Below are positions 1-64,000 of a stretch of DNA of 64,000 nucleotides, in pieces. The DNA lies in the NCBI GenBank assembly GCA_021733795.1, contig JAIPKB010000003.1:1-64000 (forward strand), written 5' to 3'. How positions within the stretch are numbered: the stretch's first letter is position 1; every line of letters begins with the position of its first letter. Below the pieces are notes generated by a model. That model was not told where the DNA came from, ran no database searches, and worked only from the letters and a program-made list of their open reading frames with translations. Source of the stretch: Akkermansiaceae bacterium. Lineage in GTDB: Bacteria; Verrucomicrobiota; Verrucomicrobiia; Verrucomicrobiales; Akkermansiaceae. Position numbers and translations under genes: made by a program.

Positions 1-2
1 TG

Positions 3-2441
3 ATAGCGACTTTTGGCAACCGTTACGTCGGCGGAAAGGCATTCCTGGCGCGATTGGACGCGATCGGAAAACAGGACACATCGAGCCGGGCCACCGCTGA
101 TCAGGCGCTGGAGCGGGTGGCCTTGCTGGCCAACCCATTGGTGTGCGACCAGGAGATCGTTTATGTGGCGAGACCTCAGTACCCGGCGGTCTACCACGCC
201 ATCGACACCCTCTTCCAAGTGGGAGAGTCCACCGATTTGCTGTTCCACGACCGCTACCTGCCGGGCGGCGCGCTGAAGGTGCTCAACGTCGCCACCGGCA
301 CGACCCGCACGCTGGTCGAAACACCGCAGGGAACCGTGCGCAGCCCGTGCGTCCATTTTGACGGCGGCAAGATCCTGTTCGCGATGAGGCGCACTTCCCA
401 GGAAAACTATCATCTCTTCGAGATCAATGCCGACGGCACGGGTCTCAAGCAGCTCACGTTCGCGCCGGGCGTGAGCGATTTCGATCCGATCTATCTCCCT
501 GACGACACGATTGTTTTCTCATCCACCCGCGAGCCAAAGTTCAACATGTGCAGCCAGGACATCGGTGCCAACCTGTTCCGCATGGAAGCGGATGGGGCGA
601 ACATCCACCAAATCACGAAAAGCACCCTGTTCGAGAACCAGGCCGGCCTGATGCCCGACGGCCGCATTGTTTACAAGCGGTGGGAATACGTGGACCGGAA
701 TTTCGGTGATGCCCACGGCTTCTGGACCGTCAACCCCGACGGCACGCAACAATCGATCCTGTGGGGCAACAACAAGGCCGATCCCGCGGCGGTGTACTAC
801 CCGCGTATCATCCCCCGCTCCAATCAACTGCTTTGTATCCTCAGCACCCATCACGGCAACATGTGGGGCCCGCTGGCAATCATTGACCCGCACATCGACA
901 CCGACCGCAATGCCTCGATTCTCCGCACCTGGCCTGCCGGCATCCGGGCCACCTTGACCGACAGCGACGCATTCAATTGCGACCGTCTCGGCGGCGTCAA
1001 CCCCAAGTACGAAGCCCCCTTCCCTCTCAGCCGCAAATACTTCCTTTGTTCCCGCACCGATCCGGAGGGACGGATGGGCATCTATCTCATCGACATCTTC
1101 GGCAACGAGGTGCTGGTGCACAGCGAGGCACCTGGCTGTTTCAGCGCCATGCCACTTGCCGCATCGCCCCGTCCGCCCGTCATTCCCATGCGCCGGGATG
1201 TCGAACCCCGTGACGGATTGATGTACGTGGCCAATGTGTACGAGGGCACTCATATGAAAGGCGTCGCCAAGGGAGCGGTGAAGAAACTGCGGATTGTCGA
1301 GTCGCCCGAGAAGCGCGGCTGGTGTGGTGGAGCAGACGCTTCCGGCAAGTGGATGGGCCAGGGGTTCCAGGCACCGGGCATGAACTGGCACGACTTCACC
1401 GCAAAGCGTATCCTGGGCGCGGTGCCGGTGGAAACCGACGGCAGTGCCTATTTCTCGGTGCCGTCGGACACTTTCATCTTCTTCCAATTGCTCGATGGGA
1501 ACGACATGATGGTCCAGTCGATGCGCAGTGGCACGGTCGTCCGGCCGGGCGAAACGAGCAGTTGTGTGGGCTGTCATGAAAACCGGCTGGCCTCATCGCA
1601 GACGCAGTTGGCGAAGCCTCTGGCCCTGCAGCGTCCGCCCAGCGAGATCGAGCCGTGGTACGGACCGCCGCGGATATTCAGTTTCATGGCCGAGGTGCAG
1701 CCGGTATTGGACAAGCATTGCGTGGAGTGCCACGACTTCGGCAAGCCCGCTGGGAAAAAGCTGTTGCTGGCAGGGGACCGCGACCCTTTCTTCAATGCCG
1801 CGTACACGGAACTGTGGCGCAAGGGGTACATCAAGACCATCGGCGCGGGTCCGGCCAGCATCCAGCAGCCGTACTCCTGGGGCTCCCATCCGAGCCGCAT
1901 GGTACAAGTCATCCGGGAGGGTCATCCCGCAGCCGGTGGAGGCCCCCGCGACGACCAGCTCAAGCTGGACAAGGAGAGCTTTGATCGCATCGTCACCTGG
2001 ATCGATATCAATGCGCCGTACTATCCCAGCTATTACAGCGCCTACCCGGACAATCCCGGCGGGCGCTCGCCGCTGGACAGCAACCAGCTCGCCCGGCTGG
2101 GGCAACTGACGGGCGTGAACTGGGGTGCCGAGGTGTTCTTCAACCAGAGTACCGGGCCGTGGGTGAGCTTTGACCGGCCGGAGCTCTCGCCCTGCCTGGA
2201 GAAACCAGACGGAACCTCACCCCAATATACGGAGGCACTTGCGATCATTCAGGCTGGCAAGGACGCTCTTGCCAACCGGCCGCGAGGTGATACGGTTGCT
2301 TTCACCCCTTGCGAAAAGGATCGGCAACGCGAGGCATTCTACCTTCAGCGGCACCAGATCGAGCTGCAGATCCGGGATGCGATCCGGACCGGCAGCAAAG
2401 TATATGACGAACAACCGAATGAACAACCAACACCCCCATGA
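3..2441 (+). CDS. HZS-alpha-like dihaem cytochrome c protein, 5' partial
   Basis: The frame is open to the window edge, so the N-terminus is missing. An internal TTG at 54 is the first start-like codon but the reading continues upstream of it. The first ~400 residues look like a TolB-type beta-propeller (repeats such as HLFEINADGTG and DLLFHDRYLPGG). A middle domain follows, resembling the hydrazine synthase alpha subunit. Two c-type haem sites are visible, CVGCH (codon at 1563) and CVECH (codon at 1719), so the protein should mature in the periplasm. Relatives are common in Planctomycetota and Verrucomicrobiota that do not carry out anammox, so hydrazine synthesis is not implied; an electron-transfer or oxidative role is inferred. 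Its TGA overlaps the ATG of the GH116 gene (ATGA at 2438), which suggests translational coupling. The family call is fairly sure, the role is not. Confidence 0.8.
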   Translation: MATFGNRYVGGKAFLARLDAIGKQDTSSRATADQALERVALLANPLVCDQEIVYVARPQYPAVYHAIDTLFQVGESTDLLFHDRYLPGGALKVLNVATGTTRTLVETPQGTVRSPCVHFDGGKILFAMRRTSQENYHLFEINADGTGLKQLTFAPGVSDFDPIYLPDDTIVFSSTREPKFNMCSQDIGANLFRMEADGANIHQITKSTLFENQAGLMPDGRIVYKRWEYVDRNFGDAHGFWTVNPDGTQQSILWGNNKADPAAVYYPRIIPRSNQLLCILSTHHGNMWGPLAIIDPHIDTDRNASILRTWPAGIRATLTDSDAFNCDRLGGVNPKYEAPFPLSRKYFLCSRTDPEGRMGIYLIDIFGNEVLVHSEAPGCFSAMPLAASPRPPVIPMRRDVEPRDGLMYVANVYEGTHMKGVAKGAVKKLRIVESPEKRGWCGGADASGKWMGQGFQAPGMNWHDFTAKRILGAVPVETDGSAYFSVPSDTFIFFQLLDGNDMMVQSMRSGTVVRPGETSSCVGCHENRLASSQTQLAKPLALQRPPSEIEPWYGPPRIFSFMAEVQPVLDKHCVECHDFGKPAGKKLLLAGDRDPFFNAAYTELWRKGYIKTIGAGPASIQQPYSWGSHPSRMVQVIREGHPAAGGGPRDDQLKLDKESFDRIVTWIDINAPYYPSYYSAYPDNPGGRSPLDSNQLARLGQLTGVNWGAEVFFNQSTGPWVSFDRPELSPCLEKPDGTSPQYTEALAIIQAGKDALANRPRGDTVAFTPCEKDRQREAFYLQRHQIELQIRDAIRTGSKVYDEQPNEQPTPP

Positions 2442-5400
2442 ACCACAACCCTGCCCCCTGGGCGACCGACCGCCGCCGCTTCCTGAAGACTTCCGCATTC
2501 ACCGCCGCCGGCTTCGCGTTCGCGCGGATGCCGGTGATGGCCGGGCCGTTCACCCGCGAGGATTTCGACCAGCTGGTTCCCGCCGATAAAAAACTATCGC
2601 CGGAATGGGTGAAAGCCCTTTTTGAACGCGGCGAGCGGACGGTGTATCGCGGCAAGGAACTGGAGAAGATCGGCATGCCGGTCGGCGGCATTTGCACGGG
2701 ACAACTCTACCTCGGCGGCGATGGCCGGCTGTGGCATTGGGATATTTTCAACCAGCCCATTGGCACCGGCAGCGAGCATTATGCCAACCCATTGCAACCC
2801 GCCTCGCCGTTGACGCAGAAGTTCTCACTGAAGATCGGCGATCAAACCCACACGCTGGATCGCGACGGATTTCCCGACATTTCGTTTCGCGGTGAATATC
2901 CGATTGGCGTGGTGGAATATGCCGGCGCCGACGTACCGCTGGCGGTCAAGCTGGAAGCGTTTTCGCCGTTCACGCCGCTCGACGCCGACGACTCCGGCCT
3001 GCCCGCGACGATCCTTCAATTCACCCTGAGCAACCCGTCGGCCGCGGTGGTCGAGGCAGTTCTATCCGGTGAATTGGAGAATGGCGTTTGTTTGCACAGC
3101 CGTGCCAATAACGGCAATTTGTGCAATCGCATCGTCCGCGGTTCCGGTTTCACCGCGTTGGTCTGCTCGGCGGAAAAAACCGCGCCGCAAAAAGACCAGC
3201 GACCCGAGATGGCTTTCGAAAACTGGGACAAGGACAATTACCAAGGTTGGAAAGTGGAGGGAACGGCCTTCGGCAGCGGGCCGGTGAAGAAATCCGAAAT
3301 GCCTGTCTATCAAGGCAACGTGGGCGGCCCCACCGCGCGCGTGGCCAACTCCCACGCCACCGCCCCCGGCGATGCGATTGAAGCCAAGGACGGTGCCACC
3401 GGCAAGCTCATCAGCCGCGAGTTCGTCATCGAACGCAATTTCATCGCGTTTTGGATCGGCGGCGGCAAGGCGCGGCCTAATTCCCGCTCCGGACTGACGC
3501 TGATCGTCGATGGCCAACCAGTGCAGACCGCCGCCGGCCAGGACAACAACCAGATGGCCGCGGGACATTTTGACGTTCGCAAGCACGCCGGAAAAACCGC
3601 GCGGCTTGAGATCATCGACGACGCCAGCGGCGGTTGGGGCAACATCGGCGTGGGCAGGATATGGTTCACCGATCAGTTAGGCGGAGCCGAAGGGCTGGAG
3701 GAATTGCCGGATTTTGGCACGATGAGCCTGGCCTTGCTCGGCCAAGCGGCGGATGAGGCCAGCACTGACGCGACGGTGCCGTTCACCGAAAAGCTGTCCG
3801 GCTCGCTCGGGCGCAAACTCAAGCTGGCACCCGGCGCATCCGCCACGGTAACGTTTGTGCTCGCCTGGCATTTCCCGAACCTCCCGTCCAACGGCCCGAT
3901 GCGCGATGCGGGACGTTACTATGCCACCCGGTTTTCTTCCGCGCAGGCGGTGGTGGAATATATTGCGGCGCAATTCGACCGGTTGGCCGGCCAGACGCGG
4001 CTCTGGCGCGACACCTGGTATGACTCGACGCTGCCGTTCTGGTTGCTGGACAGGACGCATGCCAACGCGTCGATTCTGGCCACCAGCACGGCGTTCCGTT
4101 ATGCCAGCGGCCGGTTTTACGGCAATGAGGGCGTCGGCTGTTGCGCCGGAACCTGCACGCATGTCTGGCAATACGAGCAGACCATGGGTCGGCTCTTTCC
4201 GGAGTTGGATATCTTGTTGCGGGAACGGGCCGACTTTGATCCGAAGGTCTCGTTCAAGCCTGACGGTATGATCGACCATCGCGGAGAGTTTAATGCCGGT
4301 CACGCGATCGACGGCCAGGCGGGCACCCTCCTGCGTGCCTATCGCGATCACCAAATGTCCCCGGACAACGCCTTTCTCAAGCGCAATTACGCCAGCATCA
4401 AAAAAGCGATGCAATGGCTCATCAGCCAGGATGGCAATGCCGACGGCATTCTCGAAGGCGCGCAACACAACACGCTCGACGCCGCGTGGTTCGGACCGGT
4501 CGCGTGGTTGAGCGGATTGTATCTGGCCAGCCTGCGCGCGGTCGCGGAAATGGCGGCCGACATGGAAGATGATCCATTTGCCAGCGAATGCCGCACGATT
4601 GCCGGCGTGGGCAGCCGGAACCTCGTGAAGCGGCTTTTCGATGACGGGTATTTCATCAACCAGCCCGACCCCAAACACCTCGATGCCATCAATTCCGGCA
4701 CCGGCTGCGAGATTGACCAGGTCATGGGTCAGGGGTGGGCGTTTCAAGTCGGCTTGGACCGCGTGTTGCCGCAGCAGGAGACGCGGTCGGCACTGCAGTC
4801 ATTGTGGCGCTACAACTTTTCGCCGGATGTCGGGCCGTATCGCGCGGTGAACAAGCCCGGCCGTTGGTATGCGATGGCTGGCGAGGCGGGCTTGCTGATG
4901 TGCACGTTCCCGCGCAAGGACTGGAGTTTCTCCAATGCCCAGGGCAAAGGCAATGTGGGGTTCGCGGGCTATTTCAACGAATGCATGAACGGCTTCGAAT
5001 ATCAGGCGGCGGGACACATGGTGTGGGAAGGCATGGTTCAAGAAGGCCTGGCTGTTACCCGTGCCATCCACGACCGCTACCACGCGTCCAAGCGCAACCC
5101 GTGGAACGAAGTGGAGTGCGGCGATCACTACGCCCGCAGCATGGCCAGCTATGGCGTGTTCATCGCCGCGTGCGGCTTTGAATATTACGGGCCGCGGCAG
5201 CACCTCGGCTTCGCCCCCAAACTCACCCCGGAAAACTTCAAGGCCGCCTTCACCAGCGCCGAAGGATGGGGAAGTTATGCGCAGAAAATCGACAGCGGAA
5301 AACTCAAGGCGGAAATCTCCCTGTGCTGGGGAAAAATGAAATTGAAAACCATCGCGCTGGAATTCCCGCAAGCCGCCACCCCATCGGTCAAGGTGGAGTT

Positions 5401-5515
5401 GGCCGGAAAAATTCTGCCAGCGCAACTGCAACGGCGCAATTCACGCGTGGTGATTGCACTCCCGGCCGGCGTGACCATCCAAGCCGGCCAGGCGCTGGTG
5501 GTTTCTCTAGCCTGA
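2438..5515 (+). CDS. GH116 family glycosidase (beta-glucosidase / glucosylceramidase-like), Tat-exported
   Basis: A 1025-residue protein starting with a twin-arginine leader (DRRRFLKTSAFTAAGFAFA), so it is exported folded. The N-terminal half is the beta-sandwich typical of GH116 (motif KIGMPVGGICTGQLYLGG near residue 80). The C-terminal half is an (alpha/alpha)6 barrel. The conserved catalytic segments are present: CTHVWQYEQ with Glu580, the likely nucleophile region, and GAQHNTLD with Asp681, the likely acid/base. GH116 enzymes are retaining beta-glycosidases acting mainly on beta-glucosides and beta-xylosides, including glucosylceramide in animals. The length fits the family with a small extra jelly-roll insert around residues 270-410. 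It is coupled to the upstream cytochrome by an ATGA overlap and lies 23 bp before the esterase. Family call is confident, substrate unknown. Confidence 0.88.
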   Translation: MNHNPAPWATDRRRFLKTSAFTAAGFAFARMPVMAGPFTREDFDQLVPADKKLSPEWVKALFERGERTVYRGKELEKIGMPVGGICTGQLYLGGDGRLWHWDIFNQPIGTGSEHYANPLQPASPLTQKFSLKIGDQTHTLDRDGFPDISFRGEYPIGVVEYAGADVPLAVKLEAFSPFTPLDADDSGLPATILQFTLSNPSAAVVEAVLSGELENGVCLHSRANNGNLCNRIVRGSGFTALVCSAEKTAPQKDQRPEMAFENWDKDNYQGWKVEGTAFGSGPVKKSEMPVYQGNVGGPTARVANSHATAPGDAIEAKDGATGKLISREFVIERNFIAFWIGGGKARPNSRSGLTLIVDGQPVQTAAGQDNNQMAAGHFDVRKHAGKTARLEIIDDASGGWGNIGVGRIWFTDQLGGAEGLEELPDFGTMSLALLGQAADEASTDATVPFTEKLSGSLGRKLKLAPGASATVTFVLAWHFPNLPSNGPMRDAGRYYATRFSSAQAVVEYIAAQFDRLAGQTRLWRDTWYDSTLPFWLLDRTHANASILATSTAFRYASGRFYGNEGVGCCAGTCTHVWQYEQTMGRLFPELDILLRERADFDPKVSFKPDGMIDHRGEFNAGHAIDGQAGTLLRAYRDHQMSPDNAFLKRNYASIKKAMQWLISQDGNADGILEGAQHNTLDAAWFGPVAWLSGLYLASLRAVAEMAADMEDDPFASECRTIAGVGSRNLVKRLFDDGYFINQPDPKHLDAINSGTGCEIDQVMGQGWAFQVGLDRVLPQQETRSALQSLWRYNFSPDVGPYRAVNKPGRWYAMAGEAGLLMCTFPRKDWSFSNAQGKGNVGFAGYFNECMNGFEYQAAGHMVWEGMVQEGLAVTRAIHDRYHASKRNPWNEVECGDHYARSMASYGVFIAACGFEYYGPRQHLGFAPKLTPENFKAAFTSAEGWGSYAQKIDSGKLKAEISLCWGKMKLKTIALEFPQAATPSVKVELAGKILPAQLQRRNSRVVIALPAGVTIQAGQALVVSLA

Positions 5516-5538
5516 TCTCTCCTGACAACCCCGGAAGC

Positions 5539-6393
5539 ATGAAAACCACAACTGTTGTTCTCGCCATGATGGCGGTGCCGCTGATCATAACCTGGGCCAG
5601 CGCGGCCGGTCCCGCGCCGGCGCGGAGAGCCATTCCGTGGGATGTTGCCAGTCTCTCGAAGACTCCCGTGGCCCACCCCACCAAGGAACGACCCGCAGCG
5701 GGGATGCGCTCGTTCACGCAGATCAACCCGAAGAAAATCGGGCTCACCGGCATTTCATGGGGCGGAACGATTGTGAGCGCGGTGGCGGGAATTGACTCGC
5801 GGTTTGCTTTTGTCATCCCCGTCTATGGCGGCGGTTTCATCCACCAGCATGAGATGACTCCCGATCAGTATCGGGATTATCTGGCAAAGTGGGATCCGTC
5901 GGCGTATCTGCCTCGTGCGAAGATGCCGATGCTATGGGTGAGCGGGTTCAACGAGCCCGTTTTCCCACTCAATCTGTTCAGCAAGCCAGCGGAGACCGCT
6001 GGCGGCACGGCCACCTTGTGCATTCGTCCCTTCCTGCCGCACGGACATGGGTTCGGTTGGGAGGACGTCTGGGAGATCGGTGGCTTTGCCAACGGTGTCG
6101 TGAAAGGCACCGCGCCGATGCCGAGGTTTGGGCGGCCGCAGGTCGATCCGAAGGACGGCCGGGGGCATGCGAAGTTCACCGGCGAACTCAAGAGCGCGGC
6201 GGTCGGCTTCACCACGGCCGCCGAGTGGAAGAACCAAACACTGAGCACCATTCCCTGCCCCCTCAGCAAGGACGAAGTGATCGCAGGCAGCCGTCTGCCC
6301 GCAGGAACGACGGCATATATGATCATCGCCAGCGGCAGTGGCGTTTGGGGCGATGCAAGCATCGATTCCGTGTTGGTTGCGCTCACCCCATGA
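5539..6393 (+). CDS. AXE1/dienelactone hydrolase-type esterase, internally deleted
   Basis: A 284-residue exported alpha/beta-hydrolase of the acetyl-xylan-esterase/dienelactone-hydrolase type. Starting at ATG 5539 gives a clean signal peptide (MKTTTVVLAMMAVPLII...); the frame is open further upstream but that part overlaps the GH116 gene. The nucleophile elbow GISWGG and a C-terminal PHGHG histidine are present. The N-terminal half of the fold is missing: DVASLSKTPVAHP runs almost directly into INPKKIGLTGISWGG. The related gene starting at 63630 has, after the matching NMAALSKVPPA, the strand KGKPTRVFAYYG and the oxyanion-type loop LVHGGGG. Roughly 100 or more residues are therefore absent here, in frame. 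The stop overlaps the sensor-kinase start (ATGA at 6390). Catalytic activity is doubtful; it could be a relic kept for coupling. Confidence 0.7.
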   Translation: MKTTTVVLAMMAVPLIITWASAAGPAPARRAIPWDVASLSKTPVAHPTKERPAAGMRSFTQINPKKIGLTGISWGGTIVSAVAGIDSRFAFVIPVYGGGFIHQHEMTPDQYRDYLAKWDPSAYLPRAKMPMLWVSGFNEPVFPLNLFSKPAETAGGTATLCIRPFLPHGHGFGWEDVWEIGGFANGVVKGTAPMPRFGRPQVDPKDGRGHAKFTGELKSAAVGFTTAAEWKNQTLSTIPCPLSKDEVIAGSRLPAGTTAYMIIASGSGVWGDASIDSVLVALTP

Positions 6394-9300
6394 AGTACAC
6401 CCGCCTGCTGGTGCGTTGGCTTGCGGGCCTGGTGGGGGCGCTGGCAGTGCTGGCTCTTGCCGCGCCGCCAGTGGCGGCAAGTCCGCCGTGGACCGTCCTC
6501 AACTGGCAGTCCGACGAGGGTTTGCCGGATAATACGGTGGTGGGGATTGAGCAAACGCCCGACGGCTTCCTGTGGGTGACCACCAAGACGGGTCTGGTGC
6601 GGTTCGACGGCGTGCGCTTTCAGCCATTCCCGGTGACGGCGGCCGGGGCGCCGGCGGGCGCGATCAAGGCGTTGGTCGCCGACCGGCGCGGTCGCTTGTG
6701 GGTGGCGAAGGATTATGGCGTGGTGCTCTGCGTGGATCAGGGGGTCACGACGATGGTGGTCGGCCCGGAAATTGCGGGGGACGGGGATGGCGGGGAGCGG
6801 TTCATGCTGTTAGACGACGAAGACGCGGTGTGGGTGTGCTATTCCGGCGGTGTGGTGTTGCGGATTCGGGACAGGCAGGTGCGGGTGTTCACTGCGGCGG
6901 ACGGGTTGCCCGGCGGCAGCGGCTGCCAATTGGCAAGGGACGGGGTGGGGCAACTTTGGTTTGCCCAAGGGGATTGGGTGGGAATCTTCCGCGAGGGCAG
7001 GTTTCGCCCGCTGGCGCAACAGTGGTTCCAGCGCATCATCGGTGCCCGCGCAGGCGGAATCTGGGGATACCGGGACCGGCAACTCTGGAAGCTCGCCGAG
7101 GGAGGCTCACCGGTGAAACTGGACGCGTTGCCAGACGATGTGCCCGAGGTGGTCCTGACGGCCATGAGTGAGGACCGGGCCGGTTGCCTGTGGCTCGGCA
7201 CAATCAGGGCGGGCCTGTTCCGCTTTGATCCGGCAGACGGGGTGACGGTGCCGCTATCCCAACAAACCATCCTCACCCTGCGGGAAGACCGGGAGGGGAA
7301 TCTCTGGGTTGGCACGCGCGGCGGTGGCTTGAATCAGTTGCAGCCAAGGGTCGTCGAGTTGTTGACCACCGGTTCCGCGACCCCGTTTGAACCAGTGCAG
7401 TCGCTCTGCCAGGACACGGAGGGGATGTTGTGGGCCGTCGTCTGGCCCGACGGCCGACTCATGCACAGCGCGGGTCCGGGGCAGGAATGGTCCCCGTTGT
7501 CGCCTGACGACGGTTGGCCCCTATCCCGCAGCGAGTGCGTGGCCGCCGATCCCCGGGGTGGGGTCTGGATCGGCACGGATGATGCCGGGATGCAGCACTG
7601 GCAAAACGGAGCGGTGACGGAAACCCTCGACCACACCAACGGCTTGGCCACCAATCAGGTCGGCGCATTGCTGGTGACCGCCTCCGGCGAGGTTTGGATC
7701 GGGCCCAGAGTGGCCGAGGTCGTCCACTGCCGGAAGGACGGACGGCTCCGGACCTTCCAACTGCCCCCCGGCAGCGGGTCGGTCATCGCCCTGGCAATGG
7801 ATGCCGCCGGCGACTGCTGGCTGGCAACCTACGGCCGCCGCTTGCTGCGGGTGCGCGGTGATGTCGTGATCGACGAAACCACCGCGACGTTGGCGGAGCC
7901 GTGCGAGATCCGGGGCCTGTTAGGCACGCCGGACGGCAGCCTGTGGATCGGCTACGCCGGCCAGGGGCTGGGACGGCTCAAAGCCGGACGCTTCAGCCAG
8001 TGGCGGACCGACCAAGGGCTGCACGACGACTACATCTGCAATATTCTGCCGGACGGGCGGGGTCGGTTGTGGTTCGCCGGCAATCGGGGTATTTTCAGCG
8101 TGCGCAAAGAGGATTTTGACGACTTCGCGGCGGGGCGGGCCACGCGGGTCAGGTCGGTGGCCTATGGGCGCAATGACGGGCTGCTGCGCTTGCAGGCGAA
8201 CTTCAACTTCTGGCCGGGTGCCCAGTGCGGCACGGATGGCCGCTTGTTGTTCGCCATGCAGTCGGGCATTGCCGCCGTGTCTGCCGACGATCTCAAGAAG
8301 AATCCGGAGCCGCCGCCGGTGGTGATCGAGCGGGTCACCGCCAATAGCCAAACCGTGGCCGCTTACCAAGCGGGTGGACTTCCGGAGCCCCCCCATGCCG
8401 CCGTGCCGCTCGAATTGGGCCGGACCGGCACCCACCTGCATCTCTCGCCGGGCCAGCGGCGCGTCGAGTTCGCGTTCACCGCCTTGACGTTCACCAAGCC
8501 GGAATCCATCGGCTTCAGGTACCGGCTGCACCCCATGGACGGGGACTGGGTCGAGGCGGGCACCTTGCGCACCGCCACCTATGCCCAAATCCCGCCCGGA
8601 CACTATCAGTTCGAGGTGAGCGCCTGCACGAGTGAGGGCGTGTGGAACACCACCGCCGCAGCGCTCGACCTAACGACCGAACCGTATTGGTGGGAGACCG
8701 CCTGGTTCCGGGTCCTCGCCCCGCTGGCCGCCGCCGGGATATTAGGGGGGGGGATCTTGCTGGGCGTGCGGCGGCGCCACCGGCGCCAGATCGAGCGCCT
8801 TGAGTTGCAACAGGCGACCGACCGCGAGCGCACCCGCATCGCCGCCGACCTCCACGACGACCTTGGCGCACGCCTGACCGAACTGAGCCTGCTCGGGTCG
8901 CTCGGCGTCCGGCCGGCGATCCCGCTGGCGCAAGCACAGGACTACTTGGGCGAGGTCGCCGCCAAGTCGCGGGAAATGGTCGCCGCACTCGACGAAATCG
9001 TCTGGGCGGTCAACCCGATGAACGACCTGATGCCGTCCACCACCAGTTATTTGTGCCATTATGCGCAGCGGTTTTTCGAGTCCACGCCGGTTTTCTGCCG
9101 CTTGGACGTGACCACCGGCCTGGCGGACCTGACCTTGAACTCGGAGCAGCGGCACGGGTTGCTGCTGGCGCTCAAGGAGGCCCTCAACAACGTGGCACGA
9201 CACTCCGCGGCCACCGAGATCTGGTTGCGGATTTTCGTCTGCCGGGGCATGCTGCACATCGTGGTCGATGACAACGGCCAGGGACTTCCTGGCACGGCTC

Positions 9301-9437
9301 CCACAGCAGGGGCCAACGGCTTGGAAAACATGCGCCTGCGCCTGGCGGGCATGGGCGGCACTTGCCACGTGCGCAGCGCGCCAGGACAAGGGACCAGGGT
9401 CGAGTTCTCCCTGCCGCTGGCGGGGTTAAATCCCTAG
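6390..9437 (+). CDS. Two-component sensor histidine kinase with periplasmic beta-propeller (Reg_prop / Y_Y_Y / HisKA_3)
   Basis: A 1015-residue membrane sensor. ATG 6390 is chosen because it overlaps the preceding TGA and is followed by a signal peptide (LVGALAVLALAAPPVAA); the open frame upstream lies inside the esterase gene. Residues ~35-650 carry propeller repeats of the kind seen in hybrid two-component systems (GFLWVTTKTGLVRFDGV, GNLWVGTRGGG). A Y_Y_Y domain follows at ~697-767, then one membrane helix at ~771-795. The HisKA_3 box is DLHDDLG with His822, and the HATPase domain shows N-box NNVARHSA and VDDNGQGL. Similar propeller sensors in other bacteria detect oligosaccharides in the periplasm, so it likely controls this locus. 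The partner is the response regulator 244 bp downstream. A run of nine G lies in the helix codons (8745-8753). Confidence 0.88.
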   Translation: MKYTRLLVRWLAGLVGALAVLALAAPPVAASPPWTVLNWQSDEGLPDNTVVGIEQTPDGFLWVTTKTGLVRFDGVRFQPFPVTAAGAPAGAIKALVADRRGRLWVAKDYGVVLCVDQGVTTMVVGPEIAGDGDGGERFMLLDDEDAVWVCYSGGVVLRIRDRQVRVFTAADGLPGGSGCQLARDGVGQLWFAQGDWVGIFREGRFRPLAQQWFQRIIGARAGGIWGYRDRQLWKLAEGGSPVKLDALPDDVPEVVLTAMSEDRAGCLWLGTIRAGLFRFDPADGVTVPLSQQTILTLREDREGNLWVGTRGGGLNQLQPRVVELLTTGSATPFEPVQSLCQDTEGMLWAVVWPDGRLMHSAGPGQEWSPLSPDDGWPLSRSECVAADPRGGVWIGTDDAGMQHWQNGAVTETLDHTNGLATNQVGALLVTASGEVWIGPRVAEVVHCRKDGRLRTFQLPPGSGSVIALAMDAAGDCWLATYGRRLLRVRGDVVIDETTATLAEPCEIRGLLGTPDGSLWIGYAGQGLGRLKAGRFSQWRTDQGLHDDYICNILPDGRGRLWFAGNRGIFSVRKEDFDDFAAGRATRVRSVAYGRNDGLLRLQANFNFWPGAQCGTDGRLLFAMQSGIAAVSADDLKKNPEPPPVVIERVTANSQTVAAYQAGGLPEPPHAAVPLELGRTGTHLHLSPGQRRVEFAFTALTFTKPESIGFRYRLHPMDGDWVEAGTLRTATYAQIPPGHYQFEVSACTSEGVWNTTAAALDLTTEPYWWETAWFRVLAPLAAAGILGGGILLGVRRRHRRQIERLELQQATDRERTRIAADLHDDLGARLTELSLLGSLGVRPAIPLAQAQDYLGEVAAKSREMVAALDEIVWAVNPMNDLMPSTTSYLCHYAQRFFESTPVFCRLDVTTGLADLTLNSEQRHGLLLALKEALNNVARHSAATEIWLRIFVCRGMLHIVVDDNGQGLPGTAPTAGANGLENMRLRLAGMGGTCHVRSAPGQGTRVEFSLPLAGLNP

Positions 9438-9469
9438 TCTCCTTGGAAACGGGAATTTATGAATGTTAG

Positions 9470-9488
9470 GGAAATTTCTTAAATTTCC
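9470..9488. repeat. Short perfect dyad in the kinase/regulator intergenic region
   Basis: GGAAATTT (9470-9477) and AAATTTCC (9481-9488) are perfect inverted copies separated by three bases. The site begins 32 bp after the kinase stop codon, in an AT-rich 244-bp gap between the kinase and regulator genes. It could be an operator for the regulator or a short hairpin. No T-run follows, so a classical terminator is not supported. Confidence 0.45.
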
Positions 9489-9508
9489 AGCGCTTCTGAT
9501 TGATTTAC

Positions 9509-9609
9509 GAATGATGATTGTTGATGTTTGATTGTGGAAGTGAGCTTGCCTGGAGCGAACGCTCATTTTCACGCTCAGCTCAAAAATCATCAATCGACAA
9601 TCATCAATC
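9509..9609. repeat. Imperfect long inverted repeat upstream of the response regulator
   Basis: The arms are 9509-9525 and 9593-9609, matching in 15 of 17 positions when one is reverse-complemented. The loop is about 67 bp. The right arm contains two direct copies of ATCATCAATC (9586-9595 and 9600-9609). Between the arms are short gagc/gctc inversions. The structure fills most of the gap before the response-regulator gene and may be a mobile intergenic repeat or a regulatory hairpin. Confidence 0.5.
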
Positions 9610-9681
9610 AGCGGCTTCTCCCTTTCTCCGTGACATCCTTCCCATTCGGGGTTTCCATCGGGCGCGCCGCTTCAGTTTATC

Positions 9682-10326
9682 ATGATTTCCATCGCCATCG
9701 TCGAGGACAACGCCGGGGTCCGGCAGAATTTACAGCGTCTGATTGAGGAGACGCCGGGGTTTCGCTGCGTCTGTGCCTGCGATTGCGGCGAGGACGCCCT
9801 GCGGGAGATTCCCCGCGCCCGGCCCGACGTGGTGCTCATGGACCTGCACCTGCCCAATCTCTCCGGCATCGAATGCACCGCGCGCCTCAAGGAACTCCTG
9901 CCGGACGTCCAGGTCATCATCGTCACCGTCTATGATGACACCGAAACGGTCTTCAAGGCGCTGCGCGCCGGGGCCTGCGGCTACCTCCTGAAACGTTCCG
10001 CCCCGGAGCGTATTCTCGCTGCCATCACCGAAGTCCGCGAGGGCGGCGCGCCGATGACCAGCGAGATCGCCCGCAAGGTGGTCGAAGCCTTCCAGTCGGC
10101 CCCGCCGCCGGGCCCCGCCGACCTGAATCTGACCCGCCGCGGGCACGAGATCCTCCAGCGGCTCGCACAAGGTTTTGCCAACAAGGAAATCGCCACCCAC
10201 CTGAGCTTGAGTGTCGATACCGTGCGCTGGCACCTCAAACAGATCTACGAAAAACTCCACGTCCGCTCCCGCACCGAGGCCGCCCACATGTTCCACCGCG
10301 CCGGCTCCCCTCCCCCCGGACCGTGA
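9682..10326 (+). CDS. NarL/LuxR-type response regulator
   Basis: A 214-residue cytoplasmic DNA-binding regulator. The receiver domain occupies ~1-120: acidic residues in IVEDN, phospho-acceptor Asp54 in VVLMDLHLP, Thr82 and Lys104 (YLLKRS). The LuxR-type helix-turn-helix is at ~148-205 (GFANKEIATHLSLSVDTVRWH). It pairs naturally with the HisKA_3 kinase encoded just upstream. It is the only transcription factor in the window, so it probably sets expression of the surrounding glycan genes; no binding site can be named from sequence alone. A proline-rich linker (PPPGPA) separates the domains. Confidence 0.92.
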   Translation: MISIAIVEDNAGVRQNLQRLIEETPGFRCVCACDCGEDALREIPRARPDVVLMDLHLPNLSGIECTARLKELLPDVQVIIVTVYDDTETVFKALRAGACGYLLKRSAPERILAAITEVREGGAPMTSEIARKVVEAFQSAPPPGPADLNLTRRGHEILQRLAQGFANKEIATHLSLSVDTVRWHLKQIYEKLHVRSRTEAAHMFHRAGSPPPGP

Positions 10327-10550
10327 ACCTCGAATTTCCAGCTCCCGATGCGCCGCAGCGGTGGCGTCGGAACTCGGTTCGCGCAGCAGTTGCGCCGGTT
10401 GCCCACGTTTCGAGTGATCGCCACCACCCATAAAACCACCCGTTTGGGGGGGTGACAAGCCCCGGCGGAAATGACAGCGTTTCAACCTTGCCGGGGGCCG
10501 CACCACCGCCACCCTCTCGCGCAATCCCCAATCCCAGGCAAACCGCCAAA

Positions 10551-10610
10551 AACCACAACGAAACCATGAAATCCAAAAACAACCACAATGAAACCATGAA
10601 ATCCAAAAAC
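10551..10610 (+). repeat. 30-bp tandem duplication spanning a start codon
   Basis: Two adjacent 30-bp units (10551-10580 and 10581-10610) differ at one base (c/t). Each contains AAACCATGAAATCC, so each supplies an in-frame ATG (10566 and 10596) with the same preceding bases. Being 30 bp, the duplication keeps frame and adds ten residues to the N-terminus if the first ATG is used. Confidence 0.85.
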
Positions 10611-11261
10611 ACACGCATCCTCGCACTCCTTCCTATGGCCGCCGCGCTGGCCGTCACCCCGGTTTCCGCCGCGTCACTCATCGTGAACGGCAGCTTTGAG
10701 ATAGGAACCCACGACAGCGGTAGTGCGCACGATGCTTATCTCCCCGACGGTTGGACCGGACCTGCGGGCTACGCGTGGTATTGGGACGGCTCATTAAATG
10801 CCCCTGCGTCGCAGGATGGCACGAGGCACATGAACCTGAATAACGATACAGGTTTGAACACCCTCTCCCAGAGTTTCACGGTAGGCGCCGGGACCGAATA
10901 CACCGTGAGCTATTGGACTGTTCAGCGTGGCAACGGGCTTATGTTCACAACACTCAGTGTCGATGCCGGGGCGGTCACCGGTGCAGACGCCTTCGTGACG
11001 GGTATTACCGGATCCGGGACGTCCAGCATCAATCAGTTGACTGTGCAAGGGGAGCCCGCATGGACGCAGTACGGATTCACCTTCACTCCCGATACCGCCG
11101 CGACGGCGACCATAACCCTCGGCAACGTGTATGATGGAGGCACCGGTGACAATGACGGGGTTTTCCTGGACAATGTCAGCGTCACCGCCATTCCCGAGCC
11201 GACGACGGCACTGCTGGGGGGGCTCGGCCTGCTCGCGCTGCTGCGCCGCCGCCGCGCCTGA
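10596..11261 (+). CDS. Small PEP-CTERM beta-sandwich protein
   Basis: A 221-residue secreted protein. ATG 10596 gives a compact signal peptide (MKSKNTRILALLPMAAALA); ATG 10566 is the alternative because of the tandem duplication. One beta-sandwich domain (~25-190) of carbohydrate-binding or DUF642-like appearance begins LIVNGSFEIGT and ends DNDGVFLDNVSVTA. The C-terminus is a classic PEP-CTERM sorting signal: IPEPTTALL, a hydrophobic stretch, then RRRRA. Such proteins are processed by an exosortase and anchored or released at the cell surface; no exosortase gene is in the window. Parts of the gene are nearly identical at DNA level to both modules of the next gene. A ligand-binding role at the surface is inferred. 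Confidence 0.8.
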   Translation: MKSKNTRILALLPMAAALAVTPVSAASLIVNGSFEIGTHDSGSAHDAYLPDGWTGPAGYAWYWDGSLNAPASQDGTRHMNLNNDTGLNTLSQSFTVGAGTEYTVSYWTVQRGNGLMFTTLSVDAGAVTGADAFVTGITGSGTSSINQLTVQGEPAWTQYGFTFTPDTAATATITLGNVYDGGTGDNDGVFLDNVSVTAIPEPTTALLGGLGLLALLRRRRA

Positions 11262-11350
11262 GGATATTTCCGCAGCGAGGGTTTTCACCGGCTGGGTGGG
11301 TCTGTGGATCCGCCCGGCCCCTCCAAGAACCGACTTCTTCCAGTGACATG

Positions 11351-11377
11351 TCCCGGCATGGCGCGACGATGCCGGGA
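11351..11377. other. Perfect 9-bp stem-loop downstream of the PEP-CTERM gene
   Basis: TCCCGGCAT (11351-11359) and ATGCCGGGA (11369-11377) form a perfect inverted repeat with a nine-base loop. It lies about 90 bp after the PEP-CTERM stop and 100 bp before the next start. There is no following T-tract, so it may be a factor-dependent terminator, an mRNA-stabilising hairpin or an operator. Confidence 0.45.
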
Positions 11378-11478
11378 ACCCCGAATCCCCAGGTTACAAA
11401 CCTCATCACACCCCTTCGAGCCCGCCTCCGCCACCCCGGCGTCGCGCCGGCCGCCACCCCACCCCGAACCCAAAGCTC

Positions 11479-13752
11479 ATGAATCCTGACAACCAACTCC
11501 GCCGCATTCTCACATCCATCGCCCCAATCCTCGCCTTGGCGCTGTTCCTCACCCCGGTTTCTGCCGCCGAACTCATCTCGAATGGCAGCTTTGAGACCGG
11601 TAAGGACTTTGCGGGCGCAGCCTACACGGCTGTGAACCCCGGCACGGCAGACCTGCCAGGATGGTCCGGGACTACGCCTTACTCGTGGTATATTAACGGG
11701 CCGGTTTGGGGAACCCCGGCGCAGAATGGCACGGCGTTCATGAACCTGAATAACGTTACAGGTTTGAACACCCTCTCCCAGAGTTTCACGGCAGCCGCCG
11801 GGACCGAATACACCGTGAGCTATTGGACCAGGCAGCGTGGCAACGGCTATATGTTCACAAAACTCAGTGTCGATGCCGGGGCGGTCACCGGTGCAGGTGC
11901 CTTCGTGACGGGTATTAGCGGATCCGGGACGGCCAGCATCAATCAATTGACTGTGCAAGGGGAGCCCGAATGGACGCAGTACGGATTCACCTTCACTGCG
12001 GACACCACCACCACGGCGACCTTAACCTTCGGCAACGAGTATGTCGCTGGTGACCACGGTGACAATGACGGGGTGTTCCTGGACAATGTCAGCGTCATGG
12101 GCGGCGCGACCGTGGGCACGGAGGTTTCAACCACCACGCTGGCCCGCAGCCCGGGCACCGGCACTACTTCAACCTTCGGCGATTTGTTGAGCTTCGATGT
12201 GACCGTGAGCGGAGGCTTCGGCACCGCTACCGGTGCCGTCACCCTGAAAGACGGCGGATTCGGCGGAACGCCCCTCGGATCCGCAACCCTCTCGGGCGGC
12301 GAGGGCACCATTACCATCACCACGCTGGCGGTTGGGACCCACGACAACATCGTGGCCGTTTATCCCGGCGACAGCACCTATGCCACCAGCACTTCCAGCC
12401 CCTTGTCTACCCAAACCGTCACCCCGGTTATCAATAGTTCACTCATCTTGAACGGCAGCTTTGAGATAGGAACCCACGACAGCGGTAATGCGCACGATGC
12501 TTATCTCCCAGACGGTTGGACCGGACCTGCGGGCTACGAGTGGTATTGGGACGGCTCATTAAATGCCCCTGCGTCGCAGGATGGCACGAGGCACATGAAC
12601 TTGATTGCCGAGACAGGCATGAACACTCTCTCACAGAGTTTCACGGTAGCCGCCGGGACCGAATACACTGTGAGCTATTGGACTATGAAGCGTGGTAACG
12701 GCTTTATATTCACGACACTCAGTGTCGAGGCCGGGACGGTCGCCGGTGCAGACGCCTTCGTGACGGATATTTCGCAGCCCACGGCGGCCAGCCTCTATCA
12801 GGCTACCAATGTCGATCCCGCCTGGACGCAGTACGGATTCACCTTCACTCCGGACACCAACACGACGGCCACATTGACCTTCGGCAACGAGTATGTCGCT
12901 GGTGACCACGGTGACAATGACGGGGTGTTCCTGGACAATGTCAGCGTCACGGGTGCGGGTGGTGGCGCCACCTTCCCGCTGACGATCACCCCGGCCGTCT
13001 CGCCCGACACGGGCTACGACCTCAAGTGGACCAGCCAGGCCGGCATGCTCTACGACGTGCTGAGTAGTCCCGACCTGGTCATTTGGACCCCGGTCCCGGG
13101 CCTGGAGGGCCTCGTTGCCACCCCACCCGACAACACCGAGAACGTCACCCCGGTCGAACCGTCCCGCTTCTACCGCGTGAAAGAGTATCCCGCACCACCG
13201 GAGACGGTCTTTTCGGAGAACTTCGAGGGTGCGAGCTCCCTGCCCCTGCTCGGCTGGGATACCGATGCCTATCTTGCCGACACCGCAACCACAACCTGGG
13301 CTCTGGGAACTCCGAGCATTGTCGGGCCGGTCCCGCCCGGCATCCCGCTCCCGAGTGCCAGCAATTGCGTCGGCACCAACCTCGCCGCCACCTACGGGAT
13401 CAGCTCCGACATCTGGCTGCGGACTCCCTCCATCGATCTCACCGGCAAGACCGATGCGAAGGTGGTCTTCCAACAATGGGTGGACATCGATCCTTACCTG
13501 GATGGGGGGATCGGGGACATGGGGACGGTTCGTGTCCTTGATGCCGACGACCTCCCGGCAGTGAACGTATTGGCGGTCGTCGCGCCCGACATCAAGGGAC
13601 TCAGTCCCGCCGGGTGGATGGAATTTTCGGCTAATATCCCTGACGGGCTTGGCAACATCGTGGTGGAGTTCCGCTTTGAGAGCGACAACTACGCGGCTGA
13701 GGACGCCTCCGGTTGGTACCTCGACGACGTCAAGGTCACCGTGGTCCCCTAG
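11479..13752 (+). CDS. Secreted multidomain beta-sandwich / Ig-like protein
   Basis: A 757-residue exported protein with signal peptide (ILALALFLTPVSAA). Order: beta-sandwich module 1 (~28-210, LISNGSFETG to FLDNVSVMG), Ig-like Big_3_5 domain (~215-315, TGAVTLKDGGFGGTPLG), beta-sandwich module 2 (~320-490), a short repeat of the kind found at verrucomicrobial C-termini (~495-570), and a final jelly-roll (~575-757, FSENFEGASSLPLLGWD). There is no PEP-CTERM tail, unlike the upstream relative. The two modules share long near-identical DNA with the gene at 10596. No catalytic residues are evident; adhesion or carbohydrate binding is inferred. Confidence 0.8.
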   Translation: MNPDNQLRRILTSIAPILALALFLTPVSAAELISNGSFETGKDFAGAAYTAVNPGTADLPGWSGTTPYSWYINGPVWGTPAQNGTAFMNLNNVTGLNTLSQSFTAAAGTEYTVSYWTRQRGNGYMFTKLSVDAGAVTGAGAFVTGISGSGTASINQLTVQGEPEWTQYGFTFTADTTTTATLTFGNEYVAGDHGDNDGVFLDNVSVMGGATVGTEVSTTTLARSPGTGTTSTFGDLLSFDVTVSGGFGTATGAVTLKDGGFGGTPLGSATLSGGEGTITITTLAVGTHDNIVAVYPGDSTYATSTSSPLSTQTVTPVINSSLILNGSFEIGTHDSGNAHDAYLPDGWTGPAGYEWYWDGSLNAPASQDGTRHMNLIAETGMNTLSQSFTVAAGTEYTVSYWTMKRGNGFIFTTLSVEAGTVAGADAFVTDISQPTAASLYQATNVDPAWTQYGFTFTPDTNTTATLTFGNEYVAGDHGDNDGVFLDNVSVTGAGGGATFPLTITPAVSPDTGYDLKWTSQAGMLYDVLSSPDLVIWTPVPGLEGLVATPPDNTENVTPVEPSRFYRVKEYPAPPETVFSENFEGASSLPLLGWDTDAYLADTATTTWALGTPSIVGPVPPGIPLPSASNCVGTNLAATYGISSDIWLRTPSIDLTGKTDAKVVFQQWVDIDPYLDGGIGDMGTVRVLDADDLPAVNVLAVVAPDIKGLSPAGWMEFSANIPDGLGNIVVEFRFESDNYAAEDASGWYLDDVKVTVVP

Positions 13753-13863
13753 TGTAACCGGCCCTACCGACTGTGGTTTATTTGTTTGCGCTGGTTAATC
13801 AGGCCCCACCCGCGACTGTTGGCCCCATTCTGATCACCGACCACTTCTTCCCTCAGCCTACCC

Positions 13864-16800
13864 ATGAACCGAAGCGCCACTCCGCTCCCGCTTCGCCCCT
13901 TGTTCACGGTGGGCGCACTGGCCCTGATGTTCGCCATGCCCGCCGAGGTGAGGGCTGTCACTGCGCTGAAGATGGATCTGACCGTTGGCAACAATCTCTC
14001 CACGGTTGACCGCACCTATACCTACAACCTCGGTGCCACCGGGATGCGCGGGTGGATTGACAACGGCTGGCCCGAGACGCCGGCACAGGATGGGTACACG
14101 GCATTTGCGCCCTATCAGATTCTGGTGACCGCCGTGGGTGCCGGCACGCCGGCGTCGGGCATTCTGGCCGTCGATGACGTGATCCTGGGTGCGAGCGCAG
14201 GCAGCGGTGCCGTTGCGCTTTTCACTAGCGATGCCCGCAAGAGCCTGGGCTTGGTGATCGGCGCCGCCGAGGCCGGCAACGGCATTCTAAGCTTCAAGCG
14301 CTGGCGGGCCGGGGGCACCGCCGATGTGTCCATCATCCTGCCCGTCATGGGTGCCTACTCCGACACGGCGCCCTACAATTGTGCCAAAACCACGCTGATC
14401 AGGGACGATGCCGAGGTGTTTCACGGGCTGAGCGAGTATGTCATCTACGCGGCCAAACACACCAGCATGTTCGGCACCGCTGGCCACGGGTTTTCCAATG
14501 TGCCGCCGCCCGGCGGTTGGGAGGCCGGCGGCACCCACGGCTCGATCAGTTGGTACGGGCCGGTCAACCAGGCCGGACTGGTCGCCCAGCTCACCATCGC
14601 GCTGGGCAAGAAGGCCGGCGTGGTGAGTGAGGAGATCGATCCGGCCATCGCGCGGGCGGCCAATGTTTTCGGCTACTATGTCAACCGTGGATCCATTCCT
14701 TACGGCGAACATCAACCGTATTGCGGTGATTACCAAATCCAGGGCCGGACGTATTATGATCACCGCAGCAACGGCAAGGACGGTCTGGCCGCGGTCATGT
14801 TCGCGTGCATGGACAACAAGCCTGTGCAGACGCAGTATTTCTCGCGGATGGCCTTGGCGGGATTCAACGGCGAGGCCTACGGGCATACGGGCCAGGGGTT
14901 CAGCTATTTGTGGACGATGCTCGGCGCCAATATGGGCGGAGAACTCGCGGCGCAGGAATACCACAAGACAATGCGCTGGGACCGCGACATGAAGCGCCGC
15001 AGTGACGGATCATTCGTCTATGAAGGCGGCGAGCAGTGGCCCCCCGGCAAGGCCAACGACTACTTCGACGGTCCCGATCCCTATATCTACTATGACAACC
15101 CGACCGCCTATTACCTCCTCCATGCCTGCATCCCCTTGAAAAACCTTTACATCACCGGCAAGAATGCAACCCCGGCCAACGACCTTGACGAACAAGCGGT
15201 GAGCAACGCCACCTGGGCCGCTGACTTCACCGCGGCCTGCGGCGCTTATACCAAGGAGCAGTTGTTCGCCGCGCTGGGCGAATGGGATCCGATCGTGCGC
15301 TTCAATGCCGCCACCGAACTGGCCACCCGCCCGCTGACCAGCACCGAGGTGGACGCCCTGATCACCATGGCGGAAAACCCCGCCGATGCCAATCAGCGCG
15401 AGGCGGCCTGCACCGCCCTCGGTTGCCTGCAAGCCACCGGCGCGATCCCCGCGCTGACCCGCCGCCTCAAGGACACCGACATCTGGGTGCGCGCCAAAGC
15501 CGCCAAGGCACTTACCGCCATGGGTACCGCGGCAGCCTCGTCCGTGCCCGACATGCTGGATGCGTTTGTCGCGAATGTGAAGCCCACCTATCCGTTTGAG
15601 GCCGGCTTCAATTGGAATGATCCCTTGCAGATCGCCAACGGTTATCTGTCCGAAACGCTGTTCAACCATTTGGGAAGCACCACCATCCATGCCGACAAGA
15701 GCCTGCTCTATCCGGCGGTGCGGGCCGGCATCAAACAACCGGCCGGGATGTGGCGCGGCCAGCTTTCCGATTTCGTGCAGAACCGGTTGACCCTGGATGA
15801 CGTCAAGGCCCTGACCCCGGAGCTGTTCGAGGAGGTCACCTTGGAAGGACCCTGCGACCGGATGTTCACCATGGCCGGCCCCTATATGGCATTGTCCGCC
15901 CTGTCGAAATATCACATCGCGGAAGGAATCGACTTGTGCATGGGCAAAACCAGTTTCTGGGGCTGGGACGCCGCCGCCGCCTTCGATTTCCTCAAACCCT
16001 ATGACGAGACGGCCCGGCGGATGCTGCCGGATTTGTATGCCCAGGATCTCGCGTGGATGTCGGCCACCGATCCAGCGGGCGGAGAAAACGCCGCGAATCT
16101 CGACGCCTGTATCGCCAGGATCGAAGCCGCCTCGACCGCGCCGGATTTGGTCTACGGGCTGGCGGTGGCCAACCCGCAAATCGGGGTCACCCCGGCCAAC
16201 ACGGCCAGGACGATTTATCTGACAGGATCGTCGTGCCGGCAGGCCACGGTGACCTGCGCGATCACCACCCAGCCGCTGCACGGCACCCTCACGGGCACGC
16301 CGCCAAACCTAACATACACCCCGGCGGCCGGCTACCAGGGCATGGACCGCTTCACGTTCAAGGCCAGCGACGGACTGACCACCTCGGCGCCCGCGACGGT
16401 TCACATCGTGGTGGGCACCGGCGGCACCGGCTTGAACGGGAGTTATTACGACAACATGGATTTCACCTCGCTCATGGCGACACGCATCGACCCGTCCGTC
16501 AACTTCGACTGGGGCACGGCACCGCCTGACACATTGAACGCGGGCACCTACAGCGTGCGCTGGACCGGGCAGGTGCTGGCGCCGGAGAGCGGGACCTACC
16601 GGTTTTCCACCCGCACCAGCGACGGGGTCCGCTTGTGGGTCAACGGCGCGCAGGTGATCAACGACTGGAACGACCAGGCGACCAGCCTGTGGAACGACAG
16701 CGCTCCCATCACCCTGACCGCCGGCCAGAAATACAGCCTGAAGATGGAGTATTATGACAATGCCAATCCGGCCGCGGCGCGGTTGTATTGGTATATGCCG

Positions 16801-19800
16801 TCACGCAAGGCCGCCACGATCATCCCGCAGGAGTTGTTATTCCCCGTGACGGGCGTGGTCCTGACCTCGCCATCCAACGGCGCCAGCTTCGCGCCGGGGG
16901 CGACGGTCACGCTGACGGCCGATGTCGCGGACGTGGCCGGCACGGTGACCAACCTGTCGTTCTATAACGGCGCCACCCTGATCGGGGCGGACACCACCGC
17001 TCCCTATTCGGTGAATTGGACGAATGTGGCGACGGGCGAGTATGCTCTGACAGCCAAGGCTACCCACAACGTGGGCGCGCTCAGCACGTCCACCGTGGTG
17101 GTGATCACGGTGGGCGGTCACGCGGTTCCCGTGACATCCGGCCTGGCCTCCTGGTTCGATTCATCCCATGGCGTCACCGCGGATGCCGACCAACAGGTGA
17201 CGTTCTGGCATGACCGGTCCGGCAACGGACATGACGGGGTGTTCGAACTTTGGGACAAGCCGGTTGTCATGCGCAATCAACTCTTCTCGAAACCGGCGAT
17301 CCGGTTCAGTCACAAGGCCGCCGGTTTCCTCGATCTTGCCGGAACGCTGTTTGTCAAGGAGCAATACGTCGTCGTGCGCTCACCCTCCTATGACACCTGG
17401 AGCAGTTATGGCGGCTTCCTCTGCCGCAGGTCGGGACGGGGGTCAAGCTACTTGCTTCGCGGAACCGGATTCGAATCGTTGCCAGCCGCGGTGTCCAAGA
17501 ATGGCACCCCGCTCGGGTGTCCGTTCAACCTCGGCACCATCACCAACTACATGGTCCTCAAAATCACCGTGGACAACAGCGACACGAGTGCGGCAGGTTA
17601 CCAGATCGGCAGGGCCGATGGATATTCCTGCGAGTTCGACGTGACCGAGATTCCCGGCTACTCCAGGGCCCTCACATCCCAGGAGGAGGCCAAGGTCGGC
17701 GGTTATCTAACATCGAAATACGGGCTCGCCACGGCCTACCCCGCCACCGGCAGTCTCGCCAACCGGGCCGCCACCGGGATCACCAACAGCTCGGCGGCGA
17801 TCAACTCCACTCTCATGTGCAATGGAACCAACTATGACGTGACCGCCTATTGGGGCCCGGAGGACGGCGGCATCAACCCGAACAATTGCGCCAACCCGGC
17901 AGCGATCGGCTCGTGGACCAATGTGGCCTCGATCGACATCAACCGCACGCTCACCAACCTGGCACCCGGCACGACTTATTACTTCACCTTCCGCGCCACC
18001 AACGCGACGGGCACGATCTGGGCGGCTCCCGCGCAGAGTTTCACCACGCTCTCCACGGCCAAGGACATCCTGACCTTCGGCACCAATGTCGCCGGCAGCA
18101 GCGCCGTGATCGATACCGGTGCCGGCACCGTGGCATGGACCGTGCCGTATGGCACGGATCTAACAAACCAGACGCCGGCCTACACGGTTTCGCCCCTGGC
18201 GTTGGGCATTCCGGATTCGGGCATCAGCCTGAACTTCTCCACCACGCAGAGCTACACGATTGTCGCCGAGGATTTCTCCACCAAAGTCTACACCGTCACG
18301 GCAACATTGGGCGCGGCGAGTCCGGCCTGCGACATCCTGGCCTTTGGCCCCGGCGCTGCCATTGCCGGCAACTGCATCGACTTGACCGTGCCTTATGAGA
18401 CGGATTTGGCGACCCTGGCACCGGCCTACACGGTTTCCGCCGGTGCTGTCGGCGTGCCGGCCAGCGGGGTGGCGCCGACCCCGAACTTCGCCACAGCAAA
18501 CCCGGCCGCATACACCATCACCGCTCAAGACGGCATCACCACCAAGACCTACTGGGTGACGCTCACGGTCCTCCCCTTGAACCCGGACCGCCTCTCGAAC
18601 GGCAGCTTTGAGATCGGCAAGGACATCCCACTCAATTGGAACGGTGGTCTGGGTGGCTACACAGGCGTTAACCTTTCTTCAGGCCCGTCCAACACCGATC
18701 TGCCCGGGTGGTCCGGCAACTTCACCGGGTGGTATGACATCAATAGCGCCGAGTACCACAGCGCCCAGCACGGCGTGCGATTTATCAACTTGATCGGCGC
18801 GACTGATGCGAACGTCCTCTCTCAGTCCTTCGGGGTTGTGGCCGGGACCAGATACACCGTGAGCTATTACGAGATGTATCGGGGCGTCAGTGGCCGTATG
18901 AATGCAACCCTCAGTGTCGCAGCCGGAACAGTTAGCGGTGCAAACGGATCGCCGGTGGCGGTTTCCGCGGGCCCGGCCGCCAGCATCGTTCAGACGAGCG
19001 CTACGGGAAACGCCGCCTGGACGCTGCACACCTTCACGTTCATCCCGAACACCACCACGACGGCGACCCTATCCTTAGGAAACTGGTACACAGGCGTCAA
19101 TAATGGAGCCCACGGCGACAACGACGGCGTCTTCCTGGACCATGTCAGTGTCACCGCCGCAGCCATCGACGGCACAAGCGCTTCAACGACCACGCTGACC
19201 CGCCACCCGGGCACTGGCTCAACTTCGACATACGGCACTGCGTTGAGTTTTGATGTCACCGTGACCGGAGGCTTCGGCACCCCGGCCGGCACCGCCACCC
19301 TGAAAGACGGCGGAACTGGCGGAACAACCCTCGGCAGCGCCACCCTGACAAACGGCGCCTGCACCATCACCACCCCCACGCTGGCGGTCGGCACCCACAC
19401 CAACATCGTCGCCGTCTATGGCGGCAACAGCACCTACGCCACCAGCACGTCGGGTGCCTTGACTCAGACGGTCAACAATCCGAGTATCACCGCCACGGCT
19501 GGAGCGAACGGCACGGTCAGCCCGGCGGGTGTCACCGTGGTTAACTATAACGGCAGCCAGAGTTATGCGATCACGCCGGCTTCCGGCTATGTGGTGGGCG
19601 ATGTTCTGGTGGACGGATCTTCCGTCGGGCTCAAGACGAGTCATGTGTTTTCCAACATCACTGCCAATCATACCATTGCGGCATCTTTCGTGGCCAATCC
19701 TTCGGCTGCCACCGGTACCTATACCGTCAACCAGATTGACAACAAGGTCATTTACAAATTCACCGGCAACGGCACTTTCACCCCGGCAAGCGGCCTCACG

Positions 19801-21126
19801 GCTGACATCCTGGTGGTGGGTGGCGGCGGCAGCGGTGGCGGCAAGGCGACCACATCCACCTACTGGGGTGGTGGTGGTGGCGCTGGCGGCCTGATCGCTC
19901 AGAACAACATCCCGCTCATTGCCCAACAGTATGCCATAACTGTTGGTGATGGCGGTGCCGGTGGAACGTCTGGAGCCAAAGGCGGCAGCGGGACAAATTC
20001 CGTCTTCGGGAGCCTTTATACGGCGATGGGTGGCGGCGGTGGCGGATCAGGCGCGACAACCAGTGGTGCCAATACCGGAGCTGCCGGCGGTTCCACCGGC
20101 GGCGGTGGACGCACCAGTTCTAACGGTGCCGCCGGCACTCCTGCGACTGCCGGGCAGGGCACCCTTGGTGTCGCTGCGGCCTCGGGTCGTGGCGGCGGTG
20201 GTGGTGCGGGTGCGGTTGCCAGTGCGCAGAATGGCGGGGCAGGCATCAACAGCAGCATCAGCGGCTCTTCCACCGGTTACGCTGGCGGCGGTGGAGCGGG
20301 CGGGGCAACGGCTGGCACCGCATCCCATGGCGGTGGTGCGGGCATCATCAGCGGTACTCCTGGCACGGCAGGCACCGCAAATACCGGCGGTGGCGGTGGC
20401 GGAGTTGGCAGCACCAGTGGCACTGGTGGCGCCGGGGGATCCGGTATCGTCATTGTCTCTTATACAATCAAGGCACCCTCGACGATCACCTTCGATGCGC
20501 TGCCGGCCAAGACCCTCGGGGATCCGCCGTTTCATCTAACAGCCACGGCGACCAGTGGCCTGCCGGTGAGTTACGCCAGTTCGGATCCTGCGGTGGCGAG
20601 CGTGAACGGCAGCTTGGTCACCCTCTTGCTGGCGGGCACCACGACCATCACCGCCAGCCAGCCGGGCGATGGCAACCACAACCCGGCCAACCCCGTGCCA
20701 CAGACGCTCACGGTGAACCCGGCACCACTATCGGCCTTCGCTGCCTGGGCGGCCGATACGGCGCAAGGCCTCACCGCCGGGGTCAATGACGGACCCATGG
20801 ACGACCCCTACCATGACGGCATTTTGAATTTGCTCGAGTTCACCCTCGGCGGCAACCCGCTGGAATCCTCGCGGGCGATCCTGCCCAAGCTCACGAAACC
20901 TGCGGGCGACTGGTTTTTTGAATACAAGCGCAGCGTGCTATCGAAATCATCCACCACCCAGACCGTCGAATACGGCAGCGATCTAACAGGCCGGGCGCCG
21001 CTGACGGTGCCACCCGCCAGCGCCGGCATGGTGACGATCACTCCCGGCACCACCTCCGATCACGTGAAAGTGACGCTGCCCCCCCTGGGTGCCAGCGGTT
21101 TCGTGCGCCTCAAGGTCAGCCAATAG
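13864..21126 (+). CDS. Giant secreted DUF6288 / HEAT / PA14 / LamG-like / Gly-rich protein
   Basis: A 2420-residue exported protein (signal peptide ~1-31). Approximate order: DUF6288-type region with PDZ-like start (YNLGATGMRGWI) and alpha-helical barrel to ~760, including HEAT-like repeats ~477-556; cadherin-like domain ~788-851; PA14 ~853-993; Ig-like ~998-1086; LamG-like ~1089-1292 (DRSGNGHDG); Fn3-like ~1303-1397; two DUF5018-like strands ~1399-1572; beta-sandwich ~1576-1767; Big_3_5 ~1769-1869; InlB-type repeat ~1873-1945; glycine-rich region ~1951-2202; Ig ~2204-2287; calcium-site-like C-terminal domain ~2289-2420. Against its paralogue at 25943 it lacks about 80 residues between NCAKTT and LIRDDAEV (near 14388-14403). 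A surface-bound glycan-binding or hydrolytic scaffold is inferred; the catalytic function of DUF6288 is unknown to me. Confidence 0.85.
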   Translation: MNRSATPLPLRPLFTVGALALMFAMPAEVRAVTALKMDLTVGNNLSTVDRTYTYNLGATGMRGWIDNGWPETPAQDGYTAFAPYQILVTAVGAGTPASGILAVDDVILGASAGSGAVALFTSDARKSLGLVIGAAEAGNGILSFKRWRAGGTADVSIILPVMGAYSDTAPYNCAKTTLIRDDAEVFHGLSEYVIYAAKHTSMFGTAGHGFSNVPPPGGWEAGGTHGSISWYGPVNQAGLVAQLTIALGKKAGVVSEEIDPAIARAANVFGYYVNRGSIPYGEHQPYCGDYQIQGRTYYDHRSNGKDGLAAVMFACMDNKPVQTQYFSRMALAGFNGEAYGHTGQGFSYLWTMLGANMGGELAAQEYHKTMRWDRDMKRRSDGSFVYEGGEQWPPGKANDYFDGPDPYIYYDNPTAYYLLHACIPLKNLYITGKNATPANDLDEQAVSNATWAADFTAACGAYTKEQLFAALGEWDPIVRFNAATELATRPLTSTEVDALITMAENPADANQREAACTALGCLQATGAIPALTRRLKDTDIWVRAKAAKALTAMGTAAASSVPDMLDAFVANVKPTYPFEAGFNWNDPLQIANGYLSETLFNHLGSTTIHADKSLLYPAVRAGIKQPAGMWRGQLSDFVQNRLTLDDVKALTPELFEEVTLEGPCDRMFTMAGPYMALSALSKYHIAEGIDLCMGKTSFWGWDAAAAFDFLKPYDETARRMLPDLYAQDLAWMSATDPAGGENAANLDACIARIEAASTAPDLVYGLAVANPQIGVTPANTARTIYLTGSSCRQATVTCAITTQPLHGTLTGTPPNLTYTPAAGYQGMDRFTFKASDGLTTSAPATVHIVVGTGGTGLNGSYYDNMDFTSLMATRIDPSVNFDWGTAPPDTLNAGTYSVRWTGQVLAPESGTYRFSTRTSDGVRLWVNGAQVINDWNDQATSLWNDSAPITLTAGQKYSLKMEYYDNANPAAARLYWYMPSRKAATIIPQELLFPVTGVVLTSPSNGASFAPGATVTLTADVADVAGTVTNLSFYNGATLIGADTTAPYSVNWTNVATGEYALTAKATHNVGALSTSTVVVITVGGHAVPVTSGLASWFDSSHGVTADADQQVTFWHDRSGNGHDGVFELWDKPVVMRNQLFSKPAIRFSHKAAGFLDLAGTLFVKEQYVVVRSPSYDTWSSYGGFLCRRSGRGSSYLLRGTGFESLPAAVSKNGTPLGCPFNLGTITNYMVLKITVDNSDTSAAGYQIGRADGYSCEFDVTEIPGYSRALTSQEEAKVGGYLTSKYGLATAYPATGSLANRAATGITNSSAAINSTLMCNGTNYDVTAYWGPEDGGINPNNCANPAAIGSWTNVASIDINRTLTNLAPGTTYYFTFRATNATGTIWAAPAQSFTTLSTAKDILTFGTNVAGSSAVIDTGAGTVAWTVPYGTDLTNQTPAYTVSPLALGIPDSGISLNFSTTQSYTIVAEDFSTKVYTVTATLGAASPACDILAFGPGAAIAGNCIDLTVPYETDLATLAPAYTVSAGAVGVPASGVAPTPNFATANPAAYTITAQDGITTKTYWVTLTVLPLNPDRLSNGSFEIGKDIPLNWNGGLGGYTGVNLSSGPSNTDLPGWSGNFTGWYDINSAEYHSAQHGVRFINLIGATDANVLSQSFGVVAGTRYTVSYYEMYRGVSGRMNATLSVAAGTVSGANGSPVAVSAGPAASIVQTSATGNAAWTLHTFTFIPNTTTTATLSLGNWYTGVNNGAHGDNDGVFLDHVSVTAAAIDGTSASTTTLTRHPGTGSTSTYGTALSFDVTVTGGFGTPAGTATLKDGGTGGTTLGSATLTNGACTITTPTLAVGTHTNIVAVYGGNSTYATSTSGALTQTVNNPSITATAGANGTVSPAGVTVVNYNGSQSYAITPASGYVVGDVLVDGSSVGLKTSHVFSNITANHTIAASFVANPSAATGTYTVNQIDNKVIYKFTGNGTFTPASGLTADILVVGGGGSGGGKATTSTYWGGGGGAGGLIAQNNIPLIAQQYAITVGDGGAGGTSGAKGGSGTNSVFGSLYTAMGGGGGGSGATTSGANTGAAGGSTGGGGRTSSNGAAGTPATAGQGTLGVAAASGRGGGGGAGAVASAQNGGAGINSSISGSSTGYAGGGGAGGATAGTASHGGGAGIISGTPGTAGTANTGGGGGGVGSTSGTGGAGGSGIVIVSYTIKAPSTITFDALPAKTLGDPPFHLTATATSGLPVSYASSDPAVASVNGSLVTLLLAGTTTITASQPGDGNHNPANPVPQTLTVNPAPLSAFAAWAADTAQGLTAGVNDGPMDDPYHDGILNLLEFTLGGNPLESSRAILPKLTKPAGDWFFEYKRSVLSKSSTTQTVEYGSDLTGRAPLTVPPASAGMVTITPGTTSDHVKVTLPPLGASGFVRLKVSQ
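19715..20470 (+). repeat. Glycine-rich low-complexity coding segment
   Basis: Within the 2420-residue protein this stretch reads ILVVGGGGSGGG followed by many GGGGAGG-type clusters and Gly/Thr/Ser/Ala spacers, ending GSGIVIVSY. It matches the pattern of the glycine-rich domain found in phage tail-fibre-like and bacterial surface proteins. The DNA is a run of ggt/ggc repeats prone to slippage and misassembly. The paralogue at 25943 has no such segment. Confidence 0.75.
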
Positions 21127-21168
21127 AATGCCCGGATTTAACTAACAACTGGAACCTCGCCAACATCC

Positions 21169-24100
21169 ATGAATACCACAAGCAATCCGCCGCCAATCCG
21201 CCGCTGCCTCCACCGTCCGGTGCTGGCCGCCATCGGCCTTGTCCTCGCGCAACCCACCGCGCACGCGACGCTCATCGTCGGCGAGGAGCAGTACAATCCG
21301 GGGCTTGGTCAGAACGGCCCGCCCTCGCCCATCAATTGTGTCAGCAATGATTTGCTGCAAACGAGCCTGTCCAGCGCTACGGGCGAACGGACGGCTGAAT
21401 GGCGCAGCGGCCTCTATGCTGACGCGGTTACCTACAGCGACTCACCGTTCGTCACGACCTATGCGCTCAATCTGGCGAGCAACCCGTCGGGCTACGACAT
21501 CAAGGAAATCCGCGTGTTCAGCGGCTGGGATGTTTACCGGTCGGGCCAGTCGTACGACCTGTTGTATTCGTTCGTTTGGGCGCCGGACACGTTCCTGACC
21601 CTGGGCACGGTTCTCACTCCCTCGGGCCACAATGGGGCGGTGATGACGCGCACCTACGACAGTTCGGCGGGCGCGTCGCCCGACGCCGGAACGCCAATAC
21701 TGTTACTGTCCGGCGTGGCCAAGATCCGGTTTAACTTCAGGCCGAATGGCTTAGGGGCGGTCTATCGAGAGATCGACGTGACCGGGTCTCCCTCCCCGCC
21801 CGGTGCGCCGAAAAACATCACCAGCTTTGCTTTTCCAACTTCCGGCGAAGCCTCGATTGTCGGGACCAACATCAACATCACCCTGCCGTACGGGGCGGCG
21901 GTGAACGCCCTGGCACCAACCTATACTTTGTCTCACGGGGCCACGTGCGTTCCCGCTTCCGGCTCCACCCAGAACTTTTCCAGTCCGGTCCAGTATGTCG
22001 TGACCGCCTCGGATAACAGCACCAAGACTTATACTGTGACGGTCGCCCTCCGGACCATCCCGGACCCGGTGTTCACCCTGGTCGCCTCGGCCAACCCGTG
22101 GGATGGGCGGCAGACGATGACGGTCACACCCGACATCTCTAACTGGAGCGCGTTGGTGGCCGCCGGTGCCACCGATTTGACGTACAACTGGACCGTGGCG
22201 GGGTTGGCCGTGACCAAGCAGATCAACCCCGACAGCTTGACGCTGACCCGCTCGCAGGGCAGCGGGCCGCTGAGCGTGACGCTGGTGCTCGACAACGGCG
22301 GGGAACTCGTCACCCATTCGCTGACGGTGAATGTTCAGGAACCGGCAACCGATCCGTGGGTGCAACGCACGCCCGGTGCCACCGAAAAACCCGTGACCGG
22401 GCAGTTTTTCGCGCGCGACGGCACGACGGGCAAGGGCACGATCTATTACAACGGCACCCAGACCGGGGCCACCGCGGTCTTTTTGAATGTCTATGCCACG
22501 CCCGCGGCAGGGACGGAGACCCAATACGGGACCACCCTCCGCCAAACGCTCACGGGCGGCGGTGCCTATGCCTTCACCGTGCCCATTGATGCCGGCCTGG
22601 TGAAATACAGGGTGGAGTTTGGAACGACCAGCGCCGGTGGTAGCGATACCGTGACCGCCACGGTGACCGACCTGGTCTGCGGAGATGCCTACCTCATTAA
22701 CGGCCAGTCCAACGCCGTGGCGTACAACTACGGCAACTTCACCGACCTCACCAATTACACCTACACCAGCACGTGGATTCGCTCGTTCGGCACCCAGGGC
22801 GAGGGCGGGCAGGGCTCTGAACTGATCGGTGGCTGGGGTGAGGCCAGCCAAACGAGCCCGACCGGTGTTTGTTTTGTGGGCTACTGGGGCATGTATATCG
22901 CCAAACAGTTGGTCGATAACTATCAAATCCCGATCTGCATCCTGCAGGGGGCCGTCGGCGGCACCCAGATTTACCAGCACATGCCTAATCCGACCAACCA
23001 TGCCGACCCGGCCACCATCTACGGACGGTTGCTGGAACGCGTTCAGGCGGCCCGCCTGACCCACGGCATCCGCGGCATGTTGTGGCACCAGGGTGAATCG
23101 GACTCGGGTAACTCCGGACCTGATGGCGACTCTGACTATAAGTTTTACCGGCAATACTTTTTGGATTTGTCGGCGGCATGGAAACAGGATTATCCCAATA
23201 TCCGCTACTACTATACGTTCCAGGTGTGGCCGAAGCCCTGCGAGATGGGCCCCTTTGGCGACCAGATTCGCGAGATCCAGCGGACCTTGCCATACATGTA
23301 TTCCAATTTGCGGGTGATGAGCACCGTTGGCGTCTATCCGCAGGTGTATTGCCACACCGATCTCGACGGCTACGTCCGGTTTGGAGATCTCCTCGGCCCG
23401 TTGATTGAACAGGACAACTACGGGTATGTTCCCACCACGCCGATCACCGCGCCGGATTTGAAGCGAGCCTACTTCACCACGCCGGAGCGGACGGAGATTG
23501 CCCTGGAATTCGGCCAGAACATGGCGTGGAACAACGGGTCAGCGAGCTTGATCTTCCTGGACGGCGTGGGCGGCAAAGTGACCTCGGGCAGCGTCTCGGG
23601 CAACGTGATCAAACTGCAAGTGACCGGCGCCTCGACATGCCGGACGACCTCCTATTTGATGGACCAGGTCTGGGACCAAAACCAGGCGAACCTGATCTAC
23701 GGAACCAATGGAATCGCGGCCCTGACGTTTGCCGGAGTCCCGCTTGCGCTGACGGCGCTGGCGTCGCCCACCGGTCTGACCGCCGTACCTAACAATAATC
23801 AGGTAGGCTTGAATTGGACCGCGCCGTCCGGGGCCACGAGCTACAAGGTGAAGCGCGCGCTGGCTTCCGGCGGCCCATACCCGGTGATCGGAACCCCGGC
23901 AGGAACCTCCTACACCGACACCACGGGAACCAATGGCACGACGTATTACTATGTGGTGTCCGCCACCAACGGCACGGACGAAAGCGCGGACTCCGCCGAG
24001 GCTAGCGCGACTGTCGTGGTCATTGGCACAGGCGCGAGCACCACCACGCTGGCCCGCCACTCAGGCACCGGCAGTTCCTCCACTTACGGCGACGCGCTGA

Positions 24101-25737
24101 GCTTCGATGCGTCCGTGAGCGGATCAGCCACCCCGACGGGCATGGTCACCCTCAAGGACGGCGGTGCCACCGGGACGACCATCGGCAGCGCCACCCTTGC
24201 CGGAGGCACCTGCACCATCAGTGCATCGCTGGTGGTCGGTTCCCACGCCAATATCGTGGCCGTCTATTCCGGCGATAGCAACTTTGCCTCCAGCACGTCC
24301 AGCGCCTTGAGTCCCGCTCAAACGGTCAACCCGGCGATGCCGGTCGTGACGGTCACCGGCACCACCAGCTTCACCTACAACGCGTCCGCACAGGGACCGA
24401 ACACCGCCGCCACCGGCGGCTCGACCGGTGCCGTGACCTTCAGTTATGCGGGTGTTGGCGGCACGACTTACCCGGCGAGCGGCATCCCACCGACGAATGC
24501 CGGCAGTTACACCTGCACGGCGACGGTGGCGGCGGATTCCAACCACATCAGCGCCTCGTCCGGCGCGACGCCCTTTACCATCGCCAAGGCGACGCCGGTG
24601 ATCACCTGGGCCACTCCCCAGCCCATCAAGGTTGGCATGGTCCTGGGCCCCACCCAGTTGAATGCCTCCAGCGGCGGAGTGGCCGGAAATTTTGTTTATA
24701 CTCCGGCCAGCGGCACGCTGCTGCCCCTGGGCAGCCATCCCTTGAGCGTGCAGTTCACTCCCATCGTCACCGCCAATTACAACACCCCGGCGGCCAAGAC
24801 CGTCACCATCCAGGTGGCCGTTACTTCAGTGGTCTTCGGCGAGGAGCAATACCAGGCGAATGGTGCTGATCCGTCTCCGATCGGTGTTGCAAGCGGCGAC
24901 TTATTGGAAAGGACCGGTGTCGTAGCCACGGGCGAGCCGGGGACGATATCCGGCGGCGTTGGGCCGGCGTTGCGCAGCGGTTCCTTTGGTGACTTCGTGA
25001 GTTATAACGACAGTTCCGAGTATGCCACGACTTACGTATTGGCGCCCAACACCCTGGGCTACGATATTGCGGAGATCCGCCTGTTCAGCAATGGAGGCTC
25101 GCGGACGGGCCAGTCGTACGATCTTAAGTATTCGCTCGTAGGTGCGCCCAACACGTTCCTGCTTCTGGGTACCTACACCGACACCCTTTATGGGGGCGCG
25201 AGCGGAACTTTGATAACCCGCACGTACCACCCCGGGGGATCGGCAATACGCACCGGCGTGGCCGCCATCCAGTTCGTGATCCGGCCAGCTAAAATCGTGG
25301 GTGAGACACCAGCACGCTATATCGGCGCGCTCTATCGCGAGTGGGACGTGCTCGGCACGGCGACGGTTGCCGGCAACACCTACGCCACCTGGGCCGCCGC
25401 CCAAAATCCACCGCTCGGCGATGCAGAGGTCGTGGGTGCCGACGGTCTCATGAACCTACTCATCTACGCCCTTGATGGTTTGAATACGGCTCATGCCAAT
25501 GACTCGCCAGGCAAGTTGGATGGCAGGGTGCTGAGCTTCACCAAACGCCCCGAGGCGGTTGCCAACAACGATCTCACTTATACCATCGAAACCTCGCCCG
25601 ACCTCGGTGGCATCACCCCGTGGGCCGCTGCCGACGCCAATGATCCGGCTCTAACCAACAATGACACCACCATCTCCTACACCCTGCCCGACGGCGAAGA
25701 CAAGACCTTCGCCCGCCTGGTAGTGACGCAGAACTGA
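21169..25737 (+). CDS. Secreted SGNH (sialate O-acetylesterase-like) multidomain esterase
   Basis: A 1522-residue exported protein (MNTTSNPPPIRR... signal peptide). N-terminal beta-sandwich module (~31-207, GYDIKEIRVFSGWDVYRSGQ), DUF5018-like strand domain (~208-300), Ig-like region, then an SGNH esterase domain (~500-830) with GDAYLINGQSNA (Ser514) and MLWHQGESD. After it: Fn3 (~865-950), Big_3_5 (~955-1050), MBG-like (~1060-1140), an Ig domain, a second copy of the beta-sandwich module (~1222-1405, GYDIAEIRLFSNGG), and the calcium-site-like C-terminal domain typical of big verrucomicrobial secreted proteins. The enzyme should remove O-acetyl groups from a glycan outside the cell. It is related in the SGNH part to the gene at 38082. 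It lies between two DUF6288 paralogues with only 42 bp to the first. Confidence 0.85.
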   Translation: MNTTSNPPPIRRCLHRPVLAAIGLVLAQPTAHATLIVGEEQYNPGLGQNGPPSPINCVSNDLLQTSLSSATGERTAEWRSGLYADAVTYSDSPFVTTYALNLASNPSGYDIKEIRVFSGWDVYRSGQSYDLLYSFVWAPDTFLTLGTVLTPSGHNGAVMTRTYDSSAGASPDAGTPILLLSGVAKIRFNFRPNGLGAVYREIDVTGSPSPPGAPKNITSFAFPTSGEASIVGTNINITLPYGAAVNALAPTYTLSHGATCVPASGSTQNFSSPVQYVVTASDNSTKTYTVTVALRTIPDPVFTLVASANPWDGRQTMTVTPDISNWSALVAAGATDLTYNWTVAGLAVTKQINPDSLTLTRSQGSGPLSVTLVLDNGGELVTHSLTVNVQEPATDPWVQRTPGATEKPVTGQFFARDGTTGKGTIYYNGTQTGATAVFLNVYATPAAGTETQYGTTLRQTLTGGGAYAFTVPIDAGLVKYRVEFGTTSAGGSDTVTATVTDLVCGDAYLINGQSNAVAYNYGNFTDLTNYTYTSTWIRSFGTQGEGGQGSELIGGWGEASQTSPTGVCFVGYWGMYIAKQLVDNYQIPICILQGAVGGTQIYQHMPNPTNHADPATIYGRLLERVQAARLTHGIRGMLWHQGESDSGNSGPDGDSDYKFYRQYFLDLSAAWKQDYPNIRYYYTFQVWPKPCEMGPFGDQIREIQRTLPYMYSNLRVMSTVGVYPQVYCHTDLDGYVRFGDLLGPLIEQDNYGYVPTTPITAPDLKRAYFTTPERTEIALEFGQNMAWNNGSASLIFLDGVGGKVTSGSVSGNVIKLQVTGASTCRTTSYLMDQVWDQNQANLIYGTNGIAALTFAGVPLALTALASPTGLTAVPNNNQVGLNWTAPSGATSYKVKRALASGGPYPVIGTPAGTSYTDTTGTNGTTYYYVVSATNGTDESADSAEASATVVVIGTGASTTTLARHSGTGSSSTYGDALSFDASVSGSATPTGMVTLKDGGATGTTIGSATLAGGTCTISASLVVGSHANIVAVYSGDSNFASSTSSALSPAQTVNPAMPVVTVTGTTSFTYNASAQGPNTAATGGSTGAVTFSYAGVGGTTYPASGIPPTNAGSYTCTATVAADSNHISASSGATPFTIAKATPVITWATPQPIKVGMVLGPTQLNASSGGVAGNFVYTPASGTLLPLGSHPLSVQFTPIVTANYNTPAAKTVTIQVAVTSVVFGEEQYQANGADPSPIGVASGDLLERTGVVATGEPGTISGGVGPALRSGSFGDFVSYNDSSEYATTYVLAPNTLGYDIAEIRLFSNGGSRTGQSYDLKYSLVGAPNTFLLLGTYTDTLYGGASGTLITRTYHPGGSAIRTGVAAIQFVIRPAKIVGETPARYIGALYREWDVLGTATVAGNTYATWAAAQNPPLGDAEVVGADGLMNLLIYALDGLNTAHANDSPGKLDGRVLSFTKRPEAVANNDLTYTIETSPDLGGITPWAAADANDPALTNNDTTISYTLPDGEDKTFARLVVTQN

Positions 25738-25942
25738 GTCACGCGGCTTGTCGCAACAAAGGCACCGGGTGGCGTGAAAACCGCACGGAGTTCTTTCAGG
25801 CGAATCGCTGGCGACGCCTACAGCGCGCGGCTAAGATGCGTTCCATTCACAAATATACGAAAGAACCCGAAACGCCGCAAGGTAATGTCGTGCCTCCCAT
25901 GTTGCTCTTCTCTTCCACTGATTACTGATTCCCTCGACACCG

Positions 25943-28900
25943 ATGAACCGAAACACCACTCCACTCCCCATTCGTTCCTTAGCCACGGCGATCCCGCTGG
26001 CCCTATTGTTCGCCATGCCCGCCCCGCTCCAGGCCGCCGTGCCCAAGGCTGCCGTGCCGGACCTCACCGTGCCGGATGCGGCCGCCACGATTGACAAGGA
26101 GTCCCGGAAATGGACCTACAACCTGGGGCCCACCGGAATGCGCGGGTGGATTTATCACGCTTGGTCGGTGACCGCTGAGCAGGATGCGACCACCGGGTTC
26201 GCACCCTATCAGATTCTGGTGACCACCGTGGCCGACAAGACGCCGGCCGCGGGGATCATGGCCACCGACGACGTGATTCTGGGCGCGAGCGCGGGCGGCG
26301 GCGCAGTGCCGCTCTTCGCCGCCGACGCCCGCAAAAGCCTGGGCTGGGCGATCGGTGCCGCCGAGGCCGGCAATGGCATCCTCAAGCTCAAGCGCTGGCG
26401 CGCGGGCGTCACCAGCGAGGTGTCCATCCCCCTGCCCGTCATGGGTGCCTACTCCGACACGGCACCCTTCAATTGCCCCAAGTCCGCGAAAATCATGGCC
26501 AACGCCGCCAAGAGCCTCCAACAAAAAATCCTGAAAAATGGCTGGGGCGGTGCCGACGGATCAGGGGCCATCAGCGCACTGGCCTTGCTGGCAACCGGCA
26601 ACCCCGAGTACCTGCCGATGTTGCAGACGTATGCCCGGTCACTCGCGCCCACCGATCTTGACCTGGAGCGCAGCGGAGTTTCGGCCTGGAATTGTTACAA
26701 CAGCATCTTTCTTGCCGAGTATTACCTGCTGACCAACGACGCCGAGGTGTTTCACGGGCTGAGCGAATATGTCATCTACGCGGCCAAACACACCAGCATG
26801 TTCGGCACGTCCGGTCACGGGTTTTCCACCGTCGCGCCGCCCGGCGGCTGGCAGACCGGCGGCACCCACGGCTCAATCAGTTGGTACGGACCGGTGAATC
26901 AGGCCGGGCTTGCCGCCCAACTCACGATTGTGCTCGGCAAGCAGGCCGGCGTGAAAAATCCGGAGATTGACCCGGCCATTGCGCGGGCTGCCAATTTTTT
27001 CGGCTACTATGTCAATCGTGGATCCATTCCCTACGGCGAACATCAGCCGTATTACGGCGAGCACCAACTTCAGGGGCAGAGCCGGACCTACTATGATCAC
27101 TGCAGCAACGGCAAGGACGGGTTGGCCGCAGTCATGTTCGCGTGCATGGGCGACAAACCATTGCAGACGGAGTATTTCACACGAATGGCCCTGGCGGGCT
27201 TCAAGGGCGAGCAATACGGGCATACCGGCCAGGGGTTCAGCTACCTGTGGACGGCGCTCGGCGCTGCCATGGGCGGCCCCCAAGCGGCCGCCGAATATCT
27301 CAAACAAGTGCGCTGGGACCGTGACATGAAGCGCCGCAGCGACGGATCCTTCGTCTATGAAGGTGGCGAACAGTGGGCTCCCGGTCGGGGCGACGACTAC
27401 TGGGATGATAGTTATACCTACTGGGGCAACCCGACCGCCTATTATCTCCTGCACGCCGCCCTGCCCATGAAAAAACTTTGCATTACCGGGAAACTTGTGA
27501 CCCCGGCCAGCCAGTTATCCCCCAAGGTGGTGACCAACGCCGTCTGGGCCGCGGAATTCACCGGGCGCTGCGGCGGCTATACCAAGGACCAACTGGTTGC
27601 CGCCCTGGGCGAGTGGGATCCGATTGTGCGCTTCAATGCCGCCACCGAGTTGAGTCAGCGCACCGCGGACCTGCCATCCCTGATTCCGATGCTCATCACC
27701 ATGGCGGAAAATCCCGCCAATGCCAATCAGCGCGAGGCGGCCTGCACCGCCTTGGGCTGCATGAAAGCCACCGCCGCAGTGCCCGCACTCACCCGCCGAC
27801 TCGCCGACCCCGACATCTGGGTGCGTGCCAAAGCCGCGAAGGCGCTGGGGCAGGTCAACGCGGCGGCCGCCGCGGCTGTGCCCGACATGCTGGAAGCGTT
27901 TGTCAAGAATGTCGCGCCCACCTATCCGTTCGAGACCGGCTTCAATTGGAGCGATCCATTGCAGATTGCCAACGGCTACCTGGCCGAGACGTTGTTCAAT
28001 CAATTGGCAGGCGACACCATCAACGCCGACAAAAACCTGCTTTATCCTGCGGTCCGGGCCGGCATCAAACAACCGGCCGGCATGTGGCGGGATAATCTGA
28101 GCGGCTTTGTCCGGGACCGTCTAACGCTGGCGGATATCGTGGCACTGGCCCCGGATCTGTTCGCCGATGCCCAAACCGAGGGACCGTGTGACCGGATGTT
28201 CACCGCAGGGCCGGTGGGGGCGGCCATGGCGGCCCTCTCAAAGCATGGGATCGAGGAAGGGATCGACATCAGCCTGGGCAATGTGACCTACTGGGGTCAG
28301 TTAGGCGCGGGGGCACTTAACAGCCTGCCAGGCTACGGCGAGGCGGCCAGACGGGCCCTCCCGGGTTTGTATACCTACCTCGCCGCGTGGCCGCCAGGTG
28401 ACAACAATGCCCCTGCAATCATCAAGACCATCAATGCGATCGAAGCCTCCACCACTGCGCCGACACTGGTCAATGCGCTGCCTGTCGCCAACCCGCTCAT
28501 CCTGATCACACCCGCCAACACGGCTAAACCAATTACCCTAACTGGGTCCTCGTGCCGGTCGGACAAGGTCACTTGCAAGGTCGCTACCCAACCGGCACAC
28601 GGCACCCTCACGGGCACTGCGCCCAACCTGACCTATACCCCGGAGAAAGGCTATCAGGGTATGGACCGGTTCACGTTCACCGTCACCGACAGCCTGACCA
28701 CTTCACCGCCCGCGACGGTGAACCTGCTGGTGGGCACCGGCGGCACCGGACTGAGGGGATATTATTACGACAACAAGGATTTCACCGCGCCGAAGGTGAA
28801 ACAGTTAGATAAGGCGGTGGACTTTGACTGGGATCCGGCACCGCCGGCCAAAACGCTGGAAGCGGACACCTATAGCGTGCGCTGGACCGGCCAGGTATTG

Positions 28901-30097
28901 GCACCGGAAAGCGGAACCTACCGGTTTTCCACACGCACCAGCGGCGGGGTCCGCCTGTGGATCAATGGCGTGCAGGTCATCGACGACTGGAACGACCACA
29001 CGACCAAACTGTGGAACGACAGCGCCGAACTCACCATGACCGCTGGCCAGCGATACAGCCTGAAGATGGAGTATTTCCACAACACCGGGCCTGCCACCGC
29101 CCGGCTGTATTGGTATATGCCGTCCCGCAAAGCCTGCTCGATCATCCCCCAGGAGTTGCTCTATCCGGTGACAGGCGTGATCCTGACCGCTCCATCCAAC
29201 GGTGCCAGCTTCGGTCCGCCGGCGACGGTCACCCTCACGGCCGATGTCGCTGACGTGCCCGGCAAGGTGACAAAAGTAGCCTTCTATAACGGCACCACGA
29301 TGATCGGAACCGCCACCACTCCGCCCTATTCCATGGAATGGAAGAACGTTCCGGCGGGCTCCTATTGTCTAACAACAAAGGCGGCGGGAGGCAACGGGAA
29401 GGTCAGCACGTCCACCGCAGTGATGATCACGGTAGATGGCGACACGGTTCCCGTGACTTCCGGTCTGGTCTGCTGGTTGGATCCGTCATTCGGCATCTAC
29501 AAGGATGCCGACCAGCAGGTCCTGATCTGGAATGACCGGTCCGGCAACGGGCACCACGCGGTCCACAAGGAACACAACAGCCCGACTCTGGTGCAGAACG
29601 GGATCGCCTCGAAGCCGGTGGTCCGGTTCACCAGTGACTGCCGCACCCTGGTGAGCGGCAGGTTCTTTATCAAGGAGCAATACCTCGTCGTCCGTTCCCC
29701 ATCACCGACCTGGAGCAATGAGGGCTCGTTCATCGGGCGCGAATCGGGACGGGCCTCAAGCTACTTGCTGGATGGCACCGGCACCAGCGGCTTCAATCAA
29801 GATCAATTCCCGGCCGCGGTTTCCAAGAATGGATCCCCTGTTGCGCTGGCAAAATCGGCCACGGGCGGATATAGCCTTGGAACCATCACCGACTTCATGG
29901 TCCTCAAGATCACCGTCAATGACCAGGACACGAAGCCGACCAGCTACTTGCTCAGCGGCACTGACGGGGACCATTGGCTCTGCAAATTCGACCTCGCCGA
30001 GATCCTCTGCTACTCCAGAGCTCTAACGACCGAGGAGGAAGCCTCGGTCGGCGGCTATCTGGCGGCCAAATACGCCATCAAGACGACCTATCCGTGA
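25943..30097 (+). CDS. Secreted DUF6288 / HEAT / PA14 / LamG-like protein (full-length paralogue)
   Basis: A 1384-residue exported protein, a close paralogue of the first 1300 residues of the gene at 13864. They share the leader MNR.TTPLPIR. It has a signal peptide, a DUF6288-type region with start YNLGPTGMRGWI and CPKSAKIM, and the segment missing in the paralogue (KNGWGGADGSGAISALALL). HEAT-like repeats, a cadherin-like domain, PA14 (YYYDNKDF... RFSTRTSGGVRLWI), an Ig-like domain and a C-terminal LamG-like domain (NDRSGNGHHAV) follow. It ends after LamG, without the Ig, glycine-rich and C-terminal domains. The 205-bp gap upstream suggests its own promoter, though none is convincing. Its stop overlaps the next gene (GTGA). 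Glycan binding is likely; catalysis by the helical barrel is possible but unproven. Confidence 0.85.
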   Translation: MNRNTTPLPIRSLATAIPLALLFAMPAPLQAAVPKAAVPDLTVPDAAATIDKESRKWTYNLGPTGMRGWIYHAWSVTAEQDATTGFAPYQILVTTVADKTPAAGIMATDDVILGASAGGGAVPLFAADARKSLGWAIGAAEAGNGILKLKRWRAGVTSEVSIPLPVMGAYSDTAPFNCPKSAKIMANAAKSLQQKILKNGWGGADGSGAISALALLATGNPEYLPMLQTYARSLAPTDLDLERSGVSAWNCYNSIFLAEYYLLTNDAEVFHGLSEYVIYAAKHTSMFGTSGHGFSTVAPPGGWQTGGTHGSISWYGPVNQAGLAAQLTIVLGKQAGVKNPEIDPAIARAANFFGYYVNRGSIPYGEHQPYYGEHQLQGQSRTYYDHCSNGKDGLAAVMFACMGDKPLQTEYFTRMALAGFKGEQYGHTGQGFSYLWTALGAAMGGPQAAAEYLKQVRWDRDMKRRSDGSFVYEGGEQWAPGRGDDYWDDSYTYWGNPTAYYLLHAALPMKKLCITGKLVTPASQLSPKVVTNAVWAAEFTGRCGGYTKDQLVAALGEWDPIVRFNAATELSQRTADLPSLIPMLITMAENPANANQREAACTALGCMKATAAVPALTRRLADPDIWVRAKAAKALGQVNAAAAAAVPDMLEAFVKNVAPTYPFETGFNWSDPLQIANGYLAETLFNQLAGDTINADKNLLYPAVRAGIKQPAGMWRDNLSGFVRDRLTLADIVALAPDLFADAQTEGPCDRMFTAGPVGAAMAALSKHGIEEGIDISLGNVTYWGQLGAGALNSLPGYGEAARRALPGLYTYLAAWPPGDNNAPAIIKTINAIEASTTAPTLVNALPVANPLILITPANTAKPITLTGSSCRSDKVTCKVATQPAHGTLTGTAPNLTYTPEKGYQGMDRFTFTVTDSLTTSPPATVNLLVGTGGTGLRGYYYDNKDFTAPKVKQLDKAVDFDWDPAPPAKTLEADTYSVRWTGQVLAPESGTYRFSTRTSGGVRLWINGVQVIDDWNDHTTKLWNDSAELTMTAGQRYSLKMEYFHNTGPATARLYWYMPSRKACSIIPQELLYPVTGVILTAPSNGASFGPPATVTLTADVADVPGKVTKVAFYNGTTMIGTATTPPYSMEWKNVPAGSYCLTTKAAGGNGKVSTSTAVMITVDGDTVPVTSGLVCWLDPSFGIYKDADQQVLIWNDRSGNGHHAVHKEHNSPTLVQNGIASKPVVRFTSDCRTLVSGRFFIKEQYLVVRSPSPTWSNEGSFIGRESGRASSYLLDGTGTSGFNQDQFPAAVSKNGSPVALAKSATGGYSLGTITDFMVLKITVNDQDTKPTSYLLSGTDGDHWLCKFDLAEILCYSRALTTEEEASVGGYLAAKYAIKTTYP

Positions 30098-30870
30098 ACG
30101 CCTGCCGACATCCAGTTACTGGCATCGCGCGTGTGCCCAACCGTGGCATTGCCCTGGTCATCACGCTCACCCTGATGATCCTGCTCACCGTCATCGCCGT
30201 CGGACTGTTGACGCTGTCAAGCATCTCCCTGCGCGCGCCCAACCAATCCCGGGCGCTCGACACGGCGCGGCAGAATGCCCGGATCGCGTTGATGCTGGCC
30301 ATCGGAGAACTCCAGAGACATGCCGGCCAAGACCAGCGCATCACCGCCACTGCGGACATTGCCGGCGCCACGAACGGTCTGCCGCTCCCGGCGCCCCCCC
30401 CCTTCAACGACAAATCGATCAATAACCTTGCCAAGGGGCTCTCCGCCCTGCAACCCGGTACCCGCTACTGGACCGGCGTCTTCGCTAACAGAGACGGCCC
30501 CACCTCCATTTTCACCAAGACCCCCAGCCCCACCATCGTCCACTGGCTCGTCAGCGGCAACACCACCACCTACCCGAAAAGCAACCCCAGCATCTGCCCG
30601 TCCGATCCCACCTATGCCGTCGGTCGCGACGGAGCCGTGCGCCATACCACCCAAGCGGTGGTGCTGGTCGGCAAGAATTCCGTGGGTGACGGCCCTGCTA
30701 ATGTGGACCGTTACGTTGCCGTGCCACTGGTCAATGTCTTCGGCAAGGACTCCGCCAAGCCTGCAGGCAGATTCGCCTGGTGGGTGGGGGATGAAGGCGT
30801 CAAAGCCAAAATCAACGGTGACAACTCCTTCTTTCTTGTCTCTGACGGGTCTCGCAGCGGCTTCCTCTAA
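30094..30870 (+). CDS. PilX-like pseudopilin, probably C-terminally truncated
   Basis: A 258-residue protein starting at GTG 30094, which overlaps the upstream TGA. The N-terminus has a prepilin-like hydrophobic helix: GIALVITLTLMILLTVIAVG followed by LLTLSSISLR. This is the pattern of the PilX-type proteins of Verrucomicrobiota. The body contains the family segments ARIALMLAIGELQ, HWLVSG and RFAWWVGDEGVKAKIN. In relatives I know, the WWVGDEGVKA motif is followed by several hundred further residues; here the protein stops 16 residues later (SDGSRSGFL). It is either a truncated gene or a short variant. A nine-C run (30394-30402) interrupts the coding sequence and could slip. A role in type IV pilus-like or secretion assembly is inferred. 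Confidence 0.65.
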   Translation: MNACRHPVTGIARVPNRGIALVITLTLMILLTVIAVGLLTLSSISLRAPNQSRALDTARQNARIALMLAIGELQRHAGQDQRITATADIAGATNGLPLPAPPPFNDKSINNLAKGLSALQPGTRYWTGVFANRDGPTSIFTKTPSPTIVHWLVSGNTTTYPKSNPSICPSDPTYAVGRDGAVRHTTQAVVLVGKNSVGDGPANVDRYVAVPLVNVFGKDSAKPAGRFAWWVGDEGVKAKINGDNSFFLVSDGSRSGFL

Positions 30871-30947
30871 ATCATCACCCTGCGCCGCAGCCCCGACGCC
30901 CCCTGAAGGCACTGATCTCGAACACAACACCCCATGGAAAAATCACG

Positions 30948-33278
30948 ATGAGAACCAAGACAACCGCCGGCCTGCTAACAATAACTTTGGTTTTGTCAAC
31001 CGCCGTGACATTGCATGCCGCTACCGCGGACGCGGGCAACCCCAAAGGGAACCCGGCCGTCGCGGCGGCACTCGCGCCTTACAACGTCGTGTGGGACAGC
31101 CCGAGCAAGGATGCGCACGGCTCGATGCCGTTGGGCAACGGTGATGTCGGTATCAACGCCTGGGTCGAGGAAAATGGCGATCTGGTGCTTTATGTGAGCA
31201 AGACCGACGCCTGGGATGAAAACGCCCGCCTGTGCAAAATCGGGCGGGTGCGCGTGAAGTTCGATCCGCCGCTGATTCCCAAGGAAGACTTCCTGCAGGA
31301 ACTCAAGCTCACGGATGGCATCATCGAAATCTCCTCCAAGATCCAAAACCAACCATCCAAAATCCGCCTCTGGGTGGATGCCGGCCAACCGGTGGTGCGG
31401 GTGGACGCGGAGGCCTCGGTGCCTGTTCGCTGCCGTGCGGAGGTGGAATTGTGGCGTCTGCGCGAGCGGCCGTTAGATCCGCAGGAGGATTATGGATACG
31501 GCGACGCCAAGAGCCCGATTGCGGTGGCCAGCAAACTCACGGTCTTGCCTGATGTGGTAGTCGCCACCACCGCGCCACAGGTCGTCTGGTACCACCGCAA
31601 CACGCGCTCCCTCTATCCGGTGTGCCTGCAGGTGCAGCATCTGGAGTCTCTGAAGGATAAATTCACCGACCCGTTATTGAATCTAACATTCGGGGCGAGC
31701 CTGCGCGGCGTGGACATGGTCAAAGACGGGCAGAAGGCGATCAAATCCTCCAAGCCGGCCAAGCGCCAGCAATTGGCGGTGTGTGTTCTGGCGGAGCATG
31801 CGGCGACGCCCGACGCCTGGCTCGGGAACTTGGACAAGGTCGAGCAGACAGCGCTGCGTTCGGGTTTTGAGAAGTCGCTTCTAGCAACCACGGCGTGGTG
31901 GCAGGCGTTCTGGAACCGGAGCTGGGTGTTTGTCGAAGAGAATGCGGATGCGGCGAAAGTCGGTGGAGCCCCAACCGCCCACTCGCTGGTGACCCAGGGG
32001 TATGTGTTGCAGCGCTTCATGAATGCCTGTTCCGGCCGTGGCGGCTCGCCCATCAAATTCAACGGTTCGATCTTCTGTGTGGAGAAGTCCCCGGGGGCCT
32101 CACCCACCACTGCCGACGGCGATCCCGACTGGCGCAACTGGGGCGGCTCTTATTGGTTCCAGAACACCCGCCTGTCCTATTGGCCGATGCTCGCCAGCGG
32201 CGATTTCGACATGTTGGACCCGTGGTTCCGCATGTATCGCGACGCCCTGCCTCTGAGCAAGGCCCGCATGCAGGAGATCTACAAATTCAAGAATGCCGCC
32301 TCGTTCCAGGAAACCATGAACTTCTGGGGCATGCCTAACAATAGAGACTACGGCTGGACCCACGCCGGTCCCGAACCCGGCAATGTCTGCATCCACCGCT
32401 ATTGGAGCGGAGGCATGGAACTCACCGCCTTCATGCTCGACCTCTACGATTTCAAACAGGACCCGCAGTTCGTCAAGGACACGCTCGTCCCGCTGGCCGA
32501 TCCCATCATCTCCTTCTATGACCAATATTGGCAGAAACGCGACCCTGACGGAAAAATCATCTTCGACCCCGCGCAGTCGCTAGAGGCCATGCCATGGACG
32601 ATCAATCCGATGCCTGAGGTTGCCGGCCTGCGCTTCATCCTGCCGCGGCTGTTAGCCCTGCCCATGACCCTCACCACCGACACCCAGCGCACCCGCTGGG
32701 CACGGATGCTCAAGGCGATGCCACCGCTGCCGGTCGCCGAGGTCAAGGGCGTCAAACTCCTGCGCCCCTCGGCCCAATCGGGTGTCGAGGCGTCAGAAAA
32801 CCCTGAATTGTATGCGGTGTTTCCCTATCGGCTCTTCGGGGTGGGCAAGCCGGATCTCGACCTCGCCCGCACGACCTATAACAAGCGCTTCTCCCGTAAT
32901 AACTTCGGCTGGTGCCAGGACAGCATTCAGGCTGCCTGCCTCGGCCTCGGCGAGGAGGCCGCCAAACAGGTGAGCGAGCGAGCCAAGCGCATCAATGGCG
33001 GTTACCGCTTCCCGGCGATGTGGACCGGCTTCGACTCGATCCCCGACCAGGACCATGGCGCCAACATCCTCACCACCCTGCAAGCCATGTTGCTCCAAGC
33101 CGATGGCAATAAGATCTATGTCCTACCAGCCTGGCCCAAGCACTGGGATTGCGAGTTCAAACTCCACGCGCCATTCGGCACCACCGTGACCGGCGTGCTC
33201 AAAGCAGGCGAATTGGAGAAACTAACAGTCACCCCGGAGACGCGCGCCAAGGACGTGGTCAACATGCTCGGGAAATGA
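30948..33278 (+). CDS. DUF5703 / GH95-like glycoside hydrolase
   Basis: A 776-residue exported protein (signal peptide LLTITLVLSTAVTLHA). The N-terminal domain is DUF5703-like: NVVWDSPSKDAHGSMPLGNG and DLVLYVSKTDAWDEN. The rest looks like an (alpha/alpha)6 barrel (GSYWFQNTRLSYWPML, IHRYWSGGMELTAFMLDLYD) and a C-terminal beta domain. GH95 enzymes are alpha-L-fucosidases or alpha-L-galactosidases; this relative is more distant and its specificity is unknown. It fits the two GH29-type genes at the end of the window, which also point to fucose. It lies 23 bp before an SGNH esterase gene, consistent with one transcript. Confidence 0.75.
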   Translation: MRTKTTAGLLTITLVLSTAVTLHAATADAGNPKGNPAVAAALAPYNVVWDSPSKDAHGSMPLGNGDVGINAWVEENGDLVLYVSKTDAWDENARLCKIGRVRVKFDPPLIPKEDFLQELKLTDGIIEISSKIQNQPSKIRLWVDAGQPVVRVDAEASVPVRCRAEVELWRLRERPLDPQEDYGYGDAKSPIAVASKLTVLPDVVVATTAPQVVWYHRNTRSLYPVCLQVQHLESLKDKFTDPLLNLTFGASLRGVDMVKDGQKAIKSSKPAKRQQLAVCVLAEHAATPDAWLGNLDKVEQTALRSGFEKSLLATTAWWQAFWNRSWVFVEENADAAKVGGAPTAHSLVTQGYVLQRFMNACSGRGGSPIKFNGSIFCVEKSPGASPTTADGDPDWRNWGGSYWFQNTRLSYWPMLASGDFDMLDPWFRMYRDALPLSKARMQEIYKFKNAASFQETMNFWGMPNNRDYGWTHAGPEPGNVCIHRYWSGGMELTAFMLDLYDFKQDPQFVKDTLVPLADPIISFYDQYWQKRDPDGKIIFDPAQSLEAMPWTINPMPEVAGLRFILPRLLALPMTLTTDTQRTRWARMLKAMPPLPVAEVKGVKLLRPSAQSGVEASENPELYAVFPYRLFGVGKPDLDLARTTYNKRFSRNNFGWCQDSIQAACLGLGEEAAKQVSERAKRINGGYRFPAMWTGFDSIPDQDHGANILTTLQAMLLQADGNKIYVLPAWPKHWDCEFKLHAPFGTTVTGVLKAGELEKLTVTPETRAKDVVNMLGK

Positions 33279-33300
33279 ATTTGAAAATCAACAACCATCC

Positions 33301-34401
33301 ATGAAAACACCATCTAGCAAACTGTGGTTCACGCTTGTCATCGTACTGCTGGCAGCCGGAACCCGCCTTCACGCCCAGGACGCCAAAGCCTCCCTGGCCC
33401 TGACGTCCCCGGTTTCCTGCCAGGTGTTCCAGCGCGGCAGGACGGAGCAGGCGGCTATCCTGATAGAAGGAACCCTCAGCGAAAAAGCCGATGTGATCGA
33501 AGCCATGCCCGGTTTGGCACCTGACGCAGAACGCGGCACGCCCGGACAATGGGTCGCCATCACGCCGAAGGGGCAGACGGTTTCTGGAAAATTCACCGGG
33601 CGCCTCACCTTGCCCGCCGGCGGCTGGTATCAGGTGAGGGTGCGCGCCCGGACAGGCAACCGGATGATCGCGGAGCAGTCAGTGGACAAGGTGGGCGTCG
33701 GCGAGGTGTTCGTCACGGCCGGGCAGTCCAATTCCGCCAACTTCGGCAGCCCGCAGCAAAAGGCCAAGGACGGGCGCGTGGTCTATTTTGATGGCAAGGC
33801 GTTTGTGCACGCACAGGACCCCATTCCAGGCGGTTGTGGCGGCGGCGGCAGTCCGTGGGCTTTGTTGGGTGACCGCATTGCGGCATCGCAGCAGGTTCCT
33901 GTTTGTTTCCGCTCCGCCTCTCTGAACTGGACCGAGGTCAAGGCCTGGCTCCCGCCGGATACCGAACTCTATAAAAATCTCTCATCCTGTGTGCAGGCCT
34001 TCGGCAAGGACGGTCTGCGTGCCGTGCTCTGGCACCAGGGAGAAAGTGACACCCTGGTTAGCACTTCCGCCGAGACCTACTGCGAGCGCATCAAAACCAT
34101 CGTCGAAGCACTCAGCAAGGACGCCGGCTATCCGTTGCCGTGGCTCGTCGCCCAGGCGTCCTTCCATCCGGGGTCCCAGGCCCCGGCTCAAGCCGAGGTG
34201 GCCAAGGGACAGCAATTGTTATGGTCCGAAAAGATTTGCTTCCAAGGGCCAAACACCGATGATCTGCTAGGGGCGGAATACCGGCACGACGGCGTACACT
34301 TCAACCAGAAGGGCCTCGACAAACACGCAGAGCGGTGGCATGACGCACTGAGTCGCGCGTTCAAGTGGAAAACCGCGGCGAGCGGTACCAAAACCCCTTG
34401 A
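33301..34401 (+). CDS. SGNH-family carbohydrate O-acetylesterase (sialate O-acetylesterase-like)
   Basis: A 366-residue exported esterase. After the signal peptide (~1-25) comes an Ig-like domain (~28-130) and an SGNH domain. Catalytic residues visible: Ser143 in TAGQSNS and the DGVH box with Asp330 and His333. LWHQGESD is the conserved third block. It is closely related to the N-terminal part of the SGNH-ThuA fusion at 53693, which shares GVG(E/D)(V/I)F and (L)WHQGESD. It likely removes acetyl groups from oligosaccharides in the periplasm or outside. The start has no obvious Shine-Dalgarno site. Confidence 0.85.
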   Translation: MKTPSSKLWFTLVIVLLAAGTRLHAQDAKASLALTSPVSCQVFQRGRTEQAAILIEGTLSEKADVIEAMPGLAPDAERGTPGQWVAITPKGQTVSGKFTGRLTLPAGGWYQVRVRARTGNRMIAEQSVDKVGVGEVFVTAGQSNSANFGSPQQKAKDGRVVYFDGKAFVHAQDPIPGGCGGGGSPWALLGDRIAASQQVPVCFRSASLNWTEVKAWLPPDTELYKNLSSCVQAFGKDGLRAVLWHQGESDTLVSTSAETYCERIKTIVEALSKDAGYPLPWLVAQASFHPGSQAPAQAEVAKGQQLLWSEKICFQGPNTDDLLGAEYRHDGVHFNQKGLDKHAERWHDALSRAFKWKTAASGTKTP

Positions 34402-34462
34402 TCCGCCCGCGCTTTGCATCTGACAGTTTAAGGCCAATTTGTAACGGGCAAGAAACCACACC

Positions 34463-36334
34463 ATGATACAACAAGCAAAGAGGAGCGCCACCTGGTGTCT
34501 GACGATCCTGTTGGCAGTGGGGGCCATCAGCCAGGCGGAACCCGCCGCTCCCCCCCCCGGTGACCCTTATGGAATCATGCGCAAACCGCTCCCGGCCAAC
34601 GTGGTCGTCCTGACCTTCGATGATGCCAGCCTGAGCCATGCGACGGTTGTCGCTCCGTTGCTGAAAAAATTCGGGTTCGGCGGCACGTTCTACGTTTCGG
34701 ACGCGTTTGGTTTTGGCACGCGCAAGGACTGGTACATGACCTGGGAGCAGATCAAATCCCTCAAGGACGCCGGCTTCGAAATCGGCAATCACACGCTCGG
34801 CCACGGGCAGTTGGGAGCCACCGGCCTGGATGGCTGCCTCGCGGGACTCATGGGGATCGAGAAACCATGCCTGGCCCACCATATTGCCAAACCCACGACC
34901 TTCTGCTGGCCGTTCTACAGCGTGAATAACAAGTTTCTCCCTGTGCTAACAGAAAATGGCTACAGCTTCGCCAGAGGAGGCCATGAACGCCCCTACCTAC
35001 CGACCCTCGACAATCCGTTAGATGCGCCGTCCTTCACGATCATGGCCAACACTCCGGCGGACTCCTTCTCCGCCGCCGTCAAACAGGCCACCCCGGGGCG
35101 GGTCGTCATTTTCACCTTTCACGGCGTGCCCGATCTGGAACATCCGTCGGTCGGTGTGGAGCCGGCCCGCTTTACCGAGTTGATGCAACAGTTGAAGGAC
35201 AACCAATGCACGGTGATCGCCATGCGCGATCTGGCCGCCTATGTGGACACGGCGAAAGCGGCCCAGTTGCTGACGCGCATGATGTGTTATCCCTGGGGCG
35301 GCCGCGGTCCGTCATGGGGATGGGTCACACGTAAGGACAACCGGCTCTATCTCTGCGTCGACAAACTTCCCGGCGATCGCAAGCTGACCTTGCCCGGCAT
35401 GACCACCAAAATCGCAGCCGCTTGTTTTCTGGCAGACCCGAAGCAAAAACCGCTGGCCATATCCAAAACCGACGCCGGCCCCCAGGCCATTACCGTGCCG
35501 GGATTCCCGACCGCGGCTTTTGGTGAGAACCCCACGGTGATTGTCGCCACCCTGCAAGGGGGCCCGGTCGCCACCCTGTTGGACTTCGTCTTCCCGGGCC
35601 TGCCCGCCGCCACCATTGCCGGCAACGAGATTCGCGTGCATGTTCCGCGGACCGTCGATCTAATGAAACTCGCGCCCACCTACCGCACGGGTTCGCCGCT
35701 GGTCAAAGGCGCACCGGCGTCCGGATCTATCAACGACTTCACCAAGCCCCAAACCTATACCATCACCGCCCCGGATGGTTCTTCCCGGGCCTACGTCGTG
35801 ACGGTCACTCCGACCATGGGAGTGGTCGGACTCTCCAATCCCAGTTTTGAGACCTTTGACGTCTTGAACGAGCAGGACGACACTTTCGGCAGAAATCCCA
35901 GCGGCACGGGGTGGACTTTCAAACAAGCGAAGGAAGGCGACGAGGTGGGCATCAACCTGGTCACCGGTGGCCCGATCTTCGCCCCGCCCGCCCCGGATGG
36001 CACGTCGCACAGTGCGTTCATGCGCGGTGCCGGCAACGGCATCTCGCAGGTGGTCATGTTCGATCCCGGTGAATATACGCTCAGCTTCGATGCGGTGAAA
36101 CGCAATGGCTATGGGACGGACGCCACTCCCGTAACCGTGAGTATCGATGGCAAGCCCGTGCTTTCTCTGCAGGCGTCCCAGATCAACGACAAGTGGAACA
36201 CATACACCGCGCCGGCTTTCGCCGTCGCTGCCGGCGCCCACGCGCTCGCCTTCACCCTTGGAGAAGGTGAGAGCATGGACCTGATAGACAATGTGGTGAT
36301 TGGAAGAGTGACCCAAAAGCAAACCCTCAAATGA
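34463..36334 (+). CDS. CE4-type polysaccharide deacetylase with C-terminal binding domains
   Basis: A 623-residue exported protein. The NodB/CE4 domain spans ~35-260: motif TFDD (Asp53, Asp54), metal-binding NHTLGH (His110, His114) and a FTFHGV strand. A DUF5018-like strand domain (~365-450, AYVVTVTP end) and a beta-sandwich (~455-615, GLSNPSFETFD to LIDNVVIG) follow. CE4 enzymes remove N- or O-acetyl groups from polysaccharides with a divalent metal; the attached domains suggest action on an insoluble or extracellular glycan. A nine-C run (34550-34558) lies just after the signal peptide codons. It is 61 bp downstream of one SGNH esterase gene and 13 bp upstream of another. Confidence 0.82.
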   Translation: MIQQAKRSATWCLTILLAVGAISQAEPAAPPPGDPYGIMRKPLPANVVVLTFDDASLSHATVVAPLLKKFGFGGTFYVSDAFGFGTRKDWYMTWEQIKSLKDAGFEIGNHTLGHGQLGATGLDGCLAGLMGIEKPCLAHHIAKPTTFCWPFYSVNNKFLPVLTENGYSFARGGHERPYLPTLDNPLDAPSFTIMANTPADSFSAAVKQATPGRVVIFTFHGVPDLEHPSVGVEPARFTELMQQLKDNQCTVIAMRDLAAYVDTAKAAQLLTRMMCYPWGGRGPSWGWVTRKDNRLYLCVDKLPGDRKLTLPGMTTKIAAACFLADPKQKPLAISKTDAGPQAITVPGFPTAAFGENPTVIVATLQGGPVATLLDFVFPGLPAATIAGNEIRVHVPRTVDLMKLAPTYRTGSPLVKGAPASGSINDFTKPQTYTITAPDGSSRAYVVTVTPTMGVVGLSNPSFETFDVLNEQDDTFGRNPSGTGWTFKQAKEGDEVGINLVTGGPIFAPPAPDGTSHSAFMRGAGNGISQVVMFDPGEYTLSFDAVKRNGYGTDATPVTVSIDGKPVLSLQASQINDKWNTYTAPAFAVAAGAHALAFTLGEGESMDLIDNVVIGRVTQKQTLK

Positions 36335-36347
36335 TTGAAGTACCTGT

Positions 36348-37742
36348 ATGAAAACCACCCGCATGTTTAACTCACTCATCAGCACGGCTCTTTTATCGGC
36401 CGGCTCGATAGGCGTCCTCATCCCGAACGCATCCGCGGAGGTGCGACTGCCCCGTCTCCTCAGCGACAACATGGTGCTCCAGCGCGACCTGCCGATTCCA
36501 ATCTGGGGCTGGGCAGATCCCAATGAGAAAGTGACGGTGCGTCTTGGGAAATCTTCAGTTTCCACCACCGCGGGTGCCGATGGCCAATGGTCGGTCAAGC
36601 TGCCCAAACTGCCGGCGGGCGGACCCTGTCAGATGACGGTGACCGGGACAAACACGCTCACACTCAGCCATATTCTGATAGGCGAGGTCTGGGTCTGCGC
36701 CGGCCAGTCGAACATGGCCAAGCCGATTGGCCTCCATCCTGGCCAACAACCGTGTGTCAATTACGAAAAGGAGATTGCCGCGGCCGGCTATCCGCAGATC
36801 CGGCTGATGGAAGTTCCTCCGGAAAATCCACGGACTCCTGCCGATGACATCGCCGGTGCCCAATGGCTGGTGTGCTCGCCGCAGAACATCGTGGTCAAAC
36901 GCGGTGACGGTCATGGGTATTCCGCCTGTGCCTATTTCTTCGGCCGCGAACTTCACAAGGAACTCAAAGTGCCCATCGGCCTGATTGCCGCGAGCGTCGG
37001 CGGTTGCCCGTGTGAGCCGTTCACCCCGCCCGCCGGTGACCGCTGGATGGGCATGATCCACCCGTTGACACCCTTTGGCATCCGTGGCGCGATTTGGTAT
37101 CAGGGCGAATCCAATCTGGCAGACGGCATGCAGTATCATGACAAGATGAAAACCCTCATCACCGGCTGGCGCAGGGCCTGGGCGCAAGGCGATTTCCCGT
37201 TCCTATATGTTCAGGTTGCGCTGTCCAAATACACCGACGATGTCGAAATGGCACCGCGCCTGTGGGAGGCCCAGACGGCCACGCTGGACGTCCCCAATAC
37301 CGGCATGGTGGTCACCCATGATATCAGCAGTTATCCCGACTGCCATGCCCTCAACAAACAGGAGGTCGGCCGCCGCCTCGCCCTCTGGGCACTCGCCAAA
37401 ACCTACAAAAACTCCAACCTGGTCTATTCAGGTCCTATCTACAAATCCATGGCCGCCGCTCCCGGATCAGGACCGGCCAAAATCCGCGTCCAGTTCGACT
37501 CCGCCGGCACCGGACTGGCCAGCCGCGACGGCAAGCCGCTCAATCATTTCACCATCGCCGGTGAGGACAGGAAATTCGTCGAGGCCAAGGCCGCTATCGA
37601 CGGCATGAGCGTGCTGGTCTGGAGCGACGCCGTGCCCAAGCCGGTCGCTGTCAGATTCGGGTGGCGCCAGGATGCGGATCCGAACCTCATGAACAAGGAA
37701 GGCCTGCCCGCATCCTGTTTCCGCACCGACAAGTGGAACTGA
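36348..37742 (+). CDS. Sialate O-acetylesterase family protein (SGNH/DUF303)
   Basis: A 464-residue exported protein with a typical sialate-O-acetylesterase architecture. The N-terminal beta domain starts VRLPRLLSDNMVLQRDLPIP; the SGNH core has WVCAGQSNM (Ser121), IWYQGESN and the C-terminal DCHALNKQEVGRRLALWAL (Asp331, His333). Family members act on acetylated sialic acids but also on acetylated hexoses and deoxyhexoses in plant and algal glycans, so the name does not imply sialic acid. It has a normal signal peptide and is transcribed directly after the CE4 gene. Confidence 0.88.
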   Translation: MKTTRMFNSLISTALLSAGSIGVLIPNASAEVRLPRLLSDNMVLQRDLPIPIWGWADPNEKVTVRLGKSSVSTTAGADGQWSVKLPKLPAGGPCQMTVTGTNTLTLSHILIGEVWVCAGQSNMAKPIGLHPGQQPCVNYEKEIAAAGYPQIRLMEVPPENPRTPADDIAGAQWLVCSPQNIVVKRGDGHGYSACAYFFGRELHKELKVPIGLIAASVGGCPCEPFTPPAGDRWMGMIHPLTPFGIRGAIWYQGESNLADGMQYHDKMKTLITGWRRAWAQGDFPFLYVQVALSKYTDDVEMAPRLWEAQTATLDVPNTGMVVTHDISSYPDCHALNKQEVGRRLALWALAKTYKNSNLVYSGPIYKSMAAAPGSGPAKIRVQFDSAGTGLASRDGKPLNHFTIAGEDRKFVEAKAAIDGMSVLVWSDAVPKPVAVRFGWRQDADPNLMNKEGLPASCFRTDKWN

Positions 37743-37776
37743 CAGCCGCGTTATTCTGGCAATATAGACAAATCTC

Positions 37777-38085
37777 ATGAAATACATCACCACAGCCATC
37801 AGCATGTCGCTCACGGCGTTGCCCTGCACCGCAGCGGACATCTTTTTGAAGAACGGCGATAAGGTCGTGATGATGGGCGACAGCATCACGGAACACCACC
37901 TCTATAGCAGTTATGGGAATATCGCCGGAACAAGTCGAAGCCAAACGTATGGCCGTCTTCAACGAACGTATGGAGAAGACGCCCGTGCTTTTCGACGCCA
38001 TCCTGAAAGCACGGATCAATCAAGGTTACAAGGTCAAAATCATATTTCTGACAAAAAATCAAAAAGTTACAAACAACAAAAATGA
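37777..38085 (+). pseudogene. SGNH hydrolase remnant with internal deletion and frameshift
   Basis: The reading starts with a signal peptide (MKYITTAISMSLTALPCTAA) and the first block of an SGNH hydrolase (FLKNGDKVVMMGDSITE), then breaks off after LYSSY. The C-terminal part of a similar protein appears in another frame from 37913: SPEQVEAKRMAVFNERMEK and LFDAILKARINQGYKVK. Most of the middle of the enzyme, probably including the Asp/His pair, is gone, and the two ends are out of frame. Its TGA still overlaps the ATG of the next gene (ATGA at 38082). In the +1 frame used here the product is about 102 residues and not expected to be active. Confidence 0.75.
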
Positions 38086-41084
38086 CAAGCAAGATAAAGA
38101 TCGGTATTACCGTGTATTTCGCAATAGTGGCGACGGCATTTGCACAGTATCCAGGCTGGAAGCATACCGGTTCGTTCTACATTCTGACAACGCCTGATGG
38201 CGCAAACCTGCCGGCCACCGCCAAAGAGGAAAGCTTTCCGCTGCTGGTGCGTCTTGACAAAGATACATTTGATTTCAAGCAAGCGCAGGCCGATGGCGGG
38301 GATGTTCGCTTCGCCGAGGCGGACAAGCCGCTGGTCTATCAAATTGAGCAATGGGATGCCGCCGCCGGCGTGGCCGCCATCTGGGTGAGGGTCCCCACCA
38401 TTCAGGGCAACGCGCGCCAGAAGATTGACATGTTCTGGGGTAAGGCGGATGCGAAGGGGGAAACGAACGGCAAGGGGGTGTTCAACGACTCGAATGGCTA
38501 CCTAAGCGTCTGGCACATGGGCGAATCGGTGACGGACGAAGTGGGCTCGACGGTGGCCAAGGATACCGGGACCACGGGGGCGACCGGGCGCATTGGCATG
38601 AGCCGGCATTTTTCCGGCGGCAAGGGGATCAATTGCGGCGAGAAGATCGCCACCTATCCAACGGGCACCAGCCCGCATAGTACGGAAGCATGGTTCAGGG
38701 CCCAACAGACGAACACGCCCATCATGGCTTGGGGCAATGATGCGCCGCAGGGGAAATTGATTCTCCAGATTGCCAGCCCTCCGCACATCAAGGTGGAGTG
38801 CTGGTTCTCCGGGGCGGACGTTCAAGGGCAGGGCAAACTTCCCTTGTCCGAATGGATTCATGTGGTCCACACCTTTCAAAACGGTGATTCCAGAATCTAC
38901 GTCAATGGCGCCCTTGACGGAACCTCGAAGTCCACCAGCGCCCCACTGGCGATCAAAAGTCCGGCACGTGTGTATCTTGGCGGCTGGTGTGATAACTACA
39001 AGTTTGTCGGCGATATTGACGAGGCCCGCATCTCCAAGGTCACCCGCTCTGCCGACTGGGTGAAGCTCGAGTATGAAAACCAGAAACCGCTGCAATCCGT
39101 GGTCGGCCCGCTGGTCCAGCCGGGCAGTGATTTCGCAGTTTCCGCGAAAACCATTAGCCTGCTAGAAGGCAAGAGCCTCACCGTCACGGCCAAGGCCGGC
39201 GGCGCGCAGATGCTATCCTGGATCATCAAGCGCGGCCCCCGGGAAACCGTGGCCGCGACCGACCGGTTTTCCTTCACGCTGGATGCCGGACGGGTCACGG
39301 GTGATGACGCGTTCACGCTCCAATTCAAGGCGGTCTTTGCCAACGACGTGAAGACCCTGGAGATCCCTGTCTCTATCAGGGAGGACATCCCTGACCCGGT
39401 TTACACCTTGCAGGCCCCGGCGACGTGGAACGGCCGCGATCCGGTCGAGGTGGTCCCTCAGATGACCAATCTGCCAGCGTTACAAGCCAAGGGTGCCGCC
39501 ACTGTGAAAACCCAGTGGTCGGTTTCCGGCCTGGCCGTGATCAAGGAAGAGGCACCCGGCAAACTGATTCTCAAGCGCTCGCAAAACAGCGGCAAACTGA
39601 CTGTCACCGCAACCGCCACTAACGGCGGCAAGCCTGTCACCCAAACCATCCAGATCGTGGTCAAGGAACCGGCCAAGGAGCTGTGGGTGCAACGCACGCC
39701 TGACAAGGATGAAAAACCCGTGGACAACCAGTTCTATGCCCGTGATGACAAGAACGAGGGCATGCTTTATTACAACGGCACCGTGACGGATTCCGCAGAC
39801 AGCGTCTTCCTCAAGCTCTATGCCGATGATAAACTGGTCAAAACCGAAAGCCAGAAACCCAAGGCCGACAAGAGTTATGCGTTCGCCCTCAAGCTCAAGG
39901 CTGGACTGACCATCTACAAGGTTGAGTTCGGTACCAAGAGCGGCACCGCCGAGAAGATCCAACAGACGGTTTCCAACCTGGTGTGCGGCGACGCCTATAT
40001 CATCGATGGCCAGTCCAATGCCGTGGGCTACAACTACGAGAACACCGACAAACGCCAGGATCTAACGCGAACTAACAGCCTGTGGATCCGCAGCTTTGGC
40101 GGCAACGGCGAGGCTGCCGATCCACTCACCGGCGGCTGGGGCAATGCCGTGGTGGAACGCTTGACTCCCACCTCCCCCGACCGCGTCCATTTCATCAGCG
40201 TGTGGGGCATGGCGCTGGCCAAGAAACTCGTCGAAGACACCAAGATCCCCATCTGCATCCTCAACGGCGCCGTCGGCGGCACCCGCATCGACGAACACAT
40301 GCCCGATGATGTCAAAAACGCCAACAAGCAACGCCCGATCTACAGCAACCTCAAGCAGCGCGTGATCGCGGCCAAACTCACCCATGGCATCCGTGGCGTG
40401 TTGTGGCACCAGGGCGAAGCCGATCAGGGGGTTGACGGTCCTGATAACTGTTATGGTTGTGAAATATACGAAAAGTATTGGCTGGATCTCACCGCCGCCT
40501 GGAAACAGGATTATCCTAACATCCGGCATTACTATTTATTCCAAATCTGGCCCAACGCCTGCTCCCAGGGTGGAACCAGAAACAGCGACAAGTTGCGCGA
40601 TGTGCAGAGGCAGCTCTCCCGCCTCTATTCCAGCCTCAGCGTGGTGCCCACCCTGGACATCCCCAGCGGCGCCAACTGCCATTTCAAAACCGATGACTAC
40701 GAGAAAATGGGCCTGGCCATGGCCCCTCTGCTGGAACGCGACATTCATGGCAAGGTCTTCCCCCAGCCAATCTCCGCCGCCGACCTGAAAAAGGCATGCT
40801 CTACCACCGCCAAAAATGACGAGATCACCCTCGAGTTCGACCAACCGGTGGCCTGGTTCGACGCGCTGGCCAGCCAGTTCTATCTGGACGGGGAAGCAGG
40901 CAAGGTTGCCTCGGGCAGCGTGTCGGGCAACCTGCTCAAGCTCAAGCTGACGGCACCCGCCAGCGCGAAATCCATCACCTATCTCACCGACAGGAAGTGG
41001 GACCCCAAGACCCTGCTCTACGGCAAGAACGGCATCGCCGCGTTGACCTTCTGCGAGGTGCCGCTGGAGATGAATGTCCGTTGA
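38082..41084 (+). CDS. Secreted DUF2341/LamG-SGNH carbohydrate esterase
   Basis: A 1000-residue exported protein. After a signal peptide come a DUF2341-like domain (~20-135, PLLVRLDKDTFDF), a LamG-like domain (~140-345, GYLSVWHMGES), Ig-like regions (~350-600) and an SGNH esterase domain with GDAYIIDGQSNA (Ser645) and VLWHQGEAD. The second half parallels the esterase at 21169 segment by segment, for example WVQRTP then EKPV(D/T). It therefore belongs to the same subfamily with a different N-terminal binding module. Deacetylation of an extracellular glycan is inferred. The start overlaps the preceding remnant. Confidence 0.83.
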   Translation: MTSKIKIGITVYFAIVATAFAQYPGWKHTGSFYILTTPDGANLPATAKEESFPLLVRLDKDTFDFKQAQADGGDVRFAEADKPLVYQIEQWDAAAGVAAIWVRVPTIQGNARQKIDMFWGKADAKGETNGKGVFNDSNGYLSVWHMGESVTDEVGSTVAKDTGTTGATGRIGMSRHFSGGKGINCGEKIATYPTGTSPHSTEAWFRAQQTNTPIMAWGNDAPQGKLILQIASPPHIKVECWFSGADVQGQGKLPLSEWIHVVHTFQNGDSRIYVNGALDGTSKSTSAPLAIKSPARVYLGGWCDNYKFVGDIDEARISKVTRSADWVKLEYENQKPLQSVVGPLVQPGSDFAVSAKTISLLEGKSLTVTAKAGGAQMLSWIIKRGPRETVAATDRFSFTLDAGRVTGDDAFTLQFKAVFANDVKTLEIPVSIREDIPDPVYTLQAPATWNGRDPVEVVPQMTNLPALQAKGAATVKTQWSVSGLAVIKEEAPGKLILKRSQNSGKLTVTATATNGGKPVTQTIQIVVKEPAKELWVQRTPDKDEKPVDNQFYARDDKNEGMLYYNGTVTDSADSVFLKLYADDKLVKTESQKPKADKSYAFALKLKAGLTIYKVEFGTKSGTAEKIQQTVSNLVCGDAYIIDGQSNAVGYNYENTDKRQDLTRTNSLWIRSFGGNGEAADPLTGGWGNAVVERLTPTSPDRVHFISVWGMALAKKLVEDTKIPICILNGAVGGTRIDEHMPDDVKNANKQRPIYSNLKQRVIAAKLTHGIRGVLWHQGEADQGVDGPDNCYGCEIYEKYWLDLTAAWKQDYPNIRHYYLFQIWPNACSQGGTRNSDKLRDVQRQLSRLYSSLSVVPTLDIPSGANCHFKTDDYEKMGLAMAPLLERDIHGKVFPQPISAADLKKACSTTAKNDEITLEFDQPVAWFDALASQFYLDGEAGKVASGSVSGNLLKLKLTAPASAKSITYLTDRKWDPKTLLYGKNGIAALTFCEVPLEMNVR

Positions 41085-41122
41085 TACCCTAACAGATAGC
41101 CGGGATGTAAGCAAAACAGTCA

Positions 41123-43459
41123 ATGAAACCCATCAAACACACGATCCACCAAATCAGCTTGCTGGCTCTGCTGGCAGGCACCATGGCATTCACATTGTTT
41201 GCCGCGGAGCCTGTGGTACCGCAACAGACGAGCCCGCAGTCTGACGGTCGAACAACTATCTCGCTCAACGGCACCTGGCAAATCGCCGAGAGCGTTTCGG
41301 CTGACGGGATTCCCACGGTTTTCGATCATACGGTGGTGGTGCCGGGAATGGTCAACCTTGCCAAGCCCGCGTTCCCGGACGTGGATCTGTTTGCCAGCCA
41401 TGAATACCTGATACGCTGGGGAAACAAGTATCCGTGGGGCGGCCCGGACATCCTGGCCAAGGATGCGCCGTTGCCGGTCATCGGCATTTCGATGCAGCAG
41501 CGCAATTACTTCTGGTATCGCACAACCTTTACGGCACCGGAAAAACGCCAGGTCGTCCTCCTCAAGATCAATAAGTCCCAGTTCGGCACCAAGGTGTGGC
41601 TCAATGGAAAGGCGGTGGGCGAGCACCCGGGCTGTTGGACGTCGGGCACTTTCAATCTAACCGACGCGTTGAACGCCTCTGGCGAGAACCAACTGCTGGT
41701 GCGCATTGGCGCCCATCCGGCGGTTTTGCCAGAGAGCCAGCCGGGAGCCGGCATGTATTCTTCGAAACACAAATGGACTCCCGGCATCTATGACGACGTC
41801 AGCCTGATCCTTTGCGACAATCCGGTGATCGAGACCATTCAGGTGGCACCGCGCATCGACAACTCCGAGGTTGTGGTTCAGACAAAAGTTAGAAACCATG
41901 GTCCGGCCAGGGTTTTCGATCTCACTCATAAGATCAGCACATGGAATACTGGCAAAGAGGTCGCGCGGACCCAGTCGCAGCGTGAAAACATTGGCGCCGG
42001 CGAGGAAAAGACCTTTACCCAGACCATTCGGATTCCCGACGCGCGGCTTTGGTCGCCGGAGGATCCCTTCCTCTATTCGGTGGAGAGCCGGACGGGCGGC
42101 GACAGCGTCCGTACGCGCTTCGGCATGCGGGAGTACCGGTTCGACAACGCCAAGAGTGTCGGCTACTTGAACGGCAAGCCGTATTACCTGCGTGGCGGCA
42201 ACATCGAGTTGCACCTGCATTTCGAGGACCCCCTCTGCGGTGAGACACCCTGGAACCGGGCCTGGGTACGCAAGCTCATCGCTGAAATCCCCAAGAAACT
42301 CGGCTGGAACACATTCCGTTTCAGCATGAGCCCCGTTCCGGATATGTGGCTCGATATCGCCGACGAGGAAGGCATGCTCATCCAGTATGAGCCGCCCCTG
42401 TGGACGTATCCTGGAGGAACCCGTCCACAGTGGGACCCCAACGAGTTCATCAAGGAGTTCGGCCTGTGGATGAGCGATAACTGGAACCATCCATGCCTCT
42501 TCATGTGGGATTCTAACAATAAATGCTCGTGGGATGATTTCGCCAAGATCATCAACACGGTGCGGCCACTGGATTTGTCCAACCGGGCTTGGGACAACGG
42601 CTTCTGCTCGCCTGCCACTCCGGCCGACCCCAGAGAGTCGCATGAGTATGTCACACCGACAGACTACCGGACGTTCAACACGTTCGAAAGAAAGCGTGAA
42701 GGCCGCTGCGTGATCCTCAATGAATATGCCTGGCTCTGGCTCTATGCGGATGGTGAACCTATTGATATTGCCCGGGGTGGCTTCGACAAAATACCCGCCG
42801 CCGAGCGCCAGGAGTATCGTTTCTATATCACCGCCGCCATGACGGAGATGTGGCGGTCCGAACGCTTCGCCATCGGGGTTCTCGACTATCAATACCTGGG
42901 CTCGTACCTGCCGCGCAAGACCGGCCCGTATCACTTCGGAGACTTTAAAGATATCACCACTCTCCAACTTCATCCGGAATTCGAAAAGTACATGGGCGAG
43001 GCGCTCAAGCCGCTGGGCGTCTATCTCAAATTCTGGGGCGAAGGCGAGCCGGGCCCCGCCTGGCACCGGGACCCCTGGTTTTCGATTTGCGGCGGCGCGG
43101 CGCACACCTTCCCGGTGGTGCTGATCAATGACGACCCGGAGCCGGTTGCCGGGAAACTGGTTCTCACCGTGGAAAGCCCTGATGGGAGAAAGCTGGCCTC
43201 CAGCGAGAAGCCGTTCCAATTGGATGGCGCTGGACGGAATGCTTATGAGCTGTCAGTGCCGATCCCCAAGGAGACCGGCAAGTACCTGTTGAAGGCCGTG
43301 GCGTACCCTGAAGGCTCGCGGCACAAGAGCCCCACGGTCAGCCTCCGGAAACTCTCGGTGGAGCGTGTTGTTGATGCTAAGGCCAAGCTGCTCCCAGGAG
43401 AAACCAAAGACAACGCGCTTCCAACAAATGATCCAAAGGATCTACTGAAGCCACAGTGA
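41123..43459 (+). CDS. GH2-like glycosidase with altered acid/base position
   Basis: A 778-residue exported protein. Order: signal peptide, sugar-binding domain (~40-220, YFWYRTTFTAPEKRQVVLL), Ig-like domain, TIM-barrel (~330-640) and a C-terminal beta domain. The usual acid/base motif of the group reads WD.xNE; here it is WDSNNKC, so the Glu position is Lys467. A possible nucleophile is the Glu in ILNEYAWLW. GH2 contains beta-galactosidases, beta-mannosidases and beta-glucuronidases, among others. With the acid/base missing this protein may be a pseudoenzyme or use another residue. It lies between the esterase and the GH106-like gene. Confidence 0.78.
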   Translation: MKPIKHTIHQISLLALLAGTMAFTLFAAEPVVPQQTSPQSDGRTTISLNGTWQIAESVSADGIPTVFDHTVVVPGMVNLAKPAFPDVDLFASHEYLIRWGNKYPWGGPDILAKDAPLPVIGISMQQRNYFWYRTTFTAPEKRQVVLLKINKSQFGTKVWLNGKAVGEHPGCWTSGTFNLTDALNASGENQLLVRIGAHPAVLPESQPGAGMYSSKHKWTPGIYDDVSLILCDNPVIETIQVAPRIDNSEVVVQTKVRNHGPARVFDLTHKISTWNTGKEVARTQSQRENIGAGEEKTFTQTIRIPDARLWSPEDPFLYSVESRTGGDSVRTRFGMREYRFDNAKSVGYLNGKPYYLRGGNIELHLHFEDPLCGETPWNRAWVRKLIAEIPKKLGWNTFRFSMSPVPDMWLDIADEEGMLIQYEPPLWTYPGGTRPQWDPNEFIKEFGLWMSDNWNHPCLFMWDSNNKCSWDDFAKIINTVRPLDLSNRAWDNGFCSPATPADPRESHEYVTPTDYRTFNTFERKREGRCVILNEYAWLWLYADGEPIDIARGGFDKIPAAERQEYRFYITAAMTEMWRSERFAIGVLDYQYLGSYLPRKTGPYHFGDFKDITTLQLHPEFEKYMGEALKPLGVYLKFWGEGEPGPAWHRDPWFSICGGAAHTFPVVLINDDPEPVAGKLVLTVESPDGRKLASSEKPFQLDGAGRNAYELSVPIPKETGKYLLKAVAYPEGSRHKSPTVSLRKLSVERVVDAKAKLLPGETKDNALPTNDPKDLLKPQ

Positions 43460-43510
43460 ACAGGTAATATCTGACAAGCAAATGACTTACCCAAATGATG
43501 ATTACACAAG

Positions 43511-43515
43511 AGGAG
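43511..43515 (+). promoter_or_regulatory. Strong Shine-Dalgarno site AGGAG
   Basis: AGGAG eight bases before ATG 43524 decides the start of the GH106-like gene over the in-frame ATG at 43482. Most other genes in the window have weak or no such sequence. Confidence 0.7.
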
Positions 43516-43523
43516 TTAACAGC

Positions 43524-46500
43524 ATGAAAAAAATAGGCTTGTTAATGTTAGGACAGTTGACGGTGTTGAGGCGACCTGTTGATTTGCTGGTCTGGGCCCA
43601 CCTCTCTCTAGTCGGCGTTCATGCCGGGGACCTTGGGTTTAGCGACCCGTCGAAGGTGCCTGCGATGCCGGACTGGGCGGTGGGACAGGCGAACCGCGCG
43701 CCGGACCTCGATGCGTTGCCTGGATTTCAGCAGCCGCCGCCGGGGTTTGGGAACGTACCATTTTACTGGTGGCTCGGTGATCCGTTGACGAAGGAACGCA
43801 TCGGCTGGCAACTCGAACAGATGGTCGGCATGACCGTATCGGGTATCCAGATCAATTACGCCCACTCCGACCAGGGTGGACGGTCGTGGGGGCTGACGTA
43901 TCCCAGCGAACCGGCATTGTTCTCCGAGGACTGGTGGAAACTGACAAACTGGTTCATGAAGGAGGCGAAGAAGCAAGGCGCGGCGATCAGTCTCAGCGAT
44001 TACACACTTGGGTGGTTCGGCCAGGGTTGGTGCGTGGATGAGTTGATGCGCGAGCATCCCGACTTGAGTGGCTGGGTGTTGCAGATGGACAAGGATGGCA
44101 AAGTCACCCCCGTGAATGTGCCACAGTCGTTGAACCCGATGCATCCGATGTCGGGGAAACTTTACGCCGAGAAATTCTTCGGCCAATTCGAACAACGCAA
44201 TCCCGGCGAAGCCGGCAAGGGGCTGAACTTTTTCTTTTCCGACGAATTGGGTTTCGGCGTCAGCGGTCGTCTCTGGTCCCCGCAGTTTGCAGATGAGTTC
44301 AAGAAGCGCAAAGGCTACGACATCACGCCCGAGTTGCCGGCGTTGTTCAAGGACATCGGGCCACGCACACCGAAGGTAAGGCTCGATTACAGTGATGTGA
44401 TGGTGTCGTTGAGCGAGGAAGGTTATTTCAAGCCGTTGTTCGACTGGCACCAGCAACGCGGCATGACGATGGGCTGCGACCACGGTGGACGAGGCCTGGA
44501 TGTCGTCGAGTTCGGCGACTACTTCCGGACGCAACGCTGGAACCAGGGCCCGGGCTCCGACCAGCCGAATCTCGGCAAGGACCTCATCAAAACGAAAGTC
44601 GCCAGTTCGATGGCGCATCTCTATCAACGTCCGCGCGTCTGGCTCGAAGGCTATTACGGCAGCGGCTGGGGAACCACGTCGGCCGGCATTGTTGATGCGA
44701 CGTTTGCGGATTTTGTGATGGGGTACAACCTGCTTTCATTACACGGCATGTACTACTCGACACACGGCGGTCATTGGGAATGGGCGCCGCCGGACAACAC
44801 CTTTCGGATGCCGTATTGGAAACACATGCGCGGTTTCATGGAGTGTGTCCAACGCCTCAGCTACCTCCTCAGCCAAGGCGATCACCGATGTGATGTCGCC
44901 ATCATCTATCCGGTAGCCCCGATGGAGGCCGACATGGATGGCAAGGAAGCCGTCAACACCGCATTCGGCACCGGCCAGCAACTCTACGCGAAAGGCGTGG
45001 ACTTCGACTTCATGGATTTCGAGTCGCTGGCCCGCGCCAAGGTCGTCGGGAAAGAACTCCATGTCTCCGGTGAGATCTATCGCGTCTTGATTTTGCCCTC
45101 GATGAAGGCCGTGCGGCACTCGACATTGCAGAAGGCGCTCGAATTCCATCGTGCCGGCGGCATTGTGCTCGCGGCCGGCGCGTTGCCCGAAGCCAGTGAT
45201 CGAGTTGGACGCGAGGACCCCGAAGTCGCCGCCATCGTGAAGGAGATTTTTCCCGACGGAGCGACGGTAAACCTGTTAGCCAGGCTGCCCGGCCGCGACT
45301 ACGACGGACCCGGCAACATCCAGCATCGTAAAATCGGGCCGCGTGACCTCTACGCAATCTACGACGCACCGAAGGCCGCCGTCTGCAAGTTCCGAGCAAC
45401 CGGCAAGGTCGAGTTATGGGATCCCTGGGCCGGCGGGACCCATCCGTTGCCAGTCAGGTCGCAGCGCGATGGCATCACGGAACTGGAGTTGCCGCTCACG
45501 GAGAAGGAAATCCAATTGATCGTCTTCAGTCCCGGCGTGCCCGAGTTTCAGAATGCGGCGGCCGCGCCGGAAATGACGCGCATCCCGCTCGACGGCGACT
45601 GGGAATTCGAGTTGCAGCCGACGTGCGACAATCGGTTCGGCGATTTCCACTGGCCACCGACGCCGACGATGATCGGTGCCGAAGTGAGACAGCTTTGGTA
45701 TTGTGAAGGAGACAACGCCAATGGCCCGTGGCGCAAGGTGACCCGTTCGTTTGGTCCGCAGTTCATCGAGGCTAACAACCAGCCGTACGAATTTTCCTGG
45801 CGTTGGGGCATCGAAAACGATCCGGGACACCAAGGCTACCATGGCTTGAAGAACGAAGTTCACGACGAATTCCTCGCCGTCGGCAGTGCCAAAATTGGCG
45901 CTGTGTTATCGCCAAATGTTGTTAGCTACAAGGGTGATGGCGGCACGTTCTCGACCGCTGTCATCGCCCCGCGCGACATGACCGCATACGCCCTCACCGG
46001 AGCGTTGAAACCGTCCACGGTCTTGCTCAACGGCGAAGTCGTTGCCGGCAGCGCGCTGCTGCTCAAAGCGGGTGCGAATGCGCTCGTGTTGGAATATGAC
46101 AAGCCCGGGCGAACCTACTTTGTGGCCTCGACCGCCAGCGATGTGCCGCCAGCACCTGCTAACTCACTGGCCATGCGCTGGCACAACAACCCGGCTGTGC
46201 TGCCGTTTGATATGCGTGCGGACGAGAAGACGCCGGTCGGGTGGTACCGGTTCGCCGCGCCGCCGGGGCTGCGGGCGATGACGATCGATGCGCGAGGCAA
46301 AGTGCAGGCATGGGCCGACGGCAAGGAGCTGAAAGTCAGCGGCAACCAGGTTGTGGTGCCGGTGCCGCCGGTATCGGTGTTGTTGCGCATCGAGCAGGAG
46401 CGTGGCTTCTATGGCGGTGCGGCGTTGCCGGAACCTATCAAACTGGATTGCGGCCCAGGCCGGATCGCACTCGGTGATTGGTCGGAGATCGAGGGACTTC

Positions 46501-46811
46501 TGAGCTACTCGGGCGGAGCCTGGTATCGGAAGACGATTGCGATTCCCTCGGCGCAACAGGTCGTTTTGGATCTGGGCGATGTGGTGGCGTCTGCCGACGT
46601 CCGGGTCAATGCCCAGCCTGCCGGGGTGCGCGTGTCGCCGCCGTGGCGCTTCGACATCACGTCGGTGGTCAAACCCGGTGAGAACCGCATCGAGATTCTG
46701 GTACGCAATACACTGGCAAACCATTACACCACGATCCCGACACAGTATCGCGGCAAGACGACCTCAGGTCTGCTTGGCCCGGTTTCGTTGAATCTAAAGA
46801 AGGATAAGTAA
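43524..46811 (+). CDS. GH106-like alpha-L-rhamnosidase family protein
   Basis: A 1095-residue protein. It has the pattern of the GH106/large rhamnosidase-like group: FYWWLGDPLTKERIGWQLEQ, QINYAHSDQGG, FFSDELGFGVSG, EGYYGSGWGTTSAG and DVAIIYPVAPME. A C-terminal GH2-type sugar-binding domain (~965-1090, GAWYRKTIAIPSAQQVVLD) closes the protein. GH106 enzymes are calcium-dependent, inverting alpha-L-rhamnosidases. The leader is odd: after MKKIGLLMLGQLTVL comes RRPVD and then another hydrophobic run, so the signal peptide may be damaged or unusual. Substrate (rhamnose versus a related deoxysugar) is uncertain. Confidence 0.8.
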   Translation: MKKIGLLMLGQLTVLRRPVDLLVWAHLSLVGVHAGDLGFSDPSKVPAMPDWAVGQANRAPDLDALPGFQQPPPGFGNVPFYWWLGDPLTKERIGWQLEQMVGMTVSGIQINYAHSDQGGRSWGLTYPSEPALFSEDWWKLTNWFMKEAKKQGAAISLSDYTLGWFGQGWCVDELMREHPDLSGWVLQMDKDGKVTPVNVPQSLNPMHPMSGKLYAEKFFGQFEQRNPGEAGKGLNFFFSDELGFGVSGRLWSPQFADEFKKRKGYDITPELPALFKDIGPRTPKVRLDYSDVMVSLSEEGYFKPLFDWHQQRGMTMGCDHGGRGLDVVEFGDYFRTQRWNQGPGSDQPNLGKDLIKTKVASSMAHLYQRPRVWLEGYYGSGWGTTSAGIVDATFADFVMGYNLLSLHGMYYSTHGGHWEWAPPDNTFRMPYWKHMRGFMECVQRLSYLLSQGDHRCDVAIIYPVAPMEADMDGKEAVNTAFGTGQQLYAKGVDFDFMDFESLARAKVVGKELHVSGEIYRVLILPSMKAVRHSTLQKALEFHRAGGIVLAAGALPEASDRVGREDPEVAAIVKEIFPDGATVNLLARLPGRDYDGPGNIQHRKIGPRDLYAIYDAPKAAVCKFRATGKVELWDPWAGGTHPLPVRSQRDGITELELPLTEKEIQLIVFSPGVPEFQNAAAAPEMTRIPLDGDWEFELQPTCDNRFGDFHWPPTPTMIGAEVRQLWYCEGDNANGPWRKVTRSFGPQFIEANNQPYEFSWRWGIENDPGHQGYHGLKNEVHDEFLAVGSAKIGAVLSPNVVSYKGDGGTFSTAVIAPRDMTAYALTGALKPSTVLLNGEVVAGSALLLKAGANALVLEYDKPGRTYFVASTASDVPPAPANSLAMRWHNNPAVLPFDMRADEKTPVGWYRFAAPPGLRAMTIDARGKVQAWADGKELKVSGNQVVVPVPPVSVLLRIEQERGFYGGAALPEPIKLDCGPGRIALGDWSEIEGLLSYSGGAWYRKTIAIPSAQQVVLDLGDVVASADVRVNAQPAGVRVSPPWRFDITSVVKPGENRIEILVRNTLANHYTTIPTQYRGKTTSGLLGPVSLNLKKDK

Positions 46812-46836
46812 AACATAATTCTAACACAGGCCGCGA

Positions 46837-48960
46837 ATGAGCAAGATGATCGAACTAGCAACAGACATGAACGCCGATGTTAAGCCGGTGAAGCGAGGAA
46901 ATCCGGCGCGGTGGCTGGCTTGTGGGATGGTGCTGCTATCGCTATCCGTGGCGGCCCACGCATGGGTGCCCAACGCCAAGGATCGGGCGGCGGCTATCAA
47001 GGCGGGAGATTTCACCACCTATGCCGGCCAGCTTACGGCATGGCTGAATCAGCAGGTGCCGACCGATCCGGCCCGGATCACCGGGGAAAAGTTGATGGCC
47101 CTGCTCAGGGATCCGGTCTTTATCGCCGCCTTGGCCGAGCGGCAGTTTATTGGCAAAGTGTGGGATCAACCGGACCTGGGCGGCTATGCCAAGGCGGCTC
47201 CTAAGAACAAGGCGTTCCTGACCTGGGTGATGTCCAATGGCAAACTCATGGATGAGCTGCTGCTGACCCGCACCCCCACCGAGATGGCCGGCAGATATGA
47301 CAATAGCTGGTCGATCAACGCCGGCATCCTGGAAAACTGGAAACAAATCTGCTATGCCTATCCTGAGTCACGGGAAGGTCTCTATCTGCGGCTCGCCATT
47401 GCCACGGCGCTGCGCCCACCCGGTACCGGCAACGCCGGGGTTGGCATGGCCAAGGAGCAAAGCACCCCGCTGGCCCGCTTCGGCAATTTCCTCAAGGCAC
47501 ACAAGAACCATGAGCTGATGCCAAGCTTTGACACTCTCACGGCCTGGGAGTTTACGCATGTGGTGTCGTCGGGTGCGTCCGACCAGGATCTGGTCTGGGC
47601 CCGGGAAGCGCTCAACACCTGGAACCCTGATTTCAGAAAGAGCGAGAACATCATTGGGATGGCGAGCCAGATGCAATATCAAGGGTCGCAGATTCCCTAT
47701 AACAACATGACTTGCGTGTTCGCGGGAGGCGGGAAATGCGGCCCCAGATCCTCCTTTGGGGTGTTCATCAACCAAGCATTCGGCATCCCCGCCATCGGCG
47801 TGGCCCAGCCGGCGCATGCCGCGGTCGCCTACCGGGACAAGGATGGCAACTGGCAGGTCGCCTTGGGCAAAGGTTGGAACGTGTCGAAACTCGCCGACCG
47901 CGCCATGATGTCGGGCGGTGAGTTTCTGGAGCGGGTCAAGGAGCGCAAGACCAACGCCTTCGCCAATGTCGAACACCTGCGCTGGCTGGCGTCTCATCTA
48001 ACCGCAAGGTTGCGGATCGATGCGGTCAATGCCACTGTTCCGGCGATTGCCGATGCGAGCAAAGACGCGATTGCCCCGTTCCAACCCTCCCCCGTGGCGG
48101 CGGCGACGGAGAAGCCGGTGGTCAAGCCGAGTCAGCCGGTCAGGGCGGCACCCGGGGTCATGCATATTGAGGGCGACGGTTTTGTTAGTATCGGAGGCAT
48201 CAGCGGCTACGGCCCCGGCGTGGGGGTTCTTGATAGTTTCACCGGTGGCAAACAAGTTTACTTCGCCGCGATGTCACAGGCCGGCTGGGCCGGCTATAAG
48301 ATCAATGTCCCCAAGACCGGTGTCTATGAATTGACCGCCACTTTGGCCGCCATGAACTGGGGCCAACGCCTTTATGCCAGATCGTTCGGCGCAATGTATC
48401 CGGTCAAGGCTGCGACGGCATCCGATGTCTACCGGCAGCAGGACGCGCTGGGACCGCAGATGGCCATCGATCAGGATCTGGGGACGCGCTGGGCCATGAA
48501 TCTGGGCAAGGAGCAAGGGTGGATCGAACTCGATCTTGGCCAGCCCAGGGAGATCAGCAAGATGATCATCGACGAGCGTTTCTGGGAACGCGTGTCGAGA
48601 TACCGGGTGGAATACATGGCTGGCGACGAGTGGAAGACCCTCTTCGAAGGCGGGGACCTCGGGGAATGCAAAAAGGAATTCCCGCCGGTGACCACGCAGA
48701 ATGTGCGGCTCAGCCTGTTGGATGGCAAGGGACCACAGGGTGGCCCGACCATCTGGGACATCAGTGTGGGAATGGTCTTTGATGGCACCGGTTGGCTCGA
48801 CGCGGAATCGGCCCCCGACAGGTCCGGTTGCTGGAATACCACCAAACCCTTGGACATGTATCTGGTCGAGGGTTCCCAGATGCTCTGGCTGTGCGCGCCC
48901 CCACAGCGCGGACTTTCCATGAAGTCGTTCGAACTGAAACCCAAATCCTCCCAACCATGA
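46837..48960 (+). CDS. Transglutaminase-like protein with C-terminal discoidin (F5/8C) domain
   Basis: A 707-residue exported protein with an N-terminal hydrophobic leader preceded by a rather long n-region (an in-frame ATG at 46867 is an alternative start). A transglutaminase-like domain carries GGKCGPRSSFG (Cys301) and PAHAAVAY (His327), with Asp334 or Asp336 as third member. A linker rich in Pro/Ala/Lys leads to a galactose-binding or discoidin-type beta-sandwich (~520-640, DLGTRWAMNLGKEQGWIELD). The secretory setting suggests it acts on an extracellular peptide or glycoconjugate, as protease, amidase or cross-linker; this is inference. The stop lies next to a possible upstream ATG (48957) of the following gene. 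Confidence 0.7.
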   Translation: MSKMIELATDMNADVKPVKRGNPARWLACGMVLLSLSVAAHAWVPNAKDRAAAIKAGDFTTYAGQLTAWLNQQVPTDPARITGEKLMALLRDPVFIAALAERQFIGKVWDQPDLGGYAKAAPKNKAFLTWVMSNGKLMDELLLTRTPTEMAGRYDNSWSINAGILENWKQICYAYPESREGLYLRLAIATALRPPGTGNAGVGMAKEQSTPLARFGNFLKAHKNHELMPSFDTLTAWEFTHVVSSGASDQDLVWAREALNTWNPDFRKSENIIGMASQMQYQGSQIPYNNMTCVFAGGGKCGPRSSFGVFINQAFGIPAIGVAQPAHAAVAYRDKDGNWQVALGKGWNVSKLADRAMMSGGEFLERVKERKTNAFANVEHLRWLASHLTARLRIDAVNATVPAIADASKDAIAPFQPSPVAAATEKPVVKPSQPVRAAPGVMHIEGDGFVSIGGISGYGPGVGVLDSFTGGKQVYFAAMSQAGWAGYKINVPKTGVYELTATLAAMNWGQRLYARSFGAMYPVKAATASDVYRQQDALGPQMAIDQDLGTRWAMNLGKEQGWIELDLGQPREISKMIIDERFWERVSRYRVEYMAGDEWKTLFEGGDLGECKKEFPPVTTQNVRLSLLDGKGPQGGPTIWDISVGMVFDGTGWLDAESAPDRSGCWNTTKPLDMYLVEGSQMLWLCAPPQRGLSMKSFELKPKSSQP

Positions 48961-49094
48961 ATTCAATTTGTGACGCCGACCGCCGGGCCGGGATCAGCCC
49001 GCCATCACGCACGTGCCATCTATTCGCAGGTATCAGTTTGCGAAGTTGGAAGGAAACCAACGCAGAGCCACATGCCACGCGCAGCCGCAAATGC

Positions 49095-50486
49095 ATGAGC
49101 CACGGCCCGCCGCTGACCGTCGCGCTGTGCGCCAGCCTGTGGTTCGCCGTGTCCCCCGGGATGGCCACAGGCGGCCAGTGGAATGGATACGAACAGATAG
49201 ATTTCAACCTCGGGGGTCGCGGCGCGCTGCTGGTGGTGCCCAAGAAGCCCGCTCCAGGCAAATCTTGGATCTGGCGCACGGAGTTCTTCGGGGTCGACCC
49301 ACAGGCTGACATCGCTCTGCTCGGCGAGGGGGTGTATGTGGCCTACATTGGTGTGGGCGGGCTCCATGGGGCGCCGGTCGCGCTCGATGCCATGGATCAA
49401 TTTTACGAGCACGTCACCAAGACCTACGGACTCAACTCCAAGAGCGTGTTAGAAGGGTTCAGCCGGGGCGGCCTCTATGCCCTCAATTGGGCAATCCGTC
49501 ACCCGGATCGCGTCGCCGGCTTATACTTGGACGCGCCGGTATGTGATTTCAAGAGCTGGCCAGGCGGAGGCATCGGCAGTCAAGGCAGACTGGTCAAGAT
49601 GTACGGCCGCGAATGGGGCGAAGTCCTTGCCGCCTACAAGATGACCGATGAAGAGGCGCGGGCGTGGAAGGGCAACCCGATCGACAGGAGCGAGAACCTC
49701 GCGCCGTTGGTCAAGGCGAAGATTCCAATCTTTTGCGTCTGCGGCGACGTGCAGGACTGGGTCGTGCCGATCGAGGGCAACACCTTGGTGTTGGAAAAGC
49801 GTTACAAGGAGCAGGGCGGCGACATCACCGTCATCAAGAAACCGGGCGCAGGACACCGCCCGCACAGCTTGTCCGACCCCACGCCGATCGTCAACTTTGT
49901 GTTGAAGCACACCACCGGCGGCAAGATGGCCGAGGGCAAATGGCAGGCGATCAAGGCTGAAGCGGACAAGCAAGCGGTGGGCGCCCAACAGACGATCGAC
50001 ACGATCCCGCTCAACTCCAAGCCAGACCGGCAGACCGTGCTCAAATCGTTCGCATTCTCTACGCAGAACGCCGCTAACTACGGTGCGCGCGTCCACGGGT
50101 TCGTTTACCCGCCCGTAACCGGCGACTACGTCTTTGCCGTGGCTGGCGACGACGTTGCGAAGCTCTTCCTGAGCACCGACGCGGACCCCAAAAACAAGGC
50201 CTTGGTCGCCACCGTCGCCGAGTGGACCGAGGCGGCGGACTTCAACAAGTACCCGAGTCAGAAATCCAAGCCTGTGCGTCTGGAGCAGGGGAAGAAGTAT
50301 TACCTTGAGGCGGTGCACAAGCAGAATACGGGCGGGGCGAACCTGGCCGTCGGCTGGATTGCCCCTGGCGGGAGCGCCGCCACTGTCATCAAGGGCGCGT
50401 ACCTCTCGCCCTTCCCCAACGGTGTAAAGGGGACGATTCGCTACGAGATATGGCTCAACCAAGCAACTTGGCCGGAAAGACGCTGA
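49095..50486 (+). CDS. Secreted alpha/beta-hydrolase with C-terminal PA14-like domain
   Basis: A 463-residue protein if it starts at ATG 49095, where a signal peptide follows (LTVALCASLWFAVSPGMA). ATG 48957 overlaps the previous stop (ATGA) and would add 46 residues without a good leader of its own; that start is not excluded. The hydrolase domain has the nucleophile elbow EGFSRGG (Ser123) and a C-terminal GAGHRPHSL histidine. Residues ~300-440 look PA14-like (GFVYPPVTGDYVFAVAGDD, LEQGKKYYLEAVHKQ), a carbohydrate-binding fold shared with the DUF6288 proteins. It is probably an acetyl- or feruloyl-type esterase on an extracellular glycan. The reaction is not determined. Confidence 0.75.
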   Translation: MSHGPPLTVALCASLWFAVSPGMATGGQWNGYEQIDFNLGGRGALLVVPKKPAPGKSWIWRTEFFGVDPQADIALLGEGVYVAYIGVGGLHGAPVALDAMDQFYEHVTKTYGLNSKSVLEGFSRGGLYALNWAIRHPDRVAGLYLDAPVCDFKSWPGGGIGSQGRLVKMYGREWGEVLAAYKMTDEEARAWKGNPIDRSENLAPLVKAKIPIFCVCGDVQDWVVPIEGNTLVLEKRYKEQGGDITVIKKPGAGHRPHSLSDPTPIVNFVLKHTTGGKMAEGKWQAIKAEADKQAVGAQQTIDTIPLNSKPDRQTVLKSFAFSTQNAANYGARVHGFVYPPVTGDYVFAVAGDDVAKLFLSTDADPKNKALVATVAEWTEAADFNKYPSQKSKPVRLEQGKKYYLEAVHKQNTGGANLAVGWIAPGGSAATVIKGAYLSPFPNGVKGTIRYEIWLNQATWPERR

Positions 50487-50503
50487 GGACAGTCGAACAC
50501 AAC

Positions 50504-52513
50504 ATGAAAGCACAACCCATTGCCAATACAACAATGAGCCGTCTATATATAGGATTGTGCGGGATCGCCGCAATGTTGTGGGCGACGATGGTTTCGGGAC
50601 AAACCAACAGCGAGCCGGATGAGGCGCCGATGGTGCTTGAGAACCGCAGCGGCGTGAAGTGGGAATTGCAACGGATGCCCGCCGGCTGGGTGCTTGGAAC
50701 GCTGTCGCTCCATGGCAAGCCCGTGGAACAAGCGGCCACCCATGGCCTGCTGGTCATGCGCAATGTGAAGAGCGGAGAAGTCCGCTGGCTGGCGGCGTCT
50801 CAGGGAGGGAAAGTTGACGCGCTAACAGGCAGGTTCTCCGGCCGGCAGGAGATCGATGGCGCGAGTCTTTCATGGTCGCTGGATGTGGGCCTGCACGAAG
50901 ACCTGCCTGCGGTGAGCTTCACTCCGAAATGGTCGGTGGACAGGGACCTGACCGGTTGGGAAGTTTGCCTGACCTATCATGATGGCTTTGCGAACGACTG
51001 GCGTGTGCAAAGCTATCCGTGGGCCGGCAACAGCGAGGAGGCTGCTATAACGCCCATGCGTTATTGCGGGGTGCCTGGCGTGCTGGTGTACCGCCCGGAC
51101 CAGTCGCTGGTGGCGTTGTTCGCCATCGACAGCCGCTCCGATTACCTCAATCCTAACACATGGACCGGCAAGACAGGGTTTCACTTTGCCAACCGCCGGA
51201 CCGCCCCGCAATTCCGCTGCGGTGGCGGTTCCCTGGTCGCCGGGATAAAGTATGAAATGCCGATGCAGGTGTTCCTGAGTGATGCGGGCGAATTCGCCGG
51301 CGCCATCACGGGGATCATGGAGGCATGGATCAAGGTCAACAACTACAAGGTGGACGATTCGCTCACGGTGCGCACGCCGCAGGAGGCATTTGTTCTCGCC
51401 CTTGAAGGCCGGCGAAACATGGAGAGTTGGAAGCCGGGCGTTGGTTACGAGCATCACAAGGGAACACCGTTTGTTTATGTCGGCAACAATCCGGTCATTG
51501 CCTACTACGAGTATCGCCAGTATGAGATCACCGGCGACAAACTGTGGCGGGACCGCGCCTTCGAGCAGATTGACTTTGCCATCAAGGGGCAGCAGCCGAG
51601 TGGCGTGTTCCACACGAGTTGGTATTTCAGGCAGGCGGTTCCGGAGTTCTGCAGCCGGGATTGGAGCCATGACGGTTACAAGGTGGACCTCAATGCATAT
51701 ATGGTTAGATACATCCTGCAGACTTGGCAGCGGGTGAAGGAAAAGGAGGGCATTGACCAACAGGACTGGTACAAGGCGGCGATGGCGTCGCTGAACTGGG
51801 TGCTGTCGCAGCAAAACCCTGACGGAGGATTCCCGCAGGTGGTGGAAATCGGGTCCGGAAAGAAATCCCAGTCCGTGGTTTGTGGCCGCTTGCTGGTGGG
51901 ATTGCCCGTCATTGCCAAAATAACCGGAGACGTTCGCTGTCTTAAGGCCAGCGCCGAACAGGAGCGGTTCCTCCGAAAGAATGTCGAAGGGCAATTTTGG
52001 TACACCGGTGCGCATCCGGATCTGCCACCTGCAGATTACGAGCAGGACAGTATCTACGACGTGGTGGAATACTGGTTGGATAAACACGACCGGACGGAAG
52101 ACAAGGAATGCTTGGACCGCGCTGTGGCCAATGCCTGTTATGGTCTGCTGTACTGGTGCCCCAAACAACTGAGCTGGGTCAAGGGGCCTACGCAGTGTGC
52201 GCACAGCGAGCAGCAGCACTTCAACCAGTATTCCGTATATTGCTATGGCAATCGCAAGATCCAATGCCTGGACCGCTTGTTCAAGAAGACCGGCAATCCG
52301 CTGTTTGAACAACTCAAGGACCGTGTGATGCAACTCAATTTCCACGTGCAGGTTGCTGACGGCCCGTACAAGGGGGCGATGACCGAGGCGATCGCTGATC
52401 CGTGGCTGGAGCGTGGTCAAGGATTTGAGTGGCGGGGGAGTCCGTACACCAGTGAATTGGTAGTTGACCTGATGCTGCAACTCATTGACATGGGATTGGT
52501 GGCCAAACCATGA
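50504..52513 (+). CDS. Six-hairpin-type exported protein of unknown specificity
   Basis: A 669-residue exported protein. ATG 50504 is used because the leader MKAQPIAN matches the start of the gene at 53693. After the signal peptide the first ~270 residues are beta-rich. The rest reads like an (alpha/alpha)6 barrel (YEYRQYEITGDKLWRDRAFE, GVFHTSWYFRQ, NWVLSQQNPDGGFPQ, YSVYCYGNRK). This is the layout of GH105/GH88/GH127-like or lyase-type enzymes, but I do not recognise a family. Its place among glycan hydrolases makes a glycosidase or lyase role likely. Confidence 0.65.
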   Translation: MKAQPIANTTMSRLYIGLCGIAAMLWATMVSGQTNSEPDEAPMVLENRSGVKWELQRMPAGWVLGTLSLHGKPVEQAATHGLLVMRNVKSGEVRWLAASQGGKVDALTGRFSGRQEIDGASLSWSLDVGLHEDLPAVSFTPKWSVDRDLTGWEVCLTYHDGFANDWRVQSYPWAGNSEEAAITPMRYCGVPGVLVYRPDQSLVALFAIDSRSDYLNPNTWTGKTGFHFANRRTAPQFRCGGGSLVAGIKYEMPMQVFLSDAGEFAGAITGIMEAWIKVNNYKVDDSLTVRTPQEAFVLALEGRRNMESWKPGVGYEHHKGTPFVYVGNNPVIAYYEYRQYEITGDKLWRDRAFEQIDFAIKGQQPSGVFHTSWYFRQAVPEFCSRDWSHDGYKVDLNAYMVRYILQTWQRVKEKEGIDQQDWYKAAMASLNWVLSQQNPDGGFPQVVEIGSGKKSQSVVCGRLLVGLPVIAKITGDVRCLKASAEQERFLRKNVEGQFWYTGAHPDLPPADYEQDSIYDVVEYWLDKHDRTEDKECLDRAVANACYGLLYWCPKQLSWVKGPTQCAHSEQQHFNQYSVYCYGNRKIQCLDRLFKKTGNPLFEQLKDRVMQLNFHVQVADGPYKGAMTEAIADPWLERGQGFEWRGSPYTSELVVDLMLQLIDMGLVAKP

Positions 52514-52528
52514 ACCGCTAGCACATTT

Positions 52529-53671
52529 ATGAAACGCAAATACGCTAAATCCTGCGGCGGCGCCGCGATGTTGTTAATATCGCCGGTATTTGCCCAAACC
52601 AAGACCGAGGTATGGTGCCTGTTGTCGGGCATCTATCCGGGCATCGGCTATTCCGGAGTCGGCCTGATGGAGGCACAAACCCCGTGGTCCGGTTACTATG
52701 AAGTCTGGCCCGCCACCTGGATCACCGCCCACACCACCCAGTTCGCCGATCCCGGTTGGCGCTACATGGACAAGGCCTGCGCAAAGATCGACCCCGCCAC
52801 CTGGGGCGGCAGTTATGTCACCCTGCGCAATCCGAAAACCGGCGACTGGAGCATGATCGTGTGTGCGGATAAGCCGGTGACACTCCAGGTGCAGGTCGCG
52901 GGCAAACTGGCCAAAGGCGACGTGCACGTGTGGAAATCCAACGAAAGAATCCAGTTTGTGGAGGAGAAGCCGCTGCGCCTGACAAGCGGCGCCTTCTCCG
53001 TTTCCCTGGAGGGCAACAGTGTCTATACGCTGTCCACCACCACCGGCCAGAAGAAGGGAGCGCACCCGACACCGCCGCCCGCCGCCGACTTCCCGCTGCC
53101 CTACAAGGACGACTTCGAAAGCTATGCAGCGGGCGTGATGCCGAAATACCTCTGTGATCAGAAAGGCTCGTTCGAAACCGCCAAGCGCGCGGATGGCAAA
53201 GGCATCTGCTTCAAACAAATCGTTCCTAAGGAGGGCATCCCGTGGGGCGGCCGCGCAGGCTTTCCCAACACCGTGTTCGGCGACAAGCTCTGGACTAACT
53301 ACACGATCCAGGCCGACGTCCTGATCGCTGCCGGCAAGGCCGGGATGGGTGGACGTTACACCTATGGTCAGTTCCTTGGCTGGGATTTCGCCCTGCAGCA
53401 GGACGGCGCTTGGTCAGTCCAGGTTCCATACGTGGCCAATGGACAGGAATCGGTAAAATCCCTCGCGACAGGAAAGATCGTTGACTTCGCTCCCGGCAAG
53501 TGGCACCATCTGGCGGTGAGCCTCAAGGGCGAGGATATGCTCGTCACCGTGGATGGCAAGGAAGTGACCCGTGTGAAATATGAAGGCTATGCAAAGCGTT
53601 TGAACGGCATGGCCTATCTGTTATCCAGCTATGACCCCAACTGCTTCGACAACCTCAGCGTGACACCATGA
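52529..53671 (+). CDS. GH59-like (galactocerebrosidase family) protein lacking the catalytic barrel
   Basis: A 380-residue exported protein. After the signal peptide (CGGAAMLLISPVFA) and a few residues, the sequence goes straight into the region just after the TIM barrel of GH59: GLMEAQTPWSGYYEVW then ITAHTTQFADPGWRYM. The following beta-sandwich ends VYTLSTTTGQKKG. The C-terminal lectin-like domain begins YKDDFESYA and ends FDNLSVTP. In galactocerebrosidase both catalytic Glu residues are on the barrel, so they are absent here; about 280 residues seem to have been lost in frame. It could work as a secreted binding protein or be a decayed gene. The GH59 identity rests on several aligned blocks and is fairly sure. 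Confidence 0.75.
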   Translation: MKRKYAKSCGGAAMLLISPVFAQTKTEVWCLLSGIYPGIGYSGVGLMEAQTPWSGYYEVWPATWITAHTTQFADPGWRYMDKACAKIDPATWGGSYVTLRNPKTGDWSMIVCADKPVTLQVQVAGKLAKGDVHVWKSNERIQFVEEKPLRLTSGAFSVSLEGNSVYTLSTTTGQKKGAHPTPPPAADFPLPYKDDFESYAAGVMPKYLCDQKGSFETAKRADGKGICFKQIVPKEGIPWGGRAGFPNTVFGDKLWTNYTIQADVLIAAGKAGMGGRYTYGQFLGWDFALQQDGAWSVQVPYVANGQESVKSLATGKIVDFAPGKWHHLAVSLKGEDMLVTVDGKEVTRVKYEGYAKRLNGMAYLLSSYDPNCFDNLSVTP

Positions 53672-53692
53672 TGAGGTTTATTGGAAACTAAT

Positions 53693-56422
53693 ATGAAAGA
53701 ACAAAATGAGAATCCAATTGCCAACATATCCATGAAACACACTAGATTGTGCGGGGTTGCCGCGCTGGTGCTGACGCTTCCGGCGTCGGCGCAAACCCAA
53801 GTGGCACTGGAATCACCGGTCGACTGGCAGGTCATCCAGCGCAACACCCAGGAATGGGCCGAGGTCAAGGTCGCGGGAACGGTCCCGACGAATGCAACCC
53901 TGGTCGAAGTAAAAGTCGAACTGGGTGCCGGGCTGCGCGGCAAGGCGATGGACTGGGCTGTCGTGGCCAAGGGCGCGCAGATCAAAGACGGCACGTTCAG
54001 CGGCGGACTCAAACTCGCAGCAGGCGGCTGGTACACGCTCAAGGTGCGGTTCCGGAAATCAGCGCGTGACAAGACCATTTTGGCTGAAGCGGCCGTGGAG
54101 CATGTCGGAGTGGGCGACATCTTTGTGATCGCCGGACAATCGAACGCATCGAATCACGGTGCCGAGCCCCAAAAGACCACGACCGGAATGGTCGTCGCTT
54201 TCGATGGGAAGAAGTGGCAGGTGGCCAATGACCCGCAACCCGGAGCCAGCGGCGGCCAAGGCAGTTTTCAGCCACCCTTTGGCGATGCCATGGCCACGAA
54301 ATTCAAGGTCCCCGTCGGCATCATTGCCTGCGGGATCGGGGCTACCAGCGTTCGCGAGTGGTTGCCCAAGGGCGCGACGTTTCCCAATCCGCCAACGCTG
54401 GAAGGCCGGGTGCGCCAGCTTCCCAGCGGTGAGTGGGAGAGCAAGGGCGAGGCGTTTGAGATGCTGACAAGGCGCATGAAACAGTTAGGATCAAAAGGCT
54501 TTCGCGCCGTGCTGTGGCACCAGGGCGAGTCCGATGCCGGTCAACCGGATCCCAAGCGCACGTTGATCGGCAAACCCTATCGGGTCTATCTCGAGCAGCT
54601 CATCAAAGAGTCGCGCAAGGCGATCGGCTGGGACGCGCCGTGGTTCGTCGCGCTGGTCAGTTCCCATGGCGGCGACGGCGTGCCCGAGATGCGCGACGCC
54701 CAGAAATCCCTCTGGACGGATGGCATCGCCCTGGAAGGACCTGATAGCGACGCGCTCAAGGGCGACCTGCGCGACGGGGTGCACTTCAGCGGCAAGGGCC
54801 TGCGCGAACATGGCAAATGCTGGGCCGACAAGGTCGCGCCATGGCTGGAAAAACAGATTGCGAGTGGCGCGGAGCTGAAGGCGTTGCTAGTGACCGGTTA
54901 CGATCCGCACGGGCACAAGTGGGAGGAGACAACGCCGATTTTAAAAAGTGTGCTCCAGCACAACGGGAAGTTTGATGTCGAGATTGCAACATTGTCCTCA
55001 GCGCAAGAGGCACAAGCTTTTGCCCCCGATTTTGGGAAATACAACGTTGTGGTGATGAATGCGCATGGCCGGGATTGGTCCGCAGCGTCTCAGCAGCAAT
55101 TTGAGAGATATGTGAACGGCGGCGGTGGCTTGGTGGTGGTTCACAATGCGGTGGGGCAGTTCGCGACATGGAGCGCGTATCGGGCCATGATCGGCATCGG
55201 GCCGGGGGGGCAGCAGGATGGAGTCGGGTTCAAGTTTGATGAGAGTACGCACTCGGTGGTGCAGATTCCGCCCGGTGAAGGAGTCAAGCAAAACGGGCAT
55301 GGCAGCCAGCACGAGTGGGTCGTCAAGAGCCGCGAGCCGGAACACCCGATCATGGCCGGTCTGCCTCAGACATGGATGCACACGGCGGACGAACTGTACC
55401 ACGGATTTCGCGGCAAGCCTGAGTCCGTCAAGAATCTGAAGGTGCTGGCCACGGCGTTCAGCGCCAAGGAGACCGGCGGCACCGGCAATCATGAGCCGGT
55501 CATGGTCGTCAACCGATTCGGCAAGGGACGCATCTTTCACCTCATGCTCGGCCACAGTGCCGGAGCCATGTCCTGTGTCGGATTCCAGACGGTCTTCCTG
55601 CGTGGGACTGAATGGGCGGCGACTGGAAAAGTCACTCTAACCGGCGTTCCGGCGGACTTTCCAACCGCCGGCAAATCGAGCGCGAGGCCGGCGGTCAACA
55701 AATCATCCACCCGGAAAATTGTGTTCATCGGTGGAGCCGACACCCATGGGCCGGGAGCTCACGCGCACAAGGCGGGTGCAACGCTGCTCAAGCAGTTGGT
55801 TGACACATCGGAAGATTTTAAGGGTATTGCAACGGCGTTGTATCTGGATCGGCTTCCGGAAGACCTGGCGGAACTTGATGGTGCCGCCGCCATCGTCCTC
55901 ATGTGGGAAGGCTGGGATCAACATCTGTTTCAATCCAAGAACGTCGCCGTGATGAACAAGTTCGGCCAACTGATGCAGCGTGGTGTTGGTCTCATGTGCC
56001 TCCATGCAGCCACGGCTGTTGGGGATGATGCGGAGAAGGAATTTCTGAAATGGAGCGGTGGCAACAAGAAGCTCGGCTATTCCAGCCACCCGATGGAGAA
56101 CGATCTTGGATTGTCCATTGTCACGCCGGAGCATTCGATTTGCCGGGGCGTCAAGCCGATGCGGTTTGCGCGCGAAGAGTTCTATCGGCGAATCCTGTTC
56201 GACGAATCGGCCGGCAAGGTCACGCCGATTTTGACGGCGAGTTCGCCGGTGGGCAAACCGGCGGATCAAGTGGTTGCCTGGGCATTCGAACGGACGGGTG
56301 GAGGCCGCACTTTCAGCTGCACCGGACCGCACTTTCACGATTCATTTCAGAACGATGATTTCCGCCGGTTGATCATGAATGCGATCCGTTGGATCGCCAA
56401 TAAGGAGAATCCGAAGGAATAA
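53693..56422 (+). CDS. SGNH esterase - ThuA - ThuA three-domain fusion
   Basis: A 909-residue exported protein. Start at ATG 53693 (MKEQ...PIAN) is preferred over ATG 53681 and 53732 because the leader resembles that of the gene at 50504. Residues ~30-400: Ig-like domain plus SGNH esterase with VIAGQSNA (Ser150), VLWHQGESD and a DGVHF box. Residues ~400-665: a ThuA-type domain (LKALLVTGYDPHGHKWEE, GGGGLVVVHNAVGQF). Residues ~680-905: a second ThuA-type domain (RKIVFIGGADTHGPG, GVGLMCLHAATAVG). ThuA acts with the Gfo/Idh-type ThuB in trehalose use in rhizobia. The next gene is a Gfo/Idh oxidoreductase, so joint action on a sugar is likely. I do not know this exact fusion. Confidence 0.82.
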   Translation: MKEQNENPIANISMKHTRLCGVAALVLTLPASAQTQVALESPVDWQVIQRNTQEWAEVKVAGTVPTNATLVEVKVELGAGLRGKAMDWAVVAKGAQIKDGTFSGGLKLAAGGWYTLKVRFRKSARDKTILAEAAVEHVGVGDIFVIAGQSNASNHGAEPQKTTTGMVVAFDGKKWQVANDPQPGASGGQGSFQPPFGDAMATKFKVPVGIIACGIGATSVREWLPKGATFPNPPTLEGRVRQLPSGEWESKGEAFEMLTRRMKQLGSKGFRAVLWHQGESDAGQPDPKRTLIGKPYRVYLEQLIKESRKAIGWDAPWFVALVSSHGGDGVPEMRDAQKSLWTDGIALEGPDSDALKGDLRDGVHFSGKGLREHGKCWADKVAPWLEKQIASGAELKALLVTGYDPHGHKWEETTPILKSVLQHNGKFDVEIATLSSAQEAQAFAPDFGKYNVVVMNAHGRDWSAASQQQFERYVNGGGGLVVVHNAVGQFATWSAYRAMIGIGPGGQQDGVGFKFDESTHSVVQIPPGEGVKQNGHGSQHEWVVKSREPEHPIMAGLPQTWMHTADELYHGFRGKPESVKNLKVLATAFSAKETGGTGNHEPVMVVNRFGKGRIFHLMLGHSAGAMSCVGFQTVFLRGTEWAATGKVTLTGVPADFPTAGKSSARPAVNKSSTRKIVFIGGADTHGPGAHAHKAGATLLKQLVDTSEDFKGIATALYLDRLPEDLAELDGAAAIVLMWEGWDQHLFQSKNVAVMNKFGQLMQRGVGLMCLHAATAVGDDAEKEFLKWSGGNKKLGYSSHPMENDLGLSIVTPEHSICRGVKPMRFAREEFYRRILFDESAGKVTPILTASSPVGKPADQVVAWAFERTGGGRTFSCTGPHFHDSFQNDDFRRLIMNAIRWIANKENPKE

Positions 56423-56442
56423 TATCAAAAAGAAGAATCCAA

Positions 56443-57738
56443 ATGAATCATATCATCTCACGAAGAACATTTCTCGGCCGGGCCTCGCGATGGGCGGTTG
56501 CCGCGGCTGTGGGGCCGAGTATCGTGCCGTCATCGGTGCTGGGACTTGACGGTGGTGTTGCGCCGAGCAACAGGATCGGGTTGGGGTTTATCGGGCAGGG
56601 GGGACGGGGGCAAGGAATTGCACCCGGTTTTCTCGGATCTGGCGCGCAAGCCATTGCCGTGTGCGATGTCTGGTCCAACCGGGCTGACGCGGCAAAGCAA
56701 CGACTCGGCGCAGCGCATGCCTATACGGATTTCCGGGAACTGCTGGCACGTGCCGACATTGATGCCGTGGTGATCGCCACGCCGGAACACTGGCACGTGC
56801 CGATTGCCATCGCGGCGGCCAAAGCCGGCAAGGATATCTATTGCGAGAAATCGCTGGGAACCACCGTGGCCGAGGGCCGTATCCTTTGCGACACCATCAA
56901 GCGATACGGCCGGGTCTTTCAATTCGGCACCCAGCAACGGTCGGAGCAGAATTTCCGCCGGGCCTCTGAACTGGTACGCAATGGACGAATCGGCAAATTG
57001 CACACGATCATGATCACTGTGCCCGGTGGTGGAACGCGCCCCTTGTTAGCGCCGTCACCGCCACCCAAGGAACTGGATTTTGACATGTGGCTTGGACCGG
57101 CCCCGGTGATTCCCTATGTGGGTCAGGCGTTGGACGACCGCTGGGCCGGCATGCCGGACTATGCGGTGGGTTTCCTGAGCACCTGGGGAGTGCACCATGT
57201 CGACATTGCTCAGTGGGGGCATGACACCGAGTTGAGCGGGCCGGTGGAAATCGAGGGGAAGGGCGATTACCTGAATGCTGAATTCTGCAATATTGCCAAT
57301 GAGTGGCGGGCGGAATGCACGTTTGCGGATGGCGTGAAACTGATCCATCACAGCGCGGGGAAGGCGCCGGATCGCTTGCGGGGTTCCTCGGAGGGGGTGT
57401 TGTTTGAAGGCTCGGAAGGATCCGTGTACGTCTGCCGCGGCAATGTGCTGGAGACCACGCCGGTTTCACTCAAGACCTCCGAGATCCTGCCACAGGAAAC
57501 TCATCTGTATGAATCACACAACCACGCCGAGAATTTCCTGGAGTGCATCCGCACCCGACGCCAGACCATCAGCCCGGTGGAGGTCGCCCAGCGGTCATCG
57601 ACCATCAGCCTGCTCTGCGACATCGCCATGCGGCTGGGACGAAAAGTCAAATGGGATCCAGTAACCGAAACGTTTCCGGGTGATGATGCTGCGAACCGGC
57701 TCTTATCCAGAGCCATGCGTGGGCCGTGGCAGGTGTAG
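56443..57738 (+). CDS. Tat-exported Gfo/Idh/MocA-family oxidoreductase
   Basis: A 431-residue dehydrogenase with a twin-arginine leader (SRRTFLGRASRWAVAAAVG). It has a Rossmann-type N-terminal domain (IGLGFIGQGGRGQG, VVIATPEHWHVPIAIAA), the conserved CEKSLG segment around residue 140, and a Gfo/Idh C-terminal domain (FLSTWGVHHVDIAQWGHDTE). The Tat leader implies export with bound NAD(P). Known exported relatives include glucose-fructose oxidoreductase and enzymes that oxidise glycosides at C3. It follows the SGNH-ThuA-ThuA gene by 20 bp, matching the thuA/thuB partnership. The substrate is unknown. Confidence 0.85.
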   Translation: MNHIISRRTFLGRASRWAVAAAVGPSIVPSSVLGLDGGVAPSNRIGLGFIGQGGRGQGIAPGFLGSGAQAIAVCDVWSNRADAAKQRLGAAHAYTDFRELLARADIDAVVIATPEHWHVPIAIAAAKAGKDIYCEKSLGTTVAEGRILCDTIKRYGRVFQFGTQQRSEQNFRRASELVRNGRIGKLHTIMITVPGGGTRPLLAPSPPPKELDFDMWLGPAPVIPYVGQALDDRWAGMPDYAVGFLSTWGVHHVDIAQWGHDTELSGPVEIEGKGDYLNAEFCNIANEWRAECTFADGVKLIHHSAGKAPDRLRGSSEGVLFEGSEGSVYVCRGNVLETTPVSLKTSEILPQETHLYESHNHAENFLECIRTRRQTISPVEVAQRSSTISLLCDIAMRLGRKVKWDPVTETFPGDDAANRLLSRAMRGPWQV

Positions 57739-57779
57739 CCCGGGCCGTCCCCTGATGAAACGATAGAAAGGACTAACTG

Positions 57780-59816
57780 ATGCATACGAAGCAAAGAAAC
57801 TTTAGAATGATCATGCTATTGATGATGGTGGGGAGGTGTGCCTTGGCTGCTGATCAAGCGGGCTGGGACAGCCTCGCCAAATACGAATTCGGCAAGTACT
57901 CACCCAATCTCTGCGCACTGGAAACAGAGATCAGGAGTGCGCCAGCGGGCCGGTTCGAGCAGTATGAGGACAAGCTCCTGGTGTTGCTCAATACACAGAA
58001 TGCCACTCGCGAGGCGAAGGAATTTGCCTGCAGAATGCTGAGACTGGTGGGTTCGGAAAAATGTGTTCCCGTTCTGGCTGGGTTTCTGGCAGATGAGAAG
58101 ATGTTGCACATGAGTCGCTATGCGCTCCAAGGCTTGCCTTTCCCCAGTGTTGATGATGCGTTGCGAAATGCGCTGGGTAAGACCACGGGGATGCAGAAAG
58201 CGGGAGTCATCTCTTCGCTCGGCGTTAGAAAAGATGCGAAATCCGTTCCCCTGCTCAAGCCGCTGCTGACGGATGCGGACTTGGCCGTGGCCCGCGAGTC
58301 GGTTTCCGCGTTGGGGCGCATTGCCAGTCCGGATGCCCTGGAAGCCCTGACGGAAGCCAAGGTTGCGGATGGACTCAAGGCGGCGGTCCTGGAATCGCGG
58401 TTGCTGTGTGCGGATGCGCTCCTGGCGATGGGGCAAGTGGATCAGGCGGCGGCTGTTTACCGGAGGGTGCTTGGCGCAGGAAATCCCGGGGGAGTCCGGG
58501 CTGCTGCCCTGATAGGTCTTGCCAGGGCCGTGAAGGATGATGCCCTCTCAACGGTCATTGAAATGCTGAAGAGTCAGGACAGCTGTTCGCAACGTGCTGC
58601 AGGGGCGGCCTTGTTGGCAATCAAGGGAGAACATGTTTCAAAAGCCATGGTTGATGTGCTGGGCAGCCTTTCCGCTGATGCGCAGGTCATTGCGATTCAT
58701 GTCCTGGCTGTGAATGGGACAAAGGCGATAGTGCCTGACATTGCGAAATTGACAGGCAGTCCGGAAAAGGCGGTGAGGGTTGCCGCCGTTCAGGCGCTGG
58801 CCGCGCTAGGCGATGTCTCCGATATCGAACTGCTGGCAGGTCTGGCCAAGGAGGGTGGTGAGGTAGGCAGGGTGGTGGTTGAGAGCCTGCGCCGCCGCAG
58901 CGGAAAAGGTGCAAGCGAAGAAATCATGAAAGTCTTGCCCCGTGTAGAAGCTGCTTCCAGGGCACTGCTGATAGGCTGCCTGGCGGAGCGGCAAAGCCAT
59001 GAGGTTGTTGCAGATCTCATCAGGTATGCTGAGGATTCCGATGAGAATGTCAGGGCGGAAACGTTCAAGGCGCTGGGTTCCCTGGTCCAGGAGAAGGAAA
59101 TTCCTTCACTGATAGGCCTGATGCTCAGAGCCAAGCCTGAGCGGGTACGCTTGGCGGCTGAGCGGGCCGTATCTGTGGCGAGCGCCAAGGTTGAAGGAGA
59201 GGACAGGAGAACAGCGCCGCTTGTCGCCGCCATGAAGGACGCGAAGCCCGAAGAGCGTGTGAGCCTGCTGCATTGTCTTGGAAGCCTGGGCGGTGACAAG
59301 GCGCTGGACAGGGTGCGCGGCAGCATCAGGGACGGGAATGAAAATGTGCAGGAGGCGGCAATCCGAGTCATGGCGGATTGGAAGGATGAAGGAGCGGTTG
59401 CGGATCTTCGTGAACTCGCAAGAAACGCGCCGAAGGAAAATCTCAAGATCATCGCGTTTCGCGGACTGGTTAGGATTGTATCGCTTCCGGAAAGCGTGAA
59501 GACGAACGCAGGGAATGCGGTTGCTTCGCTGGTGGAGGCAATGAGTATGGCGCCACGGACGGACGAGAAGAGGCTTGTGTTAGGCGCGCTTTCCGGCATC
59601 GCCAGTCTTGCCGCGCTGGATGCGGCACAGAAGTGCCTGCCGGATGCTGAACTCGGGGCGGAAGCTGAGCTGGCCTGTGTCAAGATTGTCCAGCAGTTCA
59701 GAAGCCCTGGTCCGGAACGTGACAAGGCGATGGCTGTGCTCAAATCCCTGGCAGAGACAACCCAGAGTGAAAGCATCAGGAAACAGGCAACCGCCATCCT
59801 TGATGCTGCGAAATAA
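57780..59816 (+). CDS. Secreted HEAT-repeat protein
   Basis: A 678-residue exported protein made of HEAT repeats along almost its whole length (e.g. GVISSLGVRKDAKSVPLL, AAVQALAALGDVSDIELL). There is a signal peptide (MLLMMVGRCALAA) and no membrane anchor or haem motif. Proteins of this type sit beside ThuA, Gfo/Idh and cytochrome genes in Verrucomicrobiota and Planctomycetota. A scaffold or protein-binding role is likely. The codon choice looks different from the neighbours: AGG and AGA for Arg are frequent. A good ribosome site (AAAGGA) precedes the ATG. Confidence 0.8.
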   Translation: MHTKQRNFRMIMLLMMVGRCALAADQAGWDSLAKYEFGKYSPNLCALETEIRSAPAGRFEQYEDKLLVLLNTQNATREAKEFACRMLRLVGSEKCVPVLAGFLADEKMLHMSRYALQGLPFPSVDDALRNALGKTTGMQKAGVISSLGVRKDAKSVPLLKPLLTDADLAVARESVSALGRIASPDALEALTEAKVADGLKAAVLESRLLCADALLAMGQVDQAAAVYRRVLGAGNPGGVRAAALIGLARAVKDDALSTVIEMLKSQDSCSQRAAGAALLAIKGEHVSKAMVDVLGSLSADAQVIAIHVLAVNGTKAIVPDIAKLTGSPEKAVRVAAVQALAALGDVSDIELLAGLAKEGGEVGRVVVESLRRRSGKGASEEIMKVLPRVEAASRALLIGCLAERQSHEVVADLIRYAEDSDENVRAETFKALGSLVQEKEIPSLIGLMLRAKPERVRLAAERAVSVASAKVEGEDRRTAPLVAAMKDAKPEERVSLLHCLGSLGGDKALDRVRGSIRDGNENVQEAAIRVMADWKDEGAVADLRELARNAPKENLKIIAFRGLVRIVSLPESVKTNAGNAVASLVEAMSMAPRTDEKRLVLGALSGIASLAALDAAQKCLPDAELGAEAELACVKIVQQFRSPGPERDKAMAVLKSLAETTQSESIRKQATAILDAAK

Positions 59817-59835
59817 CAAATCCAATAGCAACCAT

Positions 59836-61737
59836 ATGAAAACAAAAATCATGATCGTCATGTCGGCCTTGCTGGCGGCAGGGAGCGCATCCGCGGCTAC
59901 GGTCAGGGGGTCGTGTCGTGCCAGCTACTACCCGGTATTGACTACCGACCTGCTGCAATCCGCGGTGAGTTCCACCATCGACAAGCTGACCATCAACACG
60001 GCCGAAAACAACGCGAATTCCCATGGCACCCTGGCAACGCTCACGGATGGCACGTTTGGCGGTGTGGGCTCCAATGGAGGTCTCTGCATCGCCGGCGGAT
60101 CGCTCACCTACATCCTCGACACCAAGGTCAGCAAAACAGGATACACCATCCTGGCCATCAACACCTATGCAGGTTGGGCCAACTCCGGGCGCTCGGCACA
60201 GAACTACACGGTCAGCTTCCGCAAGGTGGGTTCCAGCAACTTCGGTGACGCCATCACGGCGACCCAGAAAGACAAGGTCACGGATGCAAGCACGTGCTTG
60301 AAGCTGTCCAGCATCAACCTGATGGGTGTGGATGCGATCCAATTCAGCTTTCCCGAGCAGCAGAATGGCGGGGTGGGCTACAAGGAGTTCGATGTGATTG
60401 GCGGCACTGGCAGCGTGGTGGCGCTCGCACAGGACACCGAGATGGAGGAAGAATTCGTGCAGAACCGCAAATCACCGCTGTCGCGCGCCAAGCTCGGCGT
60501 GTTCGTCCATTACGTCTGCGGGTTGACCCCGGCCACGCCCCAGGGCGGGAACCTTGCAGACCGTGGGGTTGATGCGTTTGCAAGCGCGCTGGATGTCGAG
60601 GCGCTCGCCGAGCTCACCAAGCAGGCGGGTGCCGAATACCTGATCTTCACCGCCTACCATGCCGGCATCCGCATGCTTTACCCGAGCAAGGTGTGGGCCG
60701 AGGTCTTCCCGGACAAGGTGAGCAAGCGGGATCTCATCGGCGACCTCGCCGATGCCTGCAAGAAGCGCGGCCTCGGGCTGGTACTCTACGTCCATCCCAA
60801 CGACCGCCACGACCTCAACCAAGCGGAGCAGCAAAAACTCATTGATGCGGGCTGGGCCGAGAGCATCCTCAAGCAAGACGCCATCTGGATCGACAAGGAG
60901 GGCGATCTGGCCGATACCGGCAGGCGCGGCACCGATCAGAAATGGAACAAGATGTATTTCAGGATCATCGAGGAACTCGGTACCCGTTACGGCACGCGCA
61001 TTGCCGGCTACTGGCAGGACGGCCCGGGGCCGGACGGCATCGCCGTGCGCAAGATCATGCTCAAGCATACCCCGGACGCGGCGATCTGGCTGAATTCGGC
61101 CGCCACGCGCGCCGACTTGCCGCCGGCCAACCTCCTCGGCGGGGAATTCATTGTGACACCGCTCAATACCAATGATCCGACGACCCGCCTGACCACCCCC
61201 TTGCAGAACTCGATCACCCTCAATGGCGACTGGTTGGCGAGTGGCCAACCCGTGAAGTATCCGATCGAGAACCTCTACCGCATGACCGTCACTATGGCGG
61301 CTACGGAAGGGCAGGAAAACGGCGGCTTTGTGATGGCCGCAGGCCCCTGGTCTAACAACGAATGGCCGCCCGGGACAGTCGATCTCATGAAGGCCATGGG
61401 GAACCTGATGAAGCGCAACGGGCCTTCGATCTATGGCACCGTGCCGGGCACCGCCTTCGTCACCACCTCGACGGACAACCAGCCGGCCTGGGGCTGCGCC
61501 ACCCAGACGCCCGATGGCAAGACGGTGTATGCCCACGTCCTGCGCCCGCCCAAGGATGGCAACCGGGTCGAACTGGGCATCCCCGCCAACGACTGCCGCT
61601 TCCGTGAGGCGAAGGTGTTGGGAGGCAAGGCCAATGCCAAGCTGGAGCAAACTCCGCTGGGAGTGGCGGTGACGCTGCCCGCAGGGGTTGCATGGGACCC
61701 TCTCGACACGGTCATCGTGCTCACAGTCGCCCGCTAG
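59836..61737 (+). CDS. GH29-like alpha-L-fucosidase family protein with N-terminal beta-sandwich
   Basis: A 633-residue exported protein. ATG 59836 gives a signal peptide (MKTKIMIVMSALLAAGSASA); the open frame further upstream overlaps the HEAT gene. Residues ~20-200 are a beta-sandwich module also seen twice in the esterase at 21169 (GYTILAINTYAGWANSGRSAQ). Residues ~205-600 are a GH29-like barrel: KLGVFVHYVCGLTP, AEYLIFTAYHAG and AGYWQDGPGPDG with Asp395 at the nucleophile position. GH29 enzymes are retaining alpha-L-fucosidases. This one is divergent and the substrate may differ. It is 61 bp upstream of a more typical GH29. Confidence 0.75.
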   Translation: MKTKIMIVMSALLAAGSASAATVRGSCRASYYPVLTTDLLQSAVSSTIDKLTINTAENNANSHGTLATLTDGTFGGVGSNGGLCIAGGSLTYILDTKVSKTGYTILAINTYAGWANSGRSAQNYTVSFRKVGSSNFGDAITATQKDKVTDASTCLKLSSINLMGVDAIQFSFPEQQNGGVGYKEFDVIGGTGSVVALAQDTEMEEEFVQNRKSPLSRAKLGVFVHYVCGLTPATPQGGNLADRGVDAFASALDVEALAELTKQAGAEYLIFTAYHAGIRMLYPSKVWAEVFPDKVSKRDLIGDLADACKKRGLGLVLYVHPNDRHDLNQAEQQKLIDAGWAESILKQDAIWIDKEGDLADTGRRGTDQKWNKMYFRIIEELGTRYGTRIAGYWQDGPGPDGIAVRKIMLKHTPDAAIWLNSAATRADLPPANLLGGEFIVTPLNTNDPTTRLTTPLQNSITLNGDWLASGQPVKYPIENLYRMTVTMAATEGQENGGFVMAAGPWSNNEWPPGTVDLMKAMGNLMKRNGPSIYGTVPGTAFVTTSTDNQPAWGCATQTPDGKTVYAHVLRPPKDGNRVELGIPANDCRFREAKVLGGKANAKLEQTPLGVAVTLPAGVAWDPLDTVIVLTVAR

Positions 61738-61798
61738 GGTAGCCCGCCAAACAGATTAGACATGATTCTAATAAAGAATTAATAGCAACTAACAAATA

Positions 61799-63625
61799 AT
61801 GAGGAAAACAACAATGGTATGTCTGTCAGTCTTGCTGGCAGCGGGCATGGCGCAGGCGGCGGATCTGTCGAAGGTGCCGCAAATGAGCGAGACCAAGGAG
61901 CAGCGCGACGAGCGCATGCAATGGTTTCGCGACGCGAAGTTCGGCATGTTCATCCACTGGGGGCCGTGTTCGATCGGGAAAGTGGAGATCGGCTGGGGCC
62001 GCAAGGCCAACCGGCCGTGGGACATCAACGGCATCCAGACGCCGCGCACCGACGACCCGGTGTACGACAACTACCACAAACAGTTCAACCCGACGCAATA
62101 CAACGCGGAGGAATGGGTGCGCTTCGCCAAGGAGTCGGGCATGAAGTACATGGTGCTCGTCGCCAAGCATCACGACGGCTTCGCGCAGTTCGCGACCAAG
62201 GTCTCGGATTATAACATCATGAACAGTCCTCATGCCAAGGACATTGTCAAAGCCTATGCCGACGCCTGTCACAAACAGGGCATGAAACTCGGCCTCTATT
62301 ACTCGACGCGCGACTGGTATCACCCGGATTACCTCGTGGGCGACAACGTGAAATACGATGCGTTCTACCGCGCGCAGGTCAGGGAATTGTTGTCCAACTA
62401 CGGGGCGGTGGATGTGATGTGGTTCGACCACGTCGGCGGCCGTGACTGGGGCAAGTGGAAGTTCGACGAGTTGTTCGCAATGATGTATCAGCTCCAGCCC
62501 AAGCTCATCGTCAACAACCGCGCCGCCGCGTTCTGCGGGCCGGACATGCCGCAGGACAAAAAGGCGCCCACGCCCGAGCTGGCGAAGATGGTCAAGGGCG
62601 ACTATGACACACCCGAGGGTTTCATCGGTGCGATGAACATCGCCAGTGACTGGGAATCCTGCATCCATGTCGGACGGCAGTGGGCCTATGGAGGTGAGGA
62701 CGGCTTCAAGGGCCCGGAGGATTGCATCAAGATGCTGGTGAGCTGCACCACCGGCGGCGGTAATCTGTTATTGAACTTCGGCCCGCGGCCTGACGGCGCG
62801 TTTGCGGAGGGCGAGGCCAAGGTCGCCCGCGCCATGGGCGAGTGGCTCAAGCAGTATGGCGTGGCGATTTACGGCACCCGTGGCGGCCCGTACCGCAACG
62901 GCACCTGGGGCGGCACCTGCCACAAGGGCAATAAACTCTATCTCCTCGTCTATGAGTGGCCCGCCGAAGGACTCGGCTTCGACCCGCTACCTAACAAGGT
63001 GCTCGCCGCCAAAACCCTGACCGGCGCGCCGGTCACCGTCAAGCAAGACGCCGACGAGTTCACCGTGGAGGTGGCCCAAAAGGACCGTGACAAGCCGGTC
63101 ACGGTCATCGAGCTGACGCTGGACAAGCCGGTGGCGGATGGCTTGCTCATCGGTGCGGCCCATGCGCCGAAGTCCTACGTTTCCGAACATGGCGCGGTCC
63201 TCAGTGACAAGGCCACGCTGGAACTCAGCTCCCGCTCATCCTATGACGATGCAAAAGTCCACGAGCGCTTGTTCTCAGGCGACAAAGTGGACTACGCGTT
63301 CCATACCGACAAGGAGAACAACCCGTGGGCCAAGGTGGACCTCGGCGCCGTGAAGACCGTCAATGCCGTGATGATCGAGAACCGCGCCAACGAACGCCGC
63401 GCCGATGGCCTGATCGTGTCGCTCTCCGAGGACGGACAAGAATGGCAGGAAGTCTGGCGCGCCAAAACCTTTGAACCCACCTGGCTGGTGCCCGTGACCC
63501 ATGTGGATGCGGGGACCAAGGTCCCCGGAGGCCGCGCGCGCTTTATCCGCATGGAAACGAAAAATGATTCACCCCGCGAACTGTTGCTCAAACGCGTTAC
63601 AGTTTTCGGCGTAAAGGAAGGATGA
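61799..63625 (+). CDS. GH29 alpha-L-fucosidase with C-terminal discoidin domain
   Basis: A 608-residue exported enzyme (signal peptide MRKTTMVCLSVLLAAGMAQA). The GH29 barrel has the family landmarks FRDAKFGMFIHWGPCS, VLVAKHHDGFAQF, YYSTRDWYHP and the nucleophile in VMWFDHVGG (Asp210). TTGGGNLLLNFGPRPDG marks the end of the barrel region. A short beta domain and then a discoidin/CBM32-type domain (~470-605, WAKVDLGAVKTVNAVMIENR) follow. It should release alpha-L-fucose from an extracellular or periplasmic oligosaccharide. The length is normal for the family plus one binding domain. Confidence 0.92.
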   Translation: MRKTTMVCLSVLLAAGMAQAADLSKVPQMSETKEQRDERMQWFRDAKFGMFIHWGPCSIGKVEIGWGRKANRPWDINGIQTPRTDDPVYDNYHKQFNPTQYNAEEWVRFAKESGMKYMVLVAKHHDGFAQFATKVSDYNIMNSPHAKDIVKAYADACHKQGMKLGLYYSTRDWYHPDYLVGDNVKYDAFYRAQVRELLSNYGAVDVMWFDHVGGRDWGKWKFDELFAMMYQLQPKLIVNNRAAAFCGPDMPQDKKAPTPELAKMVKGDYDTPEGFIGAMNIASDWESCIHVGRQWAYGGEDGFKGPEDCIKMLVSCTTGGGNLLLNFGPRPDGAFAEGEAKVARAMGEWLKQYGVAIYGTRGGPYRNGTWGGTCHKGNKLYLLVYEWPAEGLGFDPLPNKVLAAKTLTGAPVTVKQDADEFTVEVAQKDRDKPVTVIELTLDKPVADGLLIGAAHAPKSYVSEHGAVLSDKATLELSSRSSYDDAKVHERLFSGDKVDYAFHTDKENNPWAKVDLGAVKTVNAVMIENRANERRADGLIVSLSEDGQEWQEVWRAKTFEPTWLVPVTHVDAGTKVPGGRARFIRMETKNDSPRELLLKRVTVFGVKEG

Positions 63626-63629
63626 TGTT

Positions 63630-64000
63630 ATGAAAACACTAGTTGCTATAGGAATTTTTGCAGTTGCGATTTTGTCCGCTAGGGCGGAGCAGACAGGTCC
63701 CTGGAATATGGCGGCGCTCTCGAAAGTGCCGCCCGCGACCTGGGGCGAGGCCAAAGAGCAGATCCGGGAGGTGTACTATGAAGGTGAAATCTTCAAGGGC
63801 AAGCCAACCCGGGTGTTTGCCTATTACGGCAAGCCGGAAGGGGCCGGCCCGTTTCCGGGAATCATCCTCGTCCATGGCGGCGGCGGCGCCGCCTTTCGCG
63901 ACTGGGTTAAGCACTGGGTCAAGAACGGTTACGCAGCGCTGGCGATGGATCTGGCTGGCAATGGGCCAGCAGGACGGCTGCCGGATGGCGGGCCGGATCA
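63630..64000 (+). CDS. AXE1/dienelactone hydrolase-type esterase, 3' partial
   Basis: The frame runs from ATG 63630 (preceded by AAGGAAG) to the window edge, giving 123 residues. A signal peptide (LVAIGIFAVAILSARA) is followed by NMAALSKVPPA, KGKPTRVFAYYG and the oxyanion-type motif LVHGGGG, then DWVKHWVKNGYAALAMDLAG. This is the N-terminal half of the same family as the gene at 5539, and it contains what that gene lacks. The nucleophile and the rest lie beyond the window. The stop of the GH29 gene is 4 bp upstream, so they are one transcript. Confidence 0.85.
   Translation, partial: MKTLVAIGIFAVAILSARAEQTGPWNMAALSKVPPATWGEAKEQIREVYYEGEIFKGKPTRVFAYYGKPEGAGPFPGIILVHGGGGAAFRDWVKHWVKNGYAALAMDLAGNGPAGRLPDGGPD

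Follow-up and report, generated by a model that had tools for sequence, protein, structure and literature searches.

Probable recurrent, microhomology-assisted deletion in redundant genes of a polysaccharide-degradation operon in a freshwater Akkermansiaceae-like bacterium and its relatives

Among described systems, bacterial pseudogenisation by deletion is close to the losses reported here, which likewise are internal, affect non-core genes, are lineage-specific and have intact homologues in relatives. They differ from it in that the reading frame is kept beyond expectation, the dN/dS of the leftovers is not detectably relaxed, and the losses cluster in a sugar-degradation operon that appears to have been exchanged. 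At the junctions, where 0–7 bp are shared and one case carries extra bases, they also resemble illegitimate recombination and microhomology-mediated (alternative) end joining, a likeness read from the junction sequences themselves. PMC8857213 treats polysaccharide degradation in Verrucomicrobiota, specialised on sulfated methyl pentoses. The present case is similar in that an Akkermansiaceae-type genome encodes numerous secreted glycosidases and esterases and carries fucosidase and GH106-type rhamnosidase genes; it differs in that the genomes are from fresh water and carry many broken paralogues. In the literature searched, no description of a repeated-deletion pattern in Verrucomicrobia was found.

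The 64,000-nucleotide stretch analysed here (the window) is part of a 73.8 kb contig (C182) of a 6.07 Mb draft genome in 318 contigs that is 86% complete. The locus is a polysaccharide-degradation operon with redundant secreted enzymes and esterases, belonging to a freshwater Akkermansiaceae-like bacterium. The relatives compared with it are Akkermansiaceae, Verrucomicrobia or Prosthecobacter draft metagenome-assembled genomes, a number of them named after lakes or ponds; among them, the Lake Pavin genome (G059) holds a syntenic contig (G059:C556) that is 86–96% identical to parts of the window at 30.9–63.6 kb. The Lake Pavin genome is very large within its group, and its 12.6 Mb may represent a mixture of related genomes, so that paralogue counts need care. 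Upstream of the cluster, reading of the translations alone indicated a sensor-kinase-type gene and a LuxR-type response regulator (6391–10326), which may control the sugar-degradation cluster.

The initial annotation had described the loss of a central part from an esterase, a DUF6288, an SGNH and a GH59 gene, three of these losses being in frame, as well as a short PilX-like gene. All of this was borne out by a search for intact forms in related genomes, which yielded longer homologues from within the genus in, for example, G006, G019, G028 and Lake Pavin; their presence in close relatives also rules out that the short forms are the normal family length. The acetyl-xylan-esterase-like gene (5539–6393; like all other genes of the window in this and the next paragraph, on the + strand) is 375 bp shorter than its intact homologues in G006:C206 and G019:C358, with which it shares 75–80% nucleotide identity past the junction. 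This internal, in-frame deletion, with TGCG shared at the junction (5705–5714), removed the segment bearing the conserved HGGGG motif and left the nucleophile motif GISWGG in place. The DUF6288 gene (13864–21126) has lost 234–237 bp internally and in frame (junction 14405–14413), as seen against an intact paralogue in the window (25943–30097) that holds the missing segment, an orthologue from Lake Pavin with 91% identity, and some ten more homologues. In the GH59 (galactocerebrosidase-family) remnant (52529–53671), 810 bp of the catalytic barrel are missing in frame relative to G028:C636 (87% nucleotide identity), with ACCAAGA shared at the junction (52598–52604); only positions 246–294 of the 294 in the Pfam catalytic profile remain, whereas the G028 protein covers the whole profile. 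The lost segment contains the motifs WNE and WSSE, whose glutamates we take to be the catalytic glutamates of galactocerebrosidase and which align with the active-site region of that enzyme (4ccc alignment). Judged from sequence, residues for activity would be gone from both the GH59 protein (both catalytic-site motifs) and the esterase (the HGGGG segment).

The SGNH/GDSL remnant (37777–38085) is about 1000 bp shorter than its homologue in G006:C385; against G019:C238 the difference consists of an 882-bp and a 119-bp deletion, with TTATG shared and the frame lost at 37911–37915. Beyond the window, at 70642 on the same contig, another shortened SGNH gene lacks 882 bp in frame, and no complete copy of this SGNH subfamily was found in the sampled contigs of the genome. 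The PilX/Verru_Chthon_A-like gene (30094–30870) has lost its 3' part out of frame, with about 3.53 kb missing near 30824, and its intact version runs on in Lake Pavin and G028:C332. Furthermore, a sialate-O-acetylesterase/ThuA-domain fusion (53681–56422) carries a 212-bp loss at 54857 that took the stop, the spacer and the start of the ThuA-domain gene. In Lake Pavin this second gene begins with a start and a signal-like sequence of its own. Neither this fusion nor the short SGNH gene at 70642 figures in the initial annotation.

Relatives carry losses of their own at this locus. Three genes that are intact in the window (all on the + strand) have orthologues shortened in frame on the Lake Pavin contig: a GH2 gene (41123–43459) by 1104 bp, an esterase gene (48960–50486) by 1068 bp, and an alpha-L-fucosidase gene (61799–63625) by 1386 bp. 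Together with a further 846-bp loss in a gene near 14.9 kb of the same contig, every one of these lengths is divisible by three. Elsewhere, 444 bp are missing from a Lake Pavin GH59 gene, two genes of G019:C330 show losses of 1005 bp and 667 bp, and G028 has lost 370 bp from a DUF6288 gene (C327) and 1058 bp from one gene on C444. Several apparent deletions, such as those in the 2438 gene and the G019:C77 gene and two in G059 of 360 bp and 459 bp, were excluded from the count, since the longer gene has probably gained a domain by insertion; self-repeats in G028:C879 were left out. Rearrangements of other kinds were also observed. At G019:C238:10742–11600, the first part of an SGNH gene runs in frame into a sialate-esterase gene with an internal stop codon, and in Lake Pavin, compared with the window at 50450–53717 and 59883–61799, whole genes are absent between similar 5' ends (about 60 bp of overlap). 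Recombination between the signal-peptide regions of successive genes may drop whole genes in this way on G059:C556.

The cluster is 85–96% identical to its counterparts in G019 (C238/C330) and Lake Pavin, and homologues in the core regions C1 and C29 are mostly 70–88% identical. Because identity in the cluster is far above that in the core regions, the sequences suggest, as the simplest reading, that the cluster was recently exchanged horizontally among lake Akkermansiaceae-like species.

Homology at the junctions, a check proposed with the initial annotation, amounted to 0–7 bp of shared sequence in nearly all cases, apart from two unpolarised ones with 8 bp and 11 bp. Microhomology of at least 4 bp occurred at 8 of 22 junctions compared with 2.2% of random junctions in the same genes, an excess over chance of the kind expected from microhomology-mediated deletion, although for some junctions the shared length was read off by eye against diverged references, three or four values being only approximate. 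Sixteen of the 23 polarised intragenic events were in frame. A flat one-third null gave P ~0.0002 (16 of 22), and a null based on codon phase, which expects 9.5 in-frame events, gave P ~0.005; these P values are indicative, as events were picked post hoc, repeated hits within one decaying gene do not count as independent, and relatedness to this cluster guided which loci were compared. The second null takes into account that identical short words inside genes tend to fall in the same codon phase (44% of 3-mers, 54% of 5-mers and 65% of 7-mers, measured in 390 genes of at least 350 codons on sampled contigs), the in-phase fraction at random junctions being 0.32 with 0 bp shared and 0.60 with 7 bp. 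Part of the in-frame excess is therefore mechanical, and a moderate remainder stays, perhaps because selection disfavours polar effects in a tightly packed operon or favours retention of the leftovers.

These losses probably reflect an ongoing decay in which illegitimate, microhomology-assisted deletions keep recurring in genes that are redundant and were recently exchanged. A sugar-degradation operon would have passed among lake species and then been eroded independently in each, through deletions ranging from roughly 0.1 to 3.5 kb produced by illegitimate recombination, often at microhomologies of 3–7 bp and with some junctions blunt or containing filler. The deletions would take out catalytic parts, by a mechanism that might be end joining or slippage, and selection would be weak because of redundancy. 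Frame-shifting deletions might be purged more often, owing to operon polarity, atop the mechanical tendency towards in-frame loss. Decay of a redundant locus was one of the options listed in the initial annotation, and it is the best supported of them. It nevertheless has to accommodate leftovers that are unlike old pseudogenes, their dN/dS (0.10 for GH59, 0.28 for DUF6288 and 0.09–0.18 for the esterase) lying in the range of intact genes (0.13–0.37), an in-frame excess that persists after phase correction, and one SGNH short form, lacking 882 bp, that is common to two species with a dN/dS of 0.23 between the copies. The low dN/dS of the leftovers would arise either because the losses are recent or because the leftovers are still constrained.

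The same three observations would also be consistent with a selected loss of modules, in which shortened secreted proteins, made of a signal peptide and a C-terminal part, are kept because they still have a role, such as binding or acting as decoys. This explanation is unlikely: a recent deletion would yield equally low dN/dS, codon-phased repeats make in-frame loss a weaker sign of selection than it appears, and the retained part varies by gene and is often just the signal peptide and a short tail. Moreover, both catalytic motifs of GH59 are gone, and the SGNH copy in the window later lost its frame. What stands of the selective option in the initial annotation is thus the in-frame excess beyond codon phasing and the unrelaxed dN/dS, the latter being explained equally by recent deletion. 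In a tree of SGNH sequences the two short forms did not group, with weak support, and a single origin was not rejected (AU p = 0.16). It is quite unlikely, in a broader form of the argument, that lake Verrucomicrobia use in-frame deletion as a selected route by which redundant secreted enzymes become shortened, still exported proteins; if this were true, the SGNH short form, found in two species and under constraint, would be an example.

An artefact of metagenome assembly or binning, through collapsed repeats or chimeric joins, deserves attention since every named genome compared at these loci is a draft metagenome-assembled genome, the genome of the window is itself fragmented and incomplete, and the evidence consists of assembled sequence rather than reads. 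The assembly problem raised in the initial annotation is nonetheless very unlikely, as homology at the junctions is nearly throughout well under the usual assembly k-mers, deletion lengths favour multiples of three, and an identical 882-bp junction with identical extra bases is found in two separate genomes, G000 and G019. In addition, match tables for two 20-kb control regions in C1 and C29, aligned with the same four genomes, contained no internal deletions (a third control contig, C9, was dropped for having too few homologues). Because these controls are few, and because selection on their core or metabolic genes is stronger, they say less about mutation rate than they do against an assembly fault of a general kind. 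Neither long exact repeats at the joins nor occurrence regardless of gene class, as an artefact would produce, was seen at the junctions and controls examined. Programmed or site-specific rearrangement, in which phase variation removes modules, would account for repeated losses in one cluster and in several species but is highly improbable, given that junction sequence and position vary from case to case and between species, that inspection revealed no common recombination motif, all junction sequences being different, and that the genome's own 86%-complete draft contains no other copy of the segments lost from the GH59, esterase and SGNH genes, holding only paralogues of at most 80% identity.

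If recurrent deletion with ongoing decay is the correct explanation, the locus would represent gene decay caught mid-course in a catabolic operon that has apparently been exchanged, several species having lost different pieces. In codon-biased genes, where short repeats lie mostly in the same codon phase, deletions at microhomologies would remain in frame in more than one third of cases. For annotation, the pattern carries a warning that in such genomes many genes annotated as enzymes may be without their catalytic core.
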